A DNA stretch of 64,000 nucleotides from Cryobacterium inferilacus (GTDB lineage: Bacteria > Actinomycetota > Actinomycetes > Actinomycetales > Microbacteriaceae): the NCBI RefSeq assembly GCF_019599185.1, contig NZ_JAIEUL010000019.1, positions 1-64,000 on the forward strand, written 5' to 3'. The notes beneath the pieces were generated by a model. The model searched no databases. It was given only the letters and a program-made list of their open reading frames with translations, and had not been told where the DNA came from. Both the position numbers and the translations under genes were made by a program. Position 1 is the stretch's first letter. Each line of letters starts with the position of its first letter. This document shows positions 1 through 64,000 of this stretch, one piece after another.

Positions 1-77
1 CCATCGATCGCGACCACCCCGAAACGCCCCAACCCGGCCTGCAAACACAACACCAAAACCTGGGCAAACAAGTCAGC
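1..77 (-). pseudogene. IS1182-family transposase, C-terminal-side fragment (continues off the left edge)
   Basis: Read on the minus strand from 77 down, the frame begins ADLFAQVLVLC and continues to a GVVAIDG motif, which is typical of the middle of IS1182-family transposases just before the catalytic core. The frame is open to the window edge. The missing N-terminal part is at 42159-42518 on the same strand, and the two share the 9 bp next to the break. I read this as the far half of one gene split by the large insertion at 78-42158. Confidence 0.8.
69..77. repeat. 9-bp target-site duplication, left copy
   Basis: The sequence caagtcagc directly precedes the TGTG start of the left terminal repeat and is found again directly after the right terminal repeat at 42159-42167. 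Collapsing the two copies rebuilds the IS1182 transposase frame. A 5-bp duplication (usual in the Tn552/Tn402 group) plus four chance matches is possible but less likely. Confidence 0.8.
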
Positions 78-126
78 TGTGACTTTCGGCGCTATATGGC
101 GGCGTTCTGTGATCGCTATTTGGCGC
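78..126. repeat. Left terminal inverted repeat of the large transposon
   Basis: The repeat begins TGTGACTTTCGGCGC and contains GGCGGCGTTCTGTGATCG. Over the first 38 positions, 31 match the right end (reverse complement of 42121-42158) and 32 match the internal end at 39260. Similarity to the internal copy extends to about 49 bp through a TGGCGC block, so this is a left-type end. Confidence 0.8.
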
Positions 127-168
127 ATTGACCTGGTTGCTCGTGTTGGCTCAGAGCGGGTAGACAGC

Positions 169-194
169 GTCTTGTATCCCATGGGATTCGAGAC
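169..194. repeat. Dyad-symmetric 26-bp site, resolvase-subsite-like
   Basis: The site runs from GTCTTGTATCC through a central CCATGGG to ATTCGAGAC and is nearly palindromic. Its reverse complement differs by only one base from the site at 1100-1125, so the two form an inverted pair around about 0.9 kb. Such dyads resemble subsites of serine-resolvase res loci, but no binding protein can be assigned. Confidence 0.5.
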
Positions 195-272
195 ATACAG
201 GTATCGCGACACGCCTGTTGGTGACGACCTCTAGTGCTGCGCCCTCAGAGAAGAGTTGCCCGCGCGAGTGCA

Positions 273-452
273 TTAGGTCTCGAGCTGCAAAATCTTACCT
301 ACTAGAGTCCCAAGTTCACCTTCAGGCTCCTGATCCAGCCACATCGAAAGCCCCCCCCCGCTCATCAGGGTGATGCACGCGGCGACAACCAGTACTCCAA
401 TCACGGCCATCAACCACCAGAGATTCCTGGATTGAGACTGTGGGTTCGACAT
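273..452 (-). CDS. Small single-pass membrane protein, 59 aa
   Basis: This short ORF runs from an ATG at 452 to a TAA at 275-273. The product has a polar N-terminus, one hydrophobic helix at about residues 11-30 (rich in W, L, V, I, A), a short Gly run and an acidic tail. It is divergent from the membrane-protein gene at 505. A homopolymer of nine G on the coding strand (351-359) encodes the Gly run, so slippage there would shift the frame. No family is recognised and no clear ribosome-binding site is visible, so coding status is only moderately supported. Confidence 0.45.
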   Translation of the reverse strand: MSNPQSQSRNLWWLMAVIGVLVVAACITLMSGGGLSMWLDQEPEGELGTLVGKILQLET

Positions 453-504
453 TCCATGACTCTACGCACATCTGCCGCTCGCACATGAGTGGGACACTCT
501 TGAC

Positions 505-927
505 ATGACCTCTGGCGTACAGGCGAATACTCGCTTCAGGATATTGCTACCCGCCGTCGTCATTGTCGTCGTCACCTGGCTGATCTTCTGGATGGCTCAG
601 GGATTCTCAACGATCTGCATTCTCATGGGTCCCTGCCCAGGTCGTGATGTACGCGTGGCGCCCGCGTTGCTTTTCGGCGGGATAATGCTTGCGCCGATGA
701 CCGCCGTGATCCTGACGTCCCTCGTTCGTTCGCCAATCGGATGGCTCGTTCGACTGTCATACGTCCTCCTGGTTGGACTGGCGGTGGCGGGGTACGCGGT
801 CGTGAATTTCGTCGGCGGCTTCGGCGTGGACGCACCCTTTCTGGCCGGATTCATCGGAATCTGCGGGACGACCGTGCTCGCCTACTTAGGAATTGCTGGC
901 CTTCGACGCGAAGCCTCGGCGGCGTGA
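505..927 (+). CDS. Predicted four-helix membrane protein
   Basis: The 140-residue product has four hydrophobic segments, at about residues 11-31, 52-73, 80-102 and 108-132, with short loops and a basic C-terminus. No family is recognised. It begins at an ATG with only a weak purine stretch upstream. It lies between inverted copies of a 26-bp dyad (169-194 and 1100-1125), close to the left end of the transposon, so it is part of the mobile region rather than an identifiable operon. A role in the envelope or as a passenger is all that can be said. Confidence 0.5.
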   Translation: MTSGVQANTRFRILLPAVVIVVVTWLIFWMAQGFSTICILMGPCPGRDVRVAPALLFGGIMLAPMTAVILTSLVRSPIGWLVRLSYVLLVGLAVAGYAVVNFVGGFGVDAPFLAGFIGICGTTVLAYLGIAGLRREASAA

Positions 928-1027
928 CACATCGTTAGCTGACCGCAACGTGGTGGCGCCTTTGGACGCCGCTCCGTTGCTGGTGAGAACGGACTGTAGC
1001 TTCGCGGCTGGATCGGTTTCGTCCGGC

Positions 1028-1054
1028 TGTCTCGTATCCGGACGATGCGAGACA
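1028..1054. repeat. Imperfect dyad, resolvase-site-like
   Basis: The site has arms TGTCTCGTAT and ATGCGAGACA around a CCGGACG centre. A further half-site, ATGCGAGACA, follows at about 1062-1071, and a full 26-bp dyad follows at 1100-1125. Several dyads sharing the half-site within 100 bp is the arrangement expected of a three-subsite res locus. It lacks a neighbouring intact recombinase; only a resolvase remnant at 39.5 kb is present. Confidence 0.5.
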
Positions 1055-1099
1055 GGTCTGGATGCGAGACAAATCACCTGTTGCTCATCGCCCGCCCGC

Positions 1100-1125
1100 G
1101 TCTCGAATCCCATGGGATACGAGAC
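1100..1125. repeat. 26-bp near-perfect palindrome, resolvase-subsite-like
   Basis: The site reads GTCTCGAATCC, CATG, GGATACGAGAC and is palindromic apart from one internal pair. Its reverse complement matches 169-194 at all but one position. With 1028-1054 it forms a cluster of GTCTCG half-sites. Confidence 0.5.
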
Positions 1126-1201
1126 ACGTAGGTTGCGAGTCACATTCGCATTTTGGATGGTATCCCATTGCTGATCGACACTAGTGAGGCCGCAAGGACT
1201 C

Positions 1202-1618
1202 TCATTCGGAGCGCGACGGCGGGGAGACGATTATGACCGCCCCTGTCCCACAGGATTCGGGGATCGGTGTCGATACCGACTCCCGCCCGCCAAGACTCCC
1301 GCCGCCGATCGAGATCTCGTCGCCCATCTGGTACTCCTGGCCCGCAAACGTGAGTGTCGTCCCATCCCAAGTGGTGAGGGAGTCGGGAAACACCGGAATG
1401 GCACCATCATCGAAACGAACGCAGTTGTCGACGAACGCGAGAGTTCCAATCTTTAGCCCGGCCATCCCGTACCAGTCTTCTGGGAGGGGGTATGTGAGCA
1501 GTCCGCTCGGTTCAGGGAGTGGGGGCTCAGCGGTGGTGCAACTGGCAAGCGAGGAGAGGGCTACACAGGCCATGATGATGATCGGTGCACGCCGATGCTG
1601 ATGGCCGGCACCGGGCAT
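1202..1618 (-). CDS. Putative lipoprotein of unknown function
   Basis: From the ATG at 1618 the product is 138 aa. It begins with a basic region and a hydrophobic stretch (PIIIMACVALSSLASC) that ends in a lipobox-like LASC at about residue 27, so it is probably exported and lipidated. The mature part has Trp, Asp and Gly residues and a C-terminal PESCGTGAVIIV segment, and could form a small beta domain. No family is recognised. Upstream in-frame starts (up to 1666) would add residues before the signal peptide and are less likely. It stands alone in the left arm of the mobile region. Confidence 0.5.
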   Translation of the reverse strand: MPGAGHQHRRAPIIIMACVALSSLASCTTAEPPLPEPSGLLTYPLPEDWYGMAGLKIGTLAFVDNCVRFDDGAIPVFPDSLTTWDGTTLTFAGQEYQMGDEISIGGGSLGGRESVSTPIPESCGTGAVIIVSPPSRSE

Positions 1619-1995
1619 TGATTCGGCCTGACGGATGAGGACCGGTGACAAGGCAACCTCCATCAACGTCGAGAAGTGCGAGCACTGTCACCCTAGCTCG
1701 CCAGGCGCACGATCAACGGATGCTTTACCTCAAGCTCCAAGTAGTTCGATACTCATGGCTCATGAGTCGCTTTGATTTGGAGACGCTGCCTGCGAATGTG
1801 TCGTGTAGTCGGATCAACCGAGAGCCCGCATGTCTACAGCGATGTGGTGGTCAGGGCCTCTTTTCGCTGTATTCCGAGTTCGGGGCCGTTTGAAACTATA
1901 TATGTATCTGGCTAGAACGCCCGAATCCGTGCCCGTCTGGCCGCCCGCTGACTGACGCGTGGTCGCATGTCGGTGGAGTCGACCTACACTCGAAC
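1619..1995. other. Intergenic stretch without a convincing gene
   Basis: Short ORFs here have low-complexity or shadow-like translations and no ribosome-binding sites. It includes an ACTCATGGCTCATGAGT inverted repeat near 1750. The right end leads into the umuDC promoter. Confidence 0.5.
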
Positions 1996-1999
1996 GCAT

Positions 2000-2015
2000 T
2001 CGAACACACGTTCGA
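2000..2015 (+). promoter_or_regulatory. LexA (SOS) box of umuDC
   Basis: TCGAACACACGTTCGA is a perfect match to the Gram-positive/actinobacterial LexA operator CGAAC-N4-GTTCG. It lies about 20 bp upstream of the umuD start, so the pair should be DNA-damage induced. Confidence 0.9.
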
Positions 2016-2034
2016 CTAAGTGAGGGAGGGCGAC

Positions 2035-2484
2035 GTGAGTGTCACCGTCGTGGACCGCATAGCCACACCCGCCGAGGAGGCCGTCTCCATCGCCTTCCTC
2101 GTCACCGGCGACGCGGTGGCCGCAGGCTTCCCATCGCCGGCGCAGGACTACTTCGACGGCTCTCTCGACCTCAACGACCACCTGATCCGAGACAAGACCT
2201 CGACCTTCATCGTCCGAGTGTCCGGCGAGAGCATGACCGGCGCCGGCATCAGCGACGGCGACGAGCTCGTGGTCGACCGATCGATCACACCCACGCACGG
2301 CAGCGTCGTCATCGCGATCCTGGACGGCGAGCTGACCGTCAAACGGCTCGAACTACACCGCGGGGGAGTAGTGCTGCGCGCCGAGAACCCCGACTACCCC
2401 CCAATCCTCGTCCCCGAGCTCAGCGACCTCCAGGTGTGGGGCGTCGTCACCGTCTGCCTTCACCGGCTCCACCGTGCGCTCTGA
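2035..2484 (+). CDS. umuD: UmuD-like S24 self-cleaving peptidase
   Basis: This is the accessory subunit of the translesion polymerase encoded next to it. After RecA-stimulated self-cleavage the processed form would bind UmuC. The product is 149 aa. An Ala-Gly cleavage site is at residues 30-31, the catalytic Ser is S66 in GESM and the catalytic Lys is K103. The GTG at 2035 is chosen because GAGGGAGGG precedes it at normal spacing; starting at 2020 would include that site in the gene. A LexA box lies just upstream, and the 3' end overlaps umuC. Carriage of umuDC is common on plasmids and integrative elements. Confidence 0.9.
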
Positions 2485-3769
2485 GCGGCGCATCGGCCTC
2501 ATCGACGTCAACAGTTTTTACGTTTCCTGCGAGCGGCTGTTCGATCCGAAGCTCAGCGGCCGGCCCGTCGTCGTCCTGTCCAACAACGACGGGTGTGTGG
2601 TCGCCCGGAGCGACGAGGTGAAGCAGCTCGGCATCGAGAACGGCACCCCCTGGTTCAAGATCGAACCCCTGATCCGCGCCGGCCGGCTCCCCGAGGTCAT
2701 CGCCCGCTCGAGCAACTACGAGCTGTACGGCGAGCTGTCCGCGCGCGTCATGGAGCTGCTGGGCCGGTACTCCGCCTGGCAGGAGGTGTACTCGATCGAT
2801 GAGAGCTTCGTCGGAGTCGACGGCGATGTGACGGAGCGGGAGAAGATCGGCCGAGCAATGCGCGCGGCCGTCGCGAAGAACGTCGGCCTGCCGGTGTGCG
2901 TCGGCTTCGGGCCGAGCAAGACTCTCGCGAAGTTCGTCAACAAGGGCGGGGCGAAGAAGCACCCGAGCCTCGGGGGAGTGTGCGATACCGACTGGTACAC
3001 CCCCGAGCAGATGGACGGCCTCATGGCCTCGCAACACGTCACCGAGCTGTGGGGCGTCGCCGGCCGCACCGCGAAGCGCCTCGCAGAGCTGAACATCCAC
3101 ACGATCCGCGACCTCCGCGACGCCGATCCCATCCTCATCCGCAAGAAGTTCTCCGTCGTCTTGCAGCGCTCCGTCTACGAGCTGCGCGGAATCGACTGCA
3201 TCCCGCTCGAGGCCGCACGCACGGTCCGGGACCAGCTGATCTTCTCGCGCTCGTTTTCCTCACCCGTGACGACGATCGCGGACATGGAACAGGTGCTCTC
3301 CGTCTACGCGCAGCGTGCCGCGCACCGCCTCCGAGCGCAGGGGTCGGTCACCAAGACGATGAGCGTGTTCGCGTCGACGTCGCCTTACGCCGACGCGCCC
3401 TACGAGTCCGCCGGCGGCATGGCCGGCTTCCCCGTCCCCACCGACGACCCGGTGACCATCGTCAAGGCCGCCACCGGCACCCTTGTGCCCAGGTTGCGCG
3501 AGGGTGCGCGCTACGTGCGCGCCGGCGTCATCCTCACCAACTTGTCTGCGAAGGGCTCTCACGCCCTGCTGGACGTGTTCGACAACGACTTCGACACCAA
3601 GGGCCTCGGCGCCACGATCGACGCCGTGACGAAGCGCCACGGCCGCTCCGCGGTCGGCCTTGGCCTCGCCGGCATCCGCAAAGGACCGGTGTGGACGATG
3701 AAACGCGATGCGCTGTCGCTGCGCGCGACAACGCACTGGGGAGAACTGGCAACCGCGCACGCACGGTGA
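2474..3769 (+). CDS. umuC: UmuC-like Y-family DNA polymerase
   Basis: This is the catalytic subunit of an error-prone, SOS-induced translesion polymerase (pol V type). The product is 431 aa, normal for UmuC. It has [12 protein letters not shown] with metal ligand D11, the palm motif SIDESF with D109 and E110, a helix-hairpin-helix region around residues 185-220 ([11 protein letters not shown]), and the DUF4113-type C-terminal region. It starts at a GTG overlapping umuD by 11 nt, so the two are translationally coupled under one SOS box. It would give the host or element a mutagenic damage response. Confidence 0.93.
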
Positions 3770-3795
3770 CCTCTGTCGGCTGCTCTCGCGCTGGG

Positions 3796-3809
3796 ATAGA
3801 ATGTTCTAT
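3796..3809. promoter_or_regulatory. Palindromic operator over the promoter of the antitoxin gene
   Basis: ATAGAA-TG-TTCTAT lies over the probable -10 region (TAGAAT) and next to the AGGAGG ribosome-binding site of the HTH gene at 3824. This placement fits autorepression by the antitoxin. Confidence 0.5.
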
Positions 3810-3823
3810 AGGAGGTGGTTGCC

Positions 3824-4273
3824 GTGTCGATCGCTGAGAGGCCCAATGGGGACACTGTTCGCCGGCTACGCAGCTTGCAGGTCGTAACCCGCGTGTCGTA
3901 CCTCCGCGCGTTGCGGACGGCGGCCGAAGGCACCACTCAGTCGCAGCTCGCCCGCGACATCGGCATCTCGCAGCCGTCGGTCAACAGTGCGTTGAAGTCT
4001 GCGGCCGCAGTGCCCGACGTGCGTCCCGGGTTCTCTGGCGCGACGCCCTACGAAATCGCCCAGCGCTACGACGCGGGAGAGCTGACACGGGAGCAAGTCA
4101 TCGATGAGCTCGGCCGCTGGCCGTATCGTCCAGGCTCGCCCAGCGATGGCTACGACTGGACCACCTTGGACCCGGGGGAGTTCGAGGAAGTAGGTCGCGC
4201 TCTCACTGAGCACCTGATCGACGCGGACGCGTACGACGAGATCCTTGACCGCTACAGCGAGCAAGGTCGGTGA
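3824..4273 (+). CDS. HTH antitoxin-like regulator paired with a zeta-type toxin
   Basis: The product is 149 aa, with an N-terminal helix-turn-helix at about residues 25-60 (QSQLARDIGISQPSVNSAL). The acidic C-terminal half (TREQVIDEL, EEVGRALTEHL) is probably the toxin-binding part. The GTG at 3824 is preferred to the one at 3815 because AGGAGG sits at 3810-3815. Its stop overlaps the GTG start of the next gene (GTGA), the usual coupling of toxin-antitoxin pairs. Actinobacterial zeta toxins are often preceded by XRE/HTH proteins of this kind. The partner toxin is truncated, so this may now be an orphan antitoxin. Confidence 0.65.
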   Translation: MSIAERPNGDTVRRLRSLQVVTRVSYLRALRTAAEGTTQSQLARDIGISQPSVNSALKSAAAVPDVRPGFSGATPYEIAQRYDAGELTREQVIDELGRWPYRPGSPSDGYDWTTLDPGEFEEVGRALTEHLIDADAYDEILDRYSEQGR

Positions 4274-4602
4274 CGGCGGAGGACTCGTCAGCGATCGCCG
4301 CGCACCGTGAGACGGTGCGCGCGTGGGCTCGGGCGGGAGGCCCACTGAGCCCTGCGAGTGAGCGCGCGACGGTCAACAACCGGGACTGGTTCACCCAGGA
4401 GTCGGATGGATCGGTCCAGCCTCGCGCTGCCCGCCGACTCATGCACGCCCGCCTCGTGAACGAGTACCGCGCTCACTTTCCCGACGTCCGCTCGGAGAAG
4501 AAGGCGATCATCCTCGCCGGCCCACCAGGAGCGGGAAAGTCGACAGTTCTCGCAGACGTGCTCGGCGCTCGCACTGGAAATCCCCATCGGAGCGCTCCGT
4601 AG
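4270..4602 (+). pseudogene. Truncated zeta-toxin (UDP-GlcNAc kinase-like) gene
   Basis: The first 100 residues match the N-terminal part of zeta/PezT-type kinases. A helical lead is followed by the P-loop AGPPGAGKST (about residues 83-92) right after a KKAIIL strand. Intact zeta toxins are 200-300 aa or longer, with catalytic Asp, Arg and Lys residues after the P-loop. Here the frame runs out about 10 residues past LADVLGAR and all of that is missing. The break is near 4573, where a run of unrelated sequence leads into the ABC permease gene, so it marks a deletion or recombination join. It is unlikely to be toxic. Confidence 0.7.
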
Positions 4603-4644
4603 GTTCACCCCGACGGCCGCAGAAGGCGTGCCGGGAGGAGACCC

Positions 4645-6123
4645 ATGTACGGAACGTATCTGCGGCGAGAACTCGTCGGCCGCAAGAAGCAGACGATCAT
4701 CGTGGCCGCCGGCCTCGCGATCGCCATCGCACTCGTGATGATCGTGAACTCGCTCGCGGCAGGCGTGCGCGACGCGCAGGCGCAGGCCCTCGAGTCGGTC
4801 TACGGCGTCGGCACCGACCTGACGGTGACCGGTGCCATGCCCGAGCCCGGGGAGGGCGGCGGCCAGCGGTTCGACTTCGGCGAGGAGGGCGGCGCGACGG
4901 GCGAGGACGGCACGACCGAGCTCAGCCAGTCGCAGCTCGTCTCGGAGCCGATGCGCGCCACGCTCGACGCGAGCACCCTCGACACCGTGACCGCCGTTGA
5001 CGGCGTGTCGGCGGCATCCGCCACACTCAGCCTCACCAACATGACATTCTCGGGCGAGCTGCCGGCGGCCCCCGACGACACCACGACGACCGAAGGCGGC
5101 ACGCAGGGAACTCCGCCGCAAGGTGAGGGCGGAGGCGGCGGCTTCGGAGGCGGCTCGTTCGGCGTCGACTCGTTCACGGTGCTCGGCATCGACCCCACCT
5201 CGACCGCTGTCGGGCCGCTGTCGGCCGTCGAGATCAGCGACGGCCGCGCGCTCGAGAGCAGCGACGAGGGCGGGAACGTCGCCGTACTGGACGCGACCTA
5301 TGCTGCGACGGCCGAGGTCGTCGTGGGCGACACCATCGACATCGGCGGCGAGGACTTCGAGGTCGTCGGGCTCGTGGCATCGACCTCGGACGAGGCAGAC
5401 ACGGCGTCGAACGTGTACATTCCGCTCGATGTCGCTCAGACGCTCTCCGGCGTCGGCGCGGTCGTTTCGACCGTGTACGTACAGGCCGAATCGTCCGACG
5501 CGATCGCGGCCGTGCAGGCCGATCTCGAAGAGGCACTGCCCGACACCACGGTGAGCTCGCAGGCCGACCTCGCCTCGACCGTCTCCGGCTCGCTCTCCAG
5601 CGCCTCCTCGCTCATCACGAACCTCGGCACCTGGCTCTCGGTGATCGTGCTCGCCGTCGCGCTCGTGCTGGCCGTGCTGTTCACCATCTCGGGCGTCTCG
5701 CGCCGCACGCGCGAGTTCGGCACGCTCAAGGCGATCGGCTGGTCCAACGGACGCGTCGTCGGACAGGTCGCGGGCGAATCCGCGGTGCAGGGACTCCTCG
5801 GCGGCGTCGTGGGTCTGGTGCTCGGCTTCGCCGGCATCGTGGCGATCAACCTCATCTCGCCGACGATCTCGACGGCGGCCGCGGCCGAAACGTCGACCCA
5901 GGGCGGCCCCGGAGGCGCGGGCGGCGGTCCCGGCGACGGCGCGTTCGGCAACGCGGTCATGCAGCAGGGTTCTACCGACATCGTTCTGCAGGCACCCGTC
6001 ACCCTGTGGGTGATCGTGGCAGCCGTGGGCATCGCGGTGCTCGGCGGACTCGTCGCCGGTGCGTTCGGCGGATGGCGCGCGGCCCGGCTCAGCCCCGCCG
6101 AAGCGCTGCGATCGGTCGGGTGA
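4645..6123 (+). CDS. MacB/FtsX-type ABC transporter permease
   Basis: This is the membrane subunit of an export or mechanotransmission ABC system. The product is 492 aa with the family layout: one TM helix at about 17-37, a large extracytoplasmic domain, then three C-terminal TM helices at about 325-348, 373-400 and 450-475. The FtsX motif SRRTREFGTLKAIGWS is near residue 352. The periplasmic domain has long Gly/Glu-rich inserts (EGGGGGFGGGSFG and GGPGGAGGGPGDG) seen in actinobacterial versions. GGGAGGAG upstream supports the ATG at 4645. The partner ATPase follows within 80 bp. The substrate cannot be told. Confidence 0.85.
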   Translation: MYGTYLRRELVGRKKQTIIVAAGLAIAIALVMIVNSLAAGVRDAQAQALESVYGVGTDLTVTGAMPEPGEGGGQRFDFGEEGGATGEDGTTELSQSQLVSEPMRATLDASTLDTVTAVDGVSAASATLSLTNMTFSGELPAAPDDTTTTEGGTQGTPPQGEGGGGGFGGGSFGVDSFTVLGIDPTSTAVGPLSAVEISDGRALESSDEGGNVAVLDATYAATAEVVVGDTIDIGGEDFEVVGLVASTSDEADTASNVYIPLDVAQTLSGVGAVVSTVYVQAESSDAIAAVQADLEEALPDTTVSSQADLASTVSGSLSSASSLITNLGTWLSVIVLAVALVLAVLFTISGVSRRTREFGTLKAIGWSNGRVVGQVAGESAVQGLLGGVVGLVLGFAGIVAINLISPTISTAAAAETSTQGGPGGAGGGPGDGAFGNAVMQQGSTDIVLQAPVTLWVIVAAVGIAVLGGLVAGAFGGWRAARLSPAEALRSVG

Positions 6124-6202
6124 CGCGGCGATGACCGAGATCGCCCCGCCCGCTCTCACCAAGAAGCCGCTCACGAGCTTCACCACGACAGGAGACGAAG
6201 AC

Positions 6203-6928
6203 ATGACGATGATCGACACCGGCCCGGCCGGAGTGGGGGATGCCCCGACCGCGGCGCTCTACCGACTGACCGATGTGACACGCACCTATCGGCAGAAGCA
6301 GCGCGTGATCAAGGCGCTGACCGGTGTCGGGCTCGAGATCGGCGCCGGCGAGTTCGTCACGATCCAGGGCCCGACCGGTGGCGGCAAGTCCACGCTCCTG
6401 CAGCTTCTGGGAGCCCTCGACCGACCCTCGTCGGGCTCGGTGATGCTCGCGGGCACGGATCTTGCGAACGCCTCGGATGCCGAACTCGGGCGCGTCCGCG
6501 CGCGTGAGATCGGATTCGTGTTCCAGGGATTCAACCTGATCCCGACGCTGACCGCGGCGGAGAACGTCGACATGGCCCTCGAGCCGCTCGGTCTGCCGAA
6601 GGCGGAGCGTGCGACGCGCGTCGCCGAGGCGCTCGCGCACGTCGGCCTCGCCGACCGCACCGACCACAAGCCCACCGAGTTGTCAGGCGGTCAGCAGCAG
6701 CGTGTCGCGATCGCCCGCGCGATCGTGAAGCGCCCGCGCGTGCTCCTGGCCGACGAGCCGACCGGAAACCTCGACGAGAGTATGCGCGACGAGATCCTCG
6801 CCGTGCTGGAGGGGCTGTGCGCCGAGGGGCTCACGCTCATCGTCGTCACGCACGACTCGGCCGTCGCACGCCGCGCGCACCGCCGGCTCCGGCTCGACAA
6901 GGGAACCGTGCGAGACATCACGCGCTGA
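6203..6928 (+). CDS. MacB/LolD-type ABC transporter ATP-binding protein
   Basis: This is the cytoplasmic ATPase for the permease just upstream. The product is 241 aa with Walker A GPTGGGKST (56-64), a Q-loop in FVFQGFNLIP, the signature [14 protein letters not shown], Walker B VLLADEPTGNLDE and the H-loop VVTHD. This is the LolD/MacB set, including the TGNLD variant. The start at 6203 is preferred over 6131 because AGGAGA lies 7 nt upstream. The gene ends close before the HprK-like gene, with no obvious terminator between. Confidence 0.88.
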   Translation: MTMIDTGPAGVGDAPTAALYRLTDVTRTYRQKQRVIKALTGVGLEIGAGEFVTIQGPTGGGKSTLLQLLGALDRPSSGSVMLAGTDLANASDAELGRVRAREIGFVFQGFNLIPTLTAAENVDMALEPLGLPKAERATRVAEALAHVGLADRTDHKPTELSGGQQQRVAIARAIVKRPRVLLADEPTGNLDESMRDEILAVLEGLCAEGLTLIVVTHDSAVARRAHRRLRLDKGTVRDITR

Positions 6929-7104
6929 CGCAGGAGAGCTCCGAGGACTCTCCTCTCGCCACGACCACCTTCAACCCGGGGAGCAGGGCGCATCGCCGAC
7001 CGCGACGCGCCCTGCTTCTCGCCGTCGACGACGTCCGGTCGGGCGATGGGGTCGAGATCGCACGCGGACGGGGTATCGGTGGGCGGTTCAGTACAGTAGC
7101 CGGT

Positions 7105-8220
7105 GTGCCACATGACCCGTTGATCAGCGCCCTCGGCGCGGTCATCCGCATCGATGTGTCGGCGCTCGATGCGGCCGACGCCGCTGAGGTCGCGCGAGTG
7201 TGGGCCGACGCCGCGCCATCCTCGTCCGACGGGTCGATCCCCGTCGACGTCACCGTGGTGGCGCCCGCAGGGGTGCCGATCGAACGCCTGCTGTCCTCGC
7301 TCTCCAAGCGCGTCACGCTCGCCGCGATCGAGGCCAGGCGCGGCGAGGCATGGATGCTGCACGCAGCGGGCATCGCCGACGAGCGAGGACATGTCGTCGT
7401 CGTCATCGGGCCATCGGGTCGCGGAAAGACGACGGCGGTGCGGGCGCTGGCGCAACGCTACGGCTACGTCACCGACGAGACGATAGCCATCGATGGATCC
7501 GGACGCGTGCAGCCGTACCGCAAGCCGCTGTCGATCATCGAAGGCGCGGTGGCCGTCAAGGCGCAGCGTCCGCCGGGCGAGCTCGGCCTGGGCGCTCTGC
7601 CGGCGCCGCAACTGCGAGTGGCTGCGCTCGTCCTGCTGGATCGACGCCCCGACGGGCCCGACGTGCCTATGCTCGAGGAGTGCGATCTGGGCGACGTGCT
7701 CGGCGAGCTCGTGGAGCAGACCAGCTACCTCGCAGATCTGCCCCACCCGCTGCGGACGATTGCGGCGCTGGCGGCATCCGTCGGCGGTATTCACCGTGTC
7801 GTCTACCGTGAGGCGACGAGCCTCGTCGAAGGGCTCGCCCCGCTCTTTCGCGATCCTGACGCGATCGTCATCGATGTGAGCGAGACCGGTGAGCCGCAGG
7901 CTGACGGCGGGGAACGCACGTCGAAGCACAGAATGACAACCGGTCTTTTTCGCGGGGCCTATCTCGATGCTCTTGTCCTGGACCACCCCCGTCGGGTGGC
8001 ATTGCTGCAGCCGGACACCGACGAGGGGGCGATCCTGCGGGTGATCAGCGGCATCGGGCCGACGTTGTGGAGCGACGCCACGGGGCGTTCGGACGAAGAG
8101 CTGGTATCGGTCGTCGTGCGGGCGCACGGCGAGCCGGCGGAATCGGATGCCGCGTCCGCCGTCGCGGCGGCGATCGCTGAGCTCAGCGCGCACGGCGTGG
8201 TGGTGCGGCGACAGGACTGA
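7105..8220 (+). CDS. HPr-kinase-like P-loop protein (HprK-related) at the head of the glycan locus
   Basis: The product is about 371 aa. A P-loop GPSGRGKTT (102-110) is preceded by a WMLHAAGI strand-helix and followed by RYGYVTDETIAIDGSGRV, the HprK/PEPCK-like layout in which an acidic segment follows the nucleotide site. The rest is not recognised. The GTG at 7105 follows a TACAGT -10-like box at about 12 bp, so translation may be leaderless. HprK-related kinases recur with PqqD-like and NTP_transf_5 proteins (the HPr-rel-A group, and tailoring kinases of some lasso-peptide clusters). Both partners are present here (16099 and 11479). The target is unknown. Confidence 0.65.
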   Translation: MPHDPLISALGAVIRIDVSALDAADAAEVARVWADAAPSSSDGSIPVDVTVVAPAGVPIERLLSSLSKRVTLAAIEARRGEAWMLHAAGIADERGHVVVVIGPSGRGKTTAVRALAQRYGYVTDETIAIDGSGRVQPYRKPLSIIEGAVAVKAQRPPGELGLGALPAPQLRVAALVLLDRRPDGPDVPMLEECDLGDVLGELVEQTSYLADLPHPLRTIAALAASVGGIHRVVYREATSLVEGLAPLFRDPDAIVIDVSETGEPQADGGERTSKHRMTTGLFRGAYLDALVLDHPRRVALLQPDTDEGAILRVISGIGPTLWSDATGRSDEELVSVVVRAHGEPAESDAASAVAAAIAELSAHGVVVRRQD

Positions 8221-8297
8221 TCGTGTCGACGGAGCGGCGGCGCAGCCGCCCGAAACCGCGATGAGGAAGAATGAAGTCGAGCGGCGCATCGCGTCGC

Positions 8298-8329
8298 GTT
8301 GCGCGAAGTACTAGTTGCGCGAAGTACTA
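8298..8329. repeat. Perfect tandem repeat, 2 x 16 bp, upstream of the secreted-protein gene
   Basis: GTTGCGCGAAGTACTA occurs twice head-to-tail with no mismatch. It lies about 100 bp before the secreted-protein start and just upstream of a 16-bp palindrome. This looks like a doubled regulator-binding site. Confidence 0.6.
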
Positions 8330-8339
8330 TGAGCCCAAT

Positions 8340-8355
8340 AGTCTGGCGCCAGACT
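8340..8355. promoter_or_regulatory. 16-bp perfect palindrome, probable operator
   Basis: AGTCTGGCGCCAGACT is a complete palindrome 11 bp after the tandem repeat. It sits in the 206-bp gap before the secreted-protein gene. The combination suggests dedicated control of that gene. Confidence 0.55.
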
Positions 8356-8426
8356 GGAAACGCTTGCAGCGTGGCCGAGCGCGTGATGCCTGGGGTAATC
8401 ACGATACGCACGATGGATGGAGAAAC

Positions 8427-9305
8427 GTGAACGACCGAGATCCCGAATCATCAGCCATTCCGAATTCCGAACTCACTCGGCGGGACGAGACGCTCTGGAA
8501 AGCCGAGGTCAGCAGACGGGGTACTCTGACCGCTGCCGCCTGGGCGGTTCCGGTCATCGCGATGGCTGCGGCGACACCAGCGGCGGTTGCGAGCGGGGAG
8601 TTCAACCTTCAGGCGGACCTCAGAGTCGCTCCTCTCGGTGGCGCCGAGGGGCGATATAACACGGGCAGCAACTACAATGCTGGTGGTTCCGCTAACCCGA
8701 CGGACTTCCGCCGAGCGTTCGTCATCCAAAATGTCGGCGAAGGGACCTTCACCGGCACGCTGAGGGTCAACTTCTCCTTCCCCCGGATGTGGAACCAGGC
8801 CACCGGCAACAACACCAGTGCGTTCAACAACTGGGGCACCAAGGATGTGTTCGCATCCGGTAGTGGCACATTGTTTAGTCCGGCAAACGTGAGCGGTTGG
8901 AATACGCCGGTCAATCACTCGACATATGTGCAGAACGTAAAAGGCAGCGGAACGGGGGCCGCGTGGGAGCAGGTGTGGTTGCTGCTCGCTGACACGTACT
9001 TCACCATGAGTGGTACCCTCGCGCCCGGCGGCAGCGTCACGTTCGCTCTCAACGCGAATATTCCTAATGCGTGGATTTCCGGCGTCAACGGTGACAACTC
9101 TTACCTGCCCGGGTGGATCTATTGGAGATCGCCGGTCACGATCCAGGCCACAACATCGGGTGGTGAGAATCTTGGTACCTACGACACCGGCGTGGGCGCG
9201 TGGAATAACGGAATCTGGTACTTCAACGGCGGCGGCCCCTGGGGCTATCTACCTAGTCCTCCCTACGATGCATACGGACTCTACCCCAGCGCCGGGCAGG
9301 GGTAA
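8427..9305 (+). CDS. Secreted surface protein with Tat-like signal
   Basis: The product is 292 aa. The N-terminus has an SRRGTLTAA twin-arginine region (R30-R31), a hydrophobic core ending AVAS near residue 56, then a mature part rich in Gly, Asn, Trp, Tyr and Thr with alternating polar strands, like a beta-rich exported domain. It ends in a Pro/Gly/Tyr-rich tail (GPWGYLPSPPYDAYG) with no LPXTG or PEP-type sorting signal. The GTG at 8427 is used; the ATG at 8271 would place the repeat and palindrome inside the gene and add an atypical leader. It sits between the HprK-like gene and a signal peptidase, so it may be the protein this module processes. Confidence 0.6.
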   Translation: MNDRDPESSAIPNSELTRRDETLWKAEVSRRGTLTAAAWAVPVIAMAAATPAAVASGEFNLQADLRVAPLGGAEGRYNTGSNYNAGGSANPTDFRRAFVIQNVGEGTFTGTLRVNFSFPRMWNQATGNNTSAFNNWGTKDVFASGSGTLFSPANVSGWNTPVNHSTYVQNVKGSGTGAAWEQVWLLLADTYFTMSGTLAPGGSVTFALNANIPNAWISGVNGDNSYLPGWIYWRSPVTIQATTSGGENLGTYDTGVGAWNNGIWYFNGGGPWGYLPSPPYDAYGLYPSAGQG

Positions 9306-9352
9306 CTCCTGACCCGCGTCGGCACGTCAAAGGGTCGCCGAGGTGAGCCCGG

Positions 9353-9402
9353 TCAATGCGAAGGGGTCACACCGAAATGCCGGTGTGATCCCTTCGCATT
9401 GA
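9353..9402. terminator. Strong bidirectional hairpin terminator
   Basis: Arms of 22 bp (9353-9374 and 9381-9402) pair with one G/A difference around a 6-nt loop (AAATGC). It lies between the convergent secreted-protein and signal-peptidase genes. No long T-tract follows, as is common in actinobacteria. Confidence 0.8.
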
Positions 9403-9462
9403 CGTCTCCGTCCCATCCAAGGTGACGCGGTCCTCAGAGCCCGCGCCACCGGTCGATGCGTG

Positions 9463-10164
9463 TCAGAGCAGATCCCACCGCGTGATCGGCCAAAGGATGA
9501 CGACGGCCTTCCCGACGATCCCGTCGCGGCTCGCCCACCGCCAGCAGTCCTGATCGGCGTCTGCGACTCGGCAGCGAGCGGCTGAGTCGGATGACGCCGA
9601 ACGGTGGTCTCCGAGCATCAGGTACGACTCCGCAGGAACGGTGACGCTGTCGAAGCAGCGCGACGACCGTGGGTTCGACGTGCAGTCCAGAGCGCCCGGC
9701 TCGAAGGGGAGATCCTCGAACACGTACGGCTCGACGAGCGGCACGCCGTCGACGGTGACCGCGCCGCCATCGGTGCAGCACGCGGCGACCTGGCCCGGCC
9801 CGGCGATCACCCGTTTAACCAGCGTATGCCGCCCTGACGGACCGAACCCGGTCACCTCGCCCACCCAGCGCAACACTGAGCGGATCGGATCTTCGCTCGG
9901 CGCTGCGCCGCCATCCCAGGCTTCGCCGGCGTCGAAGACGACCACATCGCCTGTCGTGGGCGGCGAGCCGAGGTAGGCGAGCCGGTTCACCAGCACGCGA
10001 TCACCCGCCTGGAGGGTCTCGTCCATCGATCCCGACGGAACGACGTAGGGCTTCGCGATGAAGCTCAGCACGAGCGCCACGACCGTGAACGCCAGCGCGA
10101 GGTGGAACCAGACGGAGCCCGTGATCCGTCGCCACCGCCCCGGATGGTCGATCTCAGCGCTCAC
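9463..10164 (-). CDS. Signal peptidase I, copy A
   Basis: This membrane-bound S26 peptidase would remove signal peptides outside the membrane. The product is 233 aa with one N-terminal TM helix (about 18-38), the Ser-box VPSGSMDETL with nucleophile S46, the general base K117 in TLVKRVIAGPG, and the later GDHR motif. It is closely related to copy B (12414-13133), with an almost identical C-terminal CWRWASRDGIVGKAV. It follows the glycosyltransferase at 10172 by 7 nt. A dedicated peptidase in a glycan locus suggests it serves a specific exported substrate, such as the protein at 8427. Confidence 0.9.
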   Translation of the reverse strand: MSAEIDHPGRWRRITGSVWFHLALAFTVVALVLSFIAKPYVVPSGSMDETLQAGDRVLVNRLAYLGSPPTTGDVVVFDAGEAWDGGAAPSEDPIRSVLRWVGEVTGFGPSGRHTLVKRVIAGPGQVAACCTDGGAVTVDGVPLVEPYVFEDLPFEPGALDCTSNPRSSRCFDSVTVPAESYLMLGDHRSASSDSAARCRVADADQDCWRWASRDGIVGKAVVILWPITRWDLL

Positions 10165-10171
10165 GCGATGC

Positions 10172-11269
10172 TCACAGCGTGAGCGAGCCCGCGATCACGG
10201 CGCGGAGGTTCTGGGCGAACGACGCGGGCGAGAATCGCTCGGCGCTTGCCCGGATCGCGTCGGCATCCCATTCCGAAGGAAAGCTGCGCACACTGCGGAT
10301 CACGCCGTCCACCGTCTCGTCGTCGATGAACAGCCCCGAGACGCCTTCGATGGTCGAGTCGAGGAATCCGCCGGCACGCAACACTAGGGCGGGGTTGCCG
10401 AACGCGTTGGCCTCGACGGGCGTGAGCCCGAAGTCTTCGTGCGACATCGACATCAGGGCTCGCGTGTGGGCATAGAGCCATCGGAGCTTCGGCTCGGGCA
10501 GGTTGGTGCCGAGAGCGATCACATTGGTGGGCAATGAGGGCGACGGATCGACCCCGACGATGACCAGGGTCTGCTCGGGCATGCGCGCGAAGGCGTCGAT
10601 CAGCAGTGCCGTGCCCTTGTATCCGCGAGCTCGTGAGACCGACAGGAAGAACTCATCGGGCACGTCCGCGACCTCGGAGCGGGGTCCGGCGATGTCCATC
10701 GACATCGGAGGATGCAGCACCTCGGCGCGGATGCCGTAGACCTTCTTGACGCGCTCGGCGACAGAGACCGAGTTCGCGAGATAGAAGTCGGCCGTGCGTG
10801 CGGCACGCTGGTCCCAGCCGCGCAGCCGCGGGGCCAGTGCGCCCAAGGCTGCCCGGACGGGCTTCGACTGGTCTTTGACGTAGTCTTCGCGCTGATACAG
10901 CCAGCGCGCGGGATTGTGGCAGTAGACGACCTTCAGGGTGTCGGGGTGTGCGCGCAGCCCGTGCGCCCAGCCCGAGGAACTGCACACGAGCACATCGGCG
11001 TCGACCACCGGCATGCGCGACCAGGCCGGGGCGAGCAGCGGAAGCCCCCACCGCATGTCACCGCCGAACGAATGCAGCAGTCGTGACGTGCTCTCGGTGA
11101 TCGTGAACTCGTCGAACCCCTGGAACGTGTTCGCAGGGTCGAAGACGGACGTGATGATCTCGCGCGCGTCGAGCCGACGGGCGATTTCAAGGGCCACACG
11201 CTCTGCGCCGCCGCGCTGAGTGAGGTAGTCGTGAGCGACCACCGTCACAGGCGATGACGATGTGCTCAT
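10172..11269 (-). CDS. GT4-family glycosyltransferase, copy A
   Basis: The product is 365 aa with a GT-B fold. The N-terminus is HDYLTQRGGAERVALEIAR, and the GT4 donor-site pattern is EDFGLTPVEANAFGNPALVL with the paired Glu residues (E-x7-E). It probably transfers a sugar from an activated nucleotide donor to a lipid-linked or protein acceptor in the cytoplasm. The ATG at 11269 is chosen by alignment with copy B (13130-14224), which has the same N-terminus. It precedes signal peptidase A by 7 nt. A 5' block shared with copy B (11299-11390) suggests common control. Confidence 0.85.
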   Translation of the reverse strand: MSTSSSPVTVVAHDYLTQRGGAERVALEIARRLDAREIITSVFDPANTFQGFDEFTITESTSRLLHSFGGDMRWGLPLLAPAWSRMPVVDADVLVCSSSGWAHGLRAHPDTLKVVYCHNPARWLYQREDYVKDQSKPVRAALGALAPRLRGWDQRAARTADFYLANSVSVAERVKKVYGIRAEVLHPPMSMDIAGPRSEVADVPDEFFLSVSRARGYKGTALLIDAFARMPEQTLVIVGVDPSPSLPTNVIALGTNLPEPKLRWLYAHTRALMSMSHEDFGLTPVEANAFGNPALVLRAGGFLDSTIEGVSGLFIDDETVDGVIRSVRSFPSEWDADAIRASAERFSPASFAQNLRAVIAGSLTL

Positions 11270-11298
11270 TGCATGCGCACGCGTCCATACTTCCACGA

Positions 11299-11390
11299 GT
11301 CCCCCAGAGACGGCGTCGAATGGTTTCGTGATCTGCTCTGCGGCGTCGTCCGACGGGGCGATCAGCAACAGTGCTCCCACGAGTTTCGGG
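11299..11390 (-). promoter_or_regulatory. Upstream block conserved with copy B, for the GT copy A operon
   Basis: Two blocks are shared with 14331-14425: cccccagagacggcgtcga (11301-11319, identical) and cccacgagtttcggg (11376-11390, near identical). Their spacing is 57 nt here and 59 nt in the other copy. The block lies directly upstream of the GT start at 11269. A shared promoter or operator duplicated with the gene pair is the simplest reading. Confidence 0.6.
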
Positions 11391-11478
11391 CGCTACGGAA
11401 CGGCCTGAGCCTCTCGTTGTTGCAGGCAGCGCGCCAGCAGCCCGCATCCACGTCGACGCCCGGCAGCGCGCCGCCGCT

Positions 11479-12414
11479 TCAGCGTGAGCGGTAGTGCGCC
11501 CGCAGATCGTGAATCGCCTGGGGGGCCGATCGCACGCCGCGGGAGAGGCGGCGCCACCAGCCGGCGATGACCGCGCGCGCACCGCGTCCGATCGCGGGAT
11601 CGATGGCGCGCAGCTCATCGGCGGTGGGGAACACCGCGCGCCGGATCACGTGCACCCTGTGGGTGAACGACGCTCCGCGCAGTTCGAGCAGCCACGCCGT
11701 CATGCGGTGACGCGCGTGCGCGTGCAGCCGCCAGCGGCGCAGCGCCTCGGACGGGTGTGCGTCTTCGGGGACGTCGAAGCCGAGGGAGAGCAGAAAAGGG
11801 CGCGCCGTCTGCAGCGCACCGGTGTCGTGTGCGCAGGCGAGAACCGCGCACGCGAGTGCCTCGTCGTCGCGAACACGTGCCAGCAGCGCGGTGTAATCGC
11901 GCATCTTGCGGCTCTCGGCGGCGGCATAGCCGGCCTCGCGCAGCGTGTGCAGCGCGAGCACGAGTACGGTGTCGGCGCGCCCCGTGGTGTCGACCTCGAC
12001 GCCGGCAGCCGAGAGCGACTGCCGTCGCTGCCACACGTGGTCGAACGTCGTCCCGGCCTCGCCGATGAATCCCGGCCAGTAGTGATGTACGTCGATGTCG
12101 CAGTTCCAACCCGGATGCACCAGCGTGCGCGAGTGCAGCTCGAGCATGAGGGGAAAGCCCGGTGTCGGGCGCGGAATCCATCCATACTGCGCGAAGGCGG
12201 CCAGCAGGTCGTCGAACCGCGCCGGGTCGACGAGCACGTCGACGTCCTGTGATTGCCTCTGCTCACGCAGGCCCTGGGCTGCGGCGAGCGGTCCTTTGAG
12301 GATGAGCGCGCGGATGCCGGCGCGGTGCGCGATGTGGTGCGACAGGGCCGTCGCCAGCAGCACGGCGTCTTCGAGGTGCAGCTCGGCCGCTGCAGGCTCG
12401 GTGTTCTCCGGCAT
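11479..12414 (-). CDS. NTP_transf_5-family nucleotidyltransferase
   Basis: The product is 311 aa and resembles the uncharacterised nucleotidyltransferase family PF14907. The lead motif ALILKGPLAAAQGL is followed by QSQDVDVLVDP, whose D-x-D would bind metal, and then VHHYWPGF in the second half. Such proteins are thought to attach a nucleotide to a substrate; some modify peptides next to HprK-like kinases. The ATG at 12414 overlaps the stop of signal peptidase B (ATGA), so it is the third gene of a coupled operon GT-SPase-NTase. It is the natural partner of the HprK-like (7105) and PqqD-like (16099) proteins. Confidence 0.75.
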   Translation of the reverse strand: MPENTEPAAAELHLEDAVLLATALSHHIAHRAGIRALILKGPLAAAQGLREQRQSQDVDVLVDPARFDDLLAAFAQYGWIPRPTPGFPLMLELHSRTLVHPGWNCDIDVHHYWPGFIGEAGTTFDHVWQRRQSLSAAGVEVDTTGRADTVLVLALHTLREAGYAAAESRKMRDYTALLARVRDDEALACAVLACAHDTGALQTARPFLLSLGFDVPEDAHPSEALRRWRLHAHARHRMTAWLLELRGASFTHRVHVIRRAVFPTADELRAIDPAIGRGARAVIAGWWRRLSRGVRSAPQAIHDLRAHYRSR

Positions 12415-13133
12415 CAGAGCAGACCCCACCTCGGGATCGGCCACAGGATCATGACGGCCTTTCCGACGATGCCGTCGCGGCTCGCCCAACGCCAGCAATC
12501 CTGATCGGCATCCACGACTCGGCATCGAGCGGCCGAGTCCGATGAGCCTGAGCGGTGGTCGCCCAGCATCAGGTACGACTCCGCGGGAACCGTGACGCTG
12601 TCGAAGCAGCGCGACGAGCGGGGGGTCGACGTGCAATCGACGGCGCCGGGCTCGAAGGGGAAGTCCTCGAACACGTACGGCTCGTCCAGCGGCACGCCGT
12701 CGACGGTGACCGCTCCGTCGTCCGTGCAGCACGCAGCGACCTGACCCGGCCCGGCGATCACCCGCTTGACCAGCGTATGTCGCCCCGACGGACCGAATCC
12801 GCTCACCTCACCCGCCCACCGCAGCACCGAACGGAGCGGATCCTCGGCTGCCGGCGCATCGCCGTCCCAGGCCTCATCGGCGTCGAAGACCACGATGTCT
12901 CCGGGTACCGGCGACGAACCGGCGAACGCGAGCCGGTTGACCAGCACGCGATCACCCGCCTGCAGAGTCTCGTCCATGGATTCTGACGGGACGACGTAGG
13001 GCTTCGCGACGAAGCTCAGCACCAGCGCCATGACGGTGAACGCCAGAGCGAGCTGAAACCAGACCGAGCGCGTGATGCGTCGCCACCGCGTCGTCTGCGC
13101 AGTCGCGGGCTGCAGCCCGCCGTCCCCGCTCAC
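12414..13133 (-). CDS. Signal peptidase I, copy B
   Basis: The product is 239 aa and closely similar to copy A along its length. The TM helix is at about 24-44, nucleophile S52 is in VPSESMDETL, base K123 is in LVKRVIAGPG, and a GDHR motif follows. The GTG at 13133 overlaps the stop of the upstream glycosyltransferase by 4 nt (GTGA), and its own stop overlaps the nucleotidyltransferase start, so all three are translationally coupled. The Ser-box differs from copy A (SES against SGS). Two signal peptidases in one glycan locus is unusual and suggests different substrates or a recent duplication. Confidence 0.9.
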   Translation of the reverse strand: MSGDGGLQPATAQTTRWRRITRSVWFQLALAFTVMALVLSFVAKPYVVPSESMDETLQAGDRVLVNRLAFAGSSPVPGDIVVFDADEAWDGDAPAAEDPLRSVLRWAGEVSGFGPSGRHTLVKRVIAGPGQVAACCTDDGAVTVDGVPLDEPYVFEDFPFEPGAVDCTSTPRSSRCFDSVTVPAESYLMLGDHRSGSSDSAARCRVVDADQDCWRWASRDGIVGKAVMILWPIPRWGLL

Positions 13134-14224
13134 AGTGCGCGCGCCCCCGCGATCACTTCGCGGAGGTTGTGGGCGAATGACGCGGGGGAGAAACGCTCCG
13201 CTGCAGCACGGATCGCCTCCGTGTTCCACTCGGCGGGGAATGTGCGCACGGCTGTGATCACGGCATCCACCGTCTCGTCGTCGATGAACAGTCCCGATAC
13301 GCCCTCGACGGTCGAGTCGAGGAACCCGCCCGCACGCAGCACGAGCGCCGGACGCCCGAACGCGTTGGCCTCGATCGGGGTGAGTCCGAAGTCCTCGTGA
13401 GACATCGACATGAGGGCGCGTGTGTGGGCATAGAGCCAGCGCAGGTGCGCCTCCGACACATTGCCCAGTGCAAGCACGTTGCGCGGCAGCGAGGGCGACG
13501 GCTGGACACCGACGATGACCAGGGTTCGCTCGGGCATGCGGGCGAACGAGTCGATCAGCAGCGACGTGCCCTTATAGCCGCGGGCGCGCGACACCGACAG
13601 GAAGTACTCGTCGGGCACGCCGGGAACAGCGTCGCGCGGGCCGGTCACGTCGATGGAGAGGGGGGGATGCAGGACCTCGGCGCGAATGCCGTACACGCGC
13701 TCGATGCGCGCGGCCACCGACACCGAGTTCGCGACGTACAGCTGAGCCGACTGCGCCGCGCGCTGGTCCCACGAGCGCAACCGCGGCGTCAGCGCGGCGA
13801 GTAGCGCGCGCACGGGCAGCGACTGATCCGTGACGTAGTCGGCGCGCTGATAGAGCCAGCGCGCAGGGTTGTGGCAGTAGACCACTTTCTTCGTGCGTTC
13901 GGTGGTCGGCAGCCCGTGCGCCCACCCCGAGGAGCTGCACACGAGCACGTCGGCGTCGACAGGGGGCATCTGGGACCATGCCTGCGCGAGCAGCGGCAAG
14001 CCCCAACGCATGTCGCCGCGCAGCGAGTGCAGTGCGCGCGAGGTGCTCTCGGTGATCGTGAACTCGTCGAACCCGTGGAAGGTGTTGGCCGGGTCGAAGA
14101 CGGACGTGATGATCTCGCGTGCGCCGAGCTGGCGCGCGATCTCGAGCGCGACCCGTTCTGCACCGCCACGCTGGGTGAGGTAGTCGTGCGCCACGATCGT
14201 CACCGGTGAAGCCGAGGCGGTCAT
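13130..14224 (-). CDS. GT4-family glycosyltransferase, copy B
   Basis: The product is 364 aa and co-linear with copy A: HDYLTQRGGAERVALEIAR at the start, then YCHNPARWLYQRADY, and EDFGLTPIEANAFGRPALVL at the donor site with the GT4 Glu pair. The ATG at 14224 gives the same N-terminus as copy A. It is the first gene of the coupled operon GT-SPase-NTase. The two copies differ most in the central region around residues 130-180, so acceptor preference may differ. The upstream block at 14331-14425 matches that of copy A. Confidence 0.85.
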   Translation of the reverse strand: MTASASPVTIVAHDYLTQRGGAERVALEIARQLGAREIITSVFDPANTFHGFDEFTITESTSRALHSLRGDMRWGLPLLAQAWSQMPPVDADVLVCSSSGWAHGLPTTERTKKVVYCHNPARWLYQRADYVTDQSLPVRALLAALTPRLRSWDQRAAQSAQLYVANSVSVAARIERVYGIRAEVLHPPLSIDVTGPRDAVPGVPDEYFLSVSRARGYKGTSLLIDSFARMPERTLVIVGVQPSPSLPRNVLALGNVSEAHLRWLYAHTRALMSMSHEDFGLTPIEANAFGRPALVLRAGGFLDSTVEGVSGLFIDDETVDAVITAVRTFPAEWNTEAIRAAAERFSPASFAHNLREVIAGARAL

Positions 14225-14330
14225 CGGGACAGTCGGATGCTGTCGTCCGGCTGCACAGAGCCCGCGGAGGCGGGAGGTGCGCAACGGCGGTCCCACGACC
14301 GCACCCGAGCAGGCATTGATGTTCCCACGT

Positions 14331-14425
14331 GTCCCCCAGAGACGGCGTCGAGTGTCACGTCGTGATCTGATCCGCCGCGCGGGCCGAATGGTCAATCTCC
14401 GACAACTCGCCCACGAATTTTCGGG
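14331..14425 (-). promoter_or_regulatory. Upstream block conserved with copy A, for the GT copy B operon
   Basis: It contains cccccagagacggcgtcga (14333-14351) and cccacgaattttcggg (14410-14425), matching the copy A block in order and spacing. It lies in the 260-bp gap between divergent genes. A TATACC box at 14449-14454 serves the plus-strand gene. Confidence 0.6.
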
Positions 14426-14484
14426 TCCGAGGGCAATCTGAAGCAGACTATACCATCTGATCCGCCCCTGGATCGCCCCCTCCG

Positions 14485-15081
14485 ATGGTGTTTGATCGGA
14501 CCATGTCAGCAATGCCGTCCGCCGACCGGCCGCGGCGCCGCACGCGCAGGATGCGGCGCACGGTGGTCGTATGCGCAACCGTGTGCGCAATCCTGGGGGC
14601 CGTAGCGCTCCAGGTGCTCGTCTTTCCGCCGCTCGATGAGCCGGATCCCGTCGATGTGATCGTGGTCCTTGGCCGCCCGGTGCCCGAGCGAGTGAATGTC
14701 GCCGAGGACCTCATGGCGCACAAGCTCGGTGCGACACTGCTGATCTCGGTGGACGACTACGGCATCGATGATGCGAGCAACGTCGTTCCGTGCCGACAGT
14801 CGCGGCCGTATCCCGTCATCTGCGAGGTGCCCGATCCGTTCACGACGCAGGGCGAAGCGCGCATGCTCGGCCGCTTGGCGATCGAGCACGGCTGGCGCAG
14901 CGCGCTCGTGGTGACCTCGACGTATCACGCGGCCCGTGCGCGGCTGCTGTTCGGGCGGTGTTTCGACGGCCGGCTGCTCGTCGTCTCCGACGGCGCCGGT
15001 CTGTCCTTGTTCGAAGGCGGCAGGCAACTCCTCTACCAATCGGCGGCGCTGGCCAAGGCGGTCTGGACCCCCGGATGCTGA
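14485..15081 (+). CDS. YdcF/ElyC-like DUF218 membrane protein
   Basis: The product is 198 aa: a basic start, one TM helix (about 28-48), then a DUF218 domain with DVIVVLGRPVPERV, TTQGEARMLG and the final VVTSTYHAARARLLF. DUF218 proteins act in the envelope, often in cell-wall or polysaccharide metabolism, with no settled reaction. TATACC at 14449 is a plausible -10. The ATG at 14503 (MSAMPS) is an alternative start. It precedes galE by 46 nt and probably shares its transcript, divergent from the GT-SPase-NTase operon. Confidence 0.75.
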   Translation: MVFDRTMSAMPSADRPRRRTRRMRRTVVVCATVCAILGAVALQVLVFPPLDEPDPVDVIVVLGRPVPERVNVAEDLMAHKLGATLLISVDDYGIDDASNVVPCRQSRPYPVICEVPDPFTTQGEARMLGRLAIEHGWRSALVVTSTYHAARARLLFGRCFDGRLLVVSDGAGLSLFEGGRQLLYQSAALAKAVWTPGC

Positions 15082-15127
15082 GCGGCCGGCCGCAGCCGGC
15101 CCGACGCCGGCCACTATCGTGGGTCCC

Positions 15128-16102
15128 GTGAGTGTTCTCGTGACCGGCGGCGCCGGATACATCGGCGGCCATGTCGTGGCCGCCCTGCAGCTGCGCGGGG
15201 AATCGGTCGTGGTCGTCGACGACCTCAGCACGGGAGTCCCGGAGCGTGTCTCGGGCCTCCCGCTCGTATCGTGCGACCTCGCGTCCGATGATGCGGCCGA
15301 TCAGGTCGAGGCGGTCCTGCGTGAGCACGAAGTGCACGCCGTCGTCCACCTCGCGGCGAAGAAGCAGGTCGGGGAGTCCGTCGAGCGACCCGCGTGGTAC
15401 TACCGGCAGAACGTCGGTGGGCTGGCGAACCTGCTCCTGGGAATGGAATCGGCCGGGGTCTCTGACCTCGTGTTCTCCTCGTCGGCGGCCGTCTACGGCA
15501 GCGGGACCGGTGAGCCTGCGCGCGAGAGCGACACTCCCGAGCCGATCAACCCCTACGGTGAGACGAAGCTCGCGGGGGAGTGGATGGTCGGGGGCGCGGT
15601 GCGCGCCGGATGGCTGCGCGCCGTGTCGCTGCGCTACTTCAACGTTGCCGGGGCCGGGAGCGAGCTGCTCGCCGACCGGTTCGCGACCAACCTCATCCCG
15701 ATCGCGTTCGAGCGACTTCGCGCCGGCGAGGCGCCGCGTGTCTTCGGTGATGACTACCCGACGCCCGACGGCACCTGCATCCGCGATTACGTGCACGTGG
15801 CCGATCTCGCCGACGCACACCTGGCGGTGCTCGATGCCCTCGCCGCCGGCGGCCCGGTACCGGCCGCTGTCAACGTCGGAACGGGCACCGGATATTCGGT
15901 CTTCGAGGTGCTGGCGACCATCAGAGACGTCACCGGCATCGCCACGCCGCCGATCGTGGGCGCCCGCCGACCCGGCGATCCGGCGACGCTCATCGCCGAC
16001 GCGTCGCGAATCGGCGCGGAACTGGGCTGGTCGGCCCGGTTCGGCCTGCGCGAGATCATCGCGTCGGCCTGGGACGGATTCCGCGCCGCGCGCGCCGCAT
16101 GA
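15128..16102 (+). CDS. galE: UDP-glucose 4-epimerase
   Basis: This enzyme interconverts UDP-glucose and UDP-galactose (or the N-acetyl forms), supplying nucleotide sugars for the locus. The product is 324 aa with the Rossmann motif TGGAGYIGG (6-14), VDDLSTG, the Ser cluster SSSA at 118-120 and the YGETK catalytic pair Y143/K147. The GTG at 15128 puts the Rossmann motif at the N-terminus as normal. The stop overlaps the ATG of the PqqD-like gene (ATGA), an odd partner that ties nucleotide-sugar supply to that protein. Confidence 0.92.
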   Translation: MSVLVTGGAGYIGGHVVAALQLRGESVVVVDDLSTGVPERVSGLPLVSCDLASDDAADQVEAVLREHEVHAVVHLAAKKQVGESVERPAWYYRQNVGGLANLLLGMESAGVSDLVFSSSAAVYGSGTGEPARESDTPEPINPYGETKLAGEWMVGGAVRAGWLRAVSLRYFNVAGAGSELLADRFATNLIPIAFERLRAGEAPRVFGDDYPTPDGTCIRDYVHVADLADAHLAVLDALAAGGPVPAAVNVGTGTGYSVFEVLATIRDVTGIATPPIVGARRPGDPATLIADASRIGAELGWSARFGLREIIASAWDGFRAARAA

Positions 16103-16443
16103 CAATGCCGTCGGACTTCTCCGCTCCCGCGAACGGCGCCGCACCCCCGGTCCGTCGCGCGCACGCACTGGCGGTGACCGACTCCGACGACCATGTCGTG
16201 GTGCTGCGCCTGGACGATCCCCGGTGCGAGCCGTACATGCTGCAGGGCACTGGCGTCGCGCTGTGGCGCGAGATCGATGACAGGCGCAGTGCCGAGGAGA
16301 TCGCCCGGGTGCTCGCCGAGCGCTATGGCGCAGATCTGGCGGCGGTGCGACGCGACGTGCTCGCGTCGCTGGCCGTGCTGGTACGCACGGGACTGCTTCT
16401 GCCGGGCGGCGACGGCGACGCCGCCGGATCACCCGGACAGTAG
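16099..16443 (+). CDS. PqqD-like small protein
   Basis: The product is 114 aa. After a flexible N-terminus it has the PqqD fold pattern: strands VVVLRLDD, a Gly-Trp element QGTGVALWREIDDRRSAEEIA, and helices VLAERYGAD and RRDVLASLAVLVRTGLLLP. PqqD-like domains bind leader peptides in RiPP pathways. Family members beside HprK-related kinases and NTP_transf_5 proteins are annotated as HPr-rel-A PqqD-family peptide chaperones. The ATG at 16099 overlaps galE by 4 nt. No precursor peptide gene is evident nearby. The role is inferred from family and context. Confidence 0.78.
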   Translation: MTMPSDFSAPANGAAPPVRRAHALAVTDSDDHVVVLRLDDPRCEPYMLQGTGVALWREIDDRRSAEEIARVLAERYGADLAAVRRDVLASLAVLVRTGLLLPGGDGDAAGSPGQ

Positions 16444-16607
16444 CGCGCCTGGCCGTGGACGCTTGCCGGTCCAGCCGCACGCCGCACGAAGAGAGCCGGG
16501 CGCCTCGCCGATCTTCGCCGCCGACGAGGGCCAGTAGTATGGGCGGGCATGACTGTGCTGGCGGGGACGGTATCGCGGCAGCACACCGGGCGAACTGAGG
16601 GCGGAGC

Positions 16608-17705
16608 ATGACACGGGGGAAGATCGCGCTGGGGCGTGTGACGATCGCCGCCAATAACGGCGCCATCGCGGGTGGCGAGGTGATGCTGCTGAACATCGCG
16701 CGCGCCTGCGAGGAACTCGGCGTCGACACGGTCGTCGTCGGCCCGTCGCACTCGTCGGACCTGGTCGATGCGGCGCGTGAGGCGGGGCATCGCACAGTGG
16801 TCCTCGAGGCGAGCACCCGCAGGGAGTGGATGCGGGCGCTGCGCCGGTGGGACCGGGATCAGCGCGAGGGACTGCTGTGGTGCAACGGGCTCGTGGCGGC
16901 GATCGCGACGACGGGGCACCCCGATCGGATCGTGCACGTGCACTCGACGGTGGCCCCTGCACGCAAGGCAGCGCTGTCGATCGCCCGTCTCGGCGCGCTC
17001 GCGACCGTCGTGCCGTCGACCTCTATGCGCCGGGACGTGCGCGCAGCGGATGTCTTCCCGAACTGGGTCCGGCCCATCGAGCGCCGCAACCGAGAACGCC
17101 GCTCCGACGAGGCATTCGTCGTGGGATATCTCGGCCGCATCTCGGTGGATAAGGGCGTGCCGATTCTGGCCGGCGCGCTGGGGCGGCTGGAGCAGTCGCA
17201 TCCCGGCCGGTTCCGCCTGCTCCTGGCCGGCGATGGCCGTTTCGTCTCGCAGCGCGATCAGCGTGCGGTGGAAACAGCCCTCGAGCCGCTCGACGGGCTC
17301 GTCGAGCGGCTCGGCTGGATTGAGCCGACGGAGTTCTTCGACCGCGTCGATCTGATCGTCTGCCCGTCGGTGTGGGCCGAGCCGTTCGGTCTGGTGGCCG
17401 CCGAGGCGATGGCGACGCGGACACCGCTGCTGGTGAGCGACGCGGGGGCGCTGCCCGAAGTCGTCGGGGGAGATGACGCCGTCATCGTCGCTGCCGGAGA
17501 CGTGAATGCCTTGGCCGCGGCGATCCTCGATCGTGCCGACGGCGTGGGCGACGCCGCCGCAGCCGTGCAGGCGGGGTTCGCGCGGTGGGAGGCGGAGTTC
17601 TCGCCGGAGGCCGGTCGGGAGCGCACCCGGCGACTTCTCGCCGGGCTGGGAAGGATGCAGCCGGAGGTCGGCTATCCCGAGGCCGCGGACGTCGGCCACG
17701 AATAG
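16608..17705 (+). CDS. GT4-family glycosyltransferase
   Basis: The product is 365 aa with a GT-B fold. It has the acceptor-side motif GAIAGGEVMLLNIAR, then VVGYLGRISVDKG and the donor-site pattern AEPFGLVAAEAMATRTPLLVSDAGALPEVV with paired Glu. It adds a sugar to the growing repeat unit. A TAGTAT box at about 16535 may be its -10. A 16-codon ORF at 16549 sits between that box and the gene. The 3' end overlaps the convergent polymerase gene by 34 nt. Confidence 0.85.
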   Translation: MTRGKIALGRVTIAANNGAIAGGEVMLLNIARACEELGVDTVVVGPSHSSDLVDAAREAGHRTVVLEASTRREWMRALRRWDRDQREGLLWCNGLVAAIATTGHPDRIVHVHSTVAPARKAALSIARLGALATVVPSTSMRRDVRAADVFPNWVRPIERRNRERRSDEAFVVGYLGRISVDKGVPILAGALGRLEQSHPGRFRLLLAGDGRFVSQRDQRAVETALEPLDGLVERLGWIEPTEFFDRVDLIVCPSVWAEPFGLVAAEAMATRTPLLVSDAGALPEVVGGDDAVIVAAGDVNALAAAILDRADGVGDAAAAVQAGFARWEAEFSPEAGRERTRRLLAGLGRMQPEVGYPEAADVGHE

Positions 17706-18802
17706 CCGCCGCCATTCGGCGGTGCCTCCCGTACCCGTGCGGCCAGCGCGATCCCGAGCAGCAGGAACGCCGGAAGAGTGAAGAAGACCTCGCCGAGCCT
17801 CGTCGCGCAGAGCAGGACCGCTACGGTGGCCGCTTCGATGGCGACGTCGTCGAAGGTGCGGGGTGAGCGCGCTCCGACGCGGAACCCCACGACGACGAAC
17901 AGCGCGACGACGGCGAGGAGCATGACCCAGCCACCCTCGACGAGCAGCACGAGATACGAGTTGTGGAAGAACCATCGACCACCGGCGACGGTCACTTCGC
18001 CTTCTCCGACGCCGAGTCCGTACCACGGCGCCTGGGACACCTTGATCAGGGCCGCGCTGTCGATGCGCGATCTCAGCGCATCCGAACCGGCACGCTCGGC
18101 GTAGTGGCCGATCTCCGCGAGGTTGTCCTCCACCCAGCTGAATGCGAGATAGATCGCGAGCGCGAGCACGGCACGCAGCCCGCCGCCGAGTCGGGTGCTC
18201 AGGACGAGCCAGATGATGCCCCCGGCGAACGCAGCCATCGACGTGCGCGAGTCGGTCAGATAGAGTCCCGCCGCGCCGGCGATGAGGATGAGGGCCTTGG
18301 CCCAGGTCGGCCGGACGAAGGCGATCAGCAGCAGCGGCAGCACCGCGAAATACAGGCCCGCCCTGTTCTTGTCCTCGAGGAAGCCGGTGAGCAGGCCGCC
18401 ATAGTTGTCGGGAGCCAGGCCCGCGTAGAACAGGGCGGTGTTGGCCACCAGCCCGACCCCGGCACCGATCATCACGGATCGGAGGTCGATCCGCGCGCTG
18501 GCGATGAAGCCGACCAGCACCATGAGGATCGCGAACCTGGCCAGTCGTCTTACCGGATCGATGTCGTTGACGAGAGCGACCACGGCGAGGTATGCGACCA
18601 GGAGCACGCAGAAGTACACGTACCAGCTGATCGGGCGCAGCGAGCGGCGCGGGTGCCGGAACGCGGCGATGACGATGAGCGCGAGGGCGGCGATGTCCGA
18701 CAAGGGCAGTTCCAAGGGCCCCGGCAGAGCGATCCGGAACACGAACAGACCGCCGAGCAGGGCCTCGAGCAGGCGGAAGTGCCACCGGTCGGAGGAGGAC
18801 AC
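17672..18802 (-). CDS. Wzy-like O-antigen/EPS polymerase or ligase
   Basis: This is a polytopic membrane protein of about 376 aa from the GTG at 18802, with about ten hydrophobic segments and a larger extracytoplasmic loop. That loop holds the family pattern WYGLGVGEGEV and WFFHNSYLVLLVEGGWV, with the Arg-containing DSRTSMAAF segment before it. This matches Wzy_C-type polymerases and ligases that join undecaprenyl-linked repeat units outside the membrane. The start is uncertain; in-frame starts extend to 18931. It is the only gene here likely to polymerise the repeat unit and runs against its neighbours. Confidence 0.78.
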   Translation of the reverse strand: MSSSDRWHFRLLEALLGGLFVFRIALPGPLELPLSDIAALALIVIAAFRHPRRSLRPISWYVYFCVLLVAYLAVVALVNDIDPVRRLARFAILMVLVGFIASARIDLRSVMIGAGVGLVANTALFYAGLAPDNYGGLLTGFLEDKNRAGLYFAVLPLLLIAFVRPTWAKALILIAGAAGLYLTDSRTSMAAFAGGIIWLVLSTRLGGGLRAVLALAIYLAFSWVEDNLAEIGHYAERAGSDALRSRIDSAALIKVSQAPWYGLGVGEGEVTVAGGRWFFHNSYLVLLVEGGWVMLLAVVALFVVVGFRVGARSPRTFDDVAIEAATVAVLLCATRLGEVFFTLPAFLLLGIALAARVREAPPNGGGYSWPTSAASG

Positions 18803-19055
18803 GCGGTCGCCCGAGACTGCCTGCGCGCAGGCGTGTGATGCAGGGAGCACGTCGGGACACCTCCCAGAGCGGAACGGACGATCGGCAACGGCTGTGAGTC
18901 TACTGGGGCGGTCTTCGCGCGTACGTGACACATGTGCGCCAGCCCGCGTGGGGACCCACCGTGCGTGCTGGTAGTGTGTAGTCGAGCTTTGAAATGTCCG
19001 TAAGTGCGCGCTCTCTGGGGAGAGCGTCCTGTTCTTGAGAGGTCACGGCCGTGCC

Positions 19056-20525
19056 ATGACGGTACTCGACTTCCTCCGCCTCACGCGCAAAAACTGGATC
19101 ATTCTGATCGCCGGCATCGTTCTGGGAGCGATCGTCATGTTCGGCTACACCCAGGTGCAGCCGCGCGTGTATGCGGCCAGCTCCGCGGGCTATGTGGTCG
19201 CCGGCGGTGAACCCGGTCTGATCGATGCCCTGAGCGGGGCGGAGGTGGCCTCGAACAAGGCGCGCTCCTTCATCCCGCTCATCACGAGCCGCGCCGTGTT
19301 CGAAGAGATCGCAGCCGATCCGGATCTGGACCTCGGCGGCCAATCCCTCGACGGGCGATTGTCGGCGTTCGTCGCGGAAGGCAGCGCCCTGCTCCAGGTA
19401 TCGGCGACGGCGTCCACACCCGAAGCCGCCGCCGCCCTCGCCAACGGCGCACTGGATGCCGTGGCGACCGTGGTCGGACGTCTGGCCGCCGGGCTCGGCG
19501 GCCAGACGTCGTCGATCGCGGTCGTTCCGCTCGAGAACGCCGTCGCACCGACGGCGCCTGTGAGTCCGGATCTGCGCACGAATGTGCTTCTGGGCGCGAT
19601 CGCGGGGCTCGCTGTCGCGTATCTCCTCATCTTCTTGCGCCGGGCCGCGGACGTGCGCATTCGCACCGCCTCGGACCTGTCCAAGGCTGCCGGTGGCGCC
19701 GGCGAGCTCGGCAGGATCCCCAAGTCCTCGCAGCTGGCTGGCGCCGATCGCAAGCTAGCCGATGCCGATGCCCGTGCCGCCGAAGCGTTCCGCCGGCTGC
19801 GCACCAATCTGCGCTTTTCGAGCGTCGATGAGCAGGTGCACAGCGTCGTCGTGACCAGCGCCAACGCCGGTGAGGGCAAATCGACGGTGGCGGTCATGCT
19901 CGCGAAGGTGCTGGCCCACTCGGGCCAGCCAACCGTGCTCATCGACGCCGATCTGCGCCGCCCCTCCGTTTCGGGCCTGACCGGTGTGGACGGCAGCATC
20001 GGCCTCAGCGAGGTGCTGAGCGGCCAGGTGCAGATCGATGACGCGCTGCGCACCACGGACACACCGGGTCTGTTGGTGCTGCCCGCCGGTCATGTGCCGC
20101 CGAATCCTTCCGAGATGCTCGGCTCGCATGCGATGAGCTCGGTCCTGGCGGGACTGTCGGAGCACTACTTCGTCGTCATCGACGCGCCACCGGTGCTTCC
20201 CGTGACCGATGCCGCGCTCCTCAGCGTGGCGGCGGACGGCACGATTCTCCTCGCGACGGTCGGAAAGACACGCAAGGAGGACATGGCACTCGCGAGGCAC
20301 ACGCTGGACCAGGTGCACGCGCGGATCCTCGGCACGGTCCTCAACAAGGTATCGGGGCGCGAGACCGGTGAGGGCTACGAGTACCAACGCAACGCGAAGT
20401 ACTACGCCAAGGGCCCGGAGTCCGTTCCCGCGGCCGCGGCAGTGCCGGCTCCCGCGACCCGGGCAGACGGTGAGACATCGTTCGACGGGGCGAGGCTGCG
20501 CCGCGCTGCCCGTCGAGGGGACTGA
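19056..20525 (+). CDS. Wzz-BY-kinase fusion (chain length and tyrosine autokinase)
   Basis: The product is 489 aa. The N-terminal Wzz-like part has TM helices at about 14-33 and 180-200 around an extracytoplasmic domain. The C-terminal kinase has Walker A SANAGEGKST, Walker A' VLIDADLRRP and Walker B FVVIDAPP. The tail has closely spaced Tyr residues (GYEYQRNAKYYAK), the autophosphorylation cluster. BY-kinases control polymer length and export with a cognate phosphatase, which is encoded next. ATG 19056 is preferred over 19035 because the TM then follows a short basic tail. Confidence 0.9.
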   Translation: MTVLDFLRLTRKNWIILIAGIVLGAIVMFGYTQVQPRVYAASSAGYVVAGGEPGLIDALSGAEVASNKARSFIPLITSRAVFEEIAADPDLDLGGQSLDGRLSAFVAEGSALLQVSATASTPEAAAALANGALDAVATVVGRLAAGLGGQTSSIAVVPLENAVAPTAPVSPDLRTNVLLGAIAGLAVAYLLIFLRRAADVRIRTASDLSKAAGGAGELGRIPKSSQLAGADRKLADADARAAEAFRRLRTNLRFSSVDEQVHSVVVTSANAGEGKSTVAVMLAKVLAHSGQPTVLIDADLRRPSVSGLTGVDGSIGLSEVLSGQVQIDDALRTTDTPGLLVLPAGHVPPNPSEMLGSHAMSSVLAGLSEHYFVVIDAPPVLPVTDAALLSVAADGTILLATVGKTRKEDMALARHTLDQVHARILGTVLNKVSGRETGEGYEYQRNAKYYAKGPESVPAAAAVPAPATRADGETSFDGARLRRAARRGD

Positions 20526-21103
20526 TGCCCACTCTGCTGTTCGTCTGCCAGGCAAACATCGCCCGGTCGGCCTCTGCTGAGCTCCTCGCCCGCCACGCCA
20601 TCGGCGGGGAGGGGGCGTGGGAGGTCGCCAGCGCAGGCGTCGACGCGCTGGCAGGTCACGGCGTCGACCCCGAGCTCGCGCGGGCGCTTCACCGGCGCGG
20701 GATCGGCACTTCCGCTCACATCGCACGTCAGGTCGATGCGGACATGCTCGCGGATGCGGACCTCGTGCTCGCCTTCGAGGCGCGACAGCGGACGTGGATG
20801 CTCAAGGAGTCACCCGCATCGGTCCGCTCGACATTCACGATCCGTCGCGCAGCGCACGCGCTTCGACGGCTCCCGAGGCGGGCCGAGCCGCTGAGCTTCC
20901 TGGCCCTGGATGACGCACCGTACCTCGGTGAGGACGATTTCGCCGACCCTTACGGACGTGGCTCAGCCGCCGCCGAGAGCGCCGTCGCCGAGATCGCGGA
21001 GCTGCTCGAGGTCATCCTCGCTGCGGTCGGCGCGACACCGCGGGTCACGGCATCGCCGCTCCGGGGGATGTCGCAGGGCGTGTCACCGGGAGCGCTTCTG
21101 TGA
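20525..21103 (+). CDS. Wzb-like low-molecular-weight protein tyrosine phosphatase
   Basis: This enzyme dephosphorylates the BY-kinase encoded just upstream. The product is 192 aa with the P-loop CQANIARS at residues 8-15 (C-x5-R-S, catalytic C8 and R14) and the general-acid loop DDFADPYGRG. The pattern has Gln-Ala-Asn where many members have Thr-Gly-Asn. A Ser/Ala-rich helix and extra C-terminal residues follow the core. Its ATG overlaps the kinase stop (TGATG), so the pair is coupled. Confidence 0.9.
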   Translation: MPTLLFVCQANIARSASAELLARHAIGGEGAWEVASAGVDALAGHGVDPELARALHRRGIGTSAHIARQVDADMLADADLVLAFEARQRTWMLKESPASVRSTFTIRRAAHALRRLPRRAEPLSFLALDDAPYLGEDDFADPYGRGSAAAESAVAEIAELLEVILAAVGATPRVTASPLRGMSQGVSPGALL

Positions 21104-22029
21104 TGTCGGCAAGGGAGCCGCATCCACGTCCGACCGTGTCCGGCGTCTCGGTCATCGTCGCCCACTACGGCGATCCTGCGACGACGTCTGCGCTCGTAGC
21201 TGCGCTGCAGGCCCACTCCGAGCCGCTCATCCGGGAGATCATCGTCGTCGACGATGCTTCGCCGATCGCGTTCCCGGAACGCCTCGGGGTCAATGTCATC
21301 CGCCGTCAGCGCAACGGCGGCTTCGGCGCGGCCGTCAATACCGGCGCCTCCGTCGCCGTGGGCGAGCTGATCATGGTCCTCAACAGCGACCTCGATATCG
21401 GCGCATCGTTCGTGCGCGATCTCGTCGGGGCCGCGGCGCCGTGGCAGCCCGCGGTCGTGAGTCCGCAGATCGTGCGTCCCTCGGGCGAGGCGGAGTGGGT
21501 CGGCCGCCACTTCCCCCGTACCGGACACTACGCGGTGGAGTGGCTGACCCCGTTCGCTCGCTTCCGTCACAGGCGCGGACTGCACGAGGCGGTCGGACAC
21601 GACACCCGCTGCGTCGCGGGGGCGGTGGTCCCGGTGGACTGGGTCGCAGGTGCGGCGATGCTGATCCCGCTCGCGGAGTTCCGCGCGGTGAATGGCTTCG
21701 ACGAGGGCTTTCACATGAACTGCGAAGAGGTCGATCTGCAGCGCCGCCTGCGGAGCCGGGGCGTCCCGTCGGTCTTCGCCGGAACGGTCACCGCCGTGCA
21801 CGAAGGCGGCGGCTCGTCGGATCCTGCGAGGCGACGCCGGTGGCTGGTCGATTCACGGCTTCGCTACGCGCGCAAGTGGGGCGAAGGCCCGCGCCGCCTG
21901 CAGCTGACGCTCGCCGGGGCATCGCTGGTGAACTTCGCGGTCAACGGCGTTCGACAGCTTGCGCGGCGACCGATCGATGCGCGGCGGATCCTCCGCGACG
22001 AGCTGAGGCTGCTGCGAGGCGCGCAGTGA
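21103..22029 (+). CDS. GT2-family glycosyltransferase
   Basis: The product is about 308 aa with a GT-A fold: SVIVAHYGDPATTSALV, the nucleotide-binding VVDDASP, the metal-binding VLNSDLDIG and CEEVDLQRRLRSRG, as in rhamnosyl- and N-glycan-type GT2 enzymes. The core ends near residue 250 with a helical tail. ATG 21103 overlaps the phosphatase stop by one base; a GTG at 21100 is possible. It is followed with a 4-nt overlap by another glycosyltransferase, so these are co-translated. Confidence 0.87.
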   Translation: MSAREPHPRPTVSGVSVIVAHYGDPATTSALVAALQAHSEPLIREIIVVDDASPIAFPERLGVNVIRRQRNGGFGAAVNTGASVAVGELIMVLNSDLDIGASFVRDLVGAAAPWQPAVVSPQIVRPSGEAEWVGRHFPRTGHYAVEWLTPFARFRHRRGLHEAVGHDTRCVAGAVVPVDWVAGAAMLIPLAEFRAVNGFDEGFHMNCEEVDLQRRLRSRGVPSVFAGTVTAVHEGGGSSDPARRRRWLVDSRLRYARKWGEGPRRLQLTLAGASLVNFAVNGVRQLARRPIDARRILRDELRLLRGAQ

Positions 22030-23039
22030 GCTCCTCCGCGCGGGGACGTCGCGTCCTGCTGGTCAGCCCTGTCTTCCACGGATATTGGCGCGCTGTCCGC
22101 GACGCACTCGAGGCGCGTGGGCACACTGTCGTCGTGCACTGCTACGACGCCCCCGCGAACCTGCGCCAGCTCGTGCGCAACAAGGTGGCGCACGAGCTGC
22201 CCGGTCGAGCAGCGGCGCGCTCGGCGCAGCGGGCGATCTGCGACAGCGCCGTCACGGCGCTGCGTGAGTCGCGAGCCGATGCGCTTCTGGTGATCAAGGC
22301 CGATCTGCTGGGGGAGCGCTGGTGGCAGGCGGTGGCCGAGGCGCGCGTGCCGACGGTGCTCTGGCTGTACGACGAACTGACGCGGATGGACTACTCGCTT
22401 GAGACGCTGCGCGAGATCGGTCCGATCGTGAGCTACAGCCCGCGCGACGTCGCGCGACTGCGGGCCGAAGGCATCGCCGCGACCTACCTGCCGGACGGGT
22501 TCGACTCGCTCGCAGAGTTCGTCGCCCGACCCACCGGGGCGGCCACCTTCGTGGGAGCGCGCTATCCGGGGCGAGAGCGCCTCATGCGAAGGCTCGCAGC
22601 TGCCGGCATCCCGGTGAAGGCATATGGGCGGGAATGGTCTCGCCGCCCGTGGGACATCGTTCGCACCCGGCGGTTCGCGAGCCCCGGCATCCCGGCCGGT
22701 CCGGACCTGCCGCGCAACGACTATTACGGCGTGATGGCCGGCTCCCTCGCCGCGCTGAACATCCACGGAGACGATCACGACGGTTTCACGATGCGCACCT
22801 TCGAGGCGCCCGGCGTGGGCGGTCTCCATCTCGTCGACCGCCCGGATGTCGACCGATACTACGACGTGGGGACGGAGACGCTGGTGTTCACCTCGCCCGA
22901 GGAGCTTGTCGACCACGTCGCCCGGGCGCAGCGCGAACCGCAGTGGGCCGGCGCCATCCGCGAAGCAGGCAGGGCACGGACCCTTGCCGAGCACACGCTC
23001 GTGCATCGCATGGGCACAGTGGAGGCGCAATGGCACTGA
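22026..23039 (+). CDS. CgeB-like GT-B glycosyltransferase
   Basis: The product is 337 aa. The N-terminal half (VLLVSPVFHGYWRAVRDALEA, VLWLYDELTRMDY) and C-terminal half (GATFVGARYPGRERLMRRL, then FTMRTFEAPGVGGLHLVDR) match the CgeB/Glyco_trans_1-like glycosyltransferases, with the family Glu in TFEAPG. GTG 22026 overlaps the previous stop (GTGA), and the product ends just past the start of the next gene (10-nt overlap). It is one of the chain-extending enzymes; the sugar is unknown. Confidence 0.75.
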   Translation: MSSSARGRRVLLVSPVFHGYWRAVRDALEARGHTVVVHCYDAPANLRQLVRNKVAHELPGRAAARSAQRAICDSAVTALRESRADALLVIKADLLGERWWQAVAEARVPTVLWLYDELTRMDYSLETLREIGPIVSYSPRDVARLRAEGIAATYLPDGFDSLAEFVARPTGAATFVGARYPGRERLMRRLAAAGIPVKAYGREWSRRPWDIVRTRRFASPGIPAGPDLPRNDYYGVMAGSLAALNIHGDDHDGFTMRTFEAPGVGGLHLVDRPDVDRYYDVGTETLVFTSPEELVDHVARAQREPQWAGAIREAGRARTLAEHTLVHRMGTVEAQWH

Positions 23040-24058
23040 CATTCCCGTCCGACCTCCATGCCTGGCAGCGCTGGCAGAACTCTCGCAACCGGCTGCGCCG
23101 TGCACGAGACCTCGCGCAGCGCCCGTCACCGCCCTCGCTGTGGCTGGCCACCACCGGTCCCTCACCGTCGCTGCTGGTCGCGGTGGACTCGACGACACCG
23201 AGCTCGGTCGCCGCGTTCGCCGAACCGCTGCGTCATCTCGGGGACGCCCCCGTCGCGGTGCTCTCTCTCGCCGACATCAGCGCGCAGCTGCCGGGGGAAT
23301 GGACCGTCCGCGCCCTCGACGGCGAGCGCGACCTGCCCCGCGAGCTCGGCGCGGTGACGACGGTCTTCGCCGCGGGGCACTTCCTGCCGGCGGGCGTCGC
23401 CGCCCACGCATGGGCGCGCGCGCTCGGCGCGCGGTTCGTCGTCGCGCAGCACGGGCTGCTGACACCGTGGGCGCCGCCCCTGCCCGAAGATGCGCATCTG
23501 CTGGCATTCTCCGACGCCGATGCGCGCTATTGGGCCTCCGGACGATCCGACATCACCCACGAGGTCGTCGGATCGCAGCTGTTCTGGCGGGCGCGACAGC
23601 GCAATCTCCGGCCCGATCTGCAGGCGCGGCCGCTGTTCCTCGGCCAGCTGCACGGCGCCGAACTGCCCCGGCGGATTTCGGCGCGCTCTGCGGGCCGTTT
23701 CTGCGAGAGCGTCGGGGCGACCTACCGTCCGCATCCGTCCGAGACGGACCGGCTATCCCGTCTGCAGCATGCGCGCTGGCGTCGTCGGGGAATCGATTTC
23801 GACACCTCCGGCAGACCCCTGAGCGAGAATCGCCGTCCGGTCGTCTCGATCTTCTCGACGGGCGTCCTCGAGGCCGCTGCGGCCGGCATCCCCGCGTGGG
23901 TCAGCGCCGTGCGTCCTCCTGCATGGGTTCTCGATTGCTGGGAGCGCTACGACATGTCGGTGTGGGGCGGCGATCCGACCCCACCCCCGGACGTCGCCGA
24001 TCTCGAACCGGCCCAAGCCATCGCGGGCAGCCTGCGCCGGCTGGCGACAGGAGGATGA
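23030..24058 (+). CDS. Sialyltransferase-like GT-B protein (putative CMP-nonulosonate transferase)
   Basis: The product is 342 aa, not clearly assigned by motif to one GT family. It has an HP motif in TYRPHPSETD and an S/T motif in VSIFSTGVLEAAAAG. HP and SS/ST motifs bind CMP in bacterial sialyltransferases and polysialyltransferases (GT38/GT52/GT80 types). It sits directly before neuA and the NeuB fusion, which make a CMP-activated nonulosonate. The ATG at 23030 has GGAGG just upstream. The usual D/E-D/E-G acid motif is not evident, so the reaction is inferred from two motifs plus context. Confidence 0.55.
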   Translation: MALTFPSDLHAWQRWQNSRNRLRRARDLAQRPSPPSLWLATTGPSPSLLVAVDSTTPSSVAAFAEPLRHLGDAPVAVLSLADISAQLPGEWTVRALDGERDLPRELGAVTTVFAAGHFLPAGVAAHAWARALGARFVVAQHGLLTPWAPPLPEDAHLLAFSDADARYWASGRSDITHEVVGSQLFWRARQRNLRPDLQARPLFLGQLHGAELPRRISARSAGRFCESVGATYRPHPSETDRLSRLQHARWRRRGIDFDTSGRPLSENRRPVVSIFSTGVLEAAAAGIPAWVSAVRPPAWVLDCWERYDMSVWGGDPTPPPDVADLEPAQAIAGSLRRLATGG

Positions 24059-24060
24059 CG

Positions 24061-24807
24061 ATGAGCGAGGAGACCTCGAACATCCTGTGCGTGATCCCGG
24101 TGCGCGGTGGATCCAAGGGCGTACCGGGGAAGAACCGGCGCCTCGTGGGCGGCAAGCCGCTCGTGGTGTGGACGATCGAGCAGGCGCTCGCCGCGCGGCC
24201 CGCCCTCGACGTGCTCGTATCGACCGATGACCCGGAACTGGCCCGCATCGCGCGCGAGGCGGGGGCCGACGTGCCGTTCCTGCGCCCGGACAGCCTCGCG
24301 CAAGACGAGACGGCGACGGAGCCGGTGATTGTGCACGCGATCGCACATCGCACCTCCGAGGGGCGACGCCCTGACGCGGTCATGCTGCTGCAGGCCACAT
24401 CGCCGCTGCGGCTGCCCGGCACCATCGATCGGGCCGTCTCGCAGTTCCGCGAGACGGCGGTCGACTCGCTGGTGGGTGTCGTGCCGCAGACCCCGTTCCT
24501 GTGGCGACGGGGCGACCCGGTCCTGGCCCACTACGACATCGACGCGCGACCTCGGCGGCAGGAGCTCGACGCGGATGGCTACTTCTACCGTGAGACCGGT
24601 TCGCTCTATCTGACCCGCACCGAGATCTACGAGCAGCGGCACAATCGCCTCGGCGGCGATGTGGGACTATTCGTGATGGTCGACGTCGAGGGGATCGACA
24701 TCGACACAGAACTCGACCTGAGCCTCGCAGCGCACGAGCTGCAGCGGCTATCGACAGCGGACGGCGACCCGACGAGATCGTCCGCACCAGAGGAGACCGC
24801 CCTGTGA
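24061..24807 (+). CDS. neuA: CMP-nonulosonate (sialic-acid-type) synthetase
   Basis: This enzyme activates a nine-carbon keto acid with CTP to CMP-sugar. The product is 248 aa with IPVRGGSKGVPGKN at the N-terminus (the conserved CTP loop), VSTDDPELA, and LLQATSPLR, the signature of CMP-acylneuraminate cytidylyltransferases. ATG 24061 is chosen since AGGAGG (24049-24054) touches ATG 24055 but stands 6 nt from 24061. It overlaps the NeuB gene by 4 nt. The product could be CMP-Neu5Ac, CMP-legionaminate or CMP-pseudaminate. Confidence 0.85.
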   Translation: MSEETSNILCVIPVRGGSKGVPGKNRRLVGGKPLVVWTIEQALAARPALDVLVSTDDPELARIAREAGADVPFLRPDSLAQDETATEPVIVHAIAHRTSEGRRPDAVMLLQATSPLRLPGTIDRAVSQFRETAVDSLVGVVPQTPFLWRRGDPVLAHYDIDARPRRQELDADGYFYRETGSLYLTRTEIYEQRHNRLGGDVGLFVMVDVEGIDIDTELDLSLAAHELQRLSTADGDPTRSSAPEETAL

Positions 24808-27050
24808 TCATCGAACGCAACCTCGGACCGTACATCGTGTTCGCGCAGGATCCGGTGCTGGTGGGTCTGCAGAAGATCAGCGCCAACGGCGAGCGCATCG
24901 TCTTCTGCGTGGACGAGCACGGGATCCTGCGCGGGTCGCTCTCGGACGGGGACTTCCGGCGCTGGATCGTCGCCCACCCCACCGCCTCGCTCGAGATCTC
25001 ATGCGGCGAGGTCGCCAACGTCGCCGTGCGCTCGGCGGCGGCAGAGGCGAACCCCGCCGAGCTCACCCCCCTGTTCGGGCGCGGAGGGATCTCCCACATC
25101 CCCCTCGTCGACGATCGCGGGCACCTCGTCGGGATCGCGATCGACCGCAACGATGTGCTGCGGATCGCGGACCACGAGATCGGCGAAGGACACCCGGCAT
25201 TCGTGATCGCCGAGGTCGGCAACAACCACAACGGTTCGGTCGATCTGGCCAAGCACCTCGTCGATCTGGCGGTCGAGGCCGGCGCGGACGCGGTGAAGTT
25301 CCAGCTGCGTGACATGGATGCCCTTTATCGCCAGGGCGGGGGAGCCAGTGGGGGAGAAGATCTCGGCGTGCAGTACACGCTCGACCTGCTGGCGAAGTAC
25401 TCACTGTCGGCGGAGAGCCTGTTCCGCGTGTTCGATCACGCACAGGAGCGGGGCATCCCGGTCATGTGCACTCCGTGGGACGCGCCGAGCGTGCAGGCTC
25501 TCGTGGACTACGGCATCCCGGCGCTGAAGATCGCCTCGGCCGACCTGACCAATCACGAGCTTCTCCGCGATGCCGGCTCACGTCACCTGCCGCTGGTGCT
25601 CAGCACCGGCATGTCGCGCGAGACGGAGATCCTCGAGACGACGGCGCTGCTGCGATCGCTCGGCACCGGATACGCGCTGCTGCACTGTCAGTCGACCTAT
25701 CCGGCGCCGTTCAAGGACGTCAATCTGGCCTACCTCGACCGCCTCGCCGAGATCGGAGAATGCGTCGTCGGCTACTCGGGTCACGAGCGCGGCTGGCACG
25801 TGCCGATCGCGGCCGTTGCGCGGGGGGCACGGATCATCGAGAAGCACTTCACGATCGACCGGACGATGGAGGGCAACGACCACACGGTGTCGCTGCTGCC
25901 CGATGAGTTCCAGGCGATGGTGCGGCAGATCCGCGACGTGGAATCGGCGATGGGGGATGCGAGCCCGCGGGTCGTCTCGACGGGTGAGCAGATGAATCGC
26001 GTCAATCTCGCCAAGTCGCTGGTCGCCGCTGGGCCGCTGGCCGCCGGCGACGTGATAGGCGAGGTGGACGTCGCGGTCAAGAGCCCCGGCCGGGGCCTGC
26101 AGCCCAACGCGCTGCCCAAGCTCCTCGGACGAACGCTGCGCCGAGAGCTGGCAGCCGGCGACTTCTTCTTCGCCGGAGACCTGACCGACACGGTGCCGGT
26201 GGGCCGGCAGTTCGAGTTCCGCCGCCCGTGGGGCCTGCCGGTGCGCTATCACGACTTCTCCGCGCTGATCGCGGACTGCACGCCCGATTTCCTCGAGTTC
26301 CATTTCTCGTACAAGGACCTAGAGGTCGACCCCGCGTCCGTCTTCGACGGTCCGCTGGAGATGGGTTTCACGACGCATCTGCCGGACCTGTTCGCGGGGG
26401 ATTTCCTCGTCGATCTCGCCTCGAGCGACGACGAGGTGTGGGAGCGCTCCATCGCGGAGGTCCAGCGCACCATCGACGTCACCCGGTCCCTCAAGGAGTG
26501 GTTCCCGCGCGAGAGCGAACCGATCATGGTCGTCACGATGGGCGGGTTCACGAAGGATCGTCACCTCGATCCCGCCGAGCGACCGGCGATGTACGCGCGC
26601 ATCGGGGACGCGCTGAAGCGCCTCGATACGACCGGCATCCGGATCGCCGCCCAGACGCTCCCGCCGCACCCCTGGCTGATGGGCGGCCAGGCGTTCCACA
26701 ACCTCTTCGTCGACCCTCGCGACACGGCCGAGTTCGCCGTGGCGACCGGCACCGGGCTCTGCTTCGATGTCTCGCATTCGAAGCTCGCGGCGAACTTCCT
26801 CGGCATCCCGTTCTCGGAGGTGGTTGCGACACTTGCACCGCTGACGACGCATCTGCATCTGGTCGACGCGACCGGGATCGACGGGGAGGGCGTGCAGGTC
26901 GGCGAGGGAGAGGTCGACTGGCCGCAACTCGCTGCGACGCTGGAGGAGCTCGCCCCCGGCGTCTCCTTCATCCCCGAGATCTGGCAGGGCCACGTCGACA
27001 GCGGAGCCGGATTCTGGACCGCGCTCGATCGGCTCGAACAGTGGTTCTGA
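24804..27050 (+). CDS. Three-domain NeuB-type nonulosonate synthase fusion
   Basis: The 748-aa product has four parts. A CBS pair is at about 10-122 (FAQDPVLVGLQKI, SHIPLVDDRGHLVGI). A NeuB barrel is at about 130-375, with AEVGNNHNGSVDLAK, KIASADLTN, STGMS and EKHFTIDR. An SAF/antifreeze-like segment is at about 390-450. A C-terminal TIM-barrel, AP_endonuc_2/sugar-isomerase-like domain is at about 455-748 (LCFDVSHSKLAANF, THLHLVDATGIDGEGVQ). NeuB condenses phosphoenolpyruvate with a six-carbon amino sugar. The CBS part may sense nucleotides; the isomerase-like part may act on the precursor, as no other precursor genes are seen. GTG 24804 overlaps neuA. Confidence 0.85.
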   Translation: MIIERNLGPYIVFAQDPVLVGLQKISANGERIVFCVDEHGILRGSLSDGDFRRWIVAHPTASLEISCGEVANVAVRSAAAEANPAELTPLFGRGGISHIPLVDDRGHLVGIAIDRNDVLRIADHEIGEGHPAFVIAEVGNNHNGSVDLAKHLVDLAVEAGADAVKFQLRDMDALYRQGGGASGGEDLGVQYTLDLLAKYSLSAESLFRVFDHAQERGIPVMCTPWDAPSVQALVDYGIPALKIASADLTNHELLRDAGSRHLPLVLSTGMSRETEILETTALLRSLGTGYALLHCQSTYPAPFKDVNLAYLDRLAEIGECVVGYSGHERGWHVPIAAVARGARIIEKHFTIDRTMEGNDHTVSLLPDEFQAMVRQIRDVESAMGDASPRVVSTGEQMNRVNLAKSLVAAGPLAAGDVIGEVDVAVKSPGRGLQPNALPKLLGRTLRRELAAGDFFFAGDLTDTVPVGRQFEFRRPWGLPVRYHDFSALIADCTPDFLEFHFSYKDLEVDPASVFDGPLEMGFTTHLPDLFAGDFLVDLASSDDEVWERSIAEVQRTIDVTRSLKEWFPRESEPIMVVTMGGFTKDRHLDPAERPAMYARIGDALKRLDTTGIRIAAQTLPPHPWLMGGQAFHNLFVDPRDTAEFAVATGTGLCFDVSHSKLAANFLGIPFSEVVATLAPLTTHLHLVDATGIDGEGVQVGEGEVDWPQLAATLEELAPGVSFIPEIWQGHVDSGAGFWTALDRLEQWF

Positions 27051-28120
27051 CGCCTGACCCAATCGCGCTGTGGGTCATCCCGGTCGCTGACATCGGTGGG
27101 GTAGCTCGCCACGTGCTCGATACGGCGCGTCAAGGCGTGCCGGGGTGGCGCCTTGTGGTGCTGTGCCCGCAGGGTCCGCTCGCCGAAGAGCTCCAGGCGC
27201 GGGGAGCCGCAGTGGTGACGGGCGAGTTCGGGCCCGACGCGGGAGTGCTCGCTTCGGTGCGCACTCTCCGGAGGGTCGCCCGCGCGCTCCGCCCCGCCAC
27301 CGTGCACTCGCACCTGGCCTACGCCGACATCATCGTTGCGGCAACCCCGCTGCCGGCGGGCACGCGCCGGTTCACGACTGAGCACGGAATCGCCGGGCCG
27401 GATGCCGTGTATCACGGCTCCGCGGCGAAATCCCGCATCATGGGCGCCGTGCACCACCTCCGGCTCCGCCGCTTCGACGGGGTGATCGCCGTGTCCGAGG
27501 CGACCAGGCGCGCGATGATCGCGAAGTGGCGGCCGCGGCAGCAGATCTCCGTCATCCGCAATGGCGTCGATCTGCCCGAGGGCATCGTTCCGCGCTCGCC
27601 CGCGGCCGGACCGAGCGGCGCAGACCAGGCGCTCCGCATCCTCTCGCTGTCGCGTCTTGCTCCCGAGAAGCGCATCGATGTCCTGATCGACGCCTTCGCT
27701 CTCGTACACGCCGAACGCTCCGACGCGACGCTCACGATCGCCGGCGCCGGCCCCCTCGAGCAATCGCTCCGAGCGCAGGTGACCCGAGCAGGGCTGTCCG
27801 GTGTCGTGAGCTTCCCCGGGTTCGTCGATCCCGAAGAGGCCATCGGTGCCGCCGATGTCGTCGTGCAGCTCTCGGTGTGGGAGAACTGCTCGTACACGCT
27901 GCTGGATGCCATCGCGCGCGGGGTACGTGTCGTGGCATCGGATGTCGGGGGCAACGCGGAGATCGTGCCGGCGGGCTCACTCGTGAGCGATCCGGAGGAT
28001 CCTGCCGCCGTTGCCCGCACCTTGGCGGCCATCGCGTCCTCCGGTGTCGAGGCCGAGTGGGGCGAGGTCGACGACGTCGCGGTCATGGTCGAGCGCACGA
28101 GCGCCGCCTACCAGCGGTGA
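27041..28120 (+). CDS. GT4-family glycosyltransferase
   Basis: The product is 359 aa. The N-terminus WVIPVADIGGVARHVLD is typical of GT4 acceptor sites, with TVHSHLAYAD and VIRNGVDLPEG between the domains. The donor site reads VVQLSVWENCSYTLLDAIARGVRVVASDVGGNAEIV. The second Glu of the usual E-x7-E pattern is replaced here by the D-A-I stretch, a known variation in capsule GT4 enzymes. GTG 27041 overlaps the NeuB stop by 10 nt. Confidence 0.82.
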   Translation: MVLTPDPIALWVIPVADIGGVARHVLDTARQGVPGWRLVVLCPQGPLAEELQARGAAVVTGEFGPDAGVLASVRTLRRVARALRPATVHSHLAYADIIVAATPLPAGTRRFTTEHGIAGPDAVYHGSAAKSRIMGAVHHLRLRRFDGVIAVSEATRRAMIAKWRPRQQISVIRNGVDLPEGIVPRSPAAGPSGADQALRILSLSRLAPEKRIDVLIDAFALVHAERSDATLTIAGAGPLEQSLRAQVTRAGLSGVVSFPGFVDPEEAIGAADVVVQLSVWENCSYTLLDAIARGVRVVASDVGGNAEIVPAGSLVSDPEDPAAVARTLAAIASSGVEAEWGEVDDVAVMVERTSAAYQR

Positions 28121-28139
28121 GGACGAGGGGATTCTCGCA

Positions 28140-29411
28140 GTGACAGACGAACGAGAGATCGGATCGGGTCCGCATCCGCCTGCCGTGCGCACGCTGGTGA
28201 TCTGCCCGACGATCTGCCCCGGCGGTGGTCCTCCCGGCTACACCTACAATCTGCGGGCGGGTCTTGCCGAGCTGGTGGACGATCCCGAACTCGGTGCGAC
28301 GGCCGGCGGCGTTCGTTTTCTGGGAATCGAACTCGGGACCAGGAATCGTGCGACCGGTGCTGCCCCGGCGGACCTGCGCGAGGCGCCGAACAGACCCGCC
28401 TCGGCCCGCCTCGCCGCTGGGACGCGCGCGGCTGCGCGAAGGCTCAGCCCGCGGGCGGCATGGCGTCGGGCTCGGAAGACGCTGAAGCGGTGGCGCACCA
28501 TTGCCGGCGCCGACATCGTCGTCTTCCAGGGGTATCAGCCGGCGGCGGAGGCGCGCTGGGCGCGCCGTGCGGGCAAGACCGTGATCTACATGCCGCATTC
28601 GCCGTCGATCTTCGCCGACGAGGTGCGGATGATGCGTGCGCTGACCGGTTCCGATCAGCCGGTCGGCGACTCCGAGCACCGGGCGCTGCAGAACAAGGAG
28701 CGTGCGCTGTTCGCGGCCGCGGACGTGGTGGTCTTTCCCACCGCGCACGCAGTGGAGCCGTACAAGGACGCGTTCGGCGAGGTGCTGGCCTCTCGCCGCG
28801 TCGCGTACGTTCTGTCCGGCGTCGAGCCGCCGGCGATCGCCGACACCACGGGTGCGGGGCCGGACGCGCTCTTCTCGGAAGCAACGACCAACGTCCTGTT
28901 CGTGGGCCGCTATGTGCCGCACAAGGGATACGACCTGTTCCTGGACGCCGCCGAACGGCTCACCGGCGAGGGGGTGGATGCCGCATTCTGGACGCTCGGC
29001 GATGGCCCGCTGAAGCGGCCCTCGCGCAGCGTGACCGATCTGGGCTGGCGCGACGCCCCACATGCGGTCATCGCGCAGGCCGACATCATCGTCGTGGCGA
29101 ACCGGACCGCTTATTTCGACCTGCTGCCCCTCGAGGCAGCCGCGCTGGGCCGAGGGCTCGTCCTGACTCGCGTCGGCGGCAACATCGATCAGCTCGAGCT
29201 GCTGCCGGATTCGGTGGGGAGCGAGCCTGATGCGCTGGCCGAGGCGGTGCGGGCGGCAATCGCGCTGAGGCGAGCGTCAGCGGCCTGGGGTCAGCAGAAC
29301 GCGGAGGCCTTTCATCGCGAGTTCACACACGTCCACATGGCGCGCCGCTGGGCATCGCTGATCGCCGACGTGGCCTCGTCGCGGCGGGATCGCCGGTCAC
29401 GGCGCCGGTGA
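28140..29411 (+). CDS. GT4-like glycosyltransferase
   Basis: The product is 423 aa. The N-terminal domain starts LVICPTICPGGGPPGYTYNL, with an insertion rich in Arg/Ala (about 70-110). The C-terminal domain has VLFVGRYVPHKGYDLFLDAA and the donor region ANRTAYFDLLPLEAAALGRGLVLTRVGG, in which the acidic FDLLPLEA replaces the common EPFGLxxxEA. GTG 28140 follows 20 nt after the previous gene. The 3' end overlaps by 15 nt the convergent bifunctional glycosyltransferase gene. Confidence 0.75.
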   Translation: MTDEREIGSGPHPPAVRTLVICPTICPGGGPPGYTYNLRAGLAELVDDPELGATAGGVRFLGIELGTRNRATGAAPADLREAPNRPASARLAAGTRAAARRLSPRAAWRRARKTLKRWRTIAGADIVVFQGYQPAAEARWARRAGKTVIYMPHSPSIFADEVRMMRALTGSDQPVGDSEHRALQNKERALFAAADVVVFPTAHAVEPYKDAFGEVLASRRVAYVLSGVEPPAIADTTGAGPDALFSEATTNVLFVGRYVPHKGYDLFLDAAERLTGEGVDAAFWTLGDGPLKRPSRSVTDLGWRDAPHAVIAQADIIVVANRTAYFDLLPLEAAALGRGLVLTRVGGNIDQLELLPDSVGSEPDALAEAVRAAIALRRASAAWGQQNAEAFHREFTHVHMARRWASLIADVASSRRDRRSRRR

Positions 29412-31559
29412 CGGCTTCGCGGCATCCGTAGCTGCTCCGCTCGCGACGACGAGCGAGGGCGGGGCGTCGACCGGCTGCGGTCGGCGGCGATACCTGATGG
29501 TCCCTTCGAGCGCACCGTAGGCCCAGCCGAGTCGCCGTGCGACGTCGATGGTCCCCTTCCGCCGCGCGTCACGGGCGGCGAACGCCACGGCCCGAACGAA
29601 AGCCCTCGCCGCACCTCTCACCGACGCGGGGGGAAGCTGGAGGCTGTGCACATACCGGCTGCGCAGCTGCTCGGCCGAACGCGCGTAGCGGCGATACTGA
29701 CGGAAGGACGAGCGCGGCGTGGGACGCTGCCGGTAGTCGAGGACCGCTCCGGGTTCACCTACCAGCGTGTGACCGGCCAGCTGGAGACGCCAGCTGAAAT
29801 CGACCTCCTCGTGTCCTTCTCGGAACGACTCGTCGAAACCACCCAGCCCGAACAGGACCTCGGTGCGTACGCCGAGAGCGCAGCCCATGCCATAGCGCAG
29901 CGTCCCGAACGGGGCTCGCCGCAAGGTCTGGGTGGCGTCCGCGGCGGTGGGGTCGGCCGGCCCGAGCCGTCCCGTCAGAGGCAGGCCCCCGGCGGCGTCG
30001 GCGCGATCGAGGGCCGCGCGGATCGCACCGATGAACCCGGGACGGATCTGGTCGTCGGCGTCGATGAAGACGACCCGATCGGCACGTGCGGCGCGGGCAC
30101 CGACGTTGCGTGCGTGCCCGACACCGGCGACAGCGCTCGAGTCGACGACGCGAAGCGACCCGAACGCGTCGGAGTATGCGCGCGCGACCGCCACCGTCCG
30201 GTCGCGCGAGCCGTTGTCGGACACGATGACCTCGAGGTCACGGGCCTCCGGCTCGGCCGCGATCGCATCGAGCTCGTCGGAGAGCATCGATGCGCCGTTT
30301 CGGGTCGGGATCACGACGGTGATCGGAGGCACCGGCCCGTCCTCTGCGGCGATCAGCGGGTCGTGCTCGGCGGTCGAGGGGCCGTACACGGCAGTGACCC
30401 TCCGTTCGAACTGAGGCCAGCCGTAGCGCCAGCTCGCCCACTGCGCACCGCGAGTCGCACCGGCCCGGGCTGCGTGCGGATCGCGGAGCGCTTCAATCAG
30501 CTGCTGCGCGAAGTCTTCGGCCGAATCCGCGCTGCGGGGCATGAAGGCCGCGTCGCCGATGCCCTCCGCCGCGATGGAGGTCAGCGCCGTGGGAACCCCC
30601 CGCGCGATCGCCTCGAGGACCTTGAACTTGACTCCGGCGCCCTGCTGGAGCGGAGCGGCCAGCACTGCCGAGCTCGCGTAGAGACCGTCGAGGTCGTCGA
30701 CGAATCCGGCGTAGGTGACGCCCGGAGCTCGGGGGACGAGCGGGGCGATGCTCTCGGGCAGCGAGCCGGCGACGTGGAGCTGCGCATTCGGCACGGCACG
30801 TCTGACGATCGGCCACACCGCATCGACGAGCCACTGCACCGCTTCGCGGTTGGGTTCGCGCCACAAGGGCCCGATGAACAGGACGCGAGGATCGTGGTCG
30901 CCAGGCGCAGTGTCCGCCGGTGCGGGCGGGACGATGTCGGCCGCGATCGGCGGGTAGATGACGGTGGCGCGGTCCGGGCGCGGCAGGATCGAGCGATCCT
31001 TCTCGCTGAGCACTACGAGCTCGTCCGCCCATTCGTGAGCGCGTCGTTCCAGCCACCGCGCCTGCGCGAGGCCGGCTGCGGCCTTGATACGGGATCTCAG
31101 GCCGCGCGCCGCTGCCAGCTCCCTGGACTTCTGCTGGCTGGCCACATCGTGAAAGGTGAGCACGATGCGCGCGTTCGGGGCGAGGCGTCGCAGGAGGGGC
31201 AGCAGAAGCTGCGAACTCTCCCACTGCACATCGACGATGTCCGCTTCGGCGAGCGCGCGGCATGCTTCGGGATGCCGCCGCAGCGCCCGCGCGAAGCCGG
31301 CGTGCGGGCTGACGGAGAACGCGTGTCCCCACGCAGCGCGCAGCCGGCGGAGCGGGAGGATCGGCGGACCATCGTCGTAGGGGATCAGGAGATGGGCGGC
31401 GGCTCCGGGCTGTACCGCTTCGATGCTGCGGGGCGTGCGCGGAGCGATGACCAGGGTCTCGGCGGTGCCCAACGCGCGATACAGCTGCAGAAGGTAGCGC
31501 TCTCCGGCATTGTCGGGCTTCGGGTTGGGCAGCATCGGCGAGACGAAGACGATCTTCAC
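29397..31559 (-). CDS. Bifunctional glycosyltransferase, GT4-like plus GT2 domains
   Basis: The 720-aa product has two catalytic halves. Residues 1 to about 395 are GT-B/GT4-like: MKIVFVSPMLPNPKPDNAGERY, VLFIGPLWREPNREAV, and VLEAIARGVPTALTSIAAEGI. Residues from about 410 to 660 are GT2: ITVVIPTRNGASML, EVIVSDNGSRDRT, VVFIDADDQIR (DxD) and GHEEVDFSWRLQLAG. A Pro/Ala-rich tail follows. Two consecutive linkages could be made by one polypeptide. Its ATG overlaps the stop of the ABC exporter gene (ATGA). Confidence 0.88.
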   Translation of the reverse strand: MKIVFVSPMLPNPKPDNAGERYLLQLYRALGTAETLVIAPRTPRSIEAVQPGAAAHLLIPYDDGPPILPLRRLRAAWGHAFSVSPHAGFARALRRHPEACRALAEADIVDVQWESSQLLLPLLRRLAPNARIVLTFHDVASQQKSRELAAARGLRSRIKAAAGLAQARWLERRAHEWADELVVLSEKDRSILPRPDRATVIYPPIAADIVPPAPADTAPGDHDPRVLFIGPLWREPNREAVQWLVDAVWPIVRRAVPNAQLHVAGSLPESIAPLVPRAPGVTYAGFVDDLDGLYASSAVLAAPLQQGAGVKFKVLEAIARGVPTALTSIAAEGIGDAAFMPRSADSAEDFAQQLIEALRDPHAARAGATRGAQWASWRYGWPQFERRVTAVYGPSTAEHDPLIAAEDGPVPPITVVIPTRNGASMLSDELDAIAAEPEARDLEVIVSDNGSRDRTVAVARAYSDAFGSLRVVDSSAVAGVGHARNVGARAARADRVVFIDADDQIRPGFIGAIRAALDRADAAGGLPLTGRLGPADPTAADATQTLRRAPFGTLRYGMGCALGVRTEVLFGLGGFDESFREGHEEVDFSWRLQLAGHTLVGEPGAVLDYRQRPTPRSSFRQYRRYARSAEQLRSRYVHSLQLPPASVRGAARAFVRAVAFAARDARRKGTIDVARRLGWAYGALEGTIRYRRRPQPVDAPPSLVVASGAATDAAKPSPAP

Positions 31560-33355
31560 GTGAGTCTGCCCAGTTCGACGAGGTGGCGGAACTCTGCGTT
31601 GCGCTCGCTGAGGCTCGACATGTCTCCTTCGGCGGCGATGCGACCGTCGGACATGAAGACGATCCGATCCGCGTTCTTGACGGTCGACAGCCGGTGGGCA
31701 ACGACCAGGATCGTCATACGACCCTTCAGCGCATCGATGGTCTCTGCGATCTGCGCTTCCGTGGCGTTGTCGAGGGCCGACGTCGCCTCATCGAGCACGA
31801 GCACGGCAGGACGCCGGTACAGCGCTCGGGCAATGCCGATGCGCTGCCGCTGACCACCCGACAGGCGCACGCCGCGCTCGCCCACTCGGGTGTCGAGACC
31901 CTGGTCGAGTGCGGCGATGAACGACGTGAGCTGCGCCGAGGCGAGAGCCTCTTGGATGGCGATTTCGTCGATGTCCTCGTCCGGCACGCCGAAGGCGATG
32001 TTCTGCCGAAGCGTCCCGTCGAAGAGGAAGACATCCTGCGACACCATGCCCAGGGAGTCGAACCACGTCTGGGGATCGTCGTAGATCGAGCGGCCGCCGC
32101 TGAGGATCTGGCCCGAGGTGGGGGTGAGCAGTCCCAGCACGAGGTCGAGAAGCGTGCTCTTGCCCGCTCCACTGGATCCGACGAACGCGGTCATCTCGCC
32201 GGAGCGCACGATCGTCGTCACGCCGCGGAGGATCTGTTCGTCGGAGTCGGGATAGGCGAACACGACGTCGTCGATGACGATGTCTCCGCGGTGCGCTTCG
32301 ATCGACAGCCGCTCCTCTTGATGCGGTGTGTGCTGCCCGAATTCCTCGATCTCGGCCACGAGGAGCTTCATGCCGGCCTCGCCCGCTCGAATGCTCGTCA
32401 TCATCGCCGATACCTGGTTCATCGTCGGCAGCAGCCGCACCGAGGCCACTGCGAACAGACCGAGCACAGAGAGGGCGGTCGCACTCGACGACGTCGCGAA
32501 CAGGAGGACGGTGAGCAGGATGATCGTCAGGATGAACACGATCTCGAGCGCGTAGCGGGGAAGCTCGCTCATGAGAGTGAAGCTGCGCGCCGCGTGAGCG
32601 CGAGCGGTCCGGGCGGCCCGGTACCGCTGGACATAGGCGCCGGCCAGAGCGGCGATCCGCGTGTCGCGGAACCCCTCCAGGCTGGGCGTCACCACACGCC
32701 ACCCTGCGACGTCAGCGGCAGCGACACGGTCGCCGATCGCCAGCTGCCGCGACTTGAGCAGCGCCTGGATGCCGAGGGTCGCCGAGGCGAACACGGTGAT
32801 CGCGACGATCGTCGCGAGGGGCGAGACGATCAGGAGCACGGCGGCGATGCCGACGACGGTGATGAGGTTCGACAACAGGGTCACCAGGCCGGTGAGCACT
32901 CGGCCGAACGTCTCGTCGATGGACATGCCGAGATTGCGGTAGATGGCCGGGAGGGCGCGCATTCGATGGGTCGAGTACGGAGAGAGCAGGTAGGCGCGCA
33001 GCAGCTCGCTCGCCGTATCGGCGGCGAGCTGATTGATCCGCCCGAGCAGCCACCAGCGGAAGGCGATCGATACGACGCTCTTCAGGATGAACGCTGCGGC
33101 GATGAGAGACCCGCACAAGATGATCAGGGTCTGCATGTCGTCCGTGCCGAAGAACCCGGCGAGCCATCCGCCGTACGTCCCGGATGTGCCGTTGGTCAGC
33201 AGATCGAGCAGGGGCAGCATCGCCGCGACGCCGAGCATGTCGAGGGCGGCCAGCAGCACCGAGCCGAGCACGGCGCCCACGAGCCAGCCCCGGTGCCGCC
33301 CCGGCAGCAACGACATCGCGATCCGCAGGTGTTCCAACAGGTTGGAAAGCTTCAT
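31556..33355 (-). CDS. ABC exporter, PglK/MsbA-like, probable lipid-linked glycan flippase
   Basis: The product is about 599 aa with a six-helix membrane domain (about 1-330) and a C-terminal ATPase: Walker A FVGSSGAGKST, Q-loop VSQDVFLFDGTLRQNI, signature LSGGQRQRIGIARAL, Walker B VLVLDEATSALD and the H-loop VAHRLSTV. Single-polypeptide exporters of this type flip lipid-linked oligosaccharides (PglK) or lipids. ATG 33355 overlaps the previous stop by 4 nt. No Wzx is seen in the window, so this is the candidate flippase for the locus. Confidence 0.85.
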   Translation of the reverse strand: MKLSNLLEHLRIAMSLLPGRHRGWLVGAVLGSVLLAALDMLGVAAMLPLLDLLTNGTSGTYGGWLAGFFGTDDMQTLIILCGSLIAAAFILKSVVSIAFRWWLLGRINQLAADTASELLRAYLLSPYSTHRMRALPAIYRNLGMSIDETFGRVLTGLVTLLSNLITVVGIAAVLLIVSPLATIVAITVFASATLGIQALLKSRQLAIGDRVAAADVAGWRVVTPSLEGFRDTRIAALAGAYVQRYRAARTARAHAARSFTLMSELPRYALEIVFILTIILLTVLLFATSSSATALSVLGLFAVASVRLLPTMNQVSAMMTSIRAGEAGMKLLVAEIEEFGQHTPHQEERLSIEAHRGDIVIDDVVFAYPDSDEQILRGVTTIVRSGEMTAFVGSSGAGKSTLLDLVLGLLTPTSGQILSGGRSIYDDPQTWFDSLGMVSQDVFLFDGTLRQNIAFGVPDEDIDEIAIQEALASAQLTSFIAALDQGLDTRVGERGVRLSGGQRQRIGIARALYRRPAVLVLDEATSALDNATEAQIAETIDALKGRMTILVVAHRLSTVKNADRIVFMSDGRIAAEGDMSSLSERNAEFRHLVELGRLT

Positions 33356-34530
33356 CTCCGCCTTGCCTCTCGCTCTTCCCGCGCGCGGACGCATGCCGAC
33401 AACGTCCGGCGGGCCCACTCATCCCAGTTGAGATCGCTCGCCCAGCGGGCGCGCGCGGCCTCGCTCAGCCGCGACCGGAAGGCCGGGTCGGCGAACGGCG
33501 GGAGGGCTTCGGCCGCCGCCTCTGCGAGTTCGTGCGGCGAGTCCGTGTCGGCGCCGACGAGCACTCCCGTCTCATCGTCTCGGACGATGCTCGCGACGCC
33601 GCCCACGTTCGCGGCGATCACCGGCAGGCCGTGGGCTGCCGCATCGGTGAGGGTCACGCCGGCGGCGTTGGCGCTGGTGAGTTCGAGCAGCACATCGGCG
33701 CGAGCGTATTCGGCGCTGAGCGCGGCGGGATCGAGCCGTCCTCGTGCCCGACACCACTCCGGCAGGCCCGCCGGCGCATCCCCGACGATGGTGAGAACGA
33801 CCTGTGTTCCCCGGTCCTGCGCTCGCCGCACGGCCTCGACGGCGACATCGCCGCCCTTGCGGTGCCAGTCGCTCGCGACCAGCAGCGCGTTGAGCACGTG
33901 CGGCGCGGAGTCCTCGCGCGTCGGAGCCGTGAGCGGCTCGATGCCCGGTCCGGTCGGCGCGAGCACGCACTGATGCGTCCCGACGGCGTAATCGCGCACC
34001 AGCGAATCGATCGCCCACTGCGACGATGCGACGAACACATCGGTCGCCCGGGTCGAGCGTTCGGCGATGATCTCGGCCTGCAGCGACGAAAGCGGATGCA
34101 GATTGCTGAACATCGGGTAGAAGCCGCGAATCGCTGCGAAGGTCGCATCCGATACCTGTACGACCGGCACGCCGACGTCTCCGAGGAACGCGAGATCGGT
34201 CGACGCGACGACGCCGAGCACCACGTCAGGAGCGGCCGCGCGGATGCGGCGGCGCACCGAGCGGCCGCGCGCGATCGCCGTCGCCAGACCGAAGCCCCAC
34301 AGGTAGCTGCGGCTGCTGACGGCGCCGAGCAGCCGCGCAGCGCCTCGATCGAGCAGCGAGGTCGGCTGCTGGGCGGTCGAGAGGGGAACGACGTCGGCCA
34401 CATCGCTGAGTGCGGCGACGATCAGCGGAATCATCCCCGACCAGGCGTCGGGGTCATCCAGACGCCAGGGGGTGACCACGGCGATGCGCAGGCGATTGCT
34501 CTCGGGCTCGGTGTGAGGAGGTATTCGCAT
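33352..34530 (-). CDS. GT4-like glycosyltransferase
   Basis: The product is 392 aa. It has RIAVVTPWRLDDPDAWSGM (acceptor loop), VQVSDATF, and VASSQWAIDSLVRDYAV between domains. The donor side has ALLVASDWHRKGGDVAVEAV and VLLELTSANAAGVTLTDAAAHGLPVIAANVGG, where Thr/Asp replace the usual Glu pair. ATG 34530 follows GAGGGA at about 8 nt; longer in-frame starts exist. It is the first gene of the minus-strand operon with the exporter and the bifunctional GT (ATGA overlaps). Confidence 0.78.
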   Translation of the reverse strand: MRIPPHTEPESNRLRIAVVTPWRLDDPDAWSGMIPLIVAALSDVADVVPLSTAQQPTSLLDRGAARLLGAVSSRSYLWGFGLATAIARGRSVRRRIRAAAPDVVLGVVASTDLAFLGDVGVPVVQVSDATFAAIRGFYPMFSNLHPLSSLQAEIIAERSTRATDVFVASSQWAIDSLVRDYAVGTHQCVLAPTGPGIEPLTAPTREDSAPHVLNALLVASDWHRKGGDVAVEAVRRAQDRGTQVVLTIVGDAPAGLPEWCRARGRLDPAALSAEYARADVLLELTSANAAGVTLTDAAAHGLPVIAANVGGVASIVRDDETGVLVGADTDSPHELAEAAAEALPPFADPAFRSRLSEAARARWASDLNWDEWARRTLSACVRAREEREARRR

Positions 34531-34668
34531 CGATGCGTCCCTCGCGCACCGCGCACGGTCGGGCATCGCCGATCTCGCGGTGCGGTTAAGGGTAGCCACC
34601 ATCACAGAGTAGTCGTCGCCGCGGAGAGGTGCCGACGCTGCGCGAGCATCTGCATGCAAGCATGGGGT

Positions 34669-35814
34669 ATGGCACAGACTCCTCGACTCGCGGTCGTCAT
34701 CCCGGGCGGTCAGCCGAACACGAGCGACGGTCGCGTGAAGATCGCTCGCAAGACGGTCACCGGGATGGTCGCCTATCAGGAGCGGTGGCCGGGTGAGGTC
34801 GTCATGGTCGGTCGCGATGCTGGCGAGGACGGCAACGTGGGACTCGGCGGGGAGTGGGTGCGCGCGGAGGATCTGCCGTTCCGCCTGCATGTCGCCGGCG
34901 ATCTCGGCGAGGCGCTGGCGTCGGCTCGCCCGGACATCGTGCTCGCGCCGCATCATCCGGACTTCCGTGCCGTGTTCGACGCGTCGGTGCCTGCGGCGTT
35001 GACCAGCGAGATCCCGGCTCGCGACGCCGCGATCCCCCCGCTCGAAGAGCGGCCCGCTCCCGTCGCGCGGGCGCGGATCGTGGCGGGAGCCGTTCGCTAC
35101 GAGGGGCAGCTGCGCCGCATGGCCAAGCGCGCGGCGGGGCTCCAGTGCAACGGATGGAGCGCGTGGGAGGCGTACTCGCGGTTCTCGCCGGATCCGCTGC
35201 TGTTCTACGACACGCGCCTGACGCGTGCGCAGGTGGACGAGGCGAGCCTCGACGATCGAGAGCTCCTGCCGGACGGACGTCTACGGATCGCCTTCTCGGG
35301 CCGGTTCGTCACCGGGAAGGGGCCGATCTACGCGGTGCGCCTCCACGATGAGCTTCGAGCGCGCGGGGTCGCACACACCATGACGCTCGTCGGCGGGGGT
35401 CCACTGGAATCGGTTCTGCGCGTCGCGGCGGACGGCGACGTCCAGTTCTTGGCACCGATGGATTTCGACACCGAATGGGTCCGCTGGGCGCGCGAGAGCG
35501 TCGATGTCATGGTGCTTCCGCACATTCAGGGAGATCCGTCCGGAACCTATCTCGAGTCCGGCGGACTGGGAGTTCCCGTACTCGGATTCGACAACACCGC
35601 GTTGCGCAATCTGGTGTCGAGGTTCGATCTCGGATGGGCCGTTCCGCTGCGAAACGTGCAGGCGCTGGCCGACATCGTCCAGCGCCTGGTGGCCGATCGC
35701 GGGCTGCTCGCCGATCGCGGCGAGCGAGGGCGACGATTCATGCAGGAGCATCACTTCGATGCGGAGTTCGATCGCCGCATCGAGCATCTGGTGCGGATCC
35801 TCGCCTCGAGATAG
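34669..35814 (+). CDS. Glycosyltransferase (GT-B) in the glycan locus
   Basis: The product is 381 aa. The N-terminal part (AVVIPGGQPNTSDGRVKIARK, IVLAPHHPDFRAVFD) is followed by a GT4-type C-terminal part: RIAFSGRFVTGKGPIYAVRL, HTMTLVGGGPLESVLRV, and VMVLPHIQGDPSGTYLESGGLGVPVLGFDNTAL with E in YLESG at the donor site. ATG 34669 is 13 codons into an upstream gap shared with the divergent GT at 34530, so a bidirectional promoter is likely in this 138-bp space. Confidence 0.75.
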   Translation: MAQTPRLAVVIPGGQPNTSDGRVKIARKTVTGMVAYQERWPGEVVMVGRDAGEDGNVGLGGEWVRAEDLPFRLHVAGDLGEALASARPDIVLAPHHPDFRAVFDASVPAALTSEIPARDAAIPPLEERPAPVARARIVAGAVRYEGQLRRMAKRAAGLQCNGWSAWEAYSRFSPDPLLFYDTRLTRAQVDEASLDDRELLPDGRLRIAFSGRFVTGKGPIYAVRLHDELRARGVAHTMTLVGGGPLESVLRVAADGDVQFLAPMDFDTEWVRWARESVDVMVLPHIQGDPSGTYLESGGLGVPVLGFDNTALRNLVSRFDLGWAVPLRNVQALADIVQRLVADRGLLADRGERGRRFMQEHHFDAEFDRRIEHLVRILASR

Positions 35815-35829
35815 GCGCGGGCGGTGCGG

Positions 35830-36681
35830 TCAGGCCTCGGCGATGCGCCAGCGCGGATCGTATGGATCGCGGTGGCGCTGCCCGTCCTCATCGATGAAGT
35901 GGTGTTCGGGCGCGACAGCGAGATGGTCGGTCTGAAGCACGGAGGCCAGGTAGCCGCCCCAGAACGAGAAGGTGGAGTTGGCCAGAATCAGGGTCCGGGC
36001 CGAAGCGAGAACGGCGAGGTCGTCGAACATGCTCGTTCGCTCGGGCACGACCCGCATCGTCCCGGGCAGGAGTGGTGCGACGTTCTCGACGCACCACGGC
36101 ACATCGTCGGACACGACCACGACATCGTCGACGGCCCGCCCGCTGCTGCGCAGGATCTCTATCGAACCGGTGATGTTCCGCTCGATGTCCAGTCCGTACA
36201 TGGCCGTCAGCTCGGGGTACTGGTAATAATCGCCGCGTCGCACGTTGAGGACGCAGGTGTCCGGCCCGATCCACGAACGTGCGGCGTCGAGCCGTGCGCG
36301 AAACGCGGGCGACGACTCGACGAGCGCGATGCAGAATCTCTCCAGCTCGGCGCGGGTGAAGGACTGACCGAAGTAGTGGCGGTGTTCTCCGACCCATTCG
36401 CTGAACAGTGTGGATGCCTCGTCGCGGCGGATGGAAAGGTGGCTCACCAGAGGAAATTCGGTGAGCCACTCGTCGATCACCTCGTGATGAAGGACGCGAA
36501 CCGGTCGGCGCTCGGTATCGCGCGTGTAGGCCCACATCCAGTAGTAGAGGTAGTTGCCGCCGCGGGTGAGGGGAGAACTGATATGGACGGTGGGGGCTCC
36601 CAGCACTTTGCCCACAGGGGTGAGGAGCCCGCCCCGCAGCGCCACCTTCGCGCGGTGCCGGAATATGTCGCTCATGGTCAT
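35830..36681 (-). CDS. GT11-like fucosyltransferase family protein
   Basis: The product is 283 aa and matches the alpha-1,2-fucosyltransferase (GT11) pattern. The donor-binding motif is VLNVRRGDYY (the H-x-R-R-x-D-like loop with Asn in place of His). Later motifs are VVVVSDDVPWC and TLILANSTFSFWGGYLA. GT11 enzymes move fucose (or related sugars) from GDP- or dTDP-donors. No GDP-fucose pathway genes are present, so either the donor is made elsewhere or it is another deoxysugar. ATG 36681 follows GAGGA at 8 nt. Confidence 0.75.
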   Translation of the reverse strand: MTMSDIFRHRAKVALRGGLLTPVGKVLGAPTVHISSPLTRGGNYLYYWMWAYTRDTERRPVRVLHHEVIDEWLTEFPLVSHLSIRRDEASTLFSEWVGEHRHYFGQSFTRAELERFCIALVESSPAFRARLDAARSWIGPDTCVLNVRRGDYYQYPELTAMYGLDIERNITGSIEILRSSGRAVDDVVVVSDDVPWCVENVAPLLPGTMRVVPERTSMFDDLAVLASARTLILANSTFSFWGGYLASVLQTDHLAVAPEHHFIDEDGQRHRDPYDPRWRIAEA

Positions 36682-36763
36682 CGTCTGTCCTCGTCCGTCG
36701 CAGGCTGGTCGGGCGCACGGCTCCGGCGACATCGGCGGGTCTGCGCCTGACCGCTCGGCCAGC

Positions 36764-37864
36764 CTAATCGGTGATGTGCGTGGCGCCCCGGCTGCTTCGT
36801 GCCAGCGCATCGAGGGCGAGCGCGACCTCGTGCCACGTGCGTCGGAACGAGAATCGCTCGACGGCTGCCGCTCGTGCCGCGGCGGCGATGCGTTCACGCC
36901 TGGTGTCGTCGGCCAGGATGGCGCCGATCACCTGAGCGGTGCCGCGCGCATCGTGCAGCGGGATGGCGAGATTCGTCACCCCATCGTCTATGTAGTCCCC
37001 CATGGCCTCCGTCGCCGTCACCGCGACGCACCGGCCGCACGCCATCGCTTCGAGGAGCACACTCTGCCCCGTCGGATACGCAAGGTCATGGGTCGGTACG
37101 ACGACCAGGTCGGCGGCGCGGAGATTCTCCCGATGCTCGGTCATCGACACCATCCCCGCGACGGTGACGTTCGCCGGGATGTCAGCGGGATCGATACGAC
37201 CGGTGCTCGTGACGATGTGGAACCGCGCGTCGGGAAGGAGGCGGGCCGCATCGAGGAGCGTGTCGAAGTCGCGTCCGCGATCGATGCCGACGCTCAGCAC
37301 CTGGAATCGGCGCGACACTGCAGGATCGGGGCAGTACCAGTCGGGGTCGACGCCGAACAGCACCGGCACGATCTTGTCTCCCGCGCCGATGCTCGCGAAT
37401 ATCTCCACTTGGTTGCGGGAGAAGACGAAGACGCGGTCGATGCCGGCCAGCGCGTGAGCGATCCGACGGCGATCCGCTTCCGTGCCGGTGGCGATCTCTT
37501 CGGCCCACCAGCACGAGATGGCCGCGAGCGGCCGATTCGCATAGGGCGGCAGGCCTCTCTGCTTCAGCGTCGAAGGGAGCACGGCCATCCCCTCGAGGAG
37601 CGCGAGCACGACGTCCGAGCGCGCAGCGCTGACCGTGCCGCGCACGGCAAGGTCCACCCGCACGCCGGATCTGTGCTCGATGACGTCTCGCACCTTGCGG
37701 TGCACGCGCCCCTCCGCGGGACGCACGGGCATCAGATCGATGCCCTCGTCCATGAGCAGGTGCACGCAGTACGGACCCGAGACCTGCTGGTCTGCCGGGA
37801 GACGATGCTGATGGCGTCTGACGCCGTGGTGGTCGAAGAGACCGAGCACGCGCAATTCGGGCAC
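36764..37864 (-). CDS. GT4-family glycosyltransferase
   Basis: The product is 366 aa with a GT-B fold. FSRNQVEIFASIGAGDKIVPVLFGVD links the two domains, FQVLSVGIDRGRDFDTLLDAA and ANVTVAGMVSMTEHRENLR belong to the donor domain, and the nucleotide site reads TYPTGQ-like DLAYPTGQSVLLEAMACGR, with the Glu of the EAMACG motif. It begins at GTG 37864. It forms a minus-strand pair with the GT11-like gene (83-nt gap). Confidence 0.82.
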   Translation of the reverse strand: MPELRVLGLFDHHGVRRHQHRLPADQQVSGPYCVHLLMDEGIDLMPVRPAEGRVHRKVRDVIEHRSGVRVDLAVRGTVSAARSDVVLALLEGMAVLPSTLKQRGLPPYANRPLAAISCWWAEEIATGTEADRRRIAHALAGIDRVFVFSRNQVEIFASIGAGDKIVPVLFGVDPDWYCPDPAVSRRFQVLSVGIDRGRDFDTLLDAARLLPDARFHIVTSTGRIDPADIPANVTVAGMVSMTEHRENLRAADLVVVPTHDLAYPTGQSVLLEAMACGRCVAVTATEAMGDYIDDGVTNLAIPLHDARGTAQVIGAILADDTRRERIAAAARAAAVERFSFRRTWHEVALALDALARSSRGATHITD

Positions 37865-37976
37865 CGCCCGAGCATACCGGGCGTGCGGCTCGGGCGATGC
37901 GGGATGGCGAGCGAGCCGGCCGATGCGATCCGCCGGGCGCGTCTGCCCGAGTGGGGTAGATCGCTAGAGTTGTCGC

Positions 37977-38903
37977 GTGACCCGAGCCAGCGTGATCGTG
38001 CCGAGCCGCGGCGGGGCCGAGCGTCTTCCTCGATTGCTGGCCGCTCTCGGCGCGCAGACGCATCCCGACGTGGAGATCATCGTCGTGGTCGACGGTGACA
38101 TCGATGGCTCGGAGGAAGTCCTCGAGCGATCACCGATCACCGTTCGGAGCATCGCCTTCGCCGAGAACAAGGGGCGGTCGGCCGCTCTGAACGCGGGCTT
38201 CGCCGCAGCGACGGGCGATGTGCTGATTCGATGCGATGACGACCTCGAGCCCGCGCCGGGGTGGGTCGCTGCCCATGTCGCTGAACATGCCGGCGAGTCG
38301 GTGGGTGTCATCGGGCTCTATCGCAATGTCTATCCGGACAGCCCATATGCGCGTGCCTATGGACGCAAGGCCGACCTTCTGTTCGCCGAAAAGGCGTATG
38401 CGACGCCCGCGGAGCGCACGTGGCGGTATTGGGCGGGCAATGCATCGGTGACGCGGGAGACGTTCGCTCGGATCGGCCCGTACAGCAGCGCCTACCGCTC
38501 GTACGGCTGGGAGGACGTCGATTGGGGATATCGACTCCACGCCGCGTCGGTTCCCGTACGCATGCTCCCCGGCGCCGAGTCCATCCATCACTCGCCGTCC
38601 GTTTCCGCCGCGATCCGGAGCAAGCGCGCCTACCTGTCGGGTTCGGCCCGCCGGACGTTCGAAGGGCTTCACGGCGTCGATGCGGCGGGTCCGCTCAACC
38701 GACCGGGCGGGGTGTGGGGCGGTGCGGTGCGGGCGCTCGCGTGGCGGGCGGGCGAAGCGAGAGTGCAGCGCGTCGCCTCGTTCGTCGACCGGCTCATCAC
38801 CGTCGTGCCGCGCCCGATGGGTGAGAAGCTCGTCGCGCTCACCGTCGAGTCCGCCGCGATCGCGGGATATGACCGAAATGAGCCCAGTCGGTCTCTGGTA
38901 TGA
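37977..38903 (+). CDS. GT2-family glycosyltransferase, probably leaderless
   Basis: The product is 308 aa: RASVIVPSRGGAERLPRLL, the DxD-type VVVDGDIDGS and IRCDDDLEP, GNASVTRETFARIG and GWEDVDWGYRLHA. These are GT2 residues for UDP- or dTDP-sugars. The GTG at 37977 is only 7-8 nt after a TAGAGT -10-like box, which suggests a leaderless transcript, a common actinobacterial feature. It is followed by the truncated acyltransferase gene 41 bp on. Confidence 0.85.
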   Translation: MTRASVIVPSRGGAERLPRLLAALGAQTHPDVEIIVVVDGDIDGSEEVLERSPITVRSIAFAENKGRSAALNAGFAAATGDVLIRCDDDLEPAPGWVAAHVAEHAGESVGVIGLYRNVYPDSPYARAYGRKADLLFAEKAYATPAERTWRYWAGNASVTRETFARIGPYSSAYRSYGWEDVDWGYRLHAASVPVRMLPGAESIHHSPSVSAAIRSKRAYLSGSARRTFEGLHGVDAAGPLNRPGGVWGGAVRALAWRAGEARVQRVASFVDRLITVVPRPMGEKLVALTVESAAIAGYDRNEPSRSLV

Positions 38904-38944
38904 GCCGTGCGGAGCGGCATCCGTCATACCGCTAATCTGACCGA

Positions 38945-39214
38945 GTGACCATCGGGGACCGTCTGTCGTCGCGCGACAACGCGTTGAACTTCGTTCGCCT
39001 CGCGCTCGCGGCCACCGTCATCGTCAGTCACGCATGGCCCGTCGGCGGCTTCGGCGATTCTCCGGTCGTCGGGCTCGGAGGCTGGGCGGTCGACGGCTTC
39101 TTCGTCCTCTCGGGTTACCTCATCGCCGGGTCGAGGATGCGAAACGCGTTCTCCCGGCTGGCCTGGCGCGCGGGCCGTCTATTGGTGCAAAACCGATCGG
39201 TTTTGCACCAATAG
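38945..39214 (+). pseudogene. Truncated acyltransferase-3 family gene
   Basis: The first 78 residues match Acyl_transf_3 membrane acyltransferases: RDNALNFVRLALAATVIVSHA with the first helix and the conserved His, then GWAVDGFFVLSGYLIAGS. Intact family members have 350 or more residues and about ten helices. The frame is cut at about 39178, where a 36-bp perfect palindrome begins, and stops at 39214. The gene was probably an O-acetyltransferase that decorated the glycan before insertion of the transposition module or a neighbouring IS broke it. GTG 38945 follows TAATCT. Confidence 0.8.
39179..39214. repeat. 36-bp perfect palindrome at the acyltransferase break
   Basis: Arms of 18 bp (starting CTATTGGTGCAAAACCGA) meet with no spacer and are fully self-complementary. 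It starts exactly where homology to the acyltransferase ends and lies 45 bp left of the end-like repeat at 39260. A joined pair of IS terminal repeats or a palindromic insertion target would both look like this; no T-tract follows. Confidence 0.65.
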
Positions 39215-39259
39215 GGTGTCTTTCCCCGAGGTGCCGGAATCTCGCGGGTCGGCTTGGTG

Positions 39260-39308
39260 TGTGATTTTTAGCGCTTTGTGGCGGCGTTCTGTGCTCGCTA
39301 GGTGGCGC
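39260..39308. repeat. Internal left-type terminal repeat of the transposition module
   Basis: TGTGATTTTTAGCGC followed by GGCGGCGTTCTGTG matches the left end at 78 in 32 of the first 38 positions and extends through TGGCGC to about 49 bp. It faces the right end at 42158 and delimits a 2.9-kb core. Its left flank (gtcggcttgg) does not match the right flank, so the 2.9-kb core did not insert here alone with that right end. Confidence 0.75.
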
Positions 39309-39515
39309 TTCGCGTTGCTTGTCCATGTCAATTGCGAGCGAACCTCAGCGACATGTCCCACGAGGTCACGTCCCGTGCAGTTGCTGGGGACTGCCTCCAT
39401 TCCCGGCCGCCAAATCGTCGCTCGGGTCCTCACAATGTGAGCGGAATTGTGTGCAGACATCAGTGTTTCGGCGGGTGGCCGAATATCTTTTTCCTGATCT
39501 CGGCTGAAATTCATC

Positions 39516-39911
39516 TTGCTCAAACTGTTGACGAAAGCTCTTGAGACAGGTTCACTCGAAGTGGGGGAAGCAATGGTGCTCCGCCATATGAAGAGCATCT
39601 CGGATGGCATCGACCCGTCGACGACCTCGGGCCGGCTGATGCTGAACATGCTCGCCACTTTGGCCGAGTACGAACGCGAGCTGATTACCGAACGGGTGAA
39701 CGCAGGAATCACAGCCGCCCGAGAAGGCGGCACCAAGTTTGGTCGGCCTCTGTCTGATCCCGTGGTCGTAGCCGACAAACTCAAGCTCGTCACGGAGGCC
39801 CGGGCGAAGGGCCGGACTGCGGAGGATGCGGCAAGGCTCGTCGGGTGGAGCCGGGCCACCCTGTACCGGCATCAGCAGGCCGTCGCGGCGCGCGAGAGCA
39901 CCACCGTGTAG
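39516..39911 (+). pseudogene. Serine-recombinase (resolvase) C-terminal remnant
   Basis: The readable protein is 131 aa. It has SISDGIDPSTTSGRLMLNML, LAEYERELITERVNAGI and FGRPLSD, the conserved second half of the resolvase/invertase catalytic domain, followed by a DNA-binding helix-turn-helix (TAEDAARLVGWSRATLYRHQ). The N-terminal part with the catalytic Ser and its conserved Arg residues is missing. The DNA upstream (39309-39515) shows no recognisable rest. A truncated resolvase means cointegrates of this element may not be resolved by its own enzyme. Confidence 0.75.
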
Positions 39912-39918
39912 GTGACTT

Positions 39919-41304
39919 GTGGACGCGGCCGAGCGGTGGCGTATTCTTCGGCTGTATGTCGAAGACCAGATCCCGCTCGCGGTCCTCGCCCGGGAGACCG
40001 GGATCTCTGCACGGACCCTGCAGCGCTGGAATCGGCTCTACCGCACTGGCGGCGTCGCGTCCCTGGACCTGCACGCGCGCATAGACAAGGGTGTCCGCCG
40101 AACTTCGGTCGAGACGGTCGCGTTCATCGAACGGTTGGCGCTCACTCGGCCGCGCCCGAGTCTCGCCACGCTGCACCGTCTCGCTGCCACCGATGCTCAA
40201 GCGCGTGAGCTGCCGGAGCCGAGCTATGCGACCGTGAGGGAGATCGTGCAAGCTCTCGATCCGGCCCTTGTCACCCTGGCACTCGAGGGGCCGATCTCGT
40301 ACCGGGATAAGCACGAGCTCGTCTTCCGGCGCCGCGCTGAACACCCCAACCAGACCTGGCAGTCCGACCACACCGAACTCGACATTCTCATCGTCGGCGC
40401 CGACGGGAAACCTGACCGGCCATGGCTGACCACCGTGATGGACGACCACTCCCGCGCCGTCTGCGGGTACATGGTCTTCACCGGCGCCCCCTCAGCCATC
40501 AACACTGCCCTGGCTCTTCGGCAGGCGATCTGGCGGAAGACCGACCCGGCCTGGGCGATGTGTGGAATCCCGGACATCCTGCACGTCGACCACGGATCCG
40601 ACTTCATCAGCGACCATATCGAACGAACTGCCGTCGCCCTGCACATCAGGATCATCCACTCGACCATTGGCCGACCCCAAGGACGAGGAAAGATCGAGCG
40701 GTTCTTCGGCACCGTCAACACCGAACTCCTGGCCGCCCTACCTGGCCATCTCGGGCCCGGCAGCCGGACTCCGACGCCTGTCATCGACCTCGCCGGGCTC
40801 GACCGTGCGATCGGCGAATTCATCGGCGCCTACAACGACCGGACCCACAGCGAGTTGGGCATCTCCCCGCGAGACGCTTGGGTAGCCGGTGGGTGGCTGC
40901 CTCGGATGCCCGACAGCCTTCAAGAACTCGACGGCCTGCTCCTCACCGTTCCGAAAAACCGGGTCGTGCAACGTGACGGGATCCACTTCCAGGGCCAGCG
41001 CTACCTCGCCCCCACTCTTGCCCCGTTCGTCGGGCACACCATCACCATCCGGTACGACCCCCGCGACATCTCCGAGATCCGCGTGTACGACCGGGATACC
41101 TTCATCTGCACCGCGATCGACGAAGCCCACCCCAACCTCAGGCTCAGCCTCCGTGACATCGAAACCGCCCGCCGGGCCCGCCGCAAGCAACTGCGCCGAG
41201 CCATCAACGACCGCATCCCAACCGTTGCCACCCGGGAAGAACCCCGCACCCCCGAACCCACGAAGCGGCGGCCGAAGCTGCGCACCTACGAAGAGGACGA
41301 GTGA
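39919..41304 (+). CDS. TniA/Mu-type DDE transposase
   Basis: The 461-aa product has an N-terminal HTH (about 7-60), an rve/DDE catalytic core with D150 (QSDHTELD), D224 (LHVDHGSDF) and E260 (GRGKIERFF, 35 residues later), and a C-terminal Mu-type beta-barrel (about 340-420, VVQRDGIHFQGQRYLAP). This is the architecture of TniA/TnsB-like transposases of the Tn552/Tn402/Mu group. It would cut and join the TGTG...CACA ends. GTG 39919 begins 8 nt after the resolvase stop. It overlaps the ATPase gene by 4 nt. Confidence 0.9.
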   Translation: MDAAERWRILRLYVEDQIPLAVLARETGISARTLQRWNRLYRTGGVASLDLHARIDKGVRRTSVETVAFIERLALTRPRPSLATLHRLAATDAQARELPEPSYATVREIVQALDPALVTLALEGPISYRDKHELVFRRRAEHPNQTWQSDHTELDILIVGADGKPDRPWLTTVMDDHSRAVCGYMVFTGAPSAINTALALRQAIWRKTDPAWAMCGIPDILHVDHGSDFISDHIERTAVALHIRIIHSTIGRPQGRGKIERFFGTVNTELLAALPGHLGPGSRTPTPVIDLAGLDRAIGEFIGAYNDRTHSELGISPRDAWVAGGWLPRMPDSLQELDGLLLTVPKNRVVQRDGIHFQGQRYLAPTLAPFVGHTITIRYDPRDISEIRVYDRDTFICTAIDEAHPNLRLSLRDIETARRARRKQLRRAINDRIPTVATREEPRTPEPTKRRPKLRTYEEDE

Positions 41305-42110
41305 TGAACCAAGCATTCATCGTCACCAAAGAACACCGGCGCTTCGCCGAATTCGCCAACGCTGTCCGCAAGGAAAAGACGATCGGAATCTGCCACGGCG
41401 CCGCCGGCGTCGGAAAAACCAACTCCGCTCGCCGTTACGCAAACTGGGACGCCCTTGAGCCCTACATCACCGAATGGGGGCCCCGCGGGGACCACGATGC
41501 AAAGTTCTACGCCCTCGCGAACCGATCCCGAACCGTCTTCTACACACCCGAAGTCCTCTGCCGACCAAAAGACCTCATGCACGACATCGACTACTGGCAG
41601 ATCAAAGTCGGCATCTGCGCCGACCAGCACATCCACGCCAACGAACCGCCCCCACGAAAGATGGGAGACATGACCCGCCACGTTGAGCTGCTCATCATCG
41701 ACGAAGCCGAACGACTCACCCCAACCGCGCTCGAGATGCTCCGTGACAGACACGACCGAACCCACCTGGCAATGATCCTTATCGGAATGCCGGGAATCGA
41801 CGAACGATTCCGCCACTACCCCCAGCTCTACAGCCGGCTCGGATTCTCACACCACTACCGTGCCCTCGGACGCGAAGAACTCCTCTTTGTCCTCGACCGC
41901 CACTGGACACGACTCGGCAGGACACTCGACCCTGACGACTTCACAGACGCGCAAGCCATCGCCGCCATCGAACGCATCACCCGCGGCAACTTCCGCCTCC
42001 TCGAACGACTCTTCCCTCAGATCAACCGCGTCCTCAAGATCAACCAACTGGACACCATCACGGACGACGTCATCGAAGCCGCCGCCAGCATCCTCGTCAT
42101 CGGCAACTAG
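41301..42110 (+). CDS. TniB/MuB-like AAA ATPase for target capture
   Basis: The 269-aa product has Walker A GAAGVGKTNS (33-42), Walker B LLIIDEAERL (130-139, D134-E135) and a sensor region MILIGMPGIDERF, then a helical C-terminus that ends ITDDVIEAAASIL. This is the AAA_22/TniB pattern. Such ATPases bind target DNA and recruit the transposase. It overlaps tniA (GTGATG). The gene stops 11 nt before the terminal repeat region, so the core is compact. Confidence 0.88.
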   Translation: MMNQAFIVTKEHRRFAEFANAVRKEKTIGICHGAAGVGKTNSARRYANWDALEPYITEWGPRGDHDAKFYALANRSRTVFYTPEVLCRPKDLMHDIDYWQIKVGICADQHIHANEPPPRKMGDMTRHVELLIIDEAERLTPTALEMLRDRHDRTHLAMILIGMPGIDERFRHYPQLYSRLGFSHHYRALGREELLFVLDRHWTRLGRTLDPDDFTDAQAIAAIERITRGNFRLLERLFPQINRVLKINQLDTITDDVIEAAASILVIGN

Positions 42111-42120
42111 CGACACGAAA

Positions 42121-42158
42121 CGATCACAGAACACCGCCAAAAAGCGCCAAACTCCACA
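42121..42158. repeat. Right terminal inverted repeat of the large transposon
   Basis: Reading inward on the minus strand from 42158: TGTGGAGTTTGGCGC, then GGCGGTGTTCTGTGATCG. It is followed outward by caagtcagc, the duplicated target, and then the split IS1182 gene. Confidence 0.8.
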
Positions 42159-42518
42159 CAAGTCAGCCATCACACCTTCATGCTGCTGCCGAAAACGACA
42201 CAACACCGTGTGATCAGGCACGTCCTGCGCGCACAACACCCGGAACGCAACGTCCTCCGAACACGCCCGCTCAATCACCCGAGACGAACTGATTCCCCGA
42301 GCCGAGGCATACAACCACAAGCCCAAAAGCATCTCCGGGTCATACCCCTCACGGCCCGTGCCACCGCGCCGCGAGGCCGCATGTAAAGCGCTCGTGTCCA
42401 AGGCGGCGACCACGTCCAGAATGAACCACGCCAAATGATCCTCGGACAACCAATCCCGCATATCCGGCGGCACCAAAAACAACTGATCACGCTCGACAGG
42501 ACGATAGTTCAGGGCCAT
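42159..42518 (-). pseudogene. IS1182-family transposase, N-terminal fragment
   Basis: The frame starts with MALNYRPVERDQLFLVPP at 42518 and continues through LSEDHLAWFILDVV, GREGYDPEMLLGLWLYA and CRFRQQHEGVMADL, the conserved IS1182 N-terminal region (DUF772). It ends abruptly at 42159-42167, where the transposon inserts. The continuing half is at 1-77. The DNA to its right (42519-42727) holds the IS end and the promoter of the siderophore operon and shows no further gene. Confidence 0.85.
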
Positions 42519-42720
42519 GAACCATGGTCCCAAACCCCGGGTTAACCCGCCGGGACCAACACTCGAAAAAGCAACACGCTCTATAGCGGCCGCGGTCACC
42601 CGTCCGAGGTGCGGTGAGCCGAAATGCGCCGCCGGCATGGGCGGAGGGGCCCACGGTGGGCCCTGGCGGAGATTCTCCCAGCGCCCTGGCAGGTCTGAGC
42701 ACGAGTCTCGCCTGTCATAC

Positions 42721-42739
42721 TTAGGTAATGCTTACCTCA
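42721..42739 (+). promoter_or_regulatory. DtxR/IdeR iron box 1
   Basis: TTAGGTAATGCTTACCTCA matches the IdeR consensus at 15 of 19 positions. It overlaps the presumed leaderless start of the first siderophore permease gene (ATG 42728), with CATACT as the -10. Iron-loaded repressor would block transcription. Confidence 0.75.
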
Positions 42740-43837
42740 GCGGAGTCGGGGACGGGCGCGCCCGCCCGCGGCACCGGCGTGCCCGCCGCGACCGCCGCGA
42801 CCGCCGCAGCCGGCAGCGCGCTGGATGCGGTGCGGGTGCCGCGCCGCCGGCAGCTCGCCGGTCTGGTCATCGCCGTGATCCTGCTGGCGCTCGCCGTATC
42901 GGCCTCCCTCGTGGTGGGCAGCCGGTCGATCCCGCTGGGCACCGTGCTCGACGCGTTACTGCGCCCCGACCTCGGCCTCACCGACCACACCGTGGTGCTC
43001 GACCTGCGGGTGCCGCGCACGGCCATCGGCCTGCTCGCCGGTCTCGCCCTCGGCCTGGCCGGGGCCCTGATGCAGGGCATCACCCGCAACCCGCTCGCCG
43101 ACCCCGGCCTGCTCGGGGTCAACGCCGGCGCCTCACTCTTCGTCGTGGCCGGCATCGCCTGGTTCGGGGTCACCTCGGCGCTGGGCTACGTCTGGTTCGC
43201 GTTCGCCGGCGCATTCGTGGCCGCCGTGATCGTCTACGTGGTCGGGTCGCTCGGCCGCGAGGGCGCCACCCCGGTGAAACTGGCCCTGGCCGGCACCGCG
43301 CTCACCGCGTCGCTCACCTCCCTGATCACCATCGTGCTGCTCAGCGACTCCGAGGCCTTCGACAAGTACCGGTTCTGGTCCGCCGGTTCACTCGTCGCCC
43401 GCGACCTCGACTCCGCCCTGCAACTGGCGCCGTTCATCGCCGTCGGTGTGCTGCTCTGCGTGCTGGCGGGGCGGATGCTCAATGCCCTCGCCCTCGGCGA
43501 CGACCTGGCCCGCGGTCTCGGCCAGAACCTCGTGGCGGCCCGGATCGTCTGCGCCGTCGCGGTGGTGCTGCTCTGCGGCTCCGCCACCGCCCTGGCCGGC
43601 CCGATCGTGTTCGTGGGCCTGGCCGTGCCGCACATCGCCCGCCGGTTCACCGGGCCGGACTACCGGTGGATCCTGCTCTACTCCGCGGTGCTCGGCCCGG
43701 CGCTGCTGCTGGCCGCCGACGTGCTCGGCCGCGTGATCGCCCCACCCGGCGAGATCGAAGCCGGTCTGATCGTCGCGTTCCTCGGTGCCCCGATGCTCAT
43801 CGCGCTGGTGCGCCGCGTGAAGCTGGCCGGCCTGTGA
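42728..43837 (+). CDS. FecCD-family iron-siderophore ABC permease 1
   Basis: The product is 369 aa with about nine to ten hydrophobic segments. It has the FecCD motifs RVPRTAIGLLAGLALGLAGALMQGITRNPLADPGLLGVNAGA and LAGPIVFVGLAVPHIARRFTG (each split here only for length). The membrane channel of an importer for Fe(III)-siderophores is expected. Start 42728 lies inside the iron box, hence leaderless; a later start is possible. It is coupled (GTGA) to the second permease. Ala/Thr-rich residues 1-40 precede TM1. Confidence 0.88.
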   Translation: MLTSAESGTGAPARGTGVPAATAATAAAGSALDAVRVPRRRQLAGLVIAVILLALAVSASLVVGSRSIPLGTVLDALLRPDLGLTDHTVVLDLRVPRTAIGLLAGLALGLAGALMQGITRNPLADPGLLGVNAGASLFVVAGIAWFGVTSALGYVWFAFAGAFVAAVIVYVVGSLGREGATPVKLALAGTALTASLTSLITIVLLSDSEAFDKYRFWSAGSLVARDLDSALQLAPFIAVGVLLCVLAGRMLNALALGDDLARGLGQNLVAARIVCAVAVVLLCGSATALAGPIVFVGLAVPHIARRFTGPDYRWILLYSAVLGPALLLAADVLGRVIAPPGEIEAGLIVAFLGAPMLIALVRRVKLAGL

Positions 43838-44906
43838 CCGCCGACCTGACGGCATCCGTGCCCGCCCGCCCGACAGCGGACGCCGCCCCGCTCACCCTCG
43901 CCCGCACCCTCAAGCACCGCCGGGAGCGGCGGATCGTGCTCGTGCTGGCCGCGCTGGCTGTCGTGATCGCCGCGGTCAGCCTGATGGTGGGGGCGTACAG
44001 CCTCAGCGTGCCCGACCTGCTGCGCACCCTGGCGGGCCAGGGCTCCGGCAGTGAGAACTTCATCGTCTTCACGCTGCGCCTGCCCCGGCTGACCCTGGCG
44101 ATCCTCGTCGGCGTGGCGTTCGCCGTCTCCGGCGCGCTCTTCCAGACTGTTCTGCGCAACCCCCTGGCCAGCCCCGACATCATCGGCGTCACCGGGGGAG
44201 CGAGCGCGGCCGCGGTGTTCGGCCTGCTCGTGCTCGGGCTGGGCAGTGTGGCCACCTCGTTCATGGCCTTCGCCGGTGCGATGGTGGTCGCCACCGCCAT
44301 CTACCTGCTCGCCTGGCGCGGCGGCGTGGTCGGCTACCGATTCGTACTCATCGGGGTGGGCGTCGCGTTCATGGTGCAGGGCCTGCTCGGCTACCTGCTC
44401 TCGCGCGCCGACCTGCGGAACGCCGAGGATGCCCTGACCTGGCTGGTCGGCAGCGTCAGCGGTGCCCGCTGGCCCGAGATCGCGGTGCTGGCCGCGTTCC
44501 TGGTGCTGCTGCTGCCGGCCGTGGGCGTGCTCGCCGGGCGGATGCGGATGCTGCAGCTCGGTGACGACACCGCCAGCAGCCTGGGCGTGCACGCCGAACG
44601 CTCCCGGCTGGCCCTGCTCGTGGCGGCCGTGGCGCTCGCCGCCCTCGCCACCGCGTTCGTGGGGCCGCTCGCCTTCATCGCGTTCGTCTCCGCGCCCATC
44701 GCCCGGCGTCTGGTGGGCACCGGCAGCCTGGCGCTCCTGCCGGCCGCGCTGATCGGCGTGCTCATCACCACCGTGGCGGACTTCACCGCTCAGCACCTGC
44801 TGCCGGGCAACCTCGAGCTGCCGGCCGGCATCATCACCGGCGCGATCGGCGCGCCCTACCTGCTCTGGCTGCTCGCCACCCAGAACCGAATCGGAAAGGG
44901 CGCCTG

Positions 44907-44907
<1 letters not shown>
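43834..44907 (+). CDS. FecCD-family iron-siderophore ABC permease 2
   Basis: The product is 357 aa with the paired FecCD motifs LRLPRLTLAILVGVAFAVSGAL and FVGPLAFIAFVSAPIARRLVG plus about nine TM segments. It would form a heterodimeric channel with the first permease, a layout known for FepD/FepG and FhuB halves. GTG 43834 overlaps the first gene's stop, and its own stop overlaps the ATPase ATG (TGATG), so the three are co-translated. Confidence 0.88.
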
Positions 44908-45829
<922 letters not shown>

Positions 45830-45833
<4 letters not shown>

Positions 45834-45848
45834 GCTAGGCTACCCTTA
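45830..45848 (+). promoter_or_regulatory. DtxR/IdeR iron box 2
   Basis: TTAGGCTAGGCTACCCTTA matches the IdeR consensus at 16 of 19 positions. It overlaps the end of the ATPase gene and precedes the binding-protein GTG at 45894 by 46 bp, giving that gene its own iron-regulated promoter. Confidence 0.85.
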
Positions 45849-45893
45849 TCGGCCTGCGCGCCGGCCCCCACCTTTCCAGAACCGGAGTCTCCA

Positions 45894-46919
45894 GTGCCCA
45901 GACGTTTGACCACCGTGCTCGCCGCCACCGCGGCCATCGCCGCCCTCACGCTCAGCGGATGCTCCGCCACCGCCGACGACGAGACCGGCTCAGACACCGC
46001 GGCCGACGGCTCGTTCCCCGTCACCATCGAGCACGCCTTCGGTGACACCACCATCGACGCCGAACCCACCCGCGTGGTGACCTGGGGCTGGGGCAGCGCC
46101 GATGACGCCATCGCCCTCGGCGTCGTGCCGGTCGCCATCCCGTTCCAGGCCTACGGCGGCGACGAGAACGGCGTGCTGCCGTGGATCTCCGAGGCCCTCG
46201 ACGAGCAGGGCGAGGAACTGCCCACCGTGCTCTCCGACTCCACCGAACCGCCCTACGAGGAAATCGCCGAAGCGGCCCCCGACGTGATCCTGGCCGCGTA
46301 CTCCGGACTCACCGAGGAGCAGTACGAGCTGCTCAGCGCGATCGCCCCCGTCGTGGCCTACCCCGACGAGCCCTGGTCCACCGACTGGCGCGAACTGATC
46401 GAGATCACCGGCACGGCGCTCGGCCGCTCCGACGAGGCCACCACCCTGCTCGCCGACATCGACGACACGATCGCCGAGAAGGCCGCGGCGCATCCGGAGT
46501 TCGACGGCAAGACCGTCGCCCTCACCTCCGACAGCGGCGGAGTCTTCTACGTCTACACGGATGCCGACCCGCGCGTGACCTTCGCCACCGAACTCGGCTT
46601 CGAGAGCGCCCCGAGCGTGGCCGAGCTGGCCAACGGCGAATCAGCCTTCTTCTACACGCTCAGCTACGAGCAGCTCGACCAGCTCGAGAGCGACGTCATC
46701 GTCAACTTCGGCGCCACCCAGGAGGAGTCCGACGCCTTCCTGAACGCCGGCTACGCGCAGGTCATGCCGCAGGTGCAGAACGGTGCGGTCGCTTCCCCGG
46801 TCGGCGCGGCGTTCGTCTCCTCGGTCTCCCCGCCCACCGGCCTCTCGCTCACCTGGGGCATCGACGACTACGTCGACCTGCTCTCGACCGCAGCGCTGGC
46901 GGCCGACGCCGCGGAGTAA
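45894..46919 (+). CDS. Iron-siderophore-binding lipoprotein
   Basis: The product is 341 aa. The signal peptide ends in lipobox LSGC (C at about 23), followed by a Ser/Thr/Asp-rich linker and a type III binding-protein fold with VTWGWGSADDAIALGVVPVAI, EEIAEAAPDVILAAYSGLT and a long helix. This family (FepB/FhuD/FecB) binds the Fe-siderophore complex at the cell surface and docks on the permeases encoded upstream. GTG 45894 lies 46 bp after iron box 2. Confidence 0.88.
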   Translation: MPRRLTTVLAATAAIAALTLSGCSATADDETGSDTAADGSFPVTIEHAFGDTTIDAEPTRVVTWGWGSADDAIALGVVPVAIPFQAYGGDENGVLPWISEALDEQGEELPTVLSDSTEPPYEEIAEAAPDVILAAYSGLTEEQYELLSAIAPVVAYPDEPWSTDWRELIEITGTALGRSDEATTLLADIDDTIAEKAAAHPEFDGKTVALTSDSGGVFYVYTDADPRVTFATELGFESAPSVAELANGESAFFYTLSYEQLDQLESDVIVNFGATQEESDAFLNAGYAQVMPQVQNGAVASPVGAAFVSSVSPPTGLSLTWGIDDYVDLLSTAALAADAAE

Positions 46920-46991
46920 TCGCGGCCGGCAGCGAGGGCGGTGGGGAAACCGGTAACCTGGAGACGCCTCCGTTTCGACTGATCCAGACGT

Positions 46992-47050
46992 CGATATCGT
47001 ACGAGCCGCACTCCCAGCGCAGGGATGGATGAGGCTCACTCCGGTCGTAC
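46992..47050 (+). repeat. Leader repeat, copy 1, of the binding-protein genes
   Basis: A CGATATCG block (46992-46999) and a CGCAGGG...AGGCTCACT...GTCGTAC block (47018-47050) recur with the same spacing in copy 2 (48088-48145). They precede the first binding-protein gene. Probable promoter region duplicated with the gene. Confidence 0.6.
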
Positions 47051-47114
47051 GATGCACGGAGCGCTCAGTCGACTCGAACCTGAACGGCCTCGAGTCCCAG
47101 GAAAAGGTTGTGCC

Positions 47115-48011
47115 ATGCGCGCTAAACACGTCGTCCCCGCCCTCGCTGCCGTTGCGGCCCTGATGCTCACCGGTTGCGTCGACAATTCGACTCCGGCGCC
47201 GTCAGGGTCCCCGGAGGGCGGCGCCGCCCTGATCGAGACCGACGACGCGGCCGCAGCGCTGGTTCCGGCCGAGGTGGCCGACCGTGGCACCCTGATCATC
47301 GGAACCGAACCGACCTACGCGCCGAACGAGTTCAAGAACGAGGCCGGAGAACCGATCGGCTGGGACATCGAGCTCGCCAGTGGCCTCGCCGCCAAGCTCG
47401 GCCTGACCCCGGAGTTCCAGGTCGCGAAGTTCGACAACATCATCCCGAGTGTGGCCGGCGGCAAGGCCGACATCGGCGCGTCGTCCTTCACCGACACCGT
47501 CGAACGCGAACAGCAGGTCGACTTCGTCAACTACTACAACGCCGGCATCCAGTGGGCCTCGGCGGCGGGCACCGACATCGACCCGAACAACGCCTGCGGC
47601 CTCAAGGTGGCCGTGCAGACCGCCACCTACGAGGACACCGACGAGGTGCCCGCCAAGAACGACGCCTGCGTGGCCGCCGGCAAGCCCGCCATCGACAAGC
47701 TGAAATTCGACACCCAGGCCGACGTGGCCAACGCCGTGGTGCTCGGCCAGGCCGACGCGCTCAGCGCCGACTCCCCGGTCACCCTGTACGCGATCGCTCA
47801 GACCGGCGGCAAACTGCAGCCGGCCGGCGAGACCTTCGACGAAGCCCCCTACGGCATGGTCGTCGCCAAGGGATCCGAACTGACCGTGGCCGTGCAGGCC
47901 GCGCTGCAGTCGATGGTCGATGACGGCAGCTACGCGGGCATCCTCGATACCTGGGGTGTCGCGGACGGTGGCGTGACCGAGATCACGATCAACGCAGCCG
48001 CGAACGGCTAG
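47115..48011 (+). CDS. Family 3 amino-acid-binding lipoprotein, paralogue 1
   Basis: The product is 298 aa: lipobox LTGC (C at about 21), a Thr/Ser/Pro linker, then an SBP_bac_3 fold with [52 protein letters not shown] and the hinge [19 protein letters not shown]. It captures a polar amino acid or opine for the permease at 49100. ATG 47115 gives a good signal peptide; the 30 residues before it in the frame do not. Its near-twin follows at 48203. Confidence 0.88.
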   Translation: MRAKHVVPALAAVAALMLTGCVDNSTPAPSGSPEGGAALIETDDAAAALVPAEVADRGTLIIGTEPTYAPNEFKNEAGEPIGWDIELASGLAAKLGLTPEFQVAKFDNIIPSVAGGKADIGASSFTDTVEREQQVDFVNYYNAGIQWASAAGTDIDPNNACGLKVAVQTATYEDTDEVPAKNDACVAAGKPAIDKLKFDTQADVANAVVLGQADALSADSPVTLYAIAQTGGKLQPAGETFDEAPYGMVVAKGSELTVAVQAALQSMVDDGSYAGILDTWGVADGGVTEITINAAANG

Positions 48012-48087
48012 CCTCCAGCACCCGCTGGAGTCTCTCCGGCGCGGAACACGGTAGCCTTGGCGGGCGTCGGTTGGGCTGTTCCCGAAC

Positions 48088-48145
48088 CGATATCGCCAGG
48101 CCGTTCCCCCGGCGCAGGGGTGTATTAGGCTCACTGCAGTCGTAC
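48088..48145 (+). repeat. Leader repeat, copy 2, of the binding-protein genes
   Basis: This copy carries the CGATATCG (48088-48095) and CGCAGGGG...AGGCTCACT...GTCGTAC (48113-48145) blocks of copy 1, 25 bp apart. The two paralogues were duplicated with their control region. Confidence 0.6.
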
Positions 48146-48202
48146 CGTTCCCTGCTATTCGGTCGCACCGAAACCTCGACGCCCTACGAAGAAGGTTGTG
48201 CC

Positions 48203-49096
48203 ATGCGCGCTAGATACGTACTCCCCGCCCTCGCTGCCGCCGCCGCCCTGATGCTCACCGGCTGCGTCGACAACTCGACACCCGCCACCGGTGGCGCCAG
48301 TGACAGCGGCCCGACCATCGAGACGGATGACGCCGCCGCGGCGCTGGTTCCGGCCGACGTCGCCGACACCGGCACCCTGGTCATCGGCACCGACCCCACC
48401 TACGCGCCGAACGAGTTCAAGAACGAGGCCGGCGACCCGATCGGCTGGGGCATCGAACTGGCCAGCGGCGTCGCCGCCAAGCTCGGTCTTGAACCCGAGT
48501 TCCAGGTCGCGAAGTTCGACAACATCATCCCGAGCGTCACCGGCGGCAAGGCCGACATGGGGTCGTCGTCGTTCACCGACACCGTTGAGCGTCAGCAGCA
48601 GGTCGACTTCGTGAATTACTACACCGCGGGGATCCAGTGGGCGTCCGCGGCCGGCACGGATGTCGACCCCAATGACGCCTGCGGCCTCAAGGTGGCCGTG
48701 CAGGCCACCACCTACGAGGACACCGACGAGGTGCCGGCCAAGAGTGACGCCTGCGTGGCCGCCGGCAAGCCCGCCATCGACAAGCTCAAGTTCGACACCC
48801 AGGATGCCGCCACCAACGCCGTCGTGCTCGGCCAGGCCGACGCCCTCAGCGCCGACTCCCCGGTCACCCTGTACGCCATCTCCCAGACCGACGGCAAGCT
48901 CCAGCTGGCCGGCGAGACCTTCGACGTGGCCCCGTACGGCATGGTCCTGGCCAAGGGATCCGAGCTGACCGTGGCCGTGCAGGCCGCGCTGCAGTCGATG
49001 GTCGATGACGGCAGCTACGGCGAGATCCTGGACGCGTGGGGCGTCGCCGACGGCGGCATCGACGAGATCACGATCAACGCGGGCGCGAACGGTTAA
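48203..49096 (+). CDS. Family 3 amino-acid-binding lipoprotein, paralogue 2
   Basis: The product is 297 aa, near-identical in most blocks to paralogue 1: same MRA(K/R) start, LTGC lipobox, [32 protein letters not shown]. Differences cluster in the linker and around residues 130-150 and 235-245, which may alter ligand choice. It is followed at 3 bp by the permease gene, so this is the copy in the transport operon proper. Tandem duplication is the simplest origin. Confidence 0.88.
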
Positions 49097-49099
49097 TCC

Positions 49100-50113
49100 G
49101 TGAGCACCACGAATATGAACGGCGAGTCAGCGGCCACGTCGGAGCCGATCAAGGCCATCCGGCTCCGGCACCCCTGGCGTGTGGTCTTCGCCGTGCTGCT
49201 CGTGGCGATCTTTGCGCTCTTCGTCATCGACGCGGCCTTCCGCCCGGCCTACGACTGGCCGGCGGTGGGAAAGTACCTCTTCGACCGTCGTATCTCGATG
49301 GCCGCCGTGGTGACGATCCAGCTGACCGTGTTCTCGATGGTGATCGCCATCATCCTCGGCGTGATCCTGGCCGTGATGCGGCTCTCACCCAACCCGGTGG
49401 TCAAGAGCGTCGCCTGGTTCTACCTCTGGATCTTCCGCGGCACCCCGGTGTACGTGCAGCTGACCATCTGGGGCCTGATCTCGCTGATCTACACCAGCAT
49501 CGATATCGGCATCCCGTTCATGGACCCGTGGGTGTCGTTCCAGACCAACGCGGCCCTGAACACGTTCACTCTCGCGATCATCGGCCTGGCCCTGAACGAG
49601 GCCGCGTACATGGCCGAGATCGTGCGCGCCGGCCTGCTGTCGGTGGACAAGGGCCAGGAAGAGGCCTCGATCGCCCTGGGCATGAGCTGGTCACAGACGA
49701 TGACCAGGGTCATCCTGCCCCAGTCGATGCGGGTGATCATCCCGCCGACCGGCAACGAGGTGATCTCGATGCTGAAGACCACCTCGCTGGTCACGGCCGT
49801 GCCGTTCAGCCTGGAGCTGTTCACCCGATCACGCGACATCTCGGCCGAGACCTTCAACCCCATCCCGTTGCTCATCGTGGCGTCGATCTGGTACCTGTTC
49901 TTCACCTCCATCCTGATGGTGGGGCAGTACTTCCTCGAGAAGCGCTTCTCCCGCGGCGTCGGCGACCGGCAACCCACCAAGAGCGACCCTGCGGCTCCCA
50001 CGACCGGCGCCATCACCGGTGTGGTTCCCGTCGTGGGATCCGGGCAGCCGACCGTGGTCGTGCCGCCGACAACGGATGCGCCGGGTACGACCGGCCACGA
50101 AGGAACACGATGA
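49100..50113 (+). CDS. Polar amino-acid ABC permease (HisM/GlnP-like)
   Basis: The product is 337 aa with about five TM helices (about 30-50, 75-98, 110-130, 155-175, 255-275) and the EAA loop [30 protein letters not shown]. One membrane gene suffices for a homodimeric channel. A Pro/Thr/Val-rich cytoplasmic tail of about 50 residues (from about 285) is unusual for the family. It starts at GTG 49100 and overlaps the ATPase start by 4 nt. Confidence 0.9.
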
Positions 50114-50907
50114 GCGCGACGACAGTGCGGGGCGCGGCATCCGTTGAGGTGCCGATGGTGCTGGCCGAACAGGTGACCAAGAGCTTCGGCTCCAACGAAG
50201 TGCTCAAGGGCATCACCCTCGAGGTCAAACGCGGCGAGGTGATGTGCCTGGTCGGGCCGAGCGGCTCGGGCAAGTCCACCTTCCTGCGCTGCATCAACCA
50301 CCTCGAGGTGCTCTCGGCCGGCCGGCTCAGCGTGGACGGCGAGCTGATCGGCTACCGCGAGGCCAACGGCAAGCTCTACGAGATGGCGCCCAAAGAGGCG
50401 TCGAAGCAGCGCCGCGACATCGGCATGGTGTTCCAGCGGTTCAACCTGTTCCCGCACATGACCGCACTGCAGAACGTGATGGAAGCACCACTGCGGGTGA
50501 AGGGTCTGCCCAAGGCGAAGGTGGAGTCGAGCGCCCGCGAGCTGCTCGCCAGGGTGGGCCTGGCCGACCGGGCCGATTACTACCCGGCGCACCTCTCCGG
50601 CGGGCAGCAGCAGCGGGTCGCGATCGCCAGGGCACTGGCGATGGAGCCCAAGCTGATGCTCTTCGACGAGCCCACCAGCGCCCTCGACCCCGAACTCGTC
50701 GGCGAGGTGCTCGACGTGATGAAGGGCCTGGCCAAGGAGGGCATGACCATGATCGTGGTCACCCACGAGATGGGCTTCGCCCGCGAGGTCGCCGACTCCC
50801 TGGTCTTCATGGACGCCGGCGTCGTGGTCGAGTCCGGCCTGCCGAGCGAGGTCTTGGCGAATCCGCGGCACGCCCGCACCCAGGCGTTCCTCTCCAAGGT
50901 GCTCTAG
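50110..50907 (+). CDS. Polar amino-acid ABC ATPase (GlnQ-like)
   Basis: The product is 265 aa with Walker [12 protein letters not shown]-loop [14 protein letters not shown], signature [16 protein letters not shown], Walker [20 protein letters not shown] and the H-loop VVTHEMGF, the GlnQ/HisP set. An insert, [23 protein letters not shown], lies between the first strand and the Q-loop, as in several actinobacterial homologues. It is the last gene of the amino-acid importer and is followed by a hairpin terminator at 50924-50964. Confidence 0.92.
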
Positions 50908-50923
50908 CACCTTCCGCGAGACG

Positions 50924-50964
50924 TGAGAATGCCCCAAAATCTTCGAGATTTTGGGGCATTCTCA
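50924..50964. terminator. Perfect 19-bp hairpin terminator
   Basis: The arms 50924-50942 and 50946-50964 are fully complementary around a TCG loop. It ends the amino-acid transporter operon. It also marks the left edge of the lower-GC defence island. Confidence 0.8.
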
Positions 50965-51095
50965 CAGCGCGCGCGATGCGCAACCGTCCAGATTTCGAGC
51001 TCGGATCAACGCCTGCGTGTTCGTCGCGGCCGCCTGCACCCCTGGCCGTGCGGACCGGACCGGACCGGACCGTCAGGATGAAGCCAATGTTCCTG

Positions 51096-51566
51096 CTAGA
51101 GACGCTCTGATCTCTCCGGAAAGTCGACGCCCACGGCAGAGCGAATTGTCATTGCAATAGCGTCCGTCTCGCTGATGCTAACCTCCGCCACGTCCCCGAA
51201 ATCCGTGCCCCCGCCACCGAGAGTGCCGGCGATATGGAAGTGGAAATGCGGGATTGCTTGGTGCGCCTCGGTCCCGTTGTTCTGCCAGACCGAGATTCCA
51301 GGGCGCTGGAAGGTTATGTCAATTGCATCTCCTGCGACGCTGAGCCAATCAATAATCGAGTGTCGCTCGACTTGATTGAGGTCCAATAGAGTTTCCCTAT
51401 GCTGGACCGGCAGGACCAAGAGATGGCCGATTCCTCTTTGCTCGCGCGTGACGAGCACCGCGACTTCTGCTGACCGAAACAGAACAGTGTAGGGACGTTC
51501 ACCGCGCAGATAGGCACAGAATGCACACGGCTCCGCCACAGGCACATCCAAATGGGTGTCGCTCAT
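51096..51566 (-). CDS. HIT-family nucleotide hydrolase coupled to the Thoeris genes
   Basis: The product is 156 aa. A C14-x2-C17 pair precedes a core with LVLPVQHRETL and the histidine triad H107, H109, H111 in IPHFHFHIAG. HIT enzymes cleave phosphoramidate and nucleotide-diphosphate bonds (AMP-lysine, dinucleotides, nucleotide-amines). Its ATG overlaps the ThsA stop by 4 nt, so it is translated with the effector. Since type II Thoeris uses an ADP-ribose-histidine-type signal, a role in removing that signal is possible but only inferred. Lower GC than its neighbours. Confidence 0.85.
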   Translation of the reverse strand: MSDTHLDVPVAEPCAFCAYLRGERPYTVLFRSAEVAVLVTREQRGIGHLLVLPVQHRETLLDLNQVERHSIIDWLSVAGDAIDITFQRPGISVWQNNGTEAHQAIPHFHFHIAGTLGGGGTDFGDVAEVSISETDAIAMTIRSAVGVDFPERSERL

Positions 51567-52417
51567 GTCGTTCCCAATTGAACCAAGAATGCATGGAACT
51601 CACGCATGTTGATCTTTCCTGCGTCGGACGGGTGGATCGCGATACATAGTTCCTTGGAAAAGAAGGATCGACGTGTTCTCAAAAGGAACGAAATTGCGAT
51701 GAGCCGAACCACCACCTCTGGCGTGAGACCGGCGATGCGGGATTGTCCCTGACCAATGAGGGGAACGTTGATGCGCTCGCCATTCGTCGTCCTGTCAACC
51801 TCATCCCAGGTAGCTTGGAGCGCCTTCTCCACATTCTCGATAGATCCGTGAGCGTTGTTGTGCGTGTCCATTTCCGTGTACGCAACGCAGAAGTATCGCG
51901 TTCCGTTCGTCGCCGAAAGTGACGCCACAGTTCCAACTTCATATGCATTGGTTCTGCCCGGTTTGTGGATGCTCCTGAGCGGGGTGTGCGGAAGAAGCGC
52001 GTCGTCCATGGCTTTGCCCATGCGGGCCTCCGAACCGTCGAACACGGTGGCAAGCAGCGCGCCCTGTACGCTGCTTTTCGCGATGATTCCATCGCTCGTG
52101 GTCACGTCGAATGTTGTGGTGACGCCGATTAGGCTGTTGCCTGGCTGAGCGAACAAGTCGCCAACGACGAGGCGAATCTTTGCTCGATCGGATACGTACT
52201 CGTTGAACGGGATCACCGGACGTGAGAGCACGATCGCGGCAACACCTGATCCTCCAACAACAATAAGCACAATGAGGACGTTGCCGATGAAGAAGTCCGG
52301 GAAGAAGACCGCAAGTAAGCCAACGATCAAAGCGAAGGCGCCGATACTTGCAAGCCACGTCCTGAAGAAGTCTTTCCAGAACCTCGGGTATTTGAGCTGC
52401 CGGGCGTAAGCCAGCAC
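51563..52417 (-). CDS. thsA: Type II Thoeris effector ThsA (TM-macro)
   Basis: The product is 284 aa. Two TM helices (about 21-42 and 46-64) are followed by the ThsA-type macro domain (DUF6430, about 80-280): VVGDLFAQPGNSLIGVTT, SSVQGALLATV, GTVASLSATNGTRYF, INVPLIGQGQSRIAG and ELCIAIHPSDAGKIN. In type II Thoeris the macro domain binds a TIR-made signal and the membrane part kills the cell. GTG 52417 shares its last base with the thsB stop, and its own stop overlaps the HIT gene. Confidence 0.85.
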   Translation of the reverse strand: MLAYARQLKYPRFWKDFFRTWLASIGAFALIVGLLAVFFPDFFIGNVLIVLIVVGGSGVAAIVLSRPVIPFNEYVSDRAKIRLVVGDLFAQPGNSLIGVTTTFDVTTSDGIIAKSSVQGALLATVFDGSEARMGKAMDDALLPHTPLRSIHKPGRTNAYEVGTVASLSATNGTRYFCVAYTEMDTHNNAHGSIENVEKALQATWDEVDRTTNGERINVPLIGQGQSRIAGLTPEVVVRLIAISFLLRTRRSFFSKELCIAIHPSDAGKINMREFHAFLVQLGTT

Positions 52418-52926
52418 TAGAGCCCCAGGCTCGTGTATGTGGAATCCTTGTAGTAGTAGGACCCCGTGTTCGAGCTGTTGGCGAAAGTGGCTGCGTAGTT
52501 GTCCAGAGCTACCTTGATGATCTTTGGCTGGAATGAGACTGACATCGTGTAATGTCCCGCGTCTAAGATCGGCTCCGGTATGAATCCATTAACGATCTCG
52601 CGTGAGCCGCCTAGATTTGCAATGACGATTGGGAGGTTGAGTTCTAGCGCCACTTTTATCTCGTATGCCAGAAAGCTCGTGCCATTGCTCCCCTTCCTGC
52701 GGGCGGTGGCGCTCCCGAGGAGAACGATTTGCTTGGCGTTCTTCATCCGATCGCGGAGGTTATTCTTGATGGTTTCTGGCTTGCTAGTGTCTCGAGCAAT
52801 GAAAAGGCTGTGGGCATCGGTGAAGTCGAAATCAATGCTCTCGTTCTTGGACCACGCCTGCATCATCCGGTAGTTATTGATGTCTTCGCTTGCGAAGGCG
52901 ACGTAGGTCTTGTTGCGGTAGCTCAT
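52417..52926 (-). CDS. thsB: Type II Thoeris sensor ThsB (TIR-like)
   Basis: The product is 169 aa with a TIR-like MTH538/DUF1863 fold: TYVAFASEDINNYRMMQAW, KQIVLLGSATARRKGSNG, and FLAYEIKVALELNLPIVIANLGG, where E89 is the likely catalytic Glu. TIR proteins of this type cleave NAD+ and make the signal for ThsA. AAGGGG lies 5 nt before ATG 52926. The product ends in a Tyr/Ser-rich tail. Its GC is clearly lower than the flanking genes, as is usual for transferred defence genes. Confidence 0.8.
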   Translation of the reverse strand: MSYRNKTYVAFASEDINNYRMMQAWSKNESIDFDFTDAHSLFIARDTSKPETIKNNLRDRMKNAKQIVLLGSATARRKGSNGTSFLAYEIKVALELNLPIVIANLGGSREIVNGFIPEPILDAGHYTMSVSFQPKIIKVALDNYAATFANSSNTGSYYYKDSTYTSLGL

Positions 52927-53297
52927 GGTGCCCCTTGATGCGCGGTCGCGCCTGCTACATGGCCGATCGGCAATGTGCTCTAAATGTAACGGGAACCGGA
53001 GTCGGGCTTGTGAGATATGTCGGGTCGTGATGCCGTGGCAACCTTGCTTGAAGGGATGTCACAGTGGCGTCGAGTGCGTAGGTCGACCAGTTCCAGGACC
53101 GCCTTGCCAGACATCTGACGACCGAGGACTGGACAACCCGCATGACTGCGTCCATGACGGTCTGGATGCCGAAACGGTAACCCCCAGTTCGGGCGGAGGC
53201 GGAATTGATCACTTGTTCTGAAGCAATTCGCCAGTCCAGACTGCGCAGTACGCGTGATTATCCATTCGACGCATTCCAGAACTAGCCTCGCGAGGGG
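52927..53297. other. Gap upstream of thsB without a supported gene
   Basis: It holds the thsB promoter region, with a TACATTT -10-like stretch on the minus strand near 52985, and no reading frame with credible composition or ribosome-binding site. It is the right edge of the defence island. Confidence 0.5.
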
Positions 53298-53675
53298 CTA
53301 GAAGGCCCAGGGGCCGAAGCGGGTGATGGCCACGACGAGGGCGAGCAGGCCGAGGATCACGCTGGGCATTGTCTCCTTGGCGCCGTCGCCGGCGCGCACG
53401 TGCCAGACGACCGCGCCGATCATGATCACGGTGAGCGCCGCCGCGGCTATCGGCACCAGGATCGGGGCGATGCCGGTGACGGCGGGCAGGATCAGGCCGA
53501 GGCCGCCGAGCAGTTCAGCGAGACCGACAAGTTTGACGCCGGCATCCGAGTAGTCGTTGGTCCAGGCCATTCCGTTGGCGGCGAGCTTGGCGCGCGGCTG
53601 GGAGACCTTCATCAGGCCGGCGCCGATGAAGGCGAGGGCGAGCAGACCGGTGATGATCCAGATGGCGATGTTCAT
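53298..53675 (-). CDS. DoxX-family membrane protein
   Basis: The product is 125 aa with four TM helices (about 3-20, 45-63, 69-88, 99-118) and the DoxX motifs IGAGLMKVSQPRAKLA and ELLGGLGLILP. DoxX-like proteins take part in redox or thiol stress responses. ATG 53675 has AGGAG 8 nt upstream. It is divergent from the MarR gene, and inverted operator copies lie in the shared promoter (53727-53781). Confidence 0.85.
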   Translation of the reverse strand: MNIAIWIITGLLALAFIGAGLMKVSQPRAKLAANGMAWTNDYSDAGVKLVGLAELLGGLGLILPAVTGIAPILVPIAAAALTVIMIGAVVWHVRAGDGAKETMPSVILGLLALVVAITRFGPWAF

Positions 53676-53726
53676 GGGGGGACTCCTGGTGTGGTGGCCT
53701 GATCGAGGCCGAGGTGATTGCATCCG

Positions 53727-53781
53727 AATTAGTTGACGCGTCAAATAAGTTAGCGCGAACTACTTTCTGTGTCAACTAATT
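53727..53781. promoter_or_regulatory. Paired inverted operator between doxX-like and marR-like genes
   Basis: AATTAGTTGACGCG (53727) and its inverse, GTGTCAACTAATT (53769-53781), flank the promoter centre. The first copy contains the palindrome TTGACGCGTCAA. A MarR dimer binding both sites would control both genes. Confidence 0.75.
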
Positions 53782-53798
53782 CTGGGTAGGCTGGAGTC

Positions 53799-54275
53799 AT
53801 GGCTGAACCGGAGTGGCTGACCCCCGTGGAGCACGACGCCTGGATGGCTCTGGCCGAGTTGCTGTTCCGGCTGCCGGCCGGACTCGAGTCGCAGTTGCAG
53901 CGCGACGCCGACCTGGCGATGGCGGACTACATGGTGCTGGTGATGCTCTCCGAACGGGACGACCACAGCATGCGCATGAGCGAACTCGCCTCATCCGCCA
54001 GCACCTCGCAGTCGCGTTTGTCGCGCATCGTGGCCCGGCTCGAGGCCGCGGGTTACGTCACCCGTGAGATGGCGCCGGATGACCGGCGCGCGGTGATCGC
54101 GACCCTCACCGAAACGGGCTCGGCCAAGCTGGTGGCGGCCGCCCCCGGCCACGTGGCCCAGGTGCGCAGGTTGATCTTCGACCGCCTCACTCCGGCCCAG
54201 GTGCTCTCCCTCACCGACATCGCGGGCGCGCTCGCCCACCCCGACGACCCCGCGAGCTGTGACCTGAGCACCTAA
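53799..54275 (+). CDS. MarR-family transcriptional regulator
   Basis: The product is 158 aa with the MarR winged helix: MADYMVLVMLSERDDHSMRMSELA, STSQSRLSRIVARLEAAGYV and the wing DDRRAVIATLTETG. It likely represses itself and the divergent DoxX-like gene through the operators at 53727-53781. MarR-DoxX pairs usually answer oxidants or phenolic compounds. Confidence 0.9.
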   Translation: MAEPEWLTPVEHDAWMALAELLFRLPAGLESQLQRDADLAMADYMVLVMLSERDDHSMRMSELASSASTSQSRLSRIVARLEAAGYVTREMAPDDRRAVIATLTETGSAKLVAAAPGHVAQVRRLIFDRLTPAQVLSLTDIAGALAHPDDPASCDLST

Positions 54276-54680
54276 ATCGCCGGGTTTCTGGGGCTCAGCT
54301 CACGGGTCGCGAACGCCCGGCCTCGTTGATCGAGCTTGTCGAGCACTGTACTGAGCTTGTCGAACTAGCCCGCGAGACAAGGATAGGAAGCGAGGCCCTT
54401 CTGGAGGCGCTGGGGGGAAGCACTCTCGGCGGCGTGCAGCTCTCTGGCGAACAAGACTGATGCGCGTTTCTTTGGGATCTGTAACTCGTAGGCGAAATGC
54501 TTGACCGGAACAAATCGTTTCCTGATCCGCTAAACGCGTGGAACCCAGGCCAAAGATGCGCCTCCGGAACGACCGTTGAGCTCGTGGGCACTGCCCATCT
54601 ATGCGTGATGTCGGGAAGCATTTTGGGCGAGACGACAGGCCGATACTGGTCGAGTGTGACGCTCCACTAGAGTTCGAGGC
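54276..54680. other. Gap with REP-like repeats and an hrpA-end copy
   Basis: No gene is supported. It contains GAGCTTGTCGA units (54333 and 54351) also seen inverted near 56030 (TCGACAAGCTCGAC), and the 3'-end copy of hrpA at 54365-54470. Confidence 0.6.
54365..54470. repeat. Degenerate direct repeat of the hrpA 3' end
   Basis: About 100 bp here (GCGAGGCCCTTCTGGAGGCGCTG... to CTGATGCGCG) parallels 56064-56165 (GCGAGGACCTTCTGGATGCGCTG...). The match includes the last codons of hrpA on the minus strand plus the DNA after its stop. It lies left of a 1.6-kb two-gene island, so it may be a by-product of insertion at this end. Confidence 0.65.
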
Positions 54681-55190
54681 ATGGATAGCGCGACGTTCTT
54701 TACCGGCTTGGGCGTGATTGTTTCGGCTTCCTCCGCGATCGTCGCAGTGATCGCGGTGGTCGATGCTCGCTCGTCTCGAAAAGAGGCGGCGGATTCTGCG
54801 ACGGAAGCTGGGACAGATGCCAGAAAGGCTGCGGAGTCTGCCCAGAAGACTGCGGAGGCCAGTACGCGCGCCGCAGCTGCACTCGAAGTGCGGAACGCAC
54901 GCGCGGCCAGAGAGGATGCGGCGCGCATTCCGTGGCTTGTACAGAAGTTGAGTCCGGAGCGTTGGCGAGTAACGAACGAGACTGGCATGCGCGCTGAATT
55001 CGTGCAGCTTGTCGCGAACGGCATTCGATTTCAAATGGAAGACGACAGGGACTTCCGCGATGTCGAGCGTGGGAATCCGATCTTCATCAACTTCGGCGGA
55101 GGGCTGACTGATCCCGCAAGCGCGGACATCGTGATCTCGTGGACGGATGCGACCCGGGATTCGAAGTCGTTCACCATAACGTTGGGGTAA
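54681..55190 (+). CDS. Unknown membrane-anchored protein with a coiled coil
   Basis: The product is 169 aa: an N-terminal TM helix (about 6-28), an Ala/Glu/Lys-rich coiled coil (about 30-75), and a soluble C-terminal half with WLVQKLSPERWRVTNETG and IVISWTDATRD, probably beta-rich. No family is recognised. Codon use is less GC-biased than the neighbouring hrpA. With the next gene it forms a small island between hrpA-end repeats. Confidence 0.55.
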   Translation: MDSATFFTGLGVIVSASSAIVAVIAVVDARSSRKEAADSATEAGTDARKAAESAQKTAEASTRAAAALEVRNARAAREDAARIPWLVQKLSPERWRVTNETGMRAEFVQLVANGIRFQMEDDRDFRDVERGNPIFINFGGGLTDPASADIVISWTDATRDSKSFTITLG

Positions 55191-55418
55191 TGCACTGAAC
55201 CCTCCGGCAAAGATCACGCGGCTCTCCTGCTGGAGCTGAGGTCAGCCATCTTACGGGCGGGTTTTCCCCTGGTTGGCGGCCAACGCCCGTGAACTCCCTT
55301 TCTCGCTTTCGAGCAGGAGCCGCTGCTGATGAGCCGACGGAGCAGTCGAGAAACGAATCGGCAATTCCGAACTGCCGCTCAGCTAAATCGCTCGGTCAAT
55401 CACAGGTAGTCTTCGGCC

Positions 55419-55937
55419 ATGACCGAGACCGTTGCCGTAGCCCTAATCACCGCCATCACGGGACTGGTCGGAGCGCTTCTCGGAAGCGTCGCTGCCTTGT
55501 TTGGTCCTTCGCTCGTTAGCTCGTCTACTCGGCGAGCTGAACGGCGTGAGATGCGTAGGGCTCGGATTGTCGAATACGTGAAGTCTGGAGTCGCGCTAGT
55601 CAACGCCGAGGCTTCTATGGCGACGAGTGAAGGGTCCCAGGCCGAGGTTTACGCTGCGATGGAAAAGCTGAATGCAGACACCATCGATTTGACGTCGCAT
55701 TTGCGTCGACGCGACCGCAGGGTGAAGGACTGGATGCGTCAAGCAGAGAATGAGATGGACGCGCAGAAGGGTGCTCAGGAGCAGCGCGACTACTGGTCTG
55801 CAATCAGCTCTTCGATGCAAGACTGGCACGTCGGGGTGCCGGCGCGAACGGTTTTGGTTCCATTCCAGATACTGCGGGATGGACAGAAAGTTGAAATGAA
55901 AAGACTCAAGAAATGGTCTGATTATTCCGGAGCATGA
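55419..55937 (+). CDS. Unknown membrane-anchored protein
   Basis: The product is 172 aa with an N-terminal TM helix (about 5-28), then a basic helical region (TRRAERREMRRARIVEYVKSG) and charged helices to the end. A Trp-rich patch follows (DYWSAISSSMQDWHVG). It resembles the preceding gene in layout (TM then cytoplasmic helices) but not in sequence. No function is assigned. Both genes are absent from what is expected beside hrpA. Confidence 0.55.
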   Translation: MTETVAVALITAITGLVGALLGSVAALFGPSLVSSSTRRAERREMRRARIVEYVKSGVALVNAEASMATSEGSQAEVYAAMEKLNADTIDLTSHLRRRDRRVKDWMRQAENEMDAQKGAQEQRDYWSAISSSMQDWHVGVPARTVLVPFQILRDGQKVEMKRLKKWSDYSGA

Positions 55938-56063
55938 TGAAGGCTTGGCGGTCGGTATGCTCTTCATCTGGCAGGTCTGGTCGGGCGCGACCTTTGTTAA
56001 TCGGCCGTTCGTAGCTAGACAGGGTCGCGGGGTCTCGACAAGCTCGACCAGCGTCGGGTCGCG

Positions 56064-56165
56064 ACCAGCCGCGAGGCGCGGCTAGGAGGCGAGGACCTTC
56101 TGGATGCGCTGCAGCGAGACCGACTCGGCGGCGCGGAGCTCCTGGGCGAAGAGGCTGATGCGCAG
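56064..56165. repeat. hrpA 3'-end segment, intact copy of the direct repeat
   Basis: This is the end of hrpA (stop at 56084-56082) with a short downstream stretch. The same order occurs in degenerate form at 54365-54470. Confidence 0.65.
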
Positions 56166-59100
56166 CTCCTCGATCATCCATCTCGCGCGCACCAGGTTCG
56201 CCGCGGCGGTCTCCGGCAGCGGGATGCGGCCGCCGGCCTCGGTGAACTTCGCGGTGGCGGACTGCACCTCGTTCATCCAGACCCGGTCGCGGTTGGGGTT
56301 GTCGAGGAGCTTGTCGATGCGTGCGGTGATGCCGCCGAGGTACCGCGGCAGGTGTCGCAGCTGGGCGAGGCCGGTTGCGCTGACAAAACCGGGGTAGACC
56401 AGCCCGTTCAGTTGCTCGCGGGCATCCGTCAGCGCGGCGAGCAGGGCCATGCTGGTGGAGGCCTTGAGTGCCTTGTCGGCCGCGCGGGAGGCGGTGAGGA
56501 TGCGGGCGACGAGGCCGACGGTCTCGAACATCGAGTCCATCACCACGCCGGAGACCCGGTCGCGGATGCTGTCGAATTCGGCCTTCATGAAGACCTGGCC
56601 GTCTGGCCGCACCCGGTAGAGCACGTCGTCGACGGCGGCCGCGAGGCAGTCGTCGAACAGGGCCTGGGTGGAACGGTACGGGCTCGTGGCCAGCGACAGC
56701 TTCTCGCTGCCCGTGAGGTGCTGTTGCACGTACGCCACCGGTGACGCCGTCGCCAGCAGCAACAGCCGCCGTACCCCGCCAGGCAGGGTGCGGGCCTGCT
56801 CGTCGACGGTGCTCATCATGCGGATGCTCACCGAGGTACCGTCGTCGATCAGGGTGGGGTACCCGCGGATGGTGTTGTCACCCTGCTTGGTGTCGATGAA
56901 CCGGGGCAACTCGATGAAGTCCCAGGTGGTGAGCCCAGAGCGTTCGATGGCGTTCTTCGGTGTGGCCGCGGAGGCCTTGGCGACCGACTCGCGCACCTTG
57001 TTGCCCAGGCGGCGTTGCAGCTCGCCGAGGTCCTTGCCGGAGGCGACCGCGCGGCCGCGCTCGTCGATGACCCGGAAGGTCATCCGCAGGTGCGCGGGCA
57101 CGCGGGAGAGATCGAAGTCACGCACGGTGACGGGCACGTAGGTGAGCCGCTGGATGAGGGCGGCGAGGGTCTCGGCGAAAGAGAGGTCGGTGGTTTCGAC
57201 AGGCTCGGCCGAACCCACCACGCCTGGCGCTGGCGGCAGCTCGGCGAGCAGCCGCACGGCCCAGTCGGCGGCGGGCACCACGTTACGACGGATGGCCTTG
57301 GGCAGCGACTTGATCAGCGACGCCACGAGGTCTGCGCGCAGGCCCGGCACCTGCCAGTCGAAGCCGGTGGGGGAGACCCGGGCGAGCAGCGCGAGCGGAA
57401 CCTGCACGGTCACGCCGTCGTCCTCCGCGCCCGGCTCGAACCGGTAGCTCAGCGCGAAGCGCTGGTCGCGCTGCTGCCAGGACGGCGGGAAGAGCGACTC
57501 GTCGACCTCCGGCGCATCCTCGGGCACCAGCGCCTCGGCGGTCATGGTGAGCAGGTCGGGCGTCGCGGCGCGGGCGACCCGCCACCAGGTCTCGAAGGTG
57601 CGGGTGCTGTGCACGTCGGCGGGGATGCGGCGCTGGTAGAACTCGAAGACGGCCTCATCGTCGAAGAGAATGTCGCGGCGACGGGTGCGCTCCTCGAGCT
57701 CGGCGAGCTCCTTGCGGAGGGCCGTGTTGGCGCGGTCGAACGCGGTGACCCGCTGATCGACCCGGTCGAGGTCCCACTCGCCGTCGACGAGGGCATGCCG
57801 GATGAACAGCTCGCGGGCGTAGGCCGGGTCGACCCTGGAGAACTGCACCCGGCGGCGCGGCACGATCGGCACCCCGTACAGGGTGACCCGCTCGTAGGCC
57901 ACCACGGCGCCCTGCTTCTTCTCCCAGTGCGGCTCGGAGTAGCTGCGCTTGCAGAGGTCACCGGCGAGCTGCTCGGCCCAGGCCGGGTCGACGACGGCGT
58001 TCATCCGGGCGAACAACCGGCTGGTCTCCACCAGTTCGGCGCTCATCACGGCGTTGGGCTGCTTCTTGGCCAGCGCGGAACCGGGGAAGAGTACGAAGCG
58101 TTGCTGCCTCGCGCCGATGTAGTCCTTCTTGGCCACGTCCTTGAGGCCGATGTGCGAGAGCAGGCCGGAGAGCATCGACCGGTGGATGCCGTCGGGGTTC
58201 ACGGCCGGGTCGCCGATGTGCAGGCCGAGCGGCTTGGCCAGCTGGCGGAGCTGCTTGTAGACGTCCTGCCACTCGCGTACGCGCAGGTAGTTGAGGTACT
58301 CGTTCTTGCACAGCCGGCGGAACGCGCTGGAGCCGAGCTCCTTCTGCTGGGTCTCCAGGTAGTTCCAGAGGTTCAGCAGCGAAAGGAAATCACTGGTGGG
58401 GTCAGCGAACCGGGCGTGCTTCTCGTCGGCGGAGCCGCGGCGCTCGAGCGGCCGCTCACGCACATCCTGGATGGTGAGCCCGGCCACGATGGCCATCACC
58501 TCGCGGCTGGTGCCCTGCACCTTGGACTCGATCACCATGCGGCCGAACCGGGGGTCGATGGGCAGCTGGGCGAGCTGCTGGCCCACCCGGGTGAGGGTGT
58601 GCGTGCCCGCCGTCACGGCCATCCGCCCGCCGCCGTGTCCTGAACCGCCCCGGCCGCCGCGCCCACGCCCGCCGTCACGACCGGAGCGGCCGGCCCCGGC
58701 CTGGCTCGGGTCCTCGGTGGGGGTTCCGGACGGCGCCACGGTGGCTTTGACCGCGCCGAGCTCGGTGAGCAGGTCGAGGCCGTCCTTGATGTTGCGGGAG
58801 TCCGGCGGCGTGAGGAACGGGAACTGCGCGATGTCGCCCAGGCCCAGCGAGATCATCTGCAGGATGACCGCGGCCAGGTTGGTGCGCAGGATCTCCGGCT
58901 CGGTGTACTCGGGCCGGCGGGTGAAGTCTTCTTCGCTGTACAGGCGGATGGCGATGCCGTCGCTGGTGCGGCCGGAGCGGCCCGAACGCTGGTTGGCGGA
59001 GGCCTGCGCGATGGCCTCGATCGGCAGCCGCTGCACCTTCGAGCGCACGCTGTACCGGCTGATCCGGGCGGTGCCGGCGTCGATGACGTAGCGGATGCCC

Positions 59101-60047
59101 GGCACGGTGAGGCTGGTCTCGGCCACGTTGGTGGCCAGAACGATGCGGCGCCGCACCCCGGCCACGGTGGAGGGCTGGAACACCTTGTGCTGGTCGGCGG
59201 AGGAGAGCCGGCCGTAGAGCGGCAGCACCTCGGTGGGGCTGGTGCGGCCTGCGCCGGCGAACTTGCCCTGCAGGGCGTCGGCCGCGTCGCGGATCTCGGT
59301 CTCGCCGGAGAGGAACACCAGCACGTCGCCGTTGGACTCCTGCTCGAGCTCGTCGAGCGCGGCGGAGATGCCCTCGATGTAGTCGCGGTCCACGCTGGGC
59401 GCGGCATCCGTGATCTCGTCTTCGTCGTCGATCGCGGCCTCGGCCACGAGCGGGCGGTAGCGGATCTCGACCGGGTAGGTGCGGCCGGAGACCTCGATGA
59501 TGGGCGCCGGGGTGCCGTCGGCCGCCGCGAAGTGCTTGGCGAAGCTGGCCGGGTCGATGGTGGCGCTGGTGATGATGAGCTTGAGCTCGGGGCGCTGGGG
59601 GAGCAGCTGCTGCAGGTAGCCGAGCAGGAAGTCGATGTTGAGGCTGCGCTCGTGGGCCTCGTCGATGATGATGGTGTCGTACTTGCGCAGCATCCGGTCG
59701 CGGTGGATCTCGTTGAGCAGGATGCCGTCGGTCATCAGCTTGATGCGGGTGTCGGCGCCGACGCGGTCGGTGAAGCGCACCTGGTAGCCGACGAGTTCGC
59801 CCACCTCCTGGCCGAGCTCCTCTGCGATGCGCTCGGCGATGGTGCGGGCGGCCAGCCGGCGCGGCTGGGTGTGCCCGATCGACTCCCGGCCCAGTTCCAG
59901 GCAGATCTTGGGCAGCTGGGTGGTCTTGCCCGACCCGGTGGAACCGGCCACGATCACGACCTGGTTGTCGCGGATGGCGCGCGCGATGTCGTCGCGGCGC
60001 TGACTGATCGGCAACTCGGGCGGGAAGGTGATGTTCACGGGAATCAT
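56082..60047 (-). CDS. hrpA: ATP-dependent RNA helicase HrpA
   Basis: The product is 1321 aa, the usual length of HrpA. It has the Walker A AGSTGSGKTTQLPK (34-47), the DEAH box IIIDEAHERS, the SAT-like TSATIDPASF, QRSGRSGRTSDG (helicase motif VI), then the HA2 and DUF3418 regions. A Gly/Arg-rich loop (SGRDGGRGRGGRGGSGHGGG) is inserted near residue 455, a feature of some actinobacterial members. It acts in the cytoplasm on structured or stalled mRNA. Confidence 0.93.
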   Translation of the reverse strand: MIPVNITFPPELPISQRRDDIARAIRDNQVVIVAGSTGSGKTTQLPKICLELGRESIGHTQPRRLAARTIAERIAEELGQEVGELVGYQVRFTDRVGADTRIKLMTDGILLNEIHRDRMLRKYDTIIIDEAHERSLNIDFLLGYLQQLLPQRPELKLIITSATIDPASFAKHFAAADGTPAPIIEVSGRTYPVEIRYRPLVAEAAIDDEDEITDAAPSVDRDYIEGISAALDELEQESNGDVLVFLSGETEIRDAADALQGKFAGAGRTSPTEVLPLYGRLSSADQHKVFQPSTVAGVRRRIVLATNVAETSLTVPGIRYVIDAGTARISRYSVRSKVQRLPIEAIAQASANQRSGRSGRTSDGIAIRLYSEEDFTRRPEYTEPEILRTNLAAVILQMISLGLGDIAQFPFLTPPDSRNIKDGLDLLTELGAVKATVAPSGTPTEDPSQAGAGRSGRDGGRGRGGRGGSGHGGGRMAVTAGTHTLTRVGQQLAQLPIDPRFGRMVIESKVQGTSREVMAIVAGLTIQDVRERPLERRGSADEKHARFADPTSDFLSLLNLWNYLETQQKELGSSAFRRLCKNEYLNYLRVREWQDVYKQLRQLAKPLGLHIGDPAVNPDGIHRSMLSGLLSHIGLKDVAKKDYIGARQQRFVLFPGSALAKKQPNAVMSAELVETSRLFARMNAVVDPAWAEQLAGDLCKRSYSEPHWEKKQGAVVAYERVTLYGVPIVPRRRVQFSRVDPAYARELFIRHALVDGEWDLDRVDQRVTAFDRANTALRKELAELEERTRRRDILFDDEAVFEFYQRRIPADVHSTRTFETWWRVARAATPDLLTMTAEALVPEDAPEVDESLFPPSWQQRDQRFALSYRFEPGAEDDGVTVQVPLALLARVSPTGFDWQVPGLRADLVASLIKSLPKAIRRNVVPAADWAVRLLAELPPAPGVVGSAEPVETTDLSFAETLAALIQRLTYVPVTVRDFDLSRVPAHLRMTFRVIDERGRAVASGKDLGELQRRLGNKVRESVAKASAATPKNAIERSGLTTWDFIELPRFIDTKQGDNTIRGYPTLIDDGTSVSIRMMSTVDEQARTLPGGVRRLLLLATASPVAYVQQHLTGSEKLSLATSPYRSTQALFDDCLAAAVDDVLYRVRPDGQVFMKAEFDSIRDRVSGVVMDSMFETVGLVARILTASRAADKALKASTSMALLAALTDAREQLNGLVYPGFVSATGLAQLRHLPRYLGGITARIDKLLDNPNRDRVWMNEVQSATAKFTEAGGRIPLPETAAANLVRARWMIEELRISLFAQELRAAESVSLQRIQKVLAS

Positions 60048-60110
60048 TAGCCCTCCATCGTATTGCGTCGCGGGGGTACCCCACTTCGGGCCGAACCGTT
60101 GTGGAGCAAA

Positions 60111-60131
60111 CTACTTTGTGTTACAAAGTAG
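60111..60131. promoter_or_regulatory. Operator of the regulator/ABC-2 operon
   Basis: CTACTTTGT and ACAAAGTAG are perfect 9-bp arms around GTT. The site abuts the ATG at 60134, where a repressor would block transcription. The operon encodes a winged-helix regulator (60793), likely its own ligand. Confidence 0.75.
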
Positions 60132-60133
60132 GC

Positions 60134-60793
60134 ATGGATGACAACAGGACACCCGCTGCCACAGACCTCGACGAGCCGATGGGGGACCCGCGCGAGATGC
60201 TCGCCCTGCTCGAAGCTCAGCAACGCCGGGTGGCGGATGCGCAGATCGCGCCCGTCGTCTGGCTGTACTTCATCTGGGGCGTCGCCTGGTTCGTCGGCTT
60301 CCTCGCGCTCTGGTCGGGCGACGAGGACGGCAACCCGTGGTTCACGATTCCGGCCGGGGTGGCCACGCCGCTGTTCATCGTGCTGCTGGTGATCTCGATC
60401 GTGTCCTCCGCCGTGATCGGTGTGCGCATCAACCGGGGTGTGCGCGGCGTGTCCAGCTTCTCCGGCGCCGTCTACGGGCTGTCCTGGTCGGTCTGCGGCG
60501 CGGCATTCGGGCTGCTCGGCACCGCCCTGATCAGCCACGGCCTGTCCACCGACCTCGCCAACCTCTACTTCCCGTCCGGCTTCGCGCTGATGTGCGGCAC
60601 CATCTACCTCGGCGGCGCCGCGCTCTGGCGGGACACATCCCAGCTCATCCTCGGCCTGGTCATGCTCATCGTCGGCGCTGCCGCCCCGTTCGCCGGGTCT
60701 CCGGGCAACGACCTGGTCTTCGCCCTCGCCGGCGGCGGCGCGTTCCTCGTCACCGCCGCCGTGATGGCCGTGCGCCTCGGCCGCAACCGCTGA
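60134..60793 (+). CDS. Membrane protein of a regulator/ABC-2 operon
   Basis: The product is 219 aa with six TM helices (about 36-56, 67-92, 105-124, 127-143, 150-175, 185-207). The N-terminal cytoplasmic part has PREMLALLEAQQRRVADA. No enzymatic motifs. ATG 60134 begins directly after the palindromic operator (leaderless or very short leader). The stop overlaps the regulator's ATG (TGATG), so it is part of the transporter operon and may sense or assist the transporter. Confidence 0.75.
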   Translation: MDDNRTPAATDLDEPMGDPREMLALLEAQQRRVADAQIAPVVWLYFIWGVAWFVGFLALWSGDEDGNPWFTIPAGVATPLFIVLLVISIVSSAVIGVRINRGVRGVSSFSGAVYGLSWSVCGAAFGLLGTALISHGLSTDLANLYFPSGFALMCGTIYLGGAALWRDTSQLILGLVMLIVGAAAPFAGSPGNDLVFALAGGGAFLVTAAVMAVRLGRNR

Positions 60794-61089
60794 TGGACGA
60801 ACTCGACCCGGTGATCCACGCATCCGCCCGGCTCAAGATCACCGCCACCCTGGCCACCCTCGAGGTGGGCGACCAGATCGCCTTCCCCCGGCTGCAGGAG
60901 CTGCTCGGCATGACCGCCGGCAATCTCTCCACCCACCTGCGCAAGCTCGAAGACGCGGGCTATGTTGACGTCGTCAAGTCCCACCTGGGCCGCAGCCCGG
61001 TGACCTACCTGGCCCTGTCGCGCACCGGCCGGCGCGCGTTCGAAGACTACCGAGAGGCCCTGCGCGGCCTGTTAGGGGAATCAGCATGA
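60793..61089 (+). CDS. Winged-helix transcriptional regulator
   Basis: The product is 98 aa, a minimal winged helix (ArsR/HTH_34 type): ASARLKITATLATLEVGDQIAF, LQELLGMTAGNLSTHLRKLEDAGYV, and the wing KSHLGRSPVTYLALSRTG. It probably binds the palindrome at 60111. Its stop overlaps the ABC ATPase start by 4 nt (ATGA). Confidence 0.85.
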   Translation: MDELDPVIHASARLKITATLATLEVGDQIAFPRLQELLGMTAGNLSTHLRKLEDAGYVDVVKSHLGRSPVTYLALSRTGRRAFEDYREALRGLLGESA

Positions 61090-62045
61090 GCGTTCTGGCC
61101 CGGCTCGATCACGTGACGCGGCGCTTCGGCGACGTGCTCGCCGTTGACGACGTGAGCCTCGACATCCACTCGGGCACCATCCTGGGTCTGCTCGGACCCA
61201 ACGGCGCCGGCAAGTCCACGGTGCTCACGATGGTGCAGGGGCTGCGACGGCCCAGTACCGGCACGGTGACGCTGTTCGGCGGCTCGCCGGGCGACTACCG
61301 GATGCGCCGGAAGCTCGGCGGCACTCCGCAGGAGACCGCGCTGCCGCCGACCCTGCGGGTGGGCGAGGTGATCGACTTCGTCGGCCGGCACTTCGACGCC
61401 CCGCTGAGCACGGCGGCCGTGGCCGACGAGTTCGGGCTGGGAGAGCTGCTCAAGCGGCAGACCGGCGCCCTCTCCGGCGGGCAGAAGCGCCGGCTGAGCG
61501 TGGCGCTCGCGTTCGTGGGCCAGCCCCGTCTGGTGCTGCTGGACGAACCGACCACCGGCCTGGACGTGGACGCCCGCCGCACCCTGTGGGACGCGGTGCG
61601 GCGCCAGCACGAGCGCGGCGCCACCGTGGTGGTGACCAGCCACTACCTCGAGGAGATCGAGGCGCTGGCCGAACGGGTGGTGGTGCTCGGGCACGGCCGG
61701 GTGATCGCCGACGACACCGTGGCCGCCGTGATCAACCAGGTGTCGCTGCGCCAGGTGCGCCTGGTCACCGAGCACCCCGACCGGGTCAGCGGCCTGCCGG
61801 GCGTGGTGGGCCGCGACGTGGCCGATGACGGCACGACCACCTTCTACGCCAGCGACAGCGACCGGCTGATCGTCGAGCTCGTGCGCTCCGGTATCCCCTT
61901 CAGCGACCTCACCGTGCGCGGCGCCACCCTCGAAGAGGCGTTCCTCACCCTCACCGGGGCGACGGGTGCCGAGCCGCCGGCCGCCCGCACCGCCCCCGCC
62001 CGCACCGCCCCTGCCCGCACCGCCGAGAAGGAGATGAACCGATGA
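61086..62045 (+). CDS. ABC-2 type transporter ATPase
   Basis: The product is 319 aa with Walker A LGPNGAGKST, Q-loop GGTPQETAL, signature LSGGQKRRLSVALAF, Walker B LVLLDEPTTGLDVDARR and an H-loop VVTSHYLEE. The C-terminal 90 residues form the usual domain of drug- or lantibiotic-export ATPases, followed by a run of ART/APA repeats (PARTAPARTAPARTAEK). It pairs with the permease at 62042 (ATGA overlap). Confidence 0.9.
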   Translation: MSVLARLDHVTRRFGDVLAVDDVSLDIHSGTILGLLGPNGAGKSTVLTMVQGLRRPSTGTVTLFGGSPGDYRMRRKLGGTPQETALPPTLRVGEVIDFVGRHFDAPLSTAAVADEFGLGELLKRQTGALSGGQKRRLSVALAFVGQPRLVLLDEPTTGLDVDARRTLWDAVRRQHERGATVVVTSHYLEEIEALAERVVVLGHGRVIADDTVAAVINQVSLRQVRLVTEHPDRVSGLPGVVGRDVADDGTTTFYASDSDRLIVELVRSGIPFSDLTVRGATLEEAFLTLTGATGAEPPAARTAPARTAPARTAEKEMNR

Positions 62046-62833
62046 GCACCCTCACCCGCGGCCCGGTGATCGGCGGCCGCACGGGCATCCTGGCCCTCAC
62101 CCTGCTGCACGCCAGGATCATCCTCATCGAGACCTTTCGCATCCCGGCCGCCCTGATCGGCTCGCTCGTGTTCCCCGGGCTGTCGCTGCTGTTCTTCGTG
62201 GTGCCGCAGCGTGCCATCGCCGACAACCCCGAGTTCGCCACCCAGGCGGTGGTCGCGCTGAGCGTGTTCGCGCTGATGTCGAACTCGCTGTTCAGTTTCG
62301 GTCTCAACATCGCGTCCAACCGGGAGCAGCCCTGGGACCCATACCTGCGCACCCTGCCCGTGCCCGGCGTCGCCCGGGTGCTCGGCCAGGTGTGCTCCAC
62401 CGGGCTGATGGGGCTGGCCTCGATCCTGCCGGTGATCGCGATCGGTGCCCTGTTCACCGCGGCGGAGGCATCCGTGCTCGGTGTGCTCGCCGGGCTCGTG
62501 GCGCTGGGTATTTCGGCGCTGCCGTTCATGTTCATCGGCATCTCGATCGGCTACTCGATGTCATCGAAGGCGGCGATCGCCGTGGTGCAGATCGTGATGT
62601 TCGGGCTGGCGTTCGCCGGCGGTCTGTTCCTGCCGCCGTACCTCTTCGCGGACTGGCTGGACACCCTGTCGATGTTCCTGCCGTCGCGGCAGGCCCGCGA
62701 GTTCGTGATCTGGGCCGTGCAGGGCGGCGAGTTGGAGCCGTGGGTGTGGATCGGCATCCTGCTGTGGACCGCGGCCACCTTCGCCCTGGCCCTGCTGCTC
62801 TTTCGCCGCGACGAGGGCCGCCGCTACCGGTAG
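62042..62833 (+). CDS. ABC-2 type transporter permease
   Basis: The product is 263 aa with six TM helices (about 34-54, 70-92, 113-135, 144-166, 173-195, 228-252). It is the membrane half for the upstream ATPase; such self-regulated four-gene operons are often involved in export of drugs, peptides or envelope lipids. The substrate is unknown. A hairpin at 62852-62893 ends the operon. Confidence 0.85.
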   Translation: MSTLTRGPVIGGRTGILALTLLHARIILIETFRIPAALIGSLVFPGLSLLFFVVPQRAIADNPEFATQAVVALSVFALMSNSLFSFGLNIASNREQPWDPYLRTLPVPGVARVLGQVCSTGLMGLASILPVIAIGALFTAAEASVLGVLAGLVALGISALPFMFIGISIGYSMSSKAAIAVVQIVMFGLAFAGGLFLPPYLFADWLDTLSMFLPSRQAREFVIWAVQGGELEPWVWIGILLWTAATFALALLLFRRDEGRRYR

Positions 62834-62851
62834 CGGCGCACCTGTTCCCCG

Positions 62852-62893
62852 TGCGGACAAGTGGTCCCGGTGTGCCGGGCGCAATTGTCCGCA
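62852..62893. terminator. Two-stem hairpin terminator
   Basis: Outer arms TGCGGACAA (62852-62860) and TTGTCCGCA (62885-62893) enclose an inner stem CCCGG/CCGGG. It lies between the ABC-2 operon and the aldo/keto reductase gene. Confidence 0.7.
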
Positions 62894-62975
62894 TCGGGCG
62901 CAGTCAGCCCCGAGGAGCGTGTGCGAATTACGCTGTCGGCGTGCGTGACGTGCGCCGAAGGGGGCCGATGCCTAG

Positions 62976-63818
<843 letters not shown>

Positions 63819-63839
63819 CCCCGGCTGCTCTCCCGAATT

Positions 63840-63884
63840 GCCGCGAACGGCCCCTTCAGCGCGTCTGAAGGGGCCGTTTGCGGC
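63840..63884. terminator. 20-bp hairpin terminator after the reductase
   Basis: The arms 63840-63859 and 63865-63884 pair with one G/T difference around CGCGT. The remaining sequence to the window end shows no gene. Confidence 0.8.
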
Positions 63885-64000
63885 ATCTCGCGCTCCCGCG
63901 CCCCGCGCCCAGCGCGCGGATGCGTGGGGGCGACCGAGCTGGGCGTCTTACGCCGTGTGTCGGCGCGGGTGGCGGCATCCGGGTGCGGCACTTAGCGTCG

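Follow-up and report, generated by a model that had tools for sequence, protein, structure and literature searches.

The window, that is, the whole 64,000-nucleotide stretch of Cryobacterium inferilacus DNA analysed here, contains a 42,081-bp Tn552-like element that is bounded by a left end (L1) and a related right end (R1), flanked by a 9-bp target duplication and inserted into the reading frame of an IS1182 transposase gene, the IS1182 copy being itself nested in the chromosome. The element holds an internal left end (L2, at 39260), a truncated resolvase gene and a mosaic cargo, and these features are what is new here, the kind of transposon itself being known and usually small. In our view, the transposase probably used the distant left end and moved everything in between, a cargo of about 39 kb that includes a surface-glycan locus.

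Element ends and chromosomal site

The end pattern, searched for in the window with three mismatches allowed, gave three matches, against none in 100 shuffles. L1 (78-118, + strand) opens with TGTGACTTTCGG and R1 (42118-42158, - strand) closes at 42158, both being recognized by the pattern and by an end alignment over the outer 38-41 bp, in which 31 of 38 columns agree. The third match is a left-type end at 39260 (+), missed by the first-pass annotation, which had correctly described the related terminal repeats at 78 and 42158 and the identical 9-bp flank. This flank, CAAGTCAGC, is found at 69-77 and again at 42159-42167; with two left-type ends and one right-type end, simple arithmetic gives the chance of a 9/9 match as about 2 x 4^-9 = 8e-6. 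The L1 region (75-212) is also 86% identical to the host's own contig C24.

Both sides of the element belong to the interrupted IS1182 transposase gene. The left flank (1-77, -), with the first 9-bp copy, comes from its inner part and is 76% identical over 79 columns to the IS1182 on host contig C73. The right flank (42159-42518, -), with the second copy, encodes the N-terminal part (120 aa) and is recognized by NF033551, the model of the IS1182 family (E 3e-31 over 120 aa, 109 bits), with a score under the whole-protein cut-off of the model, as expected because the sequence is a fragment. When the flanks are joined minus one 9-bp copy the frame stays open (...VMADLFAQVLVLCLQAGLGRFGVVAID) and is colinear with the intact 513-aa transposase on C73. 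The proposal that the two sides of one IS1182 gene lie outside the ends therefore holds for the rejoined frame, the family match and the C73 homologue, but the left side amounts to 77 bases and the C-terminal part was not found in the assembly, in which the C73 protein as query matched only C73 itself. The left junction is unspanned, since the window begins with the first base of contig C10, which leaves 77 bp outside L1, and since some 1 kb of IS1182 is missing. A missing half identical to that of C73 would have collapsed into C73 during assembly. The search for an uninterrupted copy in relatives, proposed in the first-pass annotation, gave none in 299 genomes of the family (few of them Cryobacterium), the sole relative being the host's own C73 copy (80%).

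Beyond the interrupted gene lies an IS1182 terminal repeat, CTATAGAGCGTGTTG (42572-42586, -), mirrored by CTATAGAGCCTGTTG at C75:150134, and then a stretch of chromosome conserved in synteny, with a FecCD iron-uptake gene and the next genes (42712-45888, +). In nine Cryobacterium relatives, the best-matching ones, the two chromosomal flanks are adjacent; in the host the left neighbour region stops at C75:149923 of 150250, near the contig terminus, and each flank (the C75 end, and the sequence right of the element on C10) adjoins an IS1182 terminal repeat. This supports a nested order, with the Tn552-like element in the IS1182 gene and IS1182 between regions that are adjacent in the nine relatives, and the synteny supports the insertion independently of the ends and the 9-bp flank.

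Transposition module and relatives

The transposition module consists of a DDE transposase of the TniA/p480 type (39919-41304, +; 461 aa, rve and Mu-transpos_C domains), whose best solved relative is TnsB (7svw, E 6e-41), directly followed, as in the actinobacterial Tn552-like branch, by an AAA ATPase of the TniB/p271 type (41301-42110, +; 269 aa) with a weak TnsC match (E 1.3e-4). The serine resolvase gene beside the transposase (39516-39911, +) is not intact: homology to relatives starts at 39589 and the N-terminal half is missing, while in all seven plasmid relatives examined that position is taken by a recombinase gene some 597-603 bp long. With only this C-terminal remnant, the element is a decayed derivative and not an intact member of the branch.

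L2 (39260-39300, +), 2.9 kb from R1, agrees with L1 in 35 of 41 positions and with R1 in 32 of 41. Its outer flank, GGCTTGGTG, is unlike the right flank, and thus the pair that made the duplication is L1-R1. The second left end and the resolvase truncated at 39589 indicate a composite, so that of the single Tn552/Mu-like transposon originally proposed, the DDE/Mu-C transposase, the AAA ATPase and the ends stand, but not the simple structure. Left of L2 are a truncated 5' fragment of an acyltransferase gene (38945-39214, +) and, about 50 bp away, a perfect palindrome, GGTGCAAAACCGATCGGTTTTGCACC (39184-39209), of possibly res-like shape; one plasmid matches this region at 90%, in eight places of its record, and the one place viewed lies between ordinary genes. 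Another putative res-like site, a palindrome around CCCATGGG with further repeats, is found at 1020-1142 (+), and a half resembling it near 168-194.

Other insertions with 9-bp duplications, which it had been suggested to look for, were found: 23 relatives have perfect 9/9 flanks, where chance alone would give 0.0005 among the 142 end pairs. Duplication of 9 bp is characteristic of this Tn552-like group, which is widespread in Actinobacteria. The flank-confirmed relatives span 4.8-13.3 kb, against 42.1 kb here, most loci examined reaching 10 kb upstream only, and within this reach the view that an element of 42 kb exceeds the usual size of its group is supported. A plasmid search with the transposase yielded 4675 records, of which the best 40 were considered and seven examined in context (H1, H2, H3, H5, H10, H12, H18); three of the seven have the 9/9 flank (L097, L187, L189) and four lack it (L186, L188, L190, L191). 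Among 27 whole genomes or records searched for very large relatives, 15 contain the end pattern, and matches that share a contig are at most about 17 kb apart, with the exception of an additional end carried by the LW097 plasmid, the only one in which flanks were compared, where they match in no pair. We did not find the 42-kb unit a second time. Nine of the 23 relatives (two of them query sources) adjoin a foreign resolvase gene, compared with 0 of 92 control pieces; beside the 42-kb element, whose target is the IS1182 gene, there is none in the 77 + 800 bp outside.

Cargo

The cargo is a mosaic from several sources. It begins with a umuDC module (1896-4568, +; UmuD 2020-2484, UmuC 2474-3769 and a weak HTH match at 3815-4273), 94% identical to a Rathayibacter festucae plasmid (NZ_CP047181.1:440-3113), followed by a MacB/FtsX-type ABC permease, an ABC ATPase and an AAA protein (4645-8220, +), the permease/ATPase parts of which (4654-6110 and 6343-6888) are 70-73% identical to the three other Cryobacterium loci compared. 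The surface-glycan locus (9463-38903) was recognized by protein family matches, and related loci occur in nine genomes that belong to other genera of the Microbacteriaceae. It encodes a signal peptidase, a nucleotidyltransferase, an epimerase, glycosyltransferases of the GT1/GT4, GT2 and GT11 families, a Wzy_C-type polymerase/ligase (17672-18931), a tyrosine autokinase (19035-20525), an LMW phosphatase (20525-21103), a NeuB-SAF-sugar isomerase fusion (24804-27050) and an MsbA-like exporter (31556-33418). Judging from this gene content, the locus may alter the surface polymer and thereby switch the cell surface.

At the DNA level the left 20 kb has some match in each of 57 genomes of the genus, and the glycan part (from 9.4 kb) has, among the matches listed, short pieces of 66-74% only. 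The NeuB fusion is matched in two of the 57 genomes, namely the host and one with a 34% relative, and is absent from the remaining 55 of the 56 other Cryobacterium genomes sampled. On plasmids, megablast with 24.8 kb of the glycan locus gave three records, in which no matching piece exceeds 102 bp, and the 102 records that match the NeuB fusion all do so at less than 60%. A search for transposon ends around the related loci of the nine other-genus genomes gave one weak match (26/41) in 18 stretches, so these loci are not visibly transposon-borne. Pfam (E 0.001) was used to seek family matches in 31 of the 35 frames selected to the left of the resolvase (505-39214), where no transposase or integrase family was matched, and also in the frames of the resolvase, transposase and ATPase. 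In tetranucleotide composition the glycan segments correlate with the host at 0.57-0.67 and the umuDC/ABC part at 0.72, against 0.79-0.82 for four host stretches and 0.61 for a fifth; the proposed comparison of composition thus shows a lower correlation for the cargo (0.57-0.72), but the signal is modest, with one host stretch at 0.61.

Origin of the element and known systems

The origin that we favour, and consider probable, is a composite one, in which R1 was paired with the distant L1 and L2 was passed over. The module, with L2 and R1, would have sat beside the glycan locus, with L1, possibly from another copy of the element, beyond it, probably on a plasmid on which the cargo may have been gathered. 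After pairing of R1 with L1, the whole 42,081 bp would have entered an IS1182 transposase gene already next to the chromosomal iron-uptake operon, duplicating 9 bp, and resolution could have occurred through a resolvase in trans or by homologous recombination. A further-reaching reading, to which we give somewhat less than even odds, is end-skipping capture: the transposase would have disregarded the left end of its own module, at 2.9 kb, in favour of a related one at 42 kb, so that about 39 kb of bystander DNA, with the surface-glycan locus, became cargo in one jump. L2 would then be the fossil of this route, and the Cryobacterium arcticum plasmid pP27867_2 would represent the prior stage. 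In that plasmid an extra left end at 22354 is followed by a sugar-uptake operon and by a flank-paired 5.6-kb element (35311-40906), so that one right end faces a left end at 5.6 kb and another at 18.6 kb, the latter without a matching flank. Besides the ends, the 9/9 flank, the rejoined IS1182 frame and the adjacent flanks in relatives, the composite reading is favoured by this layout, the postulated precursor, being present in nature. Points against it are that the flank-matched pair in C. arcticum is the near and not the far one, that the largest flank-confirmed relative is 13.3 kb, that the resolvase is broken, that the left junction is unspanned, that the 42-kb unit was found once only, that the composition signal is modest, and that a mosaic cargo fits stepwise gain too.

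We infer that the cargo was already between L1 and R1 when they jumped, in a one-step movement. The 9-bp duplication dates the ends only, so cargo could also have been gained inside them later: a small L1-R1 element would have entered IS1182 first, the umuDC, ABC and glycan genes being added by recombination with plasmid or donor DNA, and the glycan locus would never have been moved by the transposon. The mosaic cargo and the resolvase break at 39589, which marks some later rearrangement, agree with such a history, but it does not simply predict that L2 faces R1 as a 2.9-kb unit beside the glycan locus; moreover, the scanned frames gave no transposase or integrase match, and umuDC has its close relative on a plasmid. 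We consider this sequence of events unlikely.

An assembly chimera, with two unrelated stretches fused at a repeat near base 1, is far less probable. The contig does begin there and the IS1182 copy is partly missing, but three things independently point the same way: the 9/9 flank, the IS1182 frame that runs on in phase across the join, and the synteny of C75 and C10, where the IS1182 ends mirror each other. Least probable of all, to the point of being hardly credible, is a glycan locus ancestral at this site with unrelated insertions on either side: the related loci of other genera do lie on large, apparently chromosomal contigs, but nine relatives have the flanks adjacent and no locus, the NeuB fusion is missing from nearly all other Cryobacterium genomes sampled, and the common 9-bp flank would be a coincidence.

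Surface-glycan loci influence sensitivity to phages and contacts between cells, and the routes by which bacteria exchange them are rarely visible. In this case the boundaries, the target duplication and the empty site in the chromosome are all legible, and the internal left end suggests a concrete and testable route from a 5-kb to a 42-kb transposon. If true, end-skipping capture might more generally let small transposons gain whole pathways. In addition, an actinobacterial Tn552-like branch emerges that makes 9-bp duplications and lies near resolvase genes more often than control pieces do.

Among the open-access papers searched we found none that describes the 42-kb element or a Tn552-like transposon with a glycan locus. 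The capsule locus of Haemophilus influenzae, reportedly described as a compound transposon by Kroll et al. in 1991, is another case in which genes for a surface polysaccharide are viewed as mobile together, but its ends are two insertion sequence copies, whereas the 42-kb element has one transposase module and unequal left ends. Tn7-like transposons share a related DDE transposase and carry large cargo (medians 14-29 kb, longest 140 kb; PMC8649781), but TnsA, TnsD and TniQ are unmatched among the proteins scanned here. The transposon of PMC6794481 was set aside as IS481-type. The res-site hunters Tn5053/Tn402 have similar TniA/TniB-type proteins and a resolvase, but also tniQ, 25-bp ends and 5-bp repeats (PMC7765201), in contrast to the 9 bp and the absence of TniQ among the scanned proteins here. 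Staphylococcal Tn552 (6.55 kb, p480, p271 and a serine resolvase, about 120-bp inverted repeats, beta-lactamase cargo) is replicative and inserts in plasmid res sites, with 6-bp repeats reported (10-bp at res sites; PMC3276174); the two transposition genes and the serine resolvase, here a remnant only, are shared, but the 6-bp target repeats of Tn552 sensu stricto differ from the 9 bp found here. The nearest relative is the 5.6-kb mercury transposon of C. arcticum PAMC 27867 (pP27867_2, NZ_CP016284.1:35311-40906), which differs in size, in its mercury genes and in its full-length resolvase gene, but shares the left-end type (85% over 117 bp with 77-192), the 9-bp duplication and the placing of cargo between left end and resolvase, and is 97.8% identical over the 2.57-kb right part comprising the resolvase C-terminus, transposase, ATPase and right end.

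Ends and chromosomal setting of the 42-kb element

The sequence examined covers contig C10 (72,423 bp) from its first base to 64 kb, and the contig belongs to a 4.0-Mb assembly in 75 contigs. The first-pass annotation had proposed a transposon at 78-42158 with related ends, an identical 9-bp flank and IS1182 halves outside both ends. The flank (69-77 and 42159-42167) and the IS1182 halves were borne out on re-reading, and the left end at 78 (+; L1) and the right end at 42158 (-; R1) agree in 31 of 38 columns. The end pattern has three matches in the window, against none in 100 shuffles. The third copy, an internal left end at 39260 (+; L2), aligns with the ends of relatives from its first base and is more similar to L1 (35/41) than to R1 (32/41). 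Since the left flank of L2, GGCTTGGTG, differs from the flank of R1, the pair of ends that entered IS1182 was L1 and R1. This insertion is real and well bounded. The transposon is of a known kind, and the variant seen here is new, composite and very large.

Of the relatives fetched, the nine that match best show homology to the window from 42,709-42,712 (eight relatives) or from 42,789 (one) onwards. Immediately before it comes a conserved stretch, some 15 kb long, which in one of the nine, L162, is without its last 0.7 kb. The counterpart of this stretch in the genome that contains the window lies on contig C75 (143098-149923), whose terminus is at 150250. C75 has CTATAGAGCCTGTTG at 150134, and the window has CTATAGAGCGTGTTG on the other strand (42586-42572). 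The synteny of C75 and C10, together with these mirrored IS1182 sequences, gives the order chromosome, IS1182, 42-kb element, IS1182, chromosome, with about 1 kb of IS1182 left unassembled between the two contigs. This nested order argues both against a glycan locus ancestral to the site and against a chimera of the assembly.

Elsewhere in the window, Thoeris-type defence genes for a ThsA macro-domain protein (PF20016) and a ThsB TIR protein (PF08937) are found at 51096-52926 (-), accompanied by a HIT-domain protein, and the GC content around them (50-56 kb) is 0.59-0.62.

The transposon group and its 9-bp duplication

Two domains, rve and Mu-C, are present in the transposase, which can be aligned with TnsB of 7svw; the ATPase aligns weakly with TnsC. 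Transposase relatives were sought in a single genome for each species, keeping the best 80 of 141, and end-like sequences were paired by flank in 95 fetched loci (some places fetched twice) and the window. Among the resulting 142 end pairs, a perfect 9/9 flank was found in 23 distinct relatives, with 0.0005 expected, so that this actinobacterial branch of Tn552-like elements duplicates 9 bp of its target. Among the unpaired loci are some on short contigs and some with diverged ends. The flank-confirmed relatives measure 4,800 to 13,261 bp, but larger elements could be missed, as most loci extend only 10 kb upstream. Most closely related is a mercury element of 5,596 bp in the Cryobacterium arcticum plasmid pP27867_2 (97.8% identity across 2,570 bp), which has GTATTCGAC on either side.

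Cargo and its possible route of capture

The umuDC genes and the next gene (1896-4568) match a plasmid of Rathayibacter festucae at 94% identity, the match ending at 4568, after which a zeta-toxin gene comes next on the plasmid. The ABC permease and ATPase genes after umuDC match the three Cryobacterium loci compared at 70-73%. Many genes of the glycan locus (9.4-38.9 kb) are common to loci in nine genomes that belong to five further genera of the family. Between 16.6 and 27.0 kb lies a run that includes GT, polymerase, autokinase, phosphatase, GT2 and NeuB-fusion genes, each with a relative in all nine genomes; the six are collinear, on the same relative strands, in four of these (G045, G352, G401 and G096), and some best matches are placed elsewhere in the other five. 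The NeuB fusion has 71-76% amino-acid identity to its relatives in the nine genomes, and among 57 Cryobacterium genomes it was found only in this one, with a 34% relative in one other. This single 748-aa protein (24804-27050) unites NeuB and SAF with a TIM barrel of xylose-isomerase-like type, and also has a weak match to CBS; the relatives in the nine genomes are full-length, and one 47% relative is in an Ensifer replicon. In the comparison of composition that had been proposed, the glycan part proved mildly foreign, and the umuDC/ABC part hardly so, one host control being as low as the cargo.

L2 and R1 would delimit a 2.9-kb unit adjoining the glycan locus. The resolvase gene is broken: its homology to relatives begins inside the gene, at 39589, and 39313-39588 has no match to anything fetched, among the matches listed. 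In the simplest history, the L2-R1 unit would have stood beside the glycan locus, with another left end beyond the locus, and the transposase would have joined this far left end with R1. We infer that the cargo moved in the same jump as the L1 and R1 ends, as supported by the relationship of the umuDC module to a plasmid and by the Pfam search of 31 of the 35 frames chosen to the left of the resolvase (all except 4270, 16099, 23947 and 27412), in which no other mobility genes were found. Between the truncated acyltransferase gene and L2 there is a perfect 26-bp palindrome (39184-39209), and this region has a 90% match to a Microbacterium proteolyticum plasmid, at 8 places in that record.

Arrangements with two left ends occur elsewhere. 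Plasmid pP27867_2, inspected over 14-45 kb, has, in addition to the mercury element with its paired flanks (35311-40906), an extra left-type end at 22354 (39/41); this end is followed by an operon for sugar uptake and sugar metabolism, which precedes the complete mercury transposon. The single right end thus has two left ends facing it, at distances of 5.6 and 18.6 kb, with flanks agreeing at 9/9 positions in the near pair and 2/9 in the far pair. The near end is in use there, and the 42-kb form could arise from such an arrangement. In the Cryobacterium sp. LW097 plasmid, two left-type ends (4.5 and 6.6 kb) also face a single right end, with no matching flank in this set. Six end-like sequences of the group surround one transposase module in this plasmid (112849-146187), no two of them pairing by flank, and the region is a rearranged or multi-end element. 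Contig C24 of the genome that contains the window (31.5 kb), which is plasmid-like, has a left-type end at 30621 and a right-type end at 3133, the latter 98% identical to R1 across 51 bp, with differing flanks (GCTCGAAGC and TCTATCGGG). It also has resolvase-like and ParA-like genes, both judged by eye, and one might speculate that it supplies resolvase in trans. No second match to the transposase protein was found in the genome, C24 included.

Target choice and precedents

Of the 23 relatives, 9 (two being sources of query proteins) have a gene for a serine resolvase no more than 800 bp beyond the end of the element, whereas none of the 92 control pieces, taken at a greater distance, has one. 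This foreign resolvase is on the left side in eight (L097, L187, L025, L027, L061, L081, L017 and L047) and on the right side in L040. Unlike these relatives, the 42-kb copy has an IS1182 gene as its target. The behaviour of the group resembles a res-hunting habit combined with 9-bp duplications. A similar habit of res-site hunting is described for Tn5053 and Tn402 (PMC7765201) and for Tn552 (PMC3276174), whose duplication lengths differ from that of this group.

What makes the finding interesting, and can be put to the test, is the route by which the cargo was captured. The capsule locus of Haemophilus influenzae is reportedly a compound transposon. Large cargo, up to 140 kb, is known in the wider Tn7-like group (PMC8649781). 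These two precedents limit the novelty of the 42-kb element.
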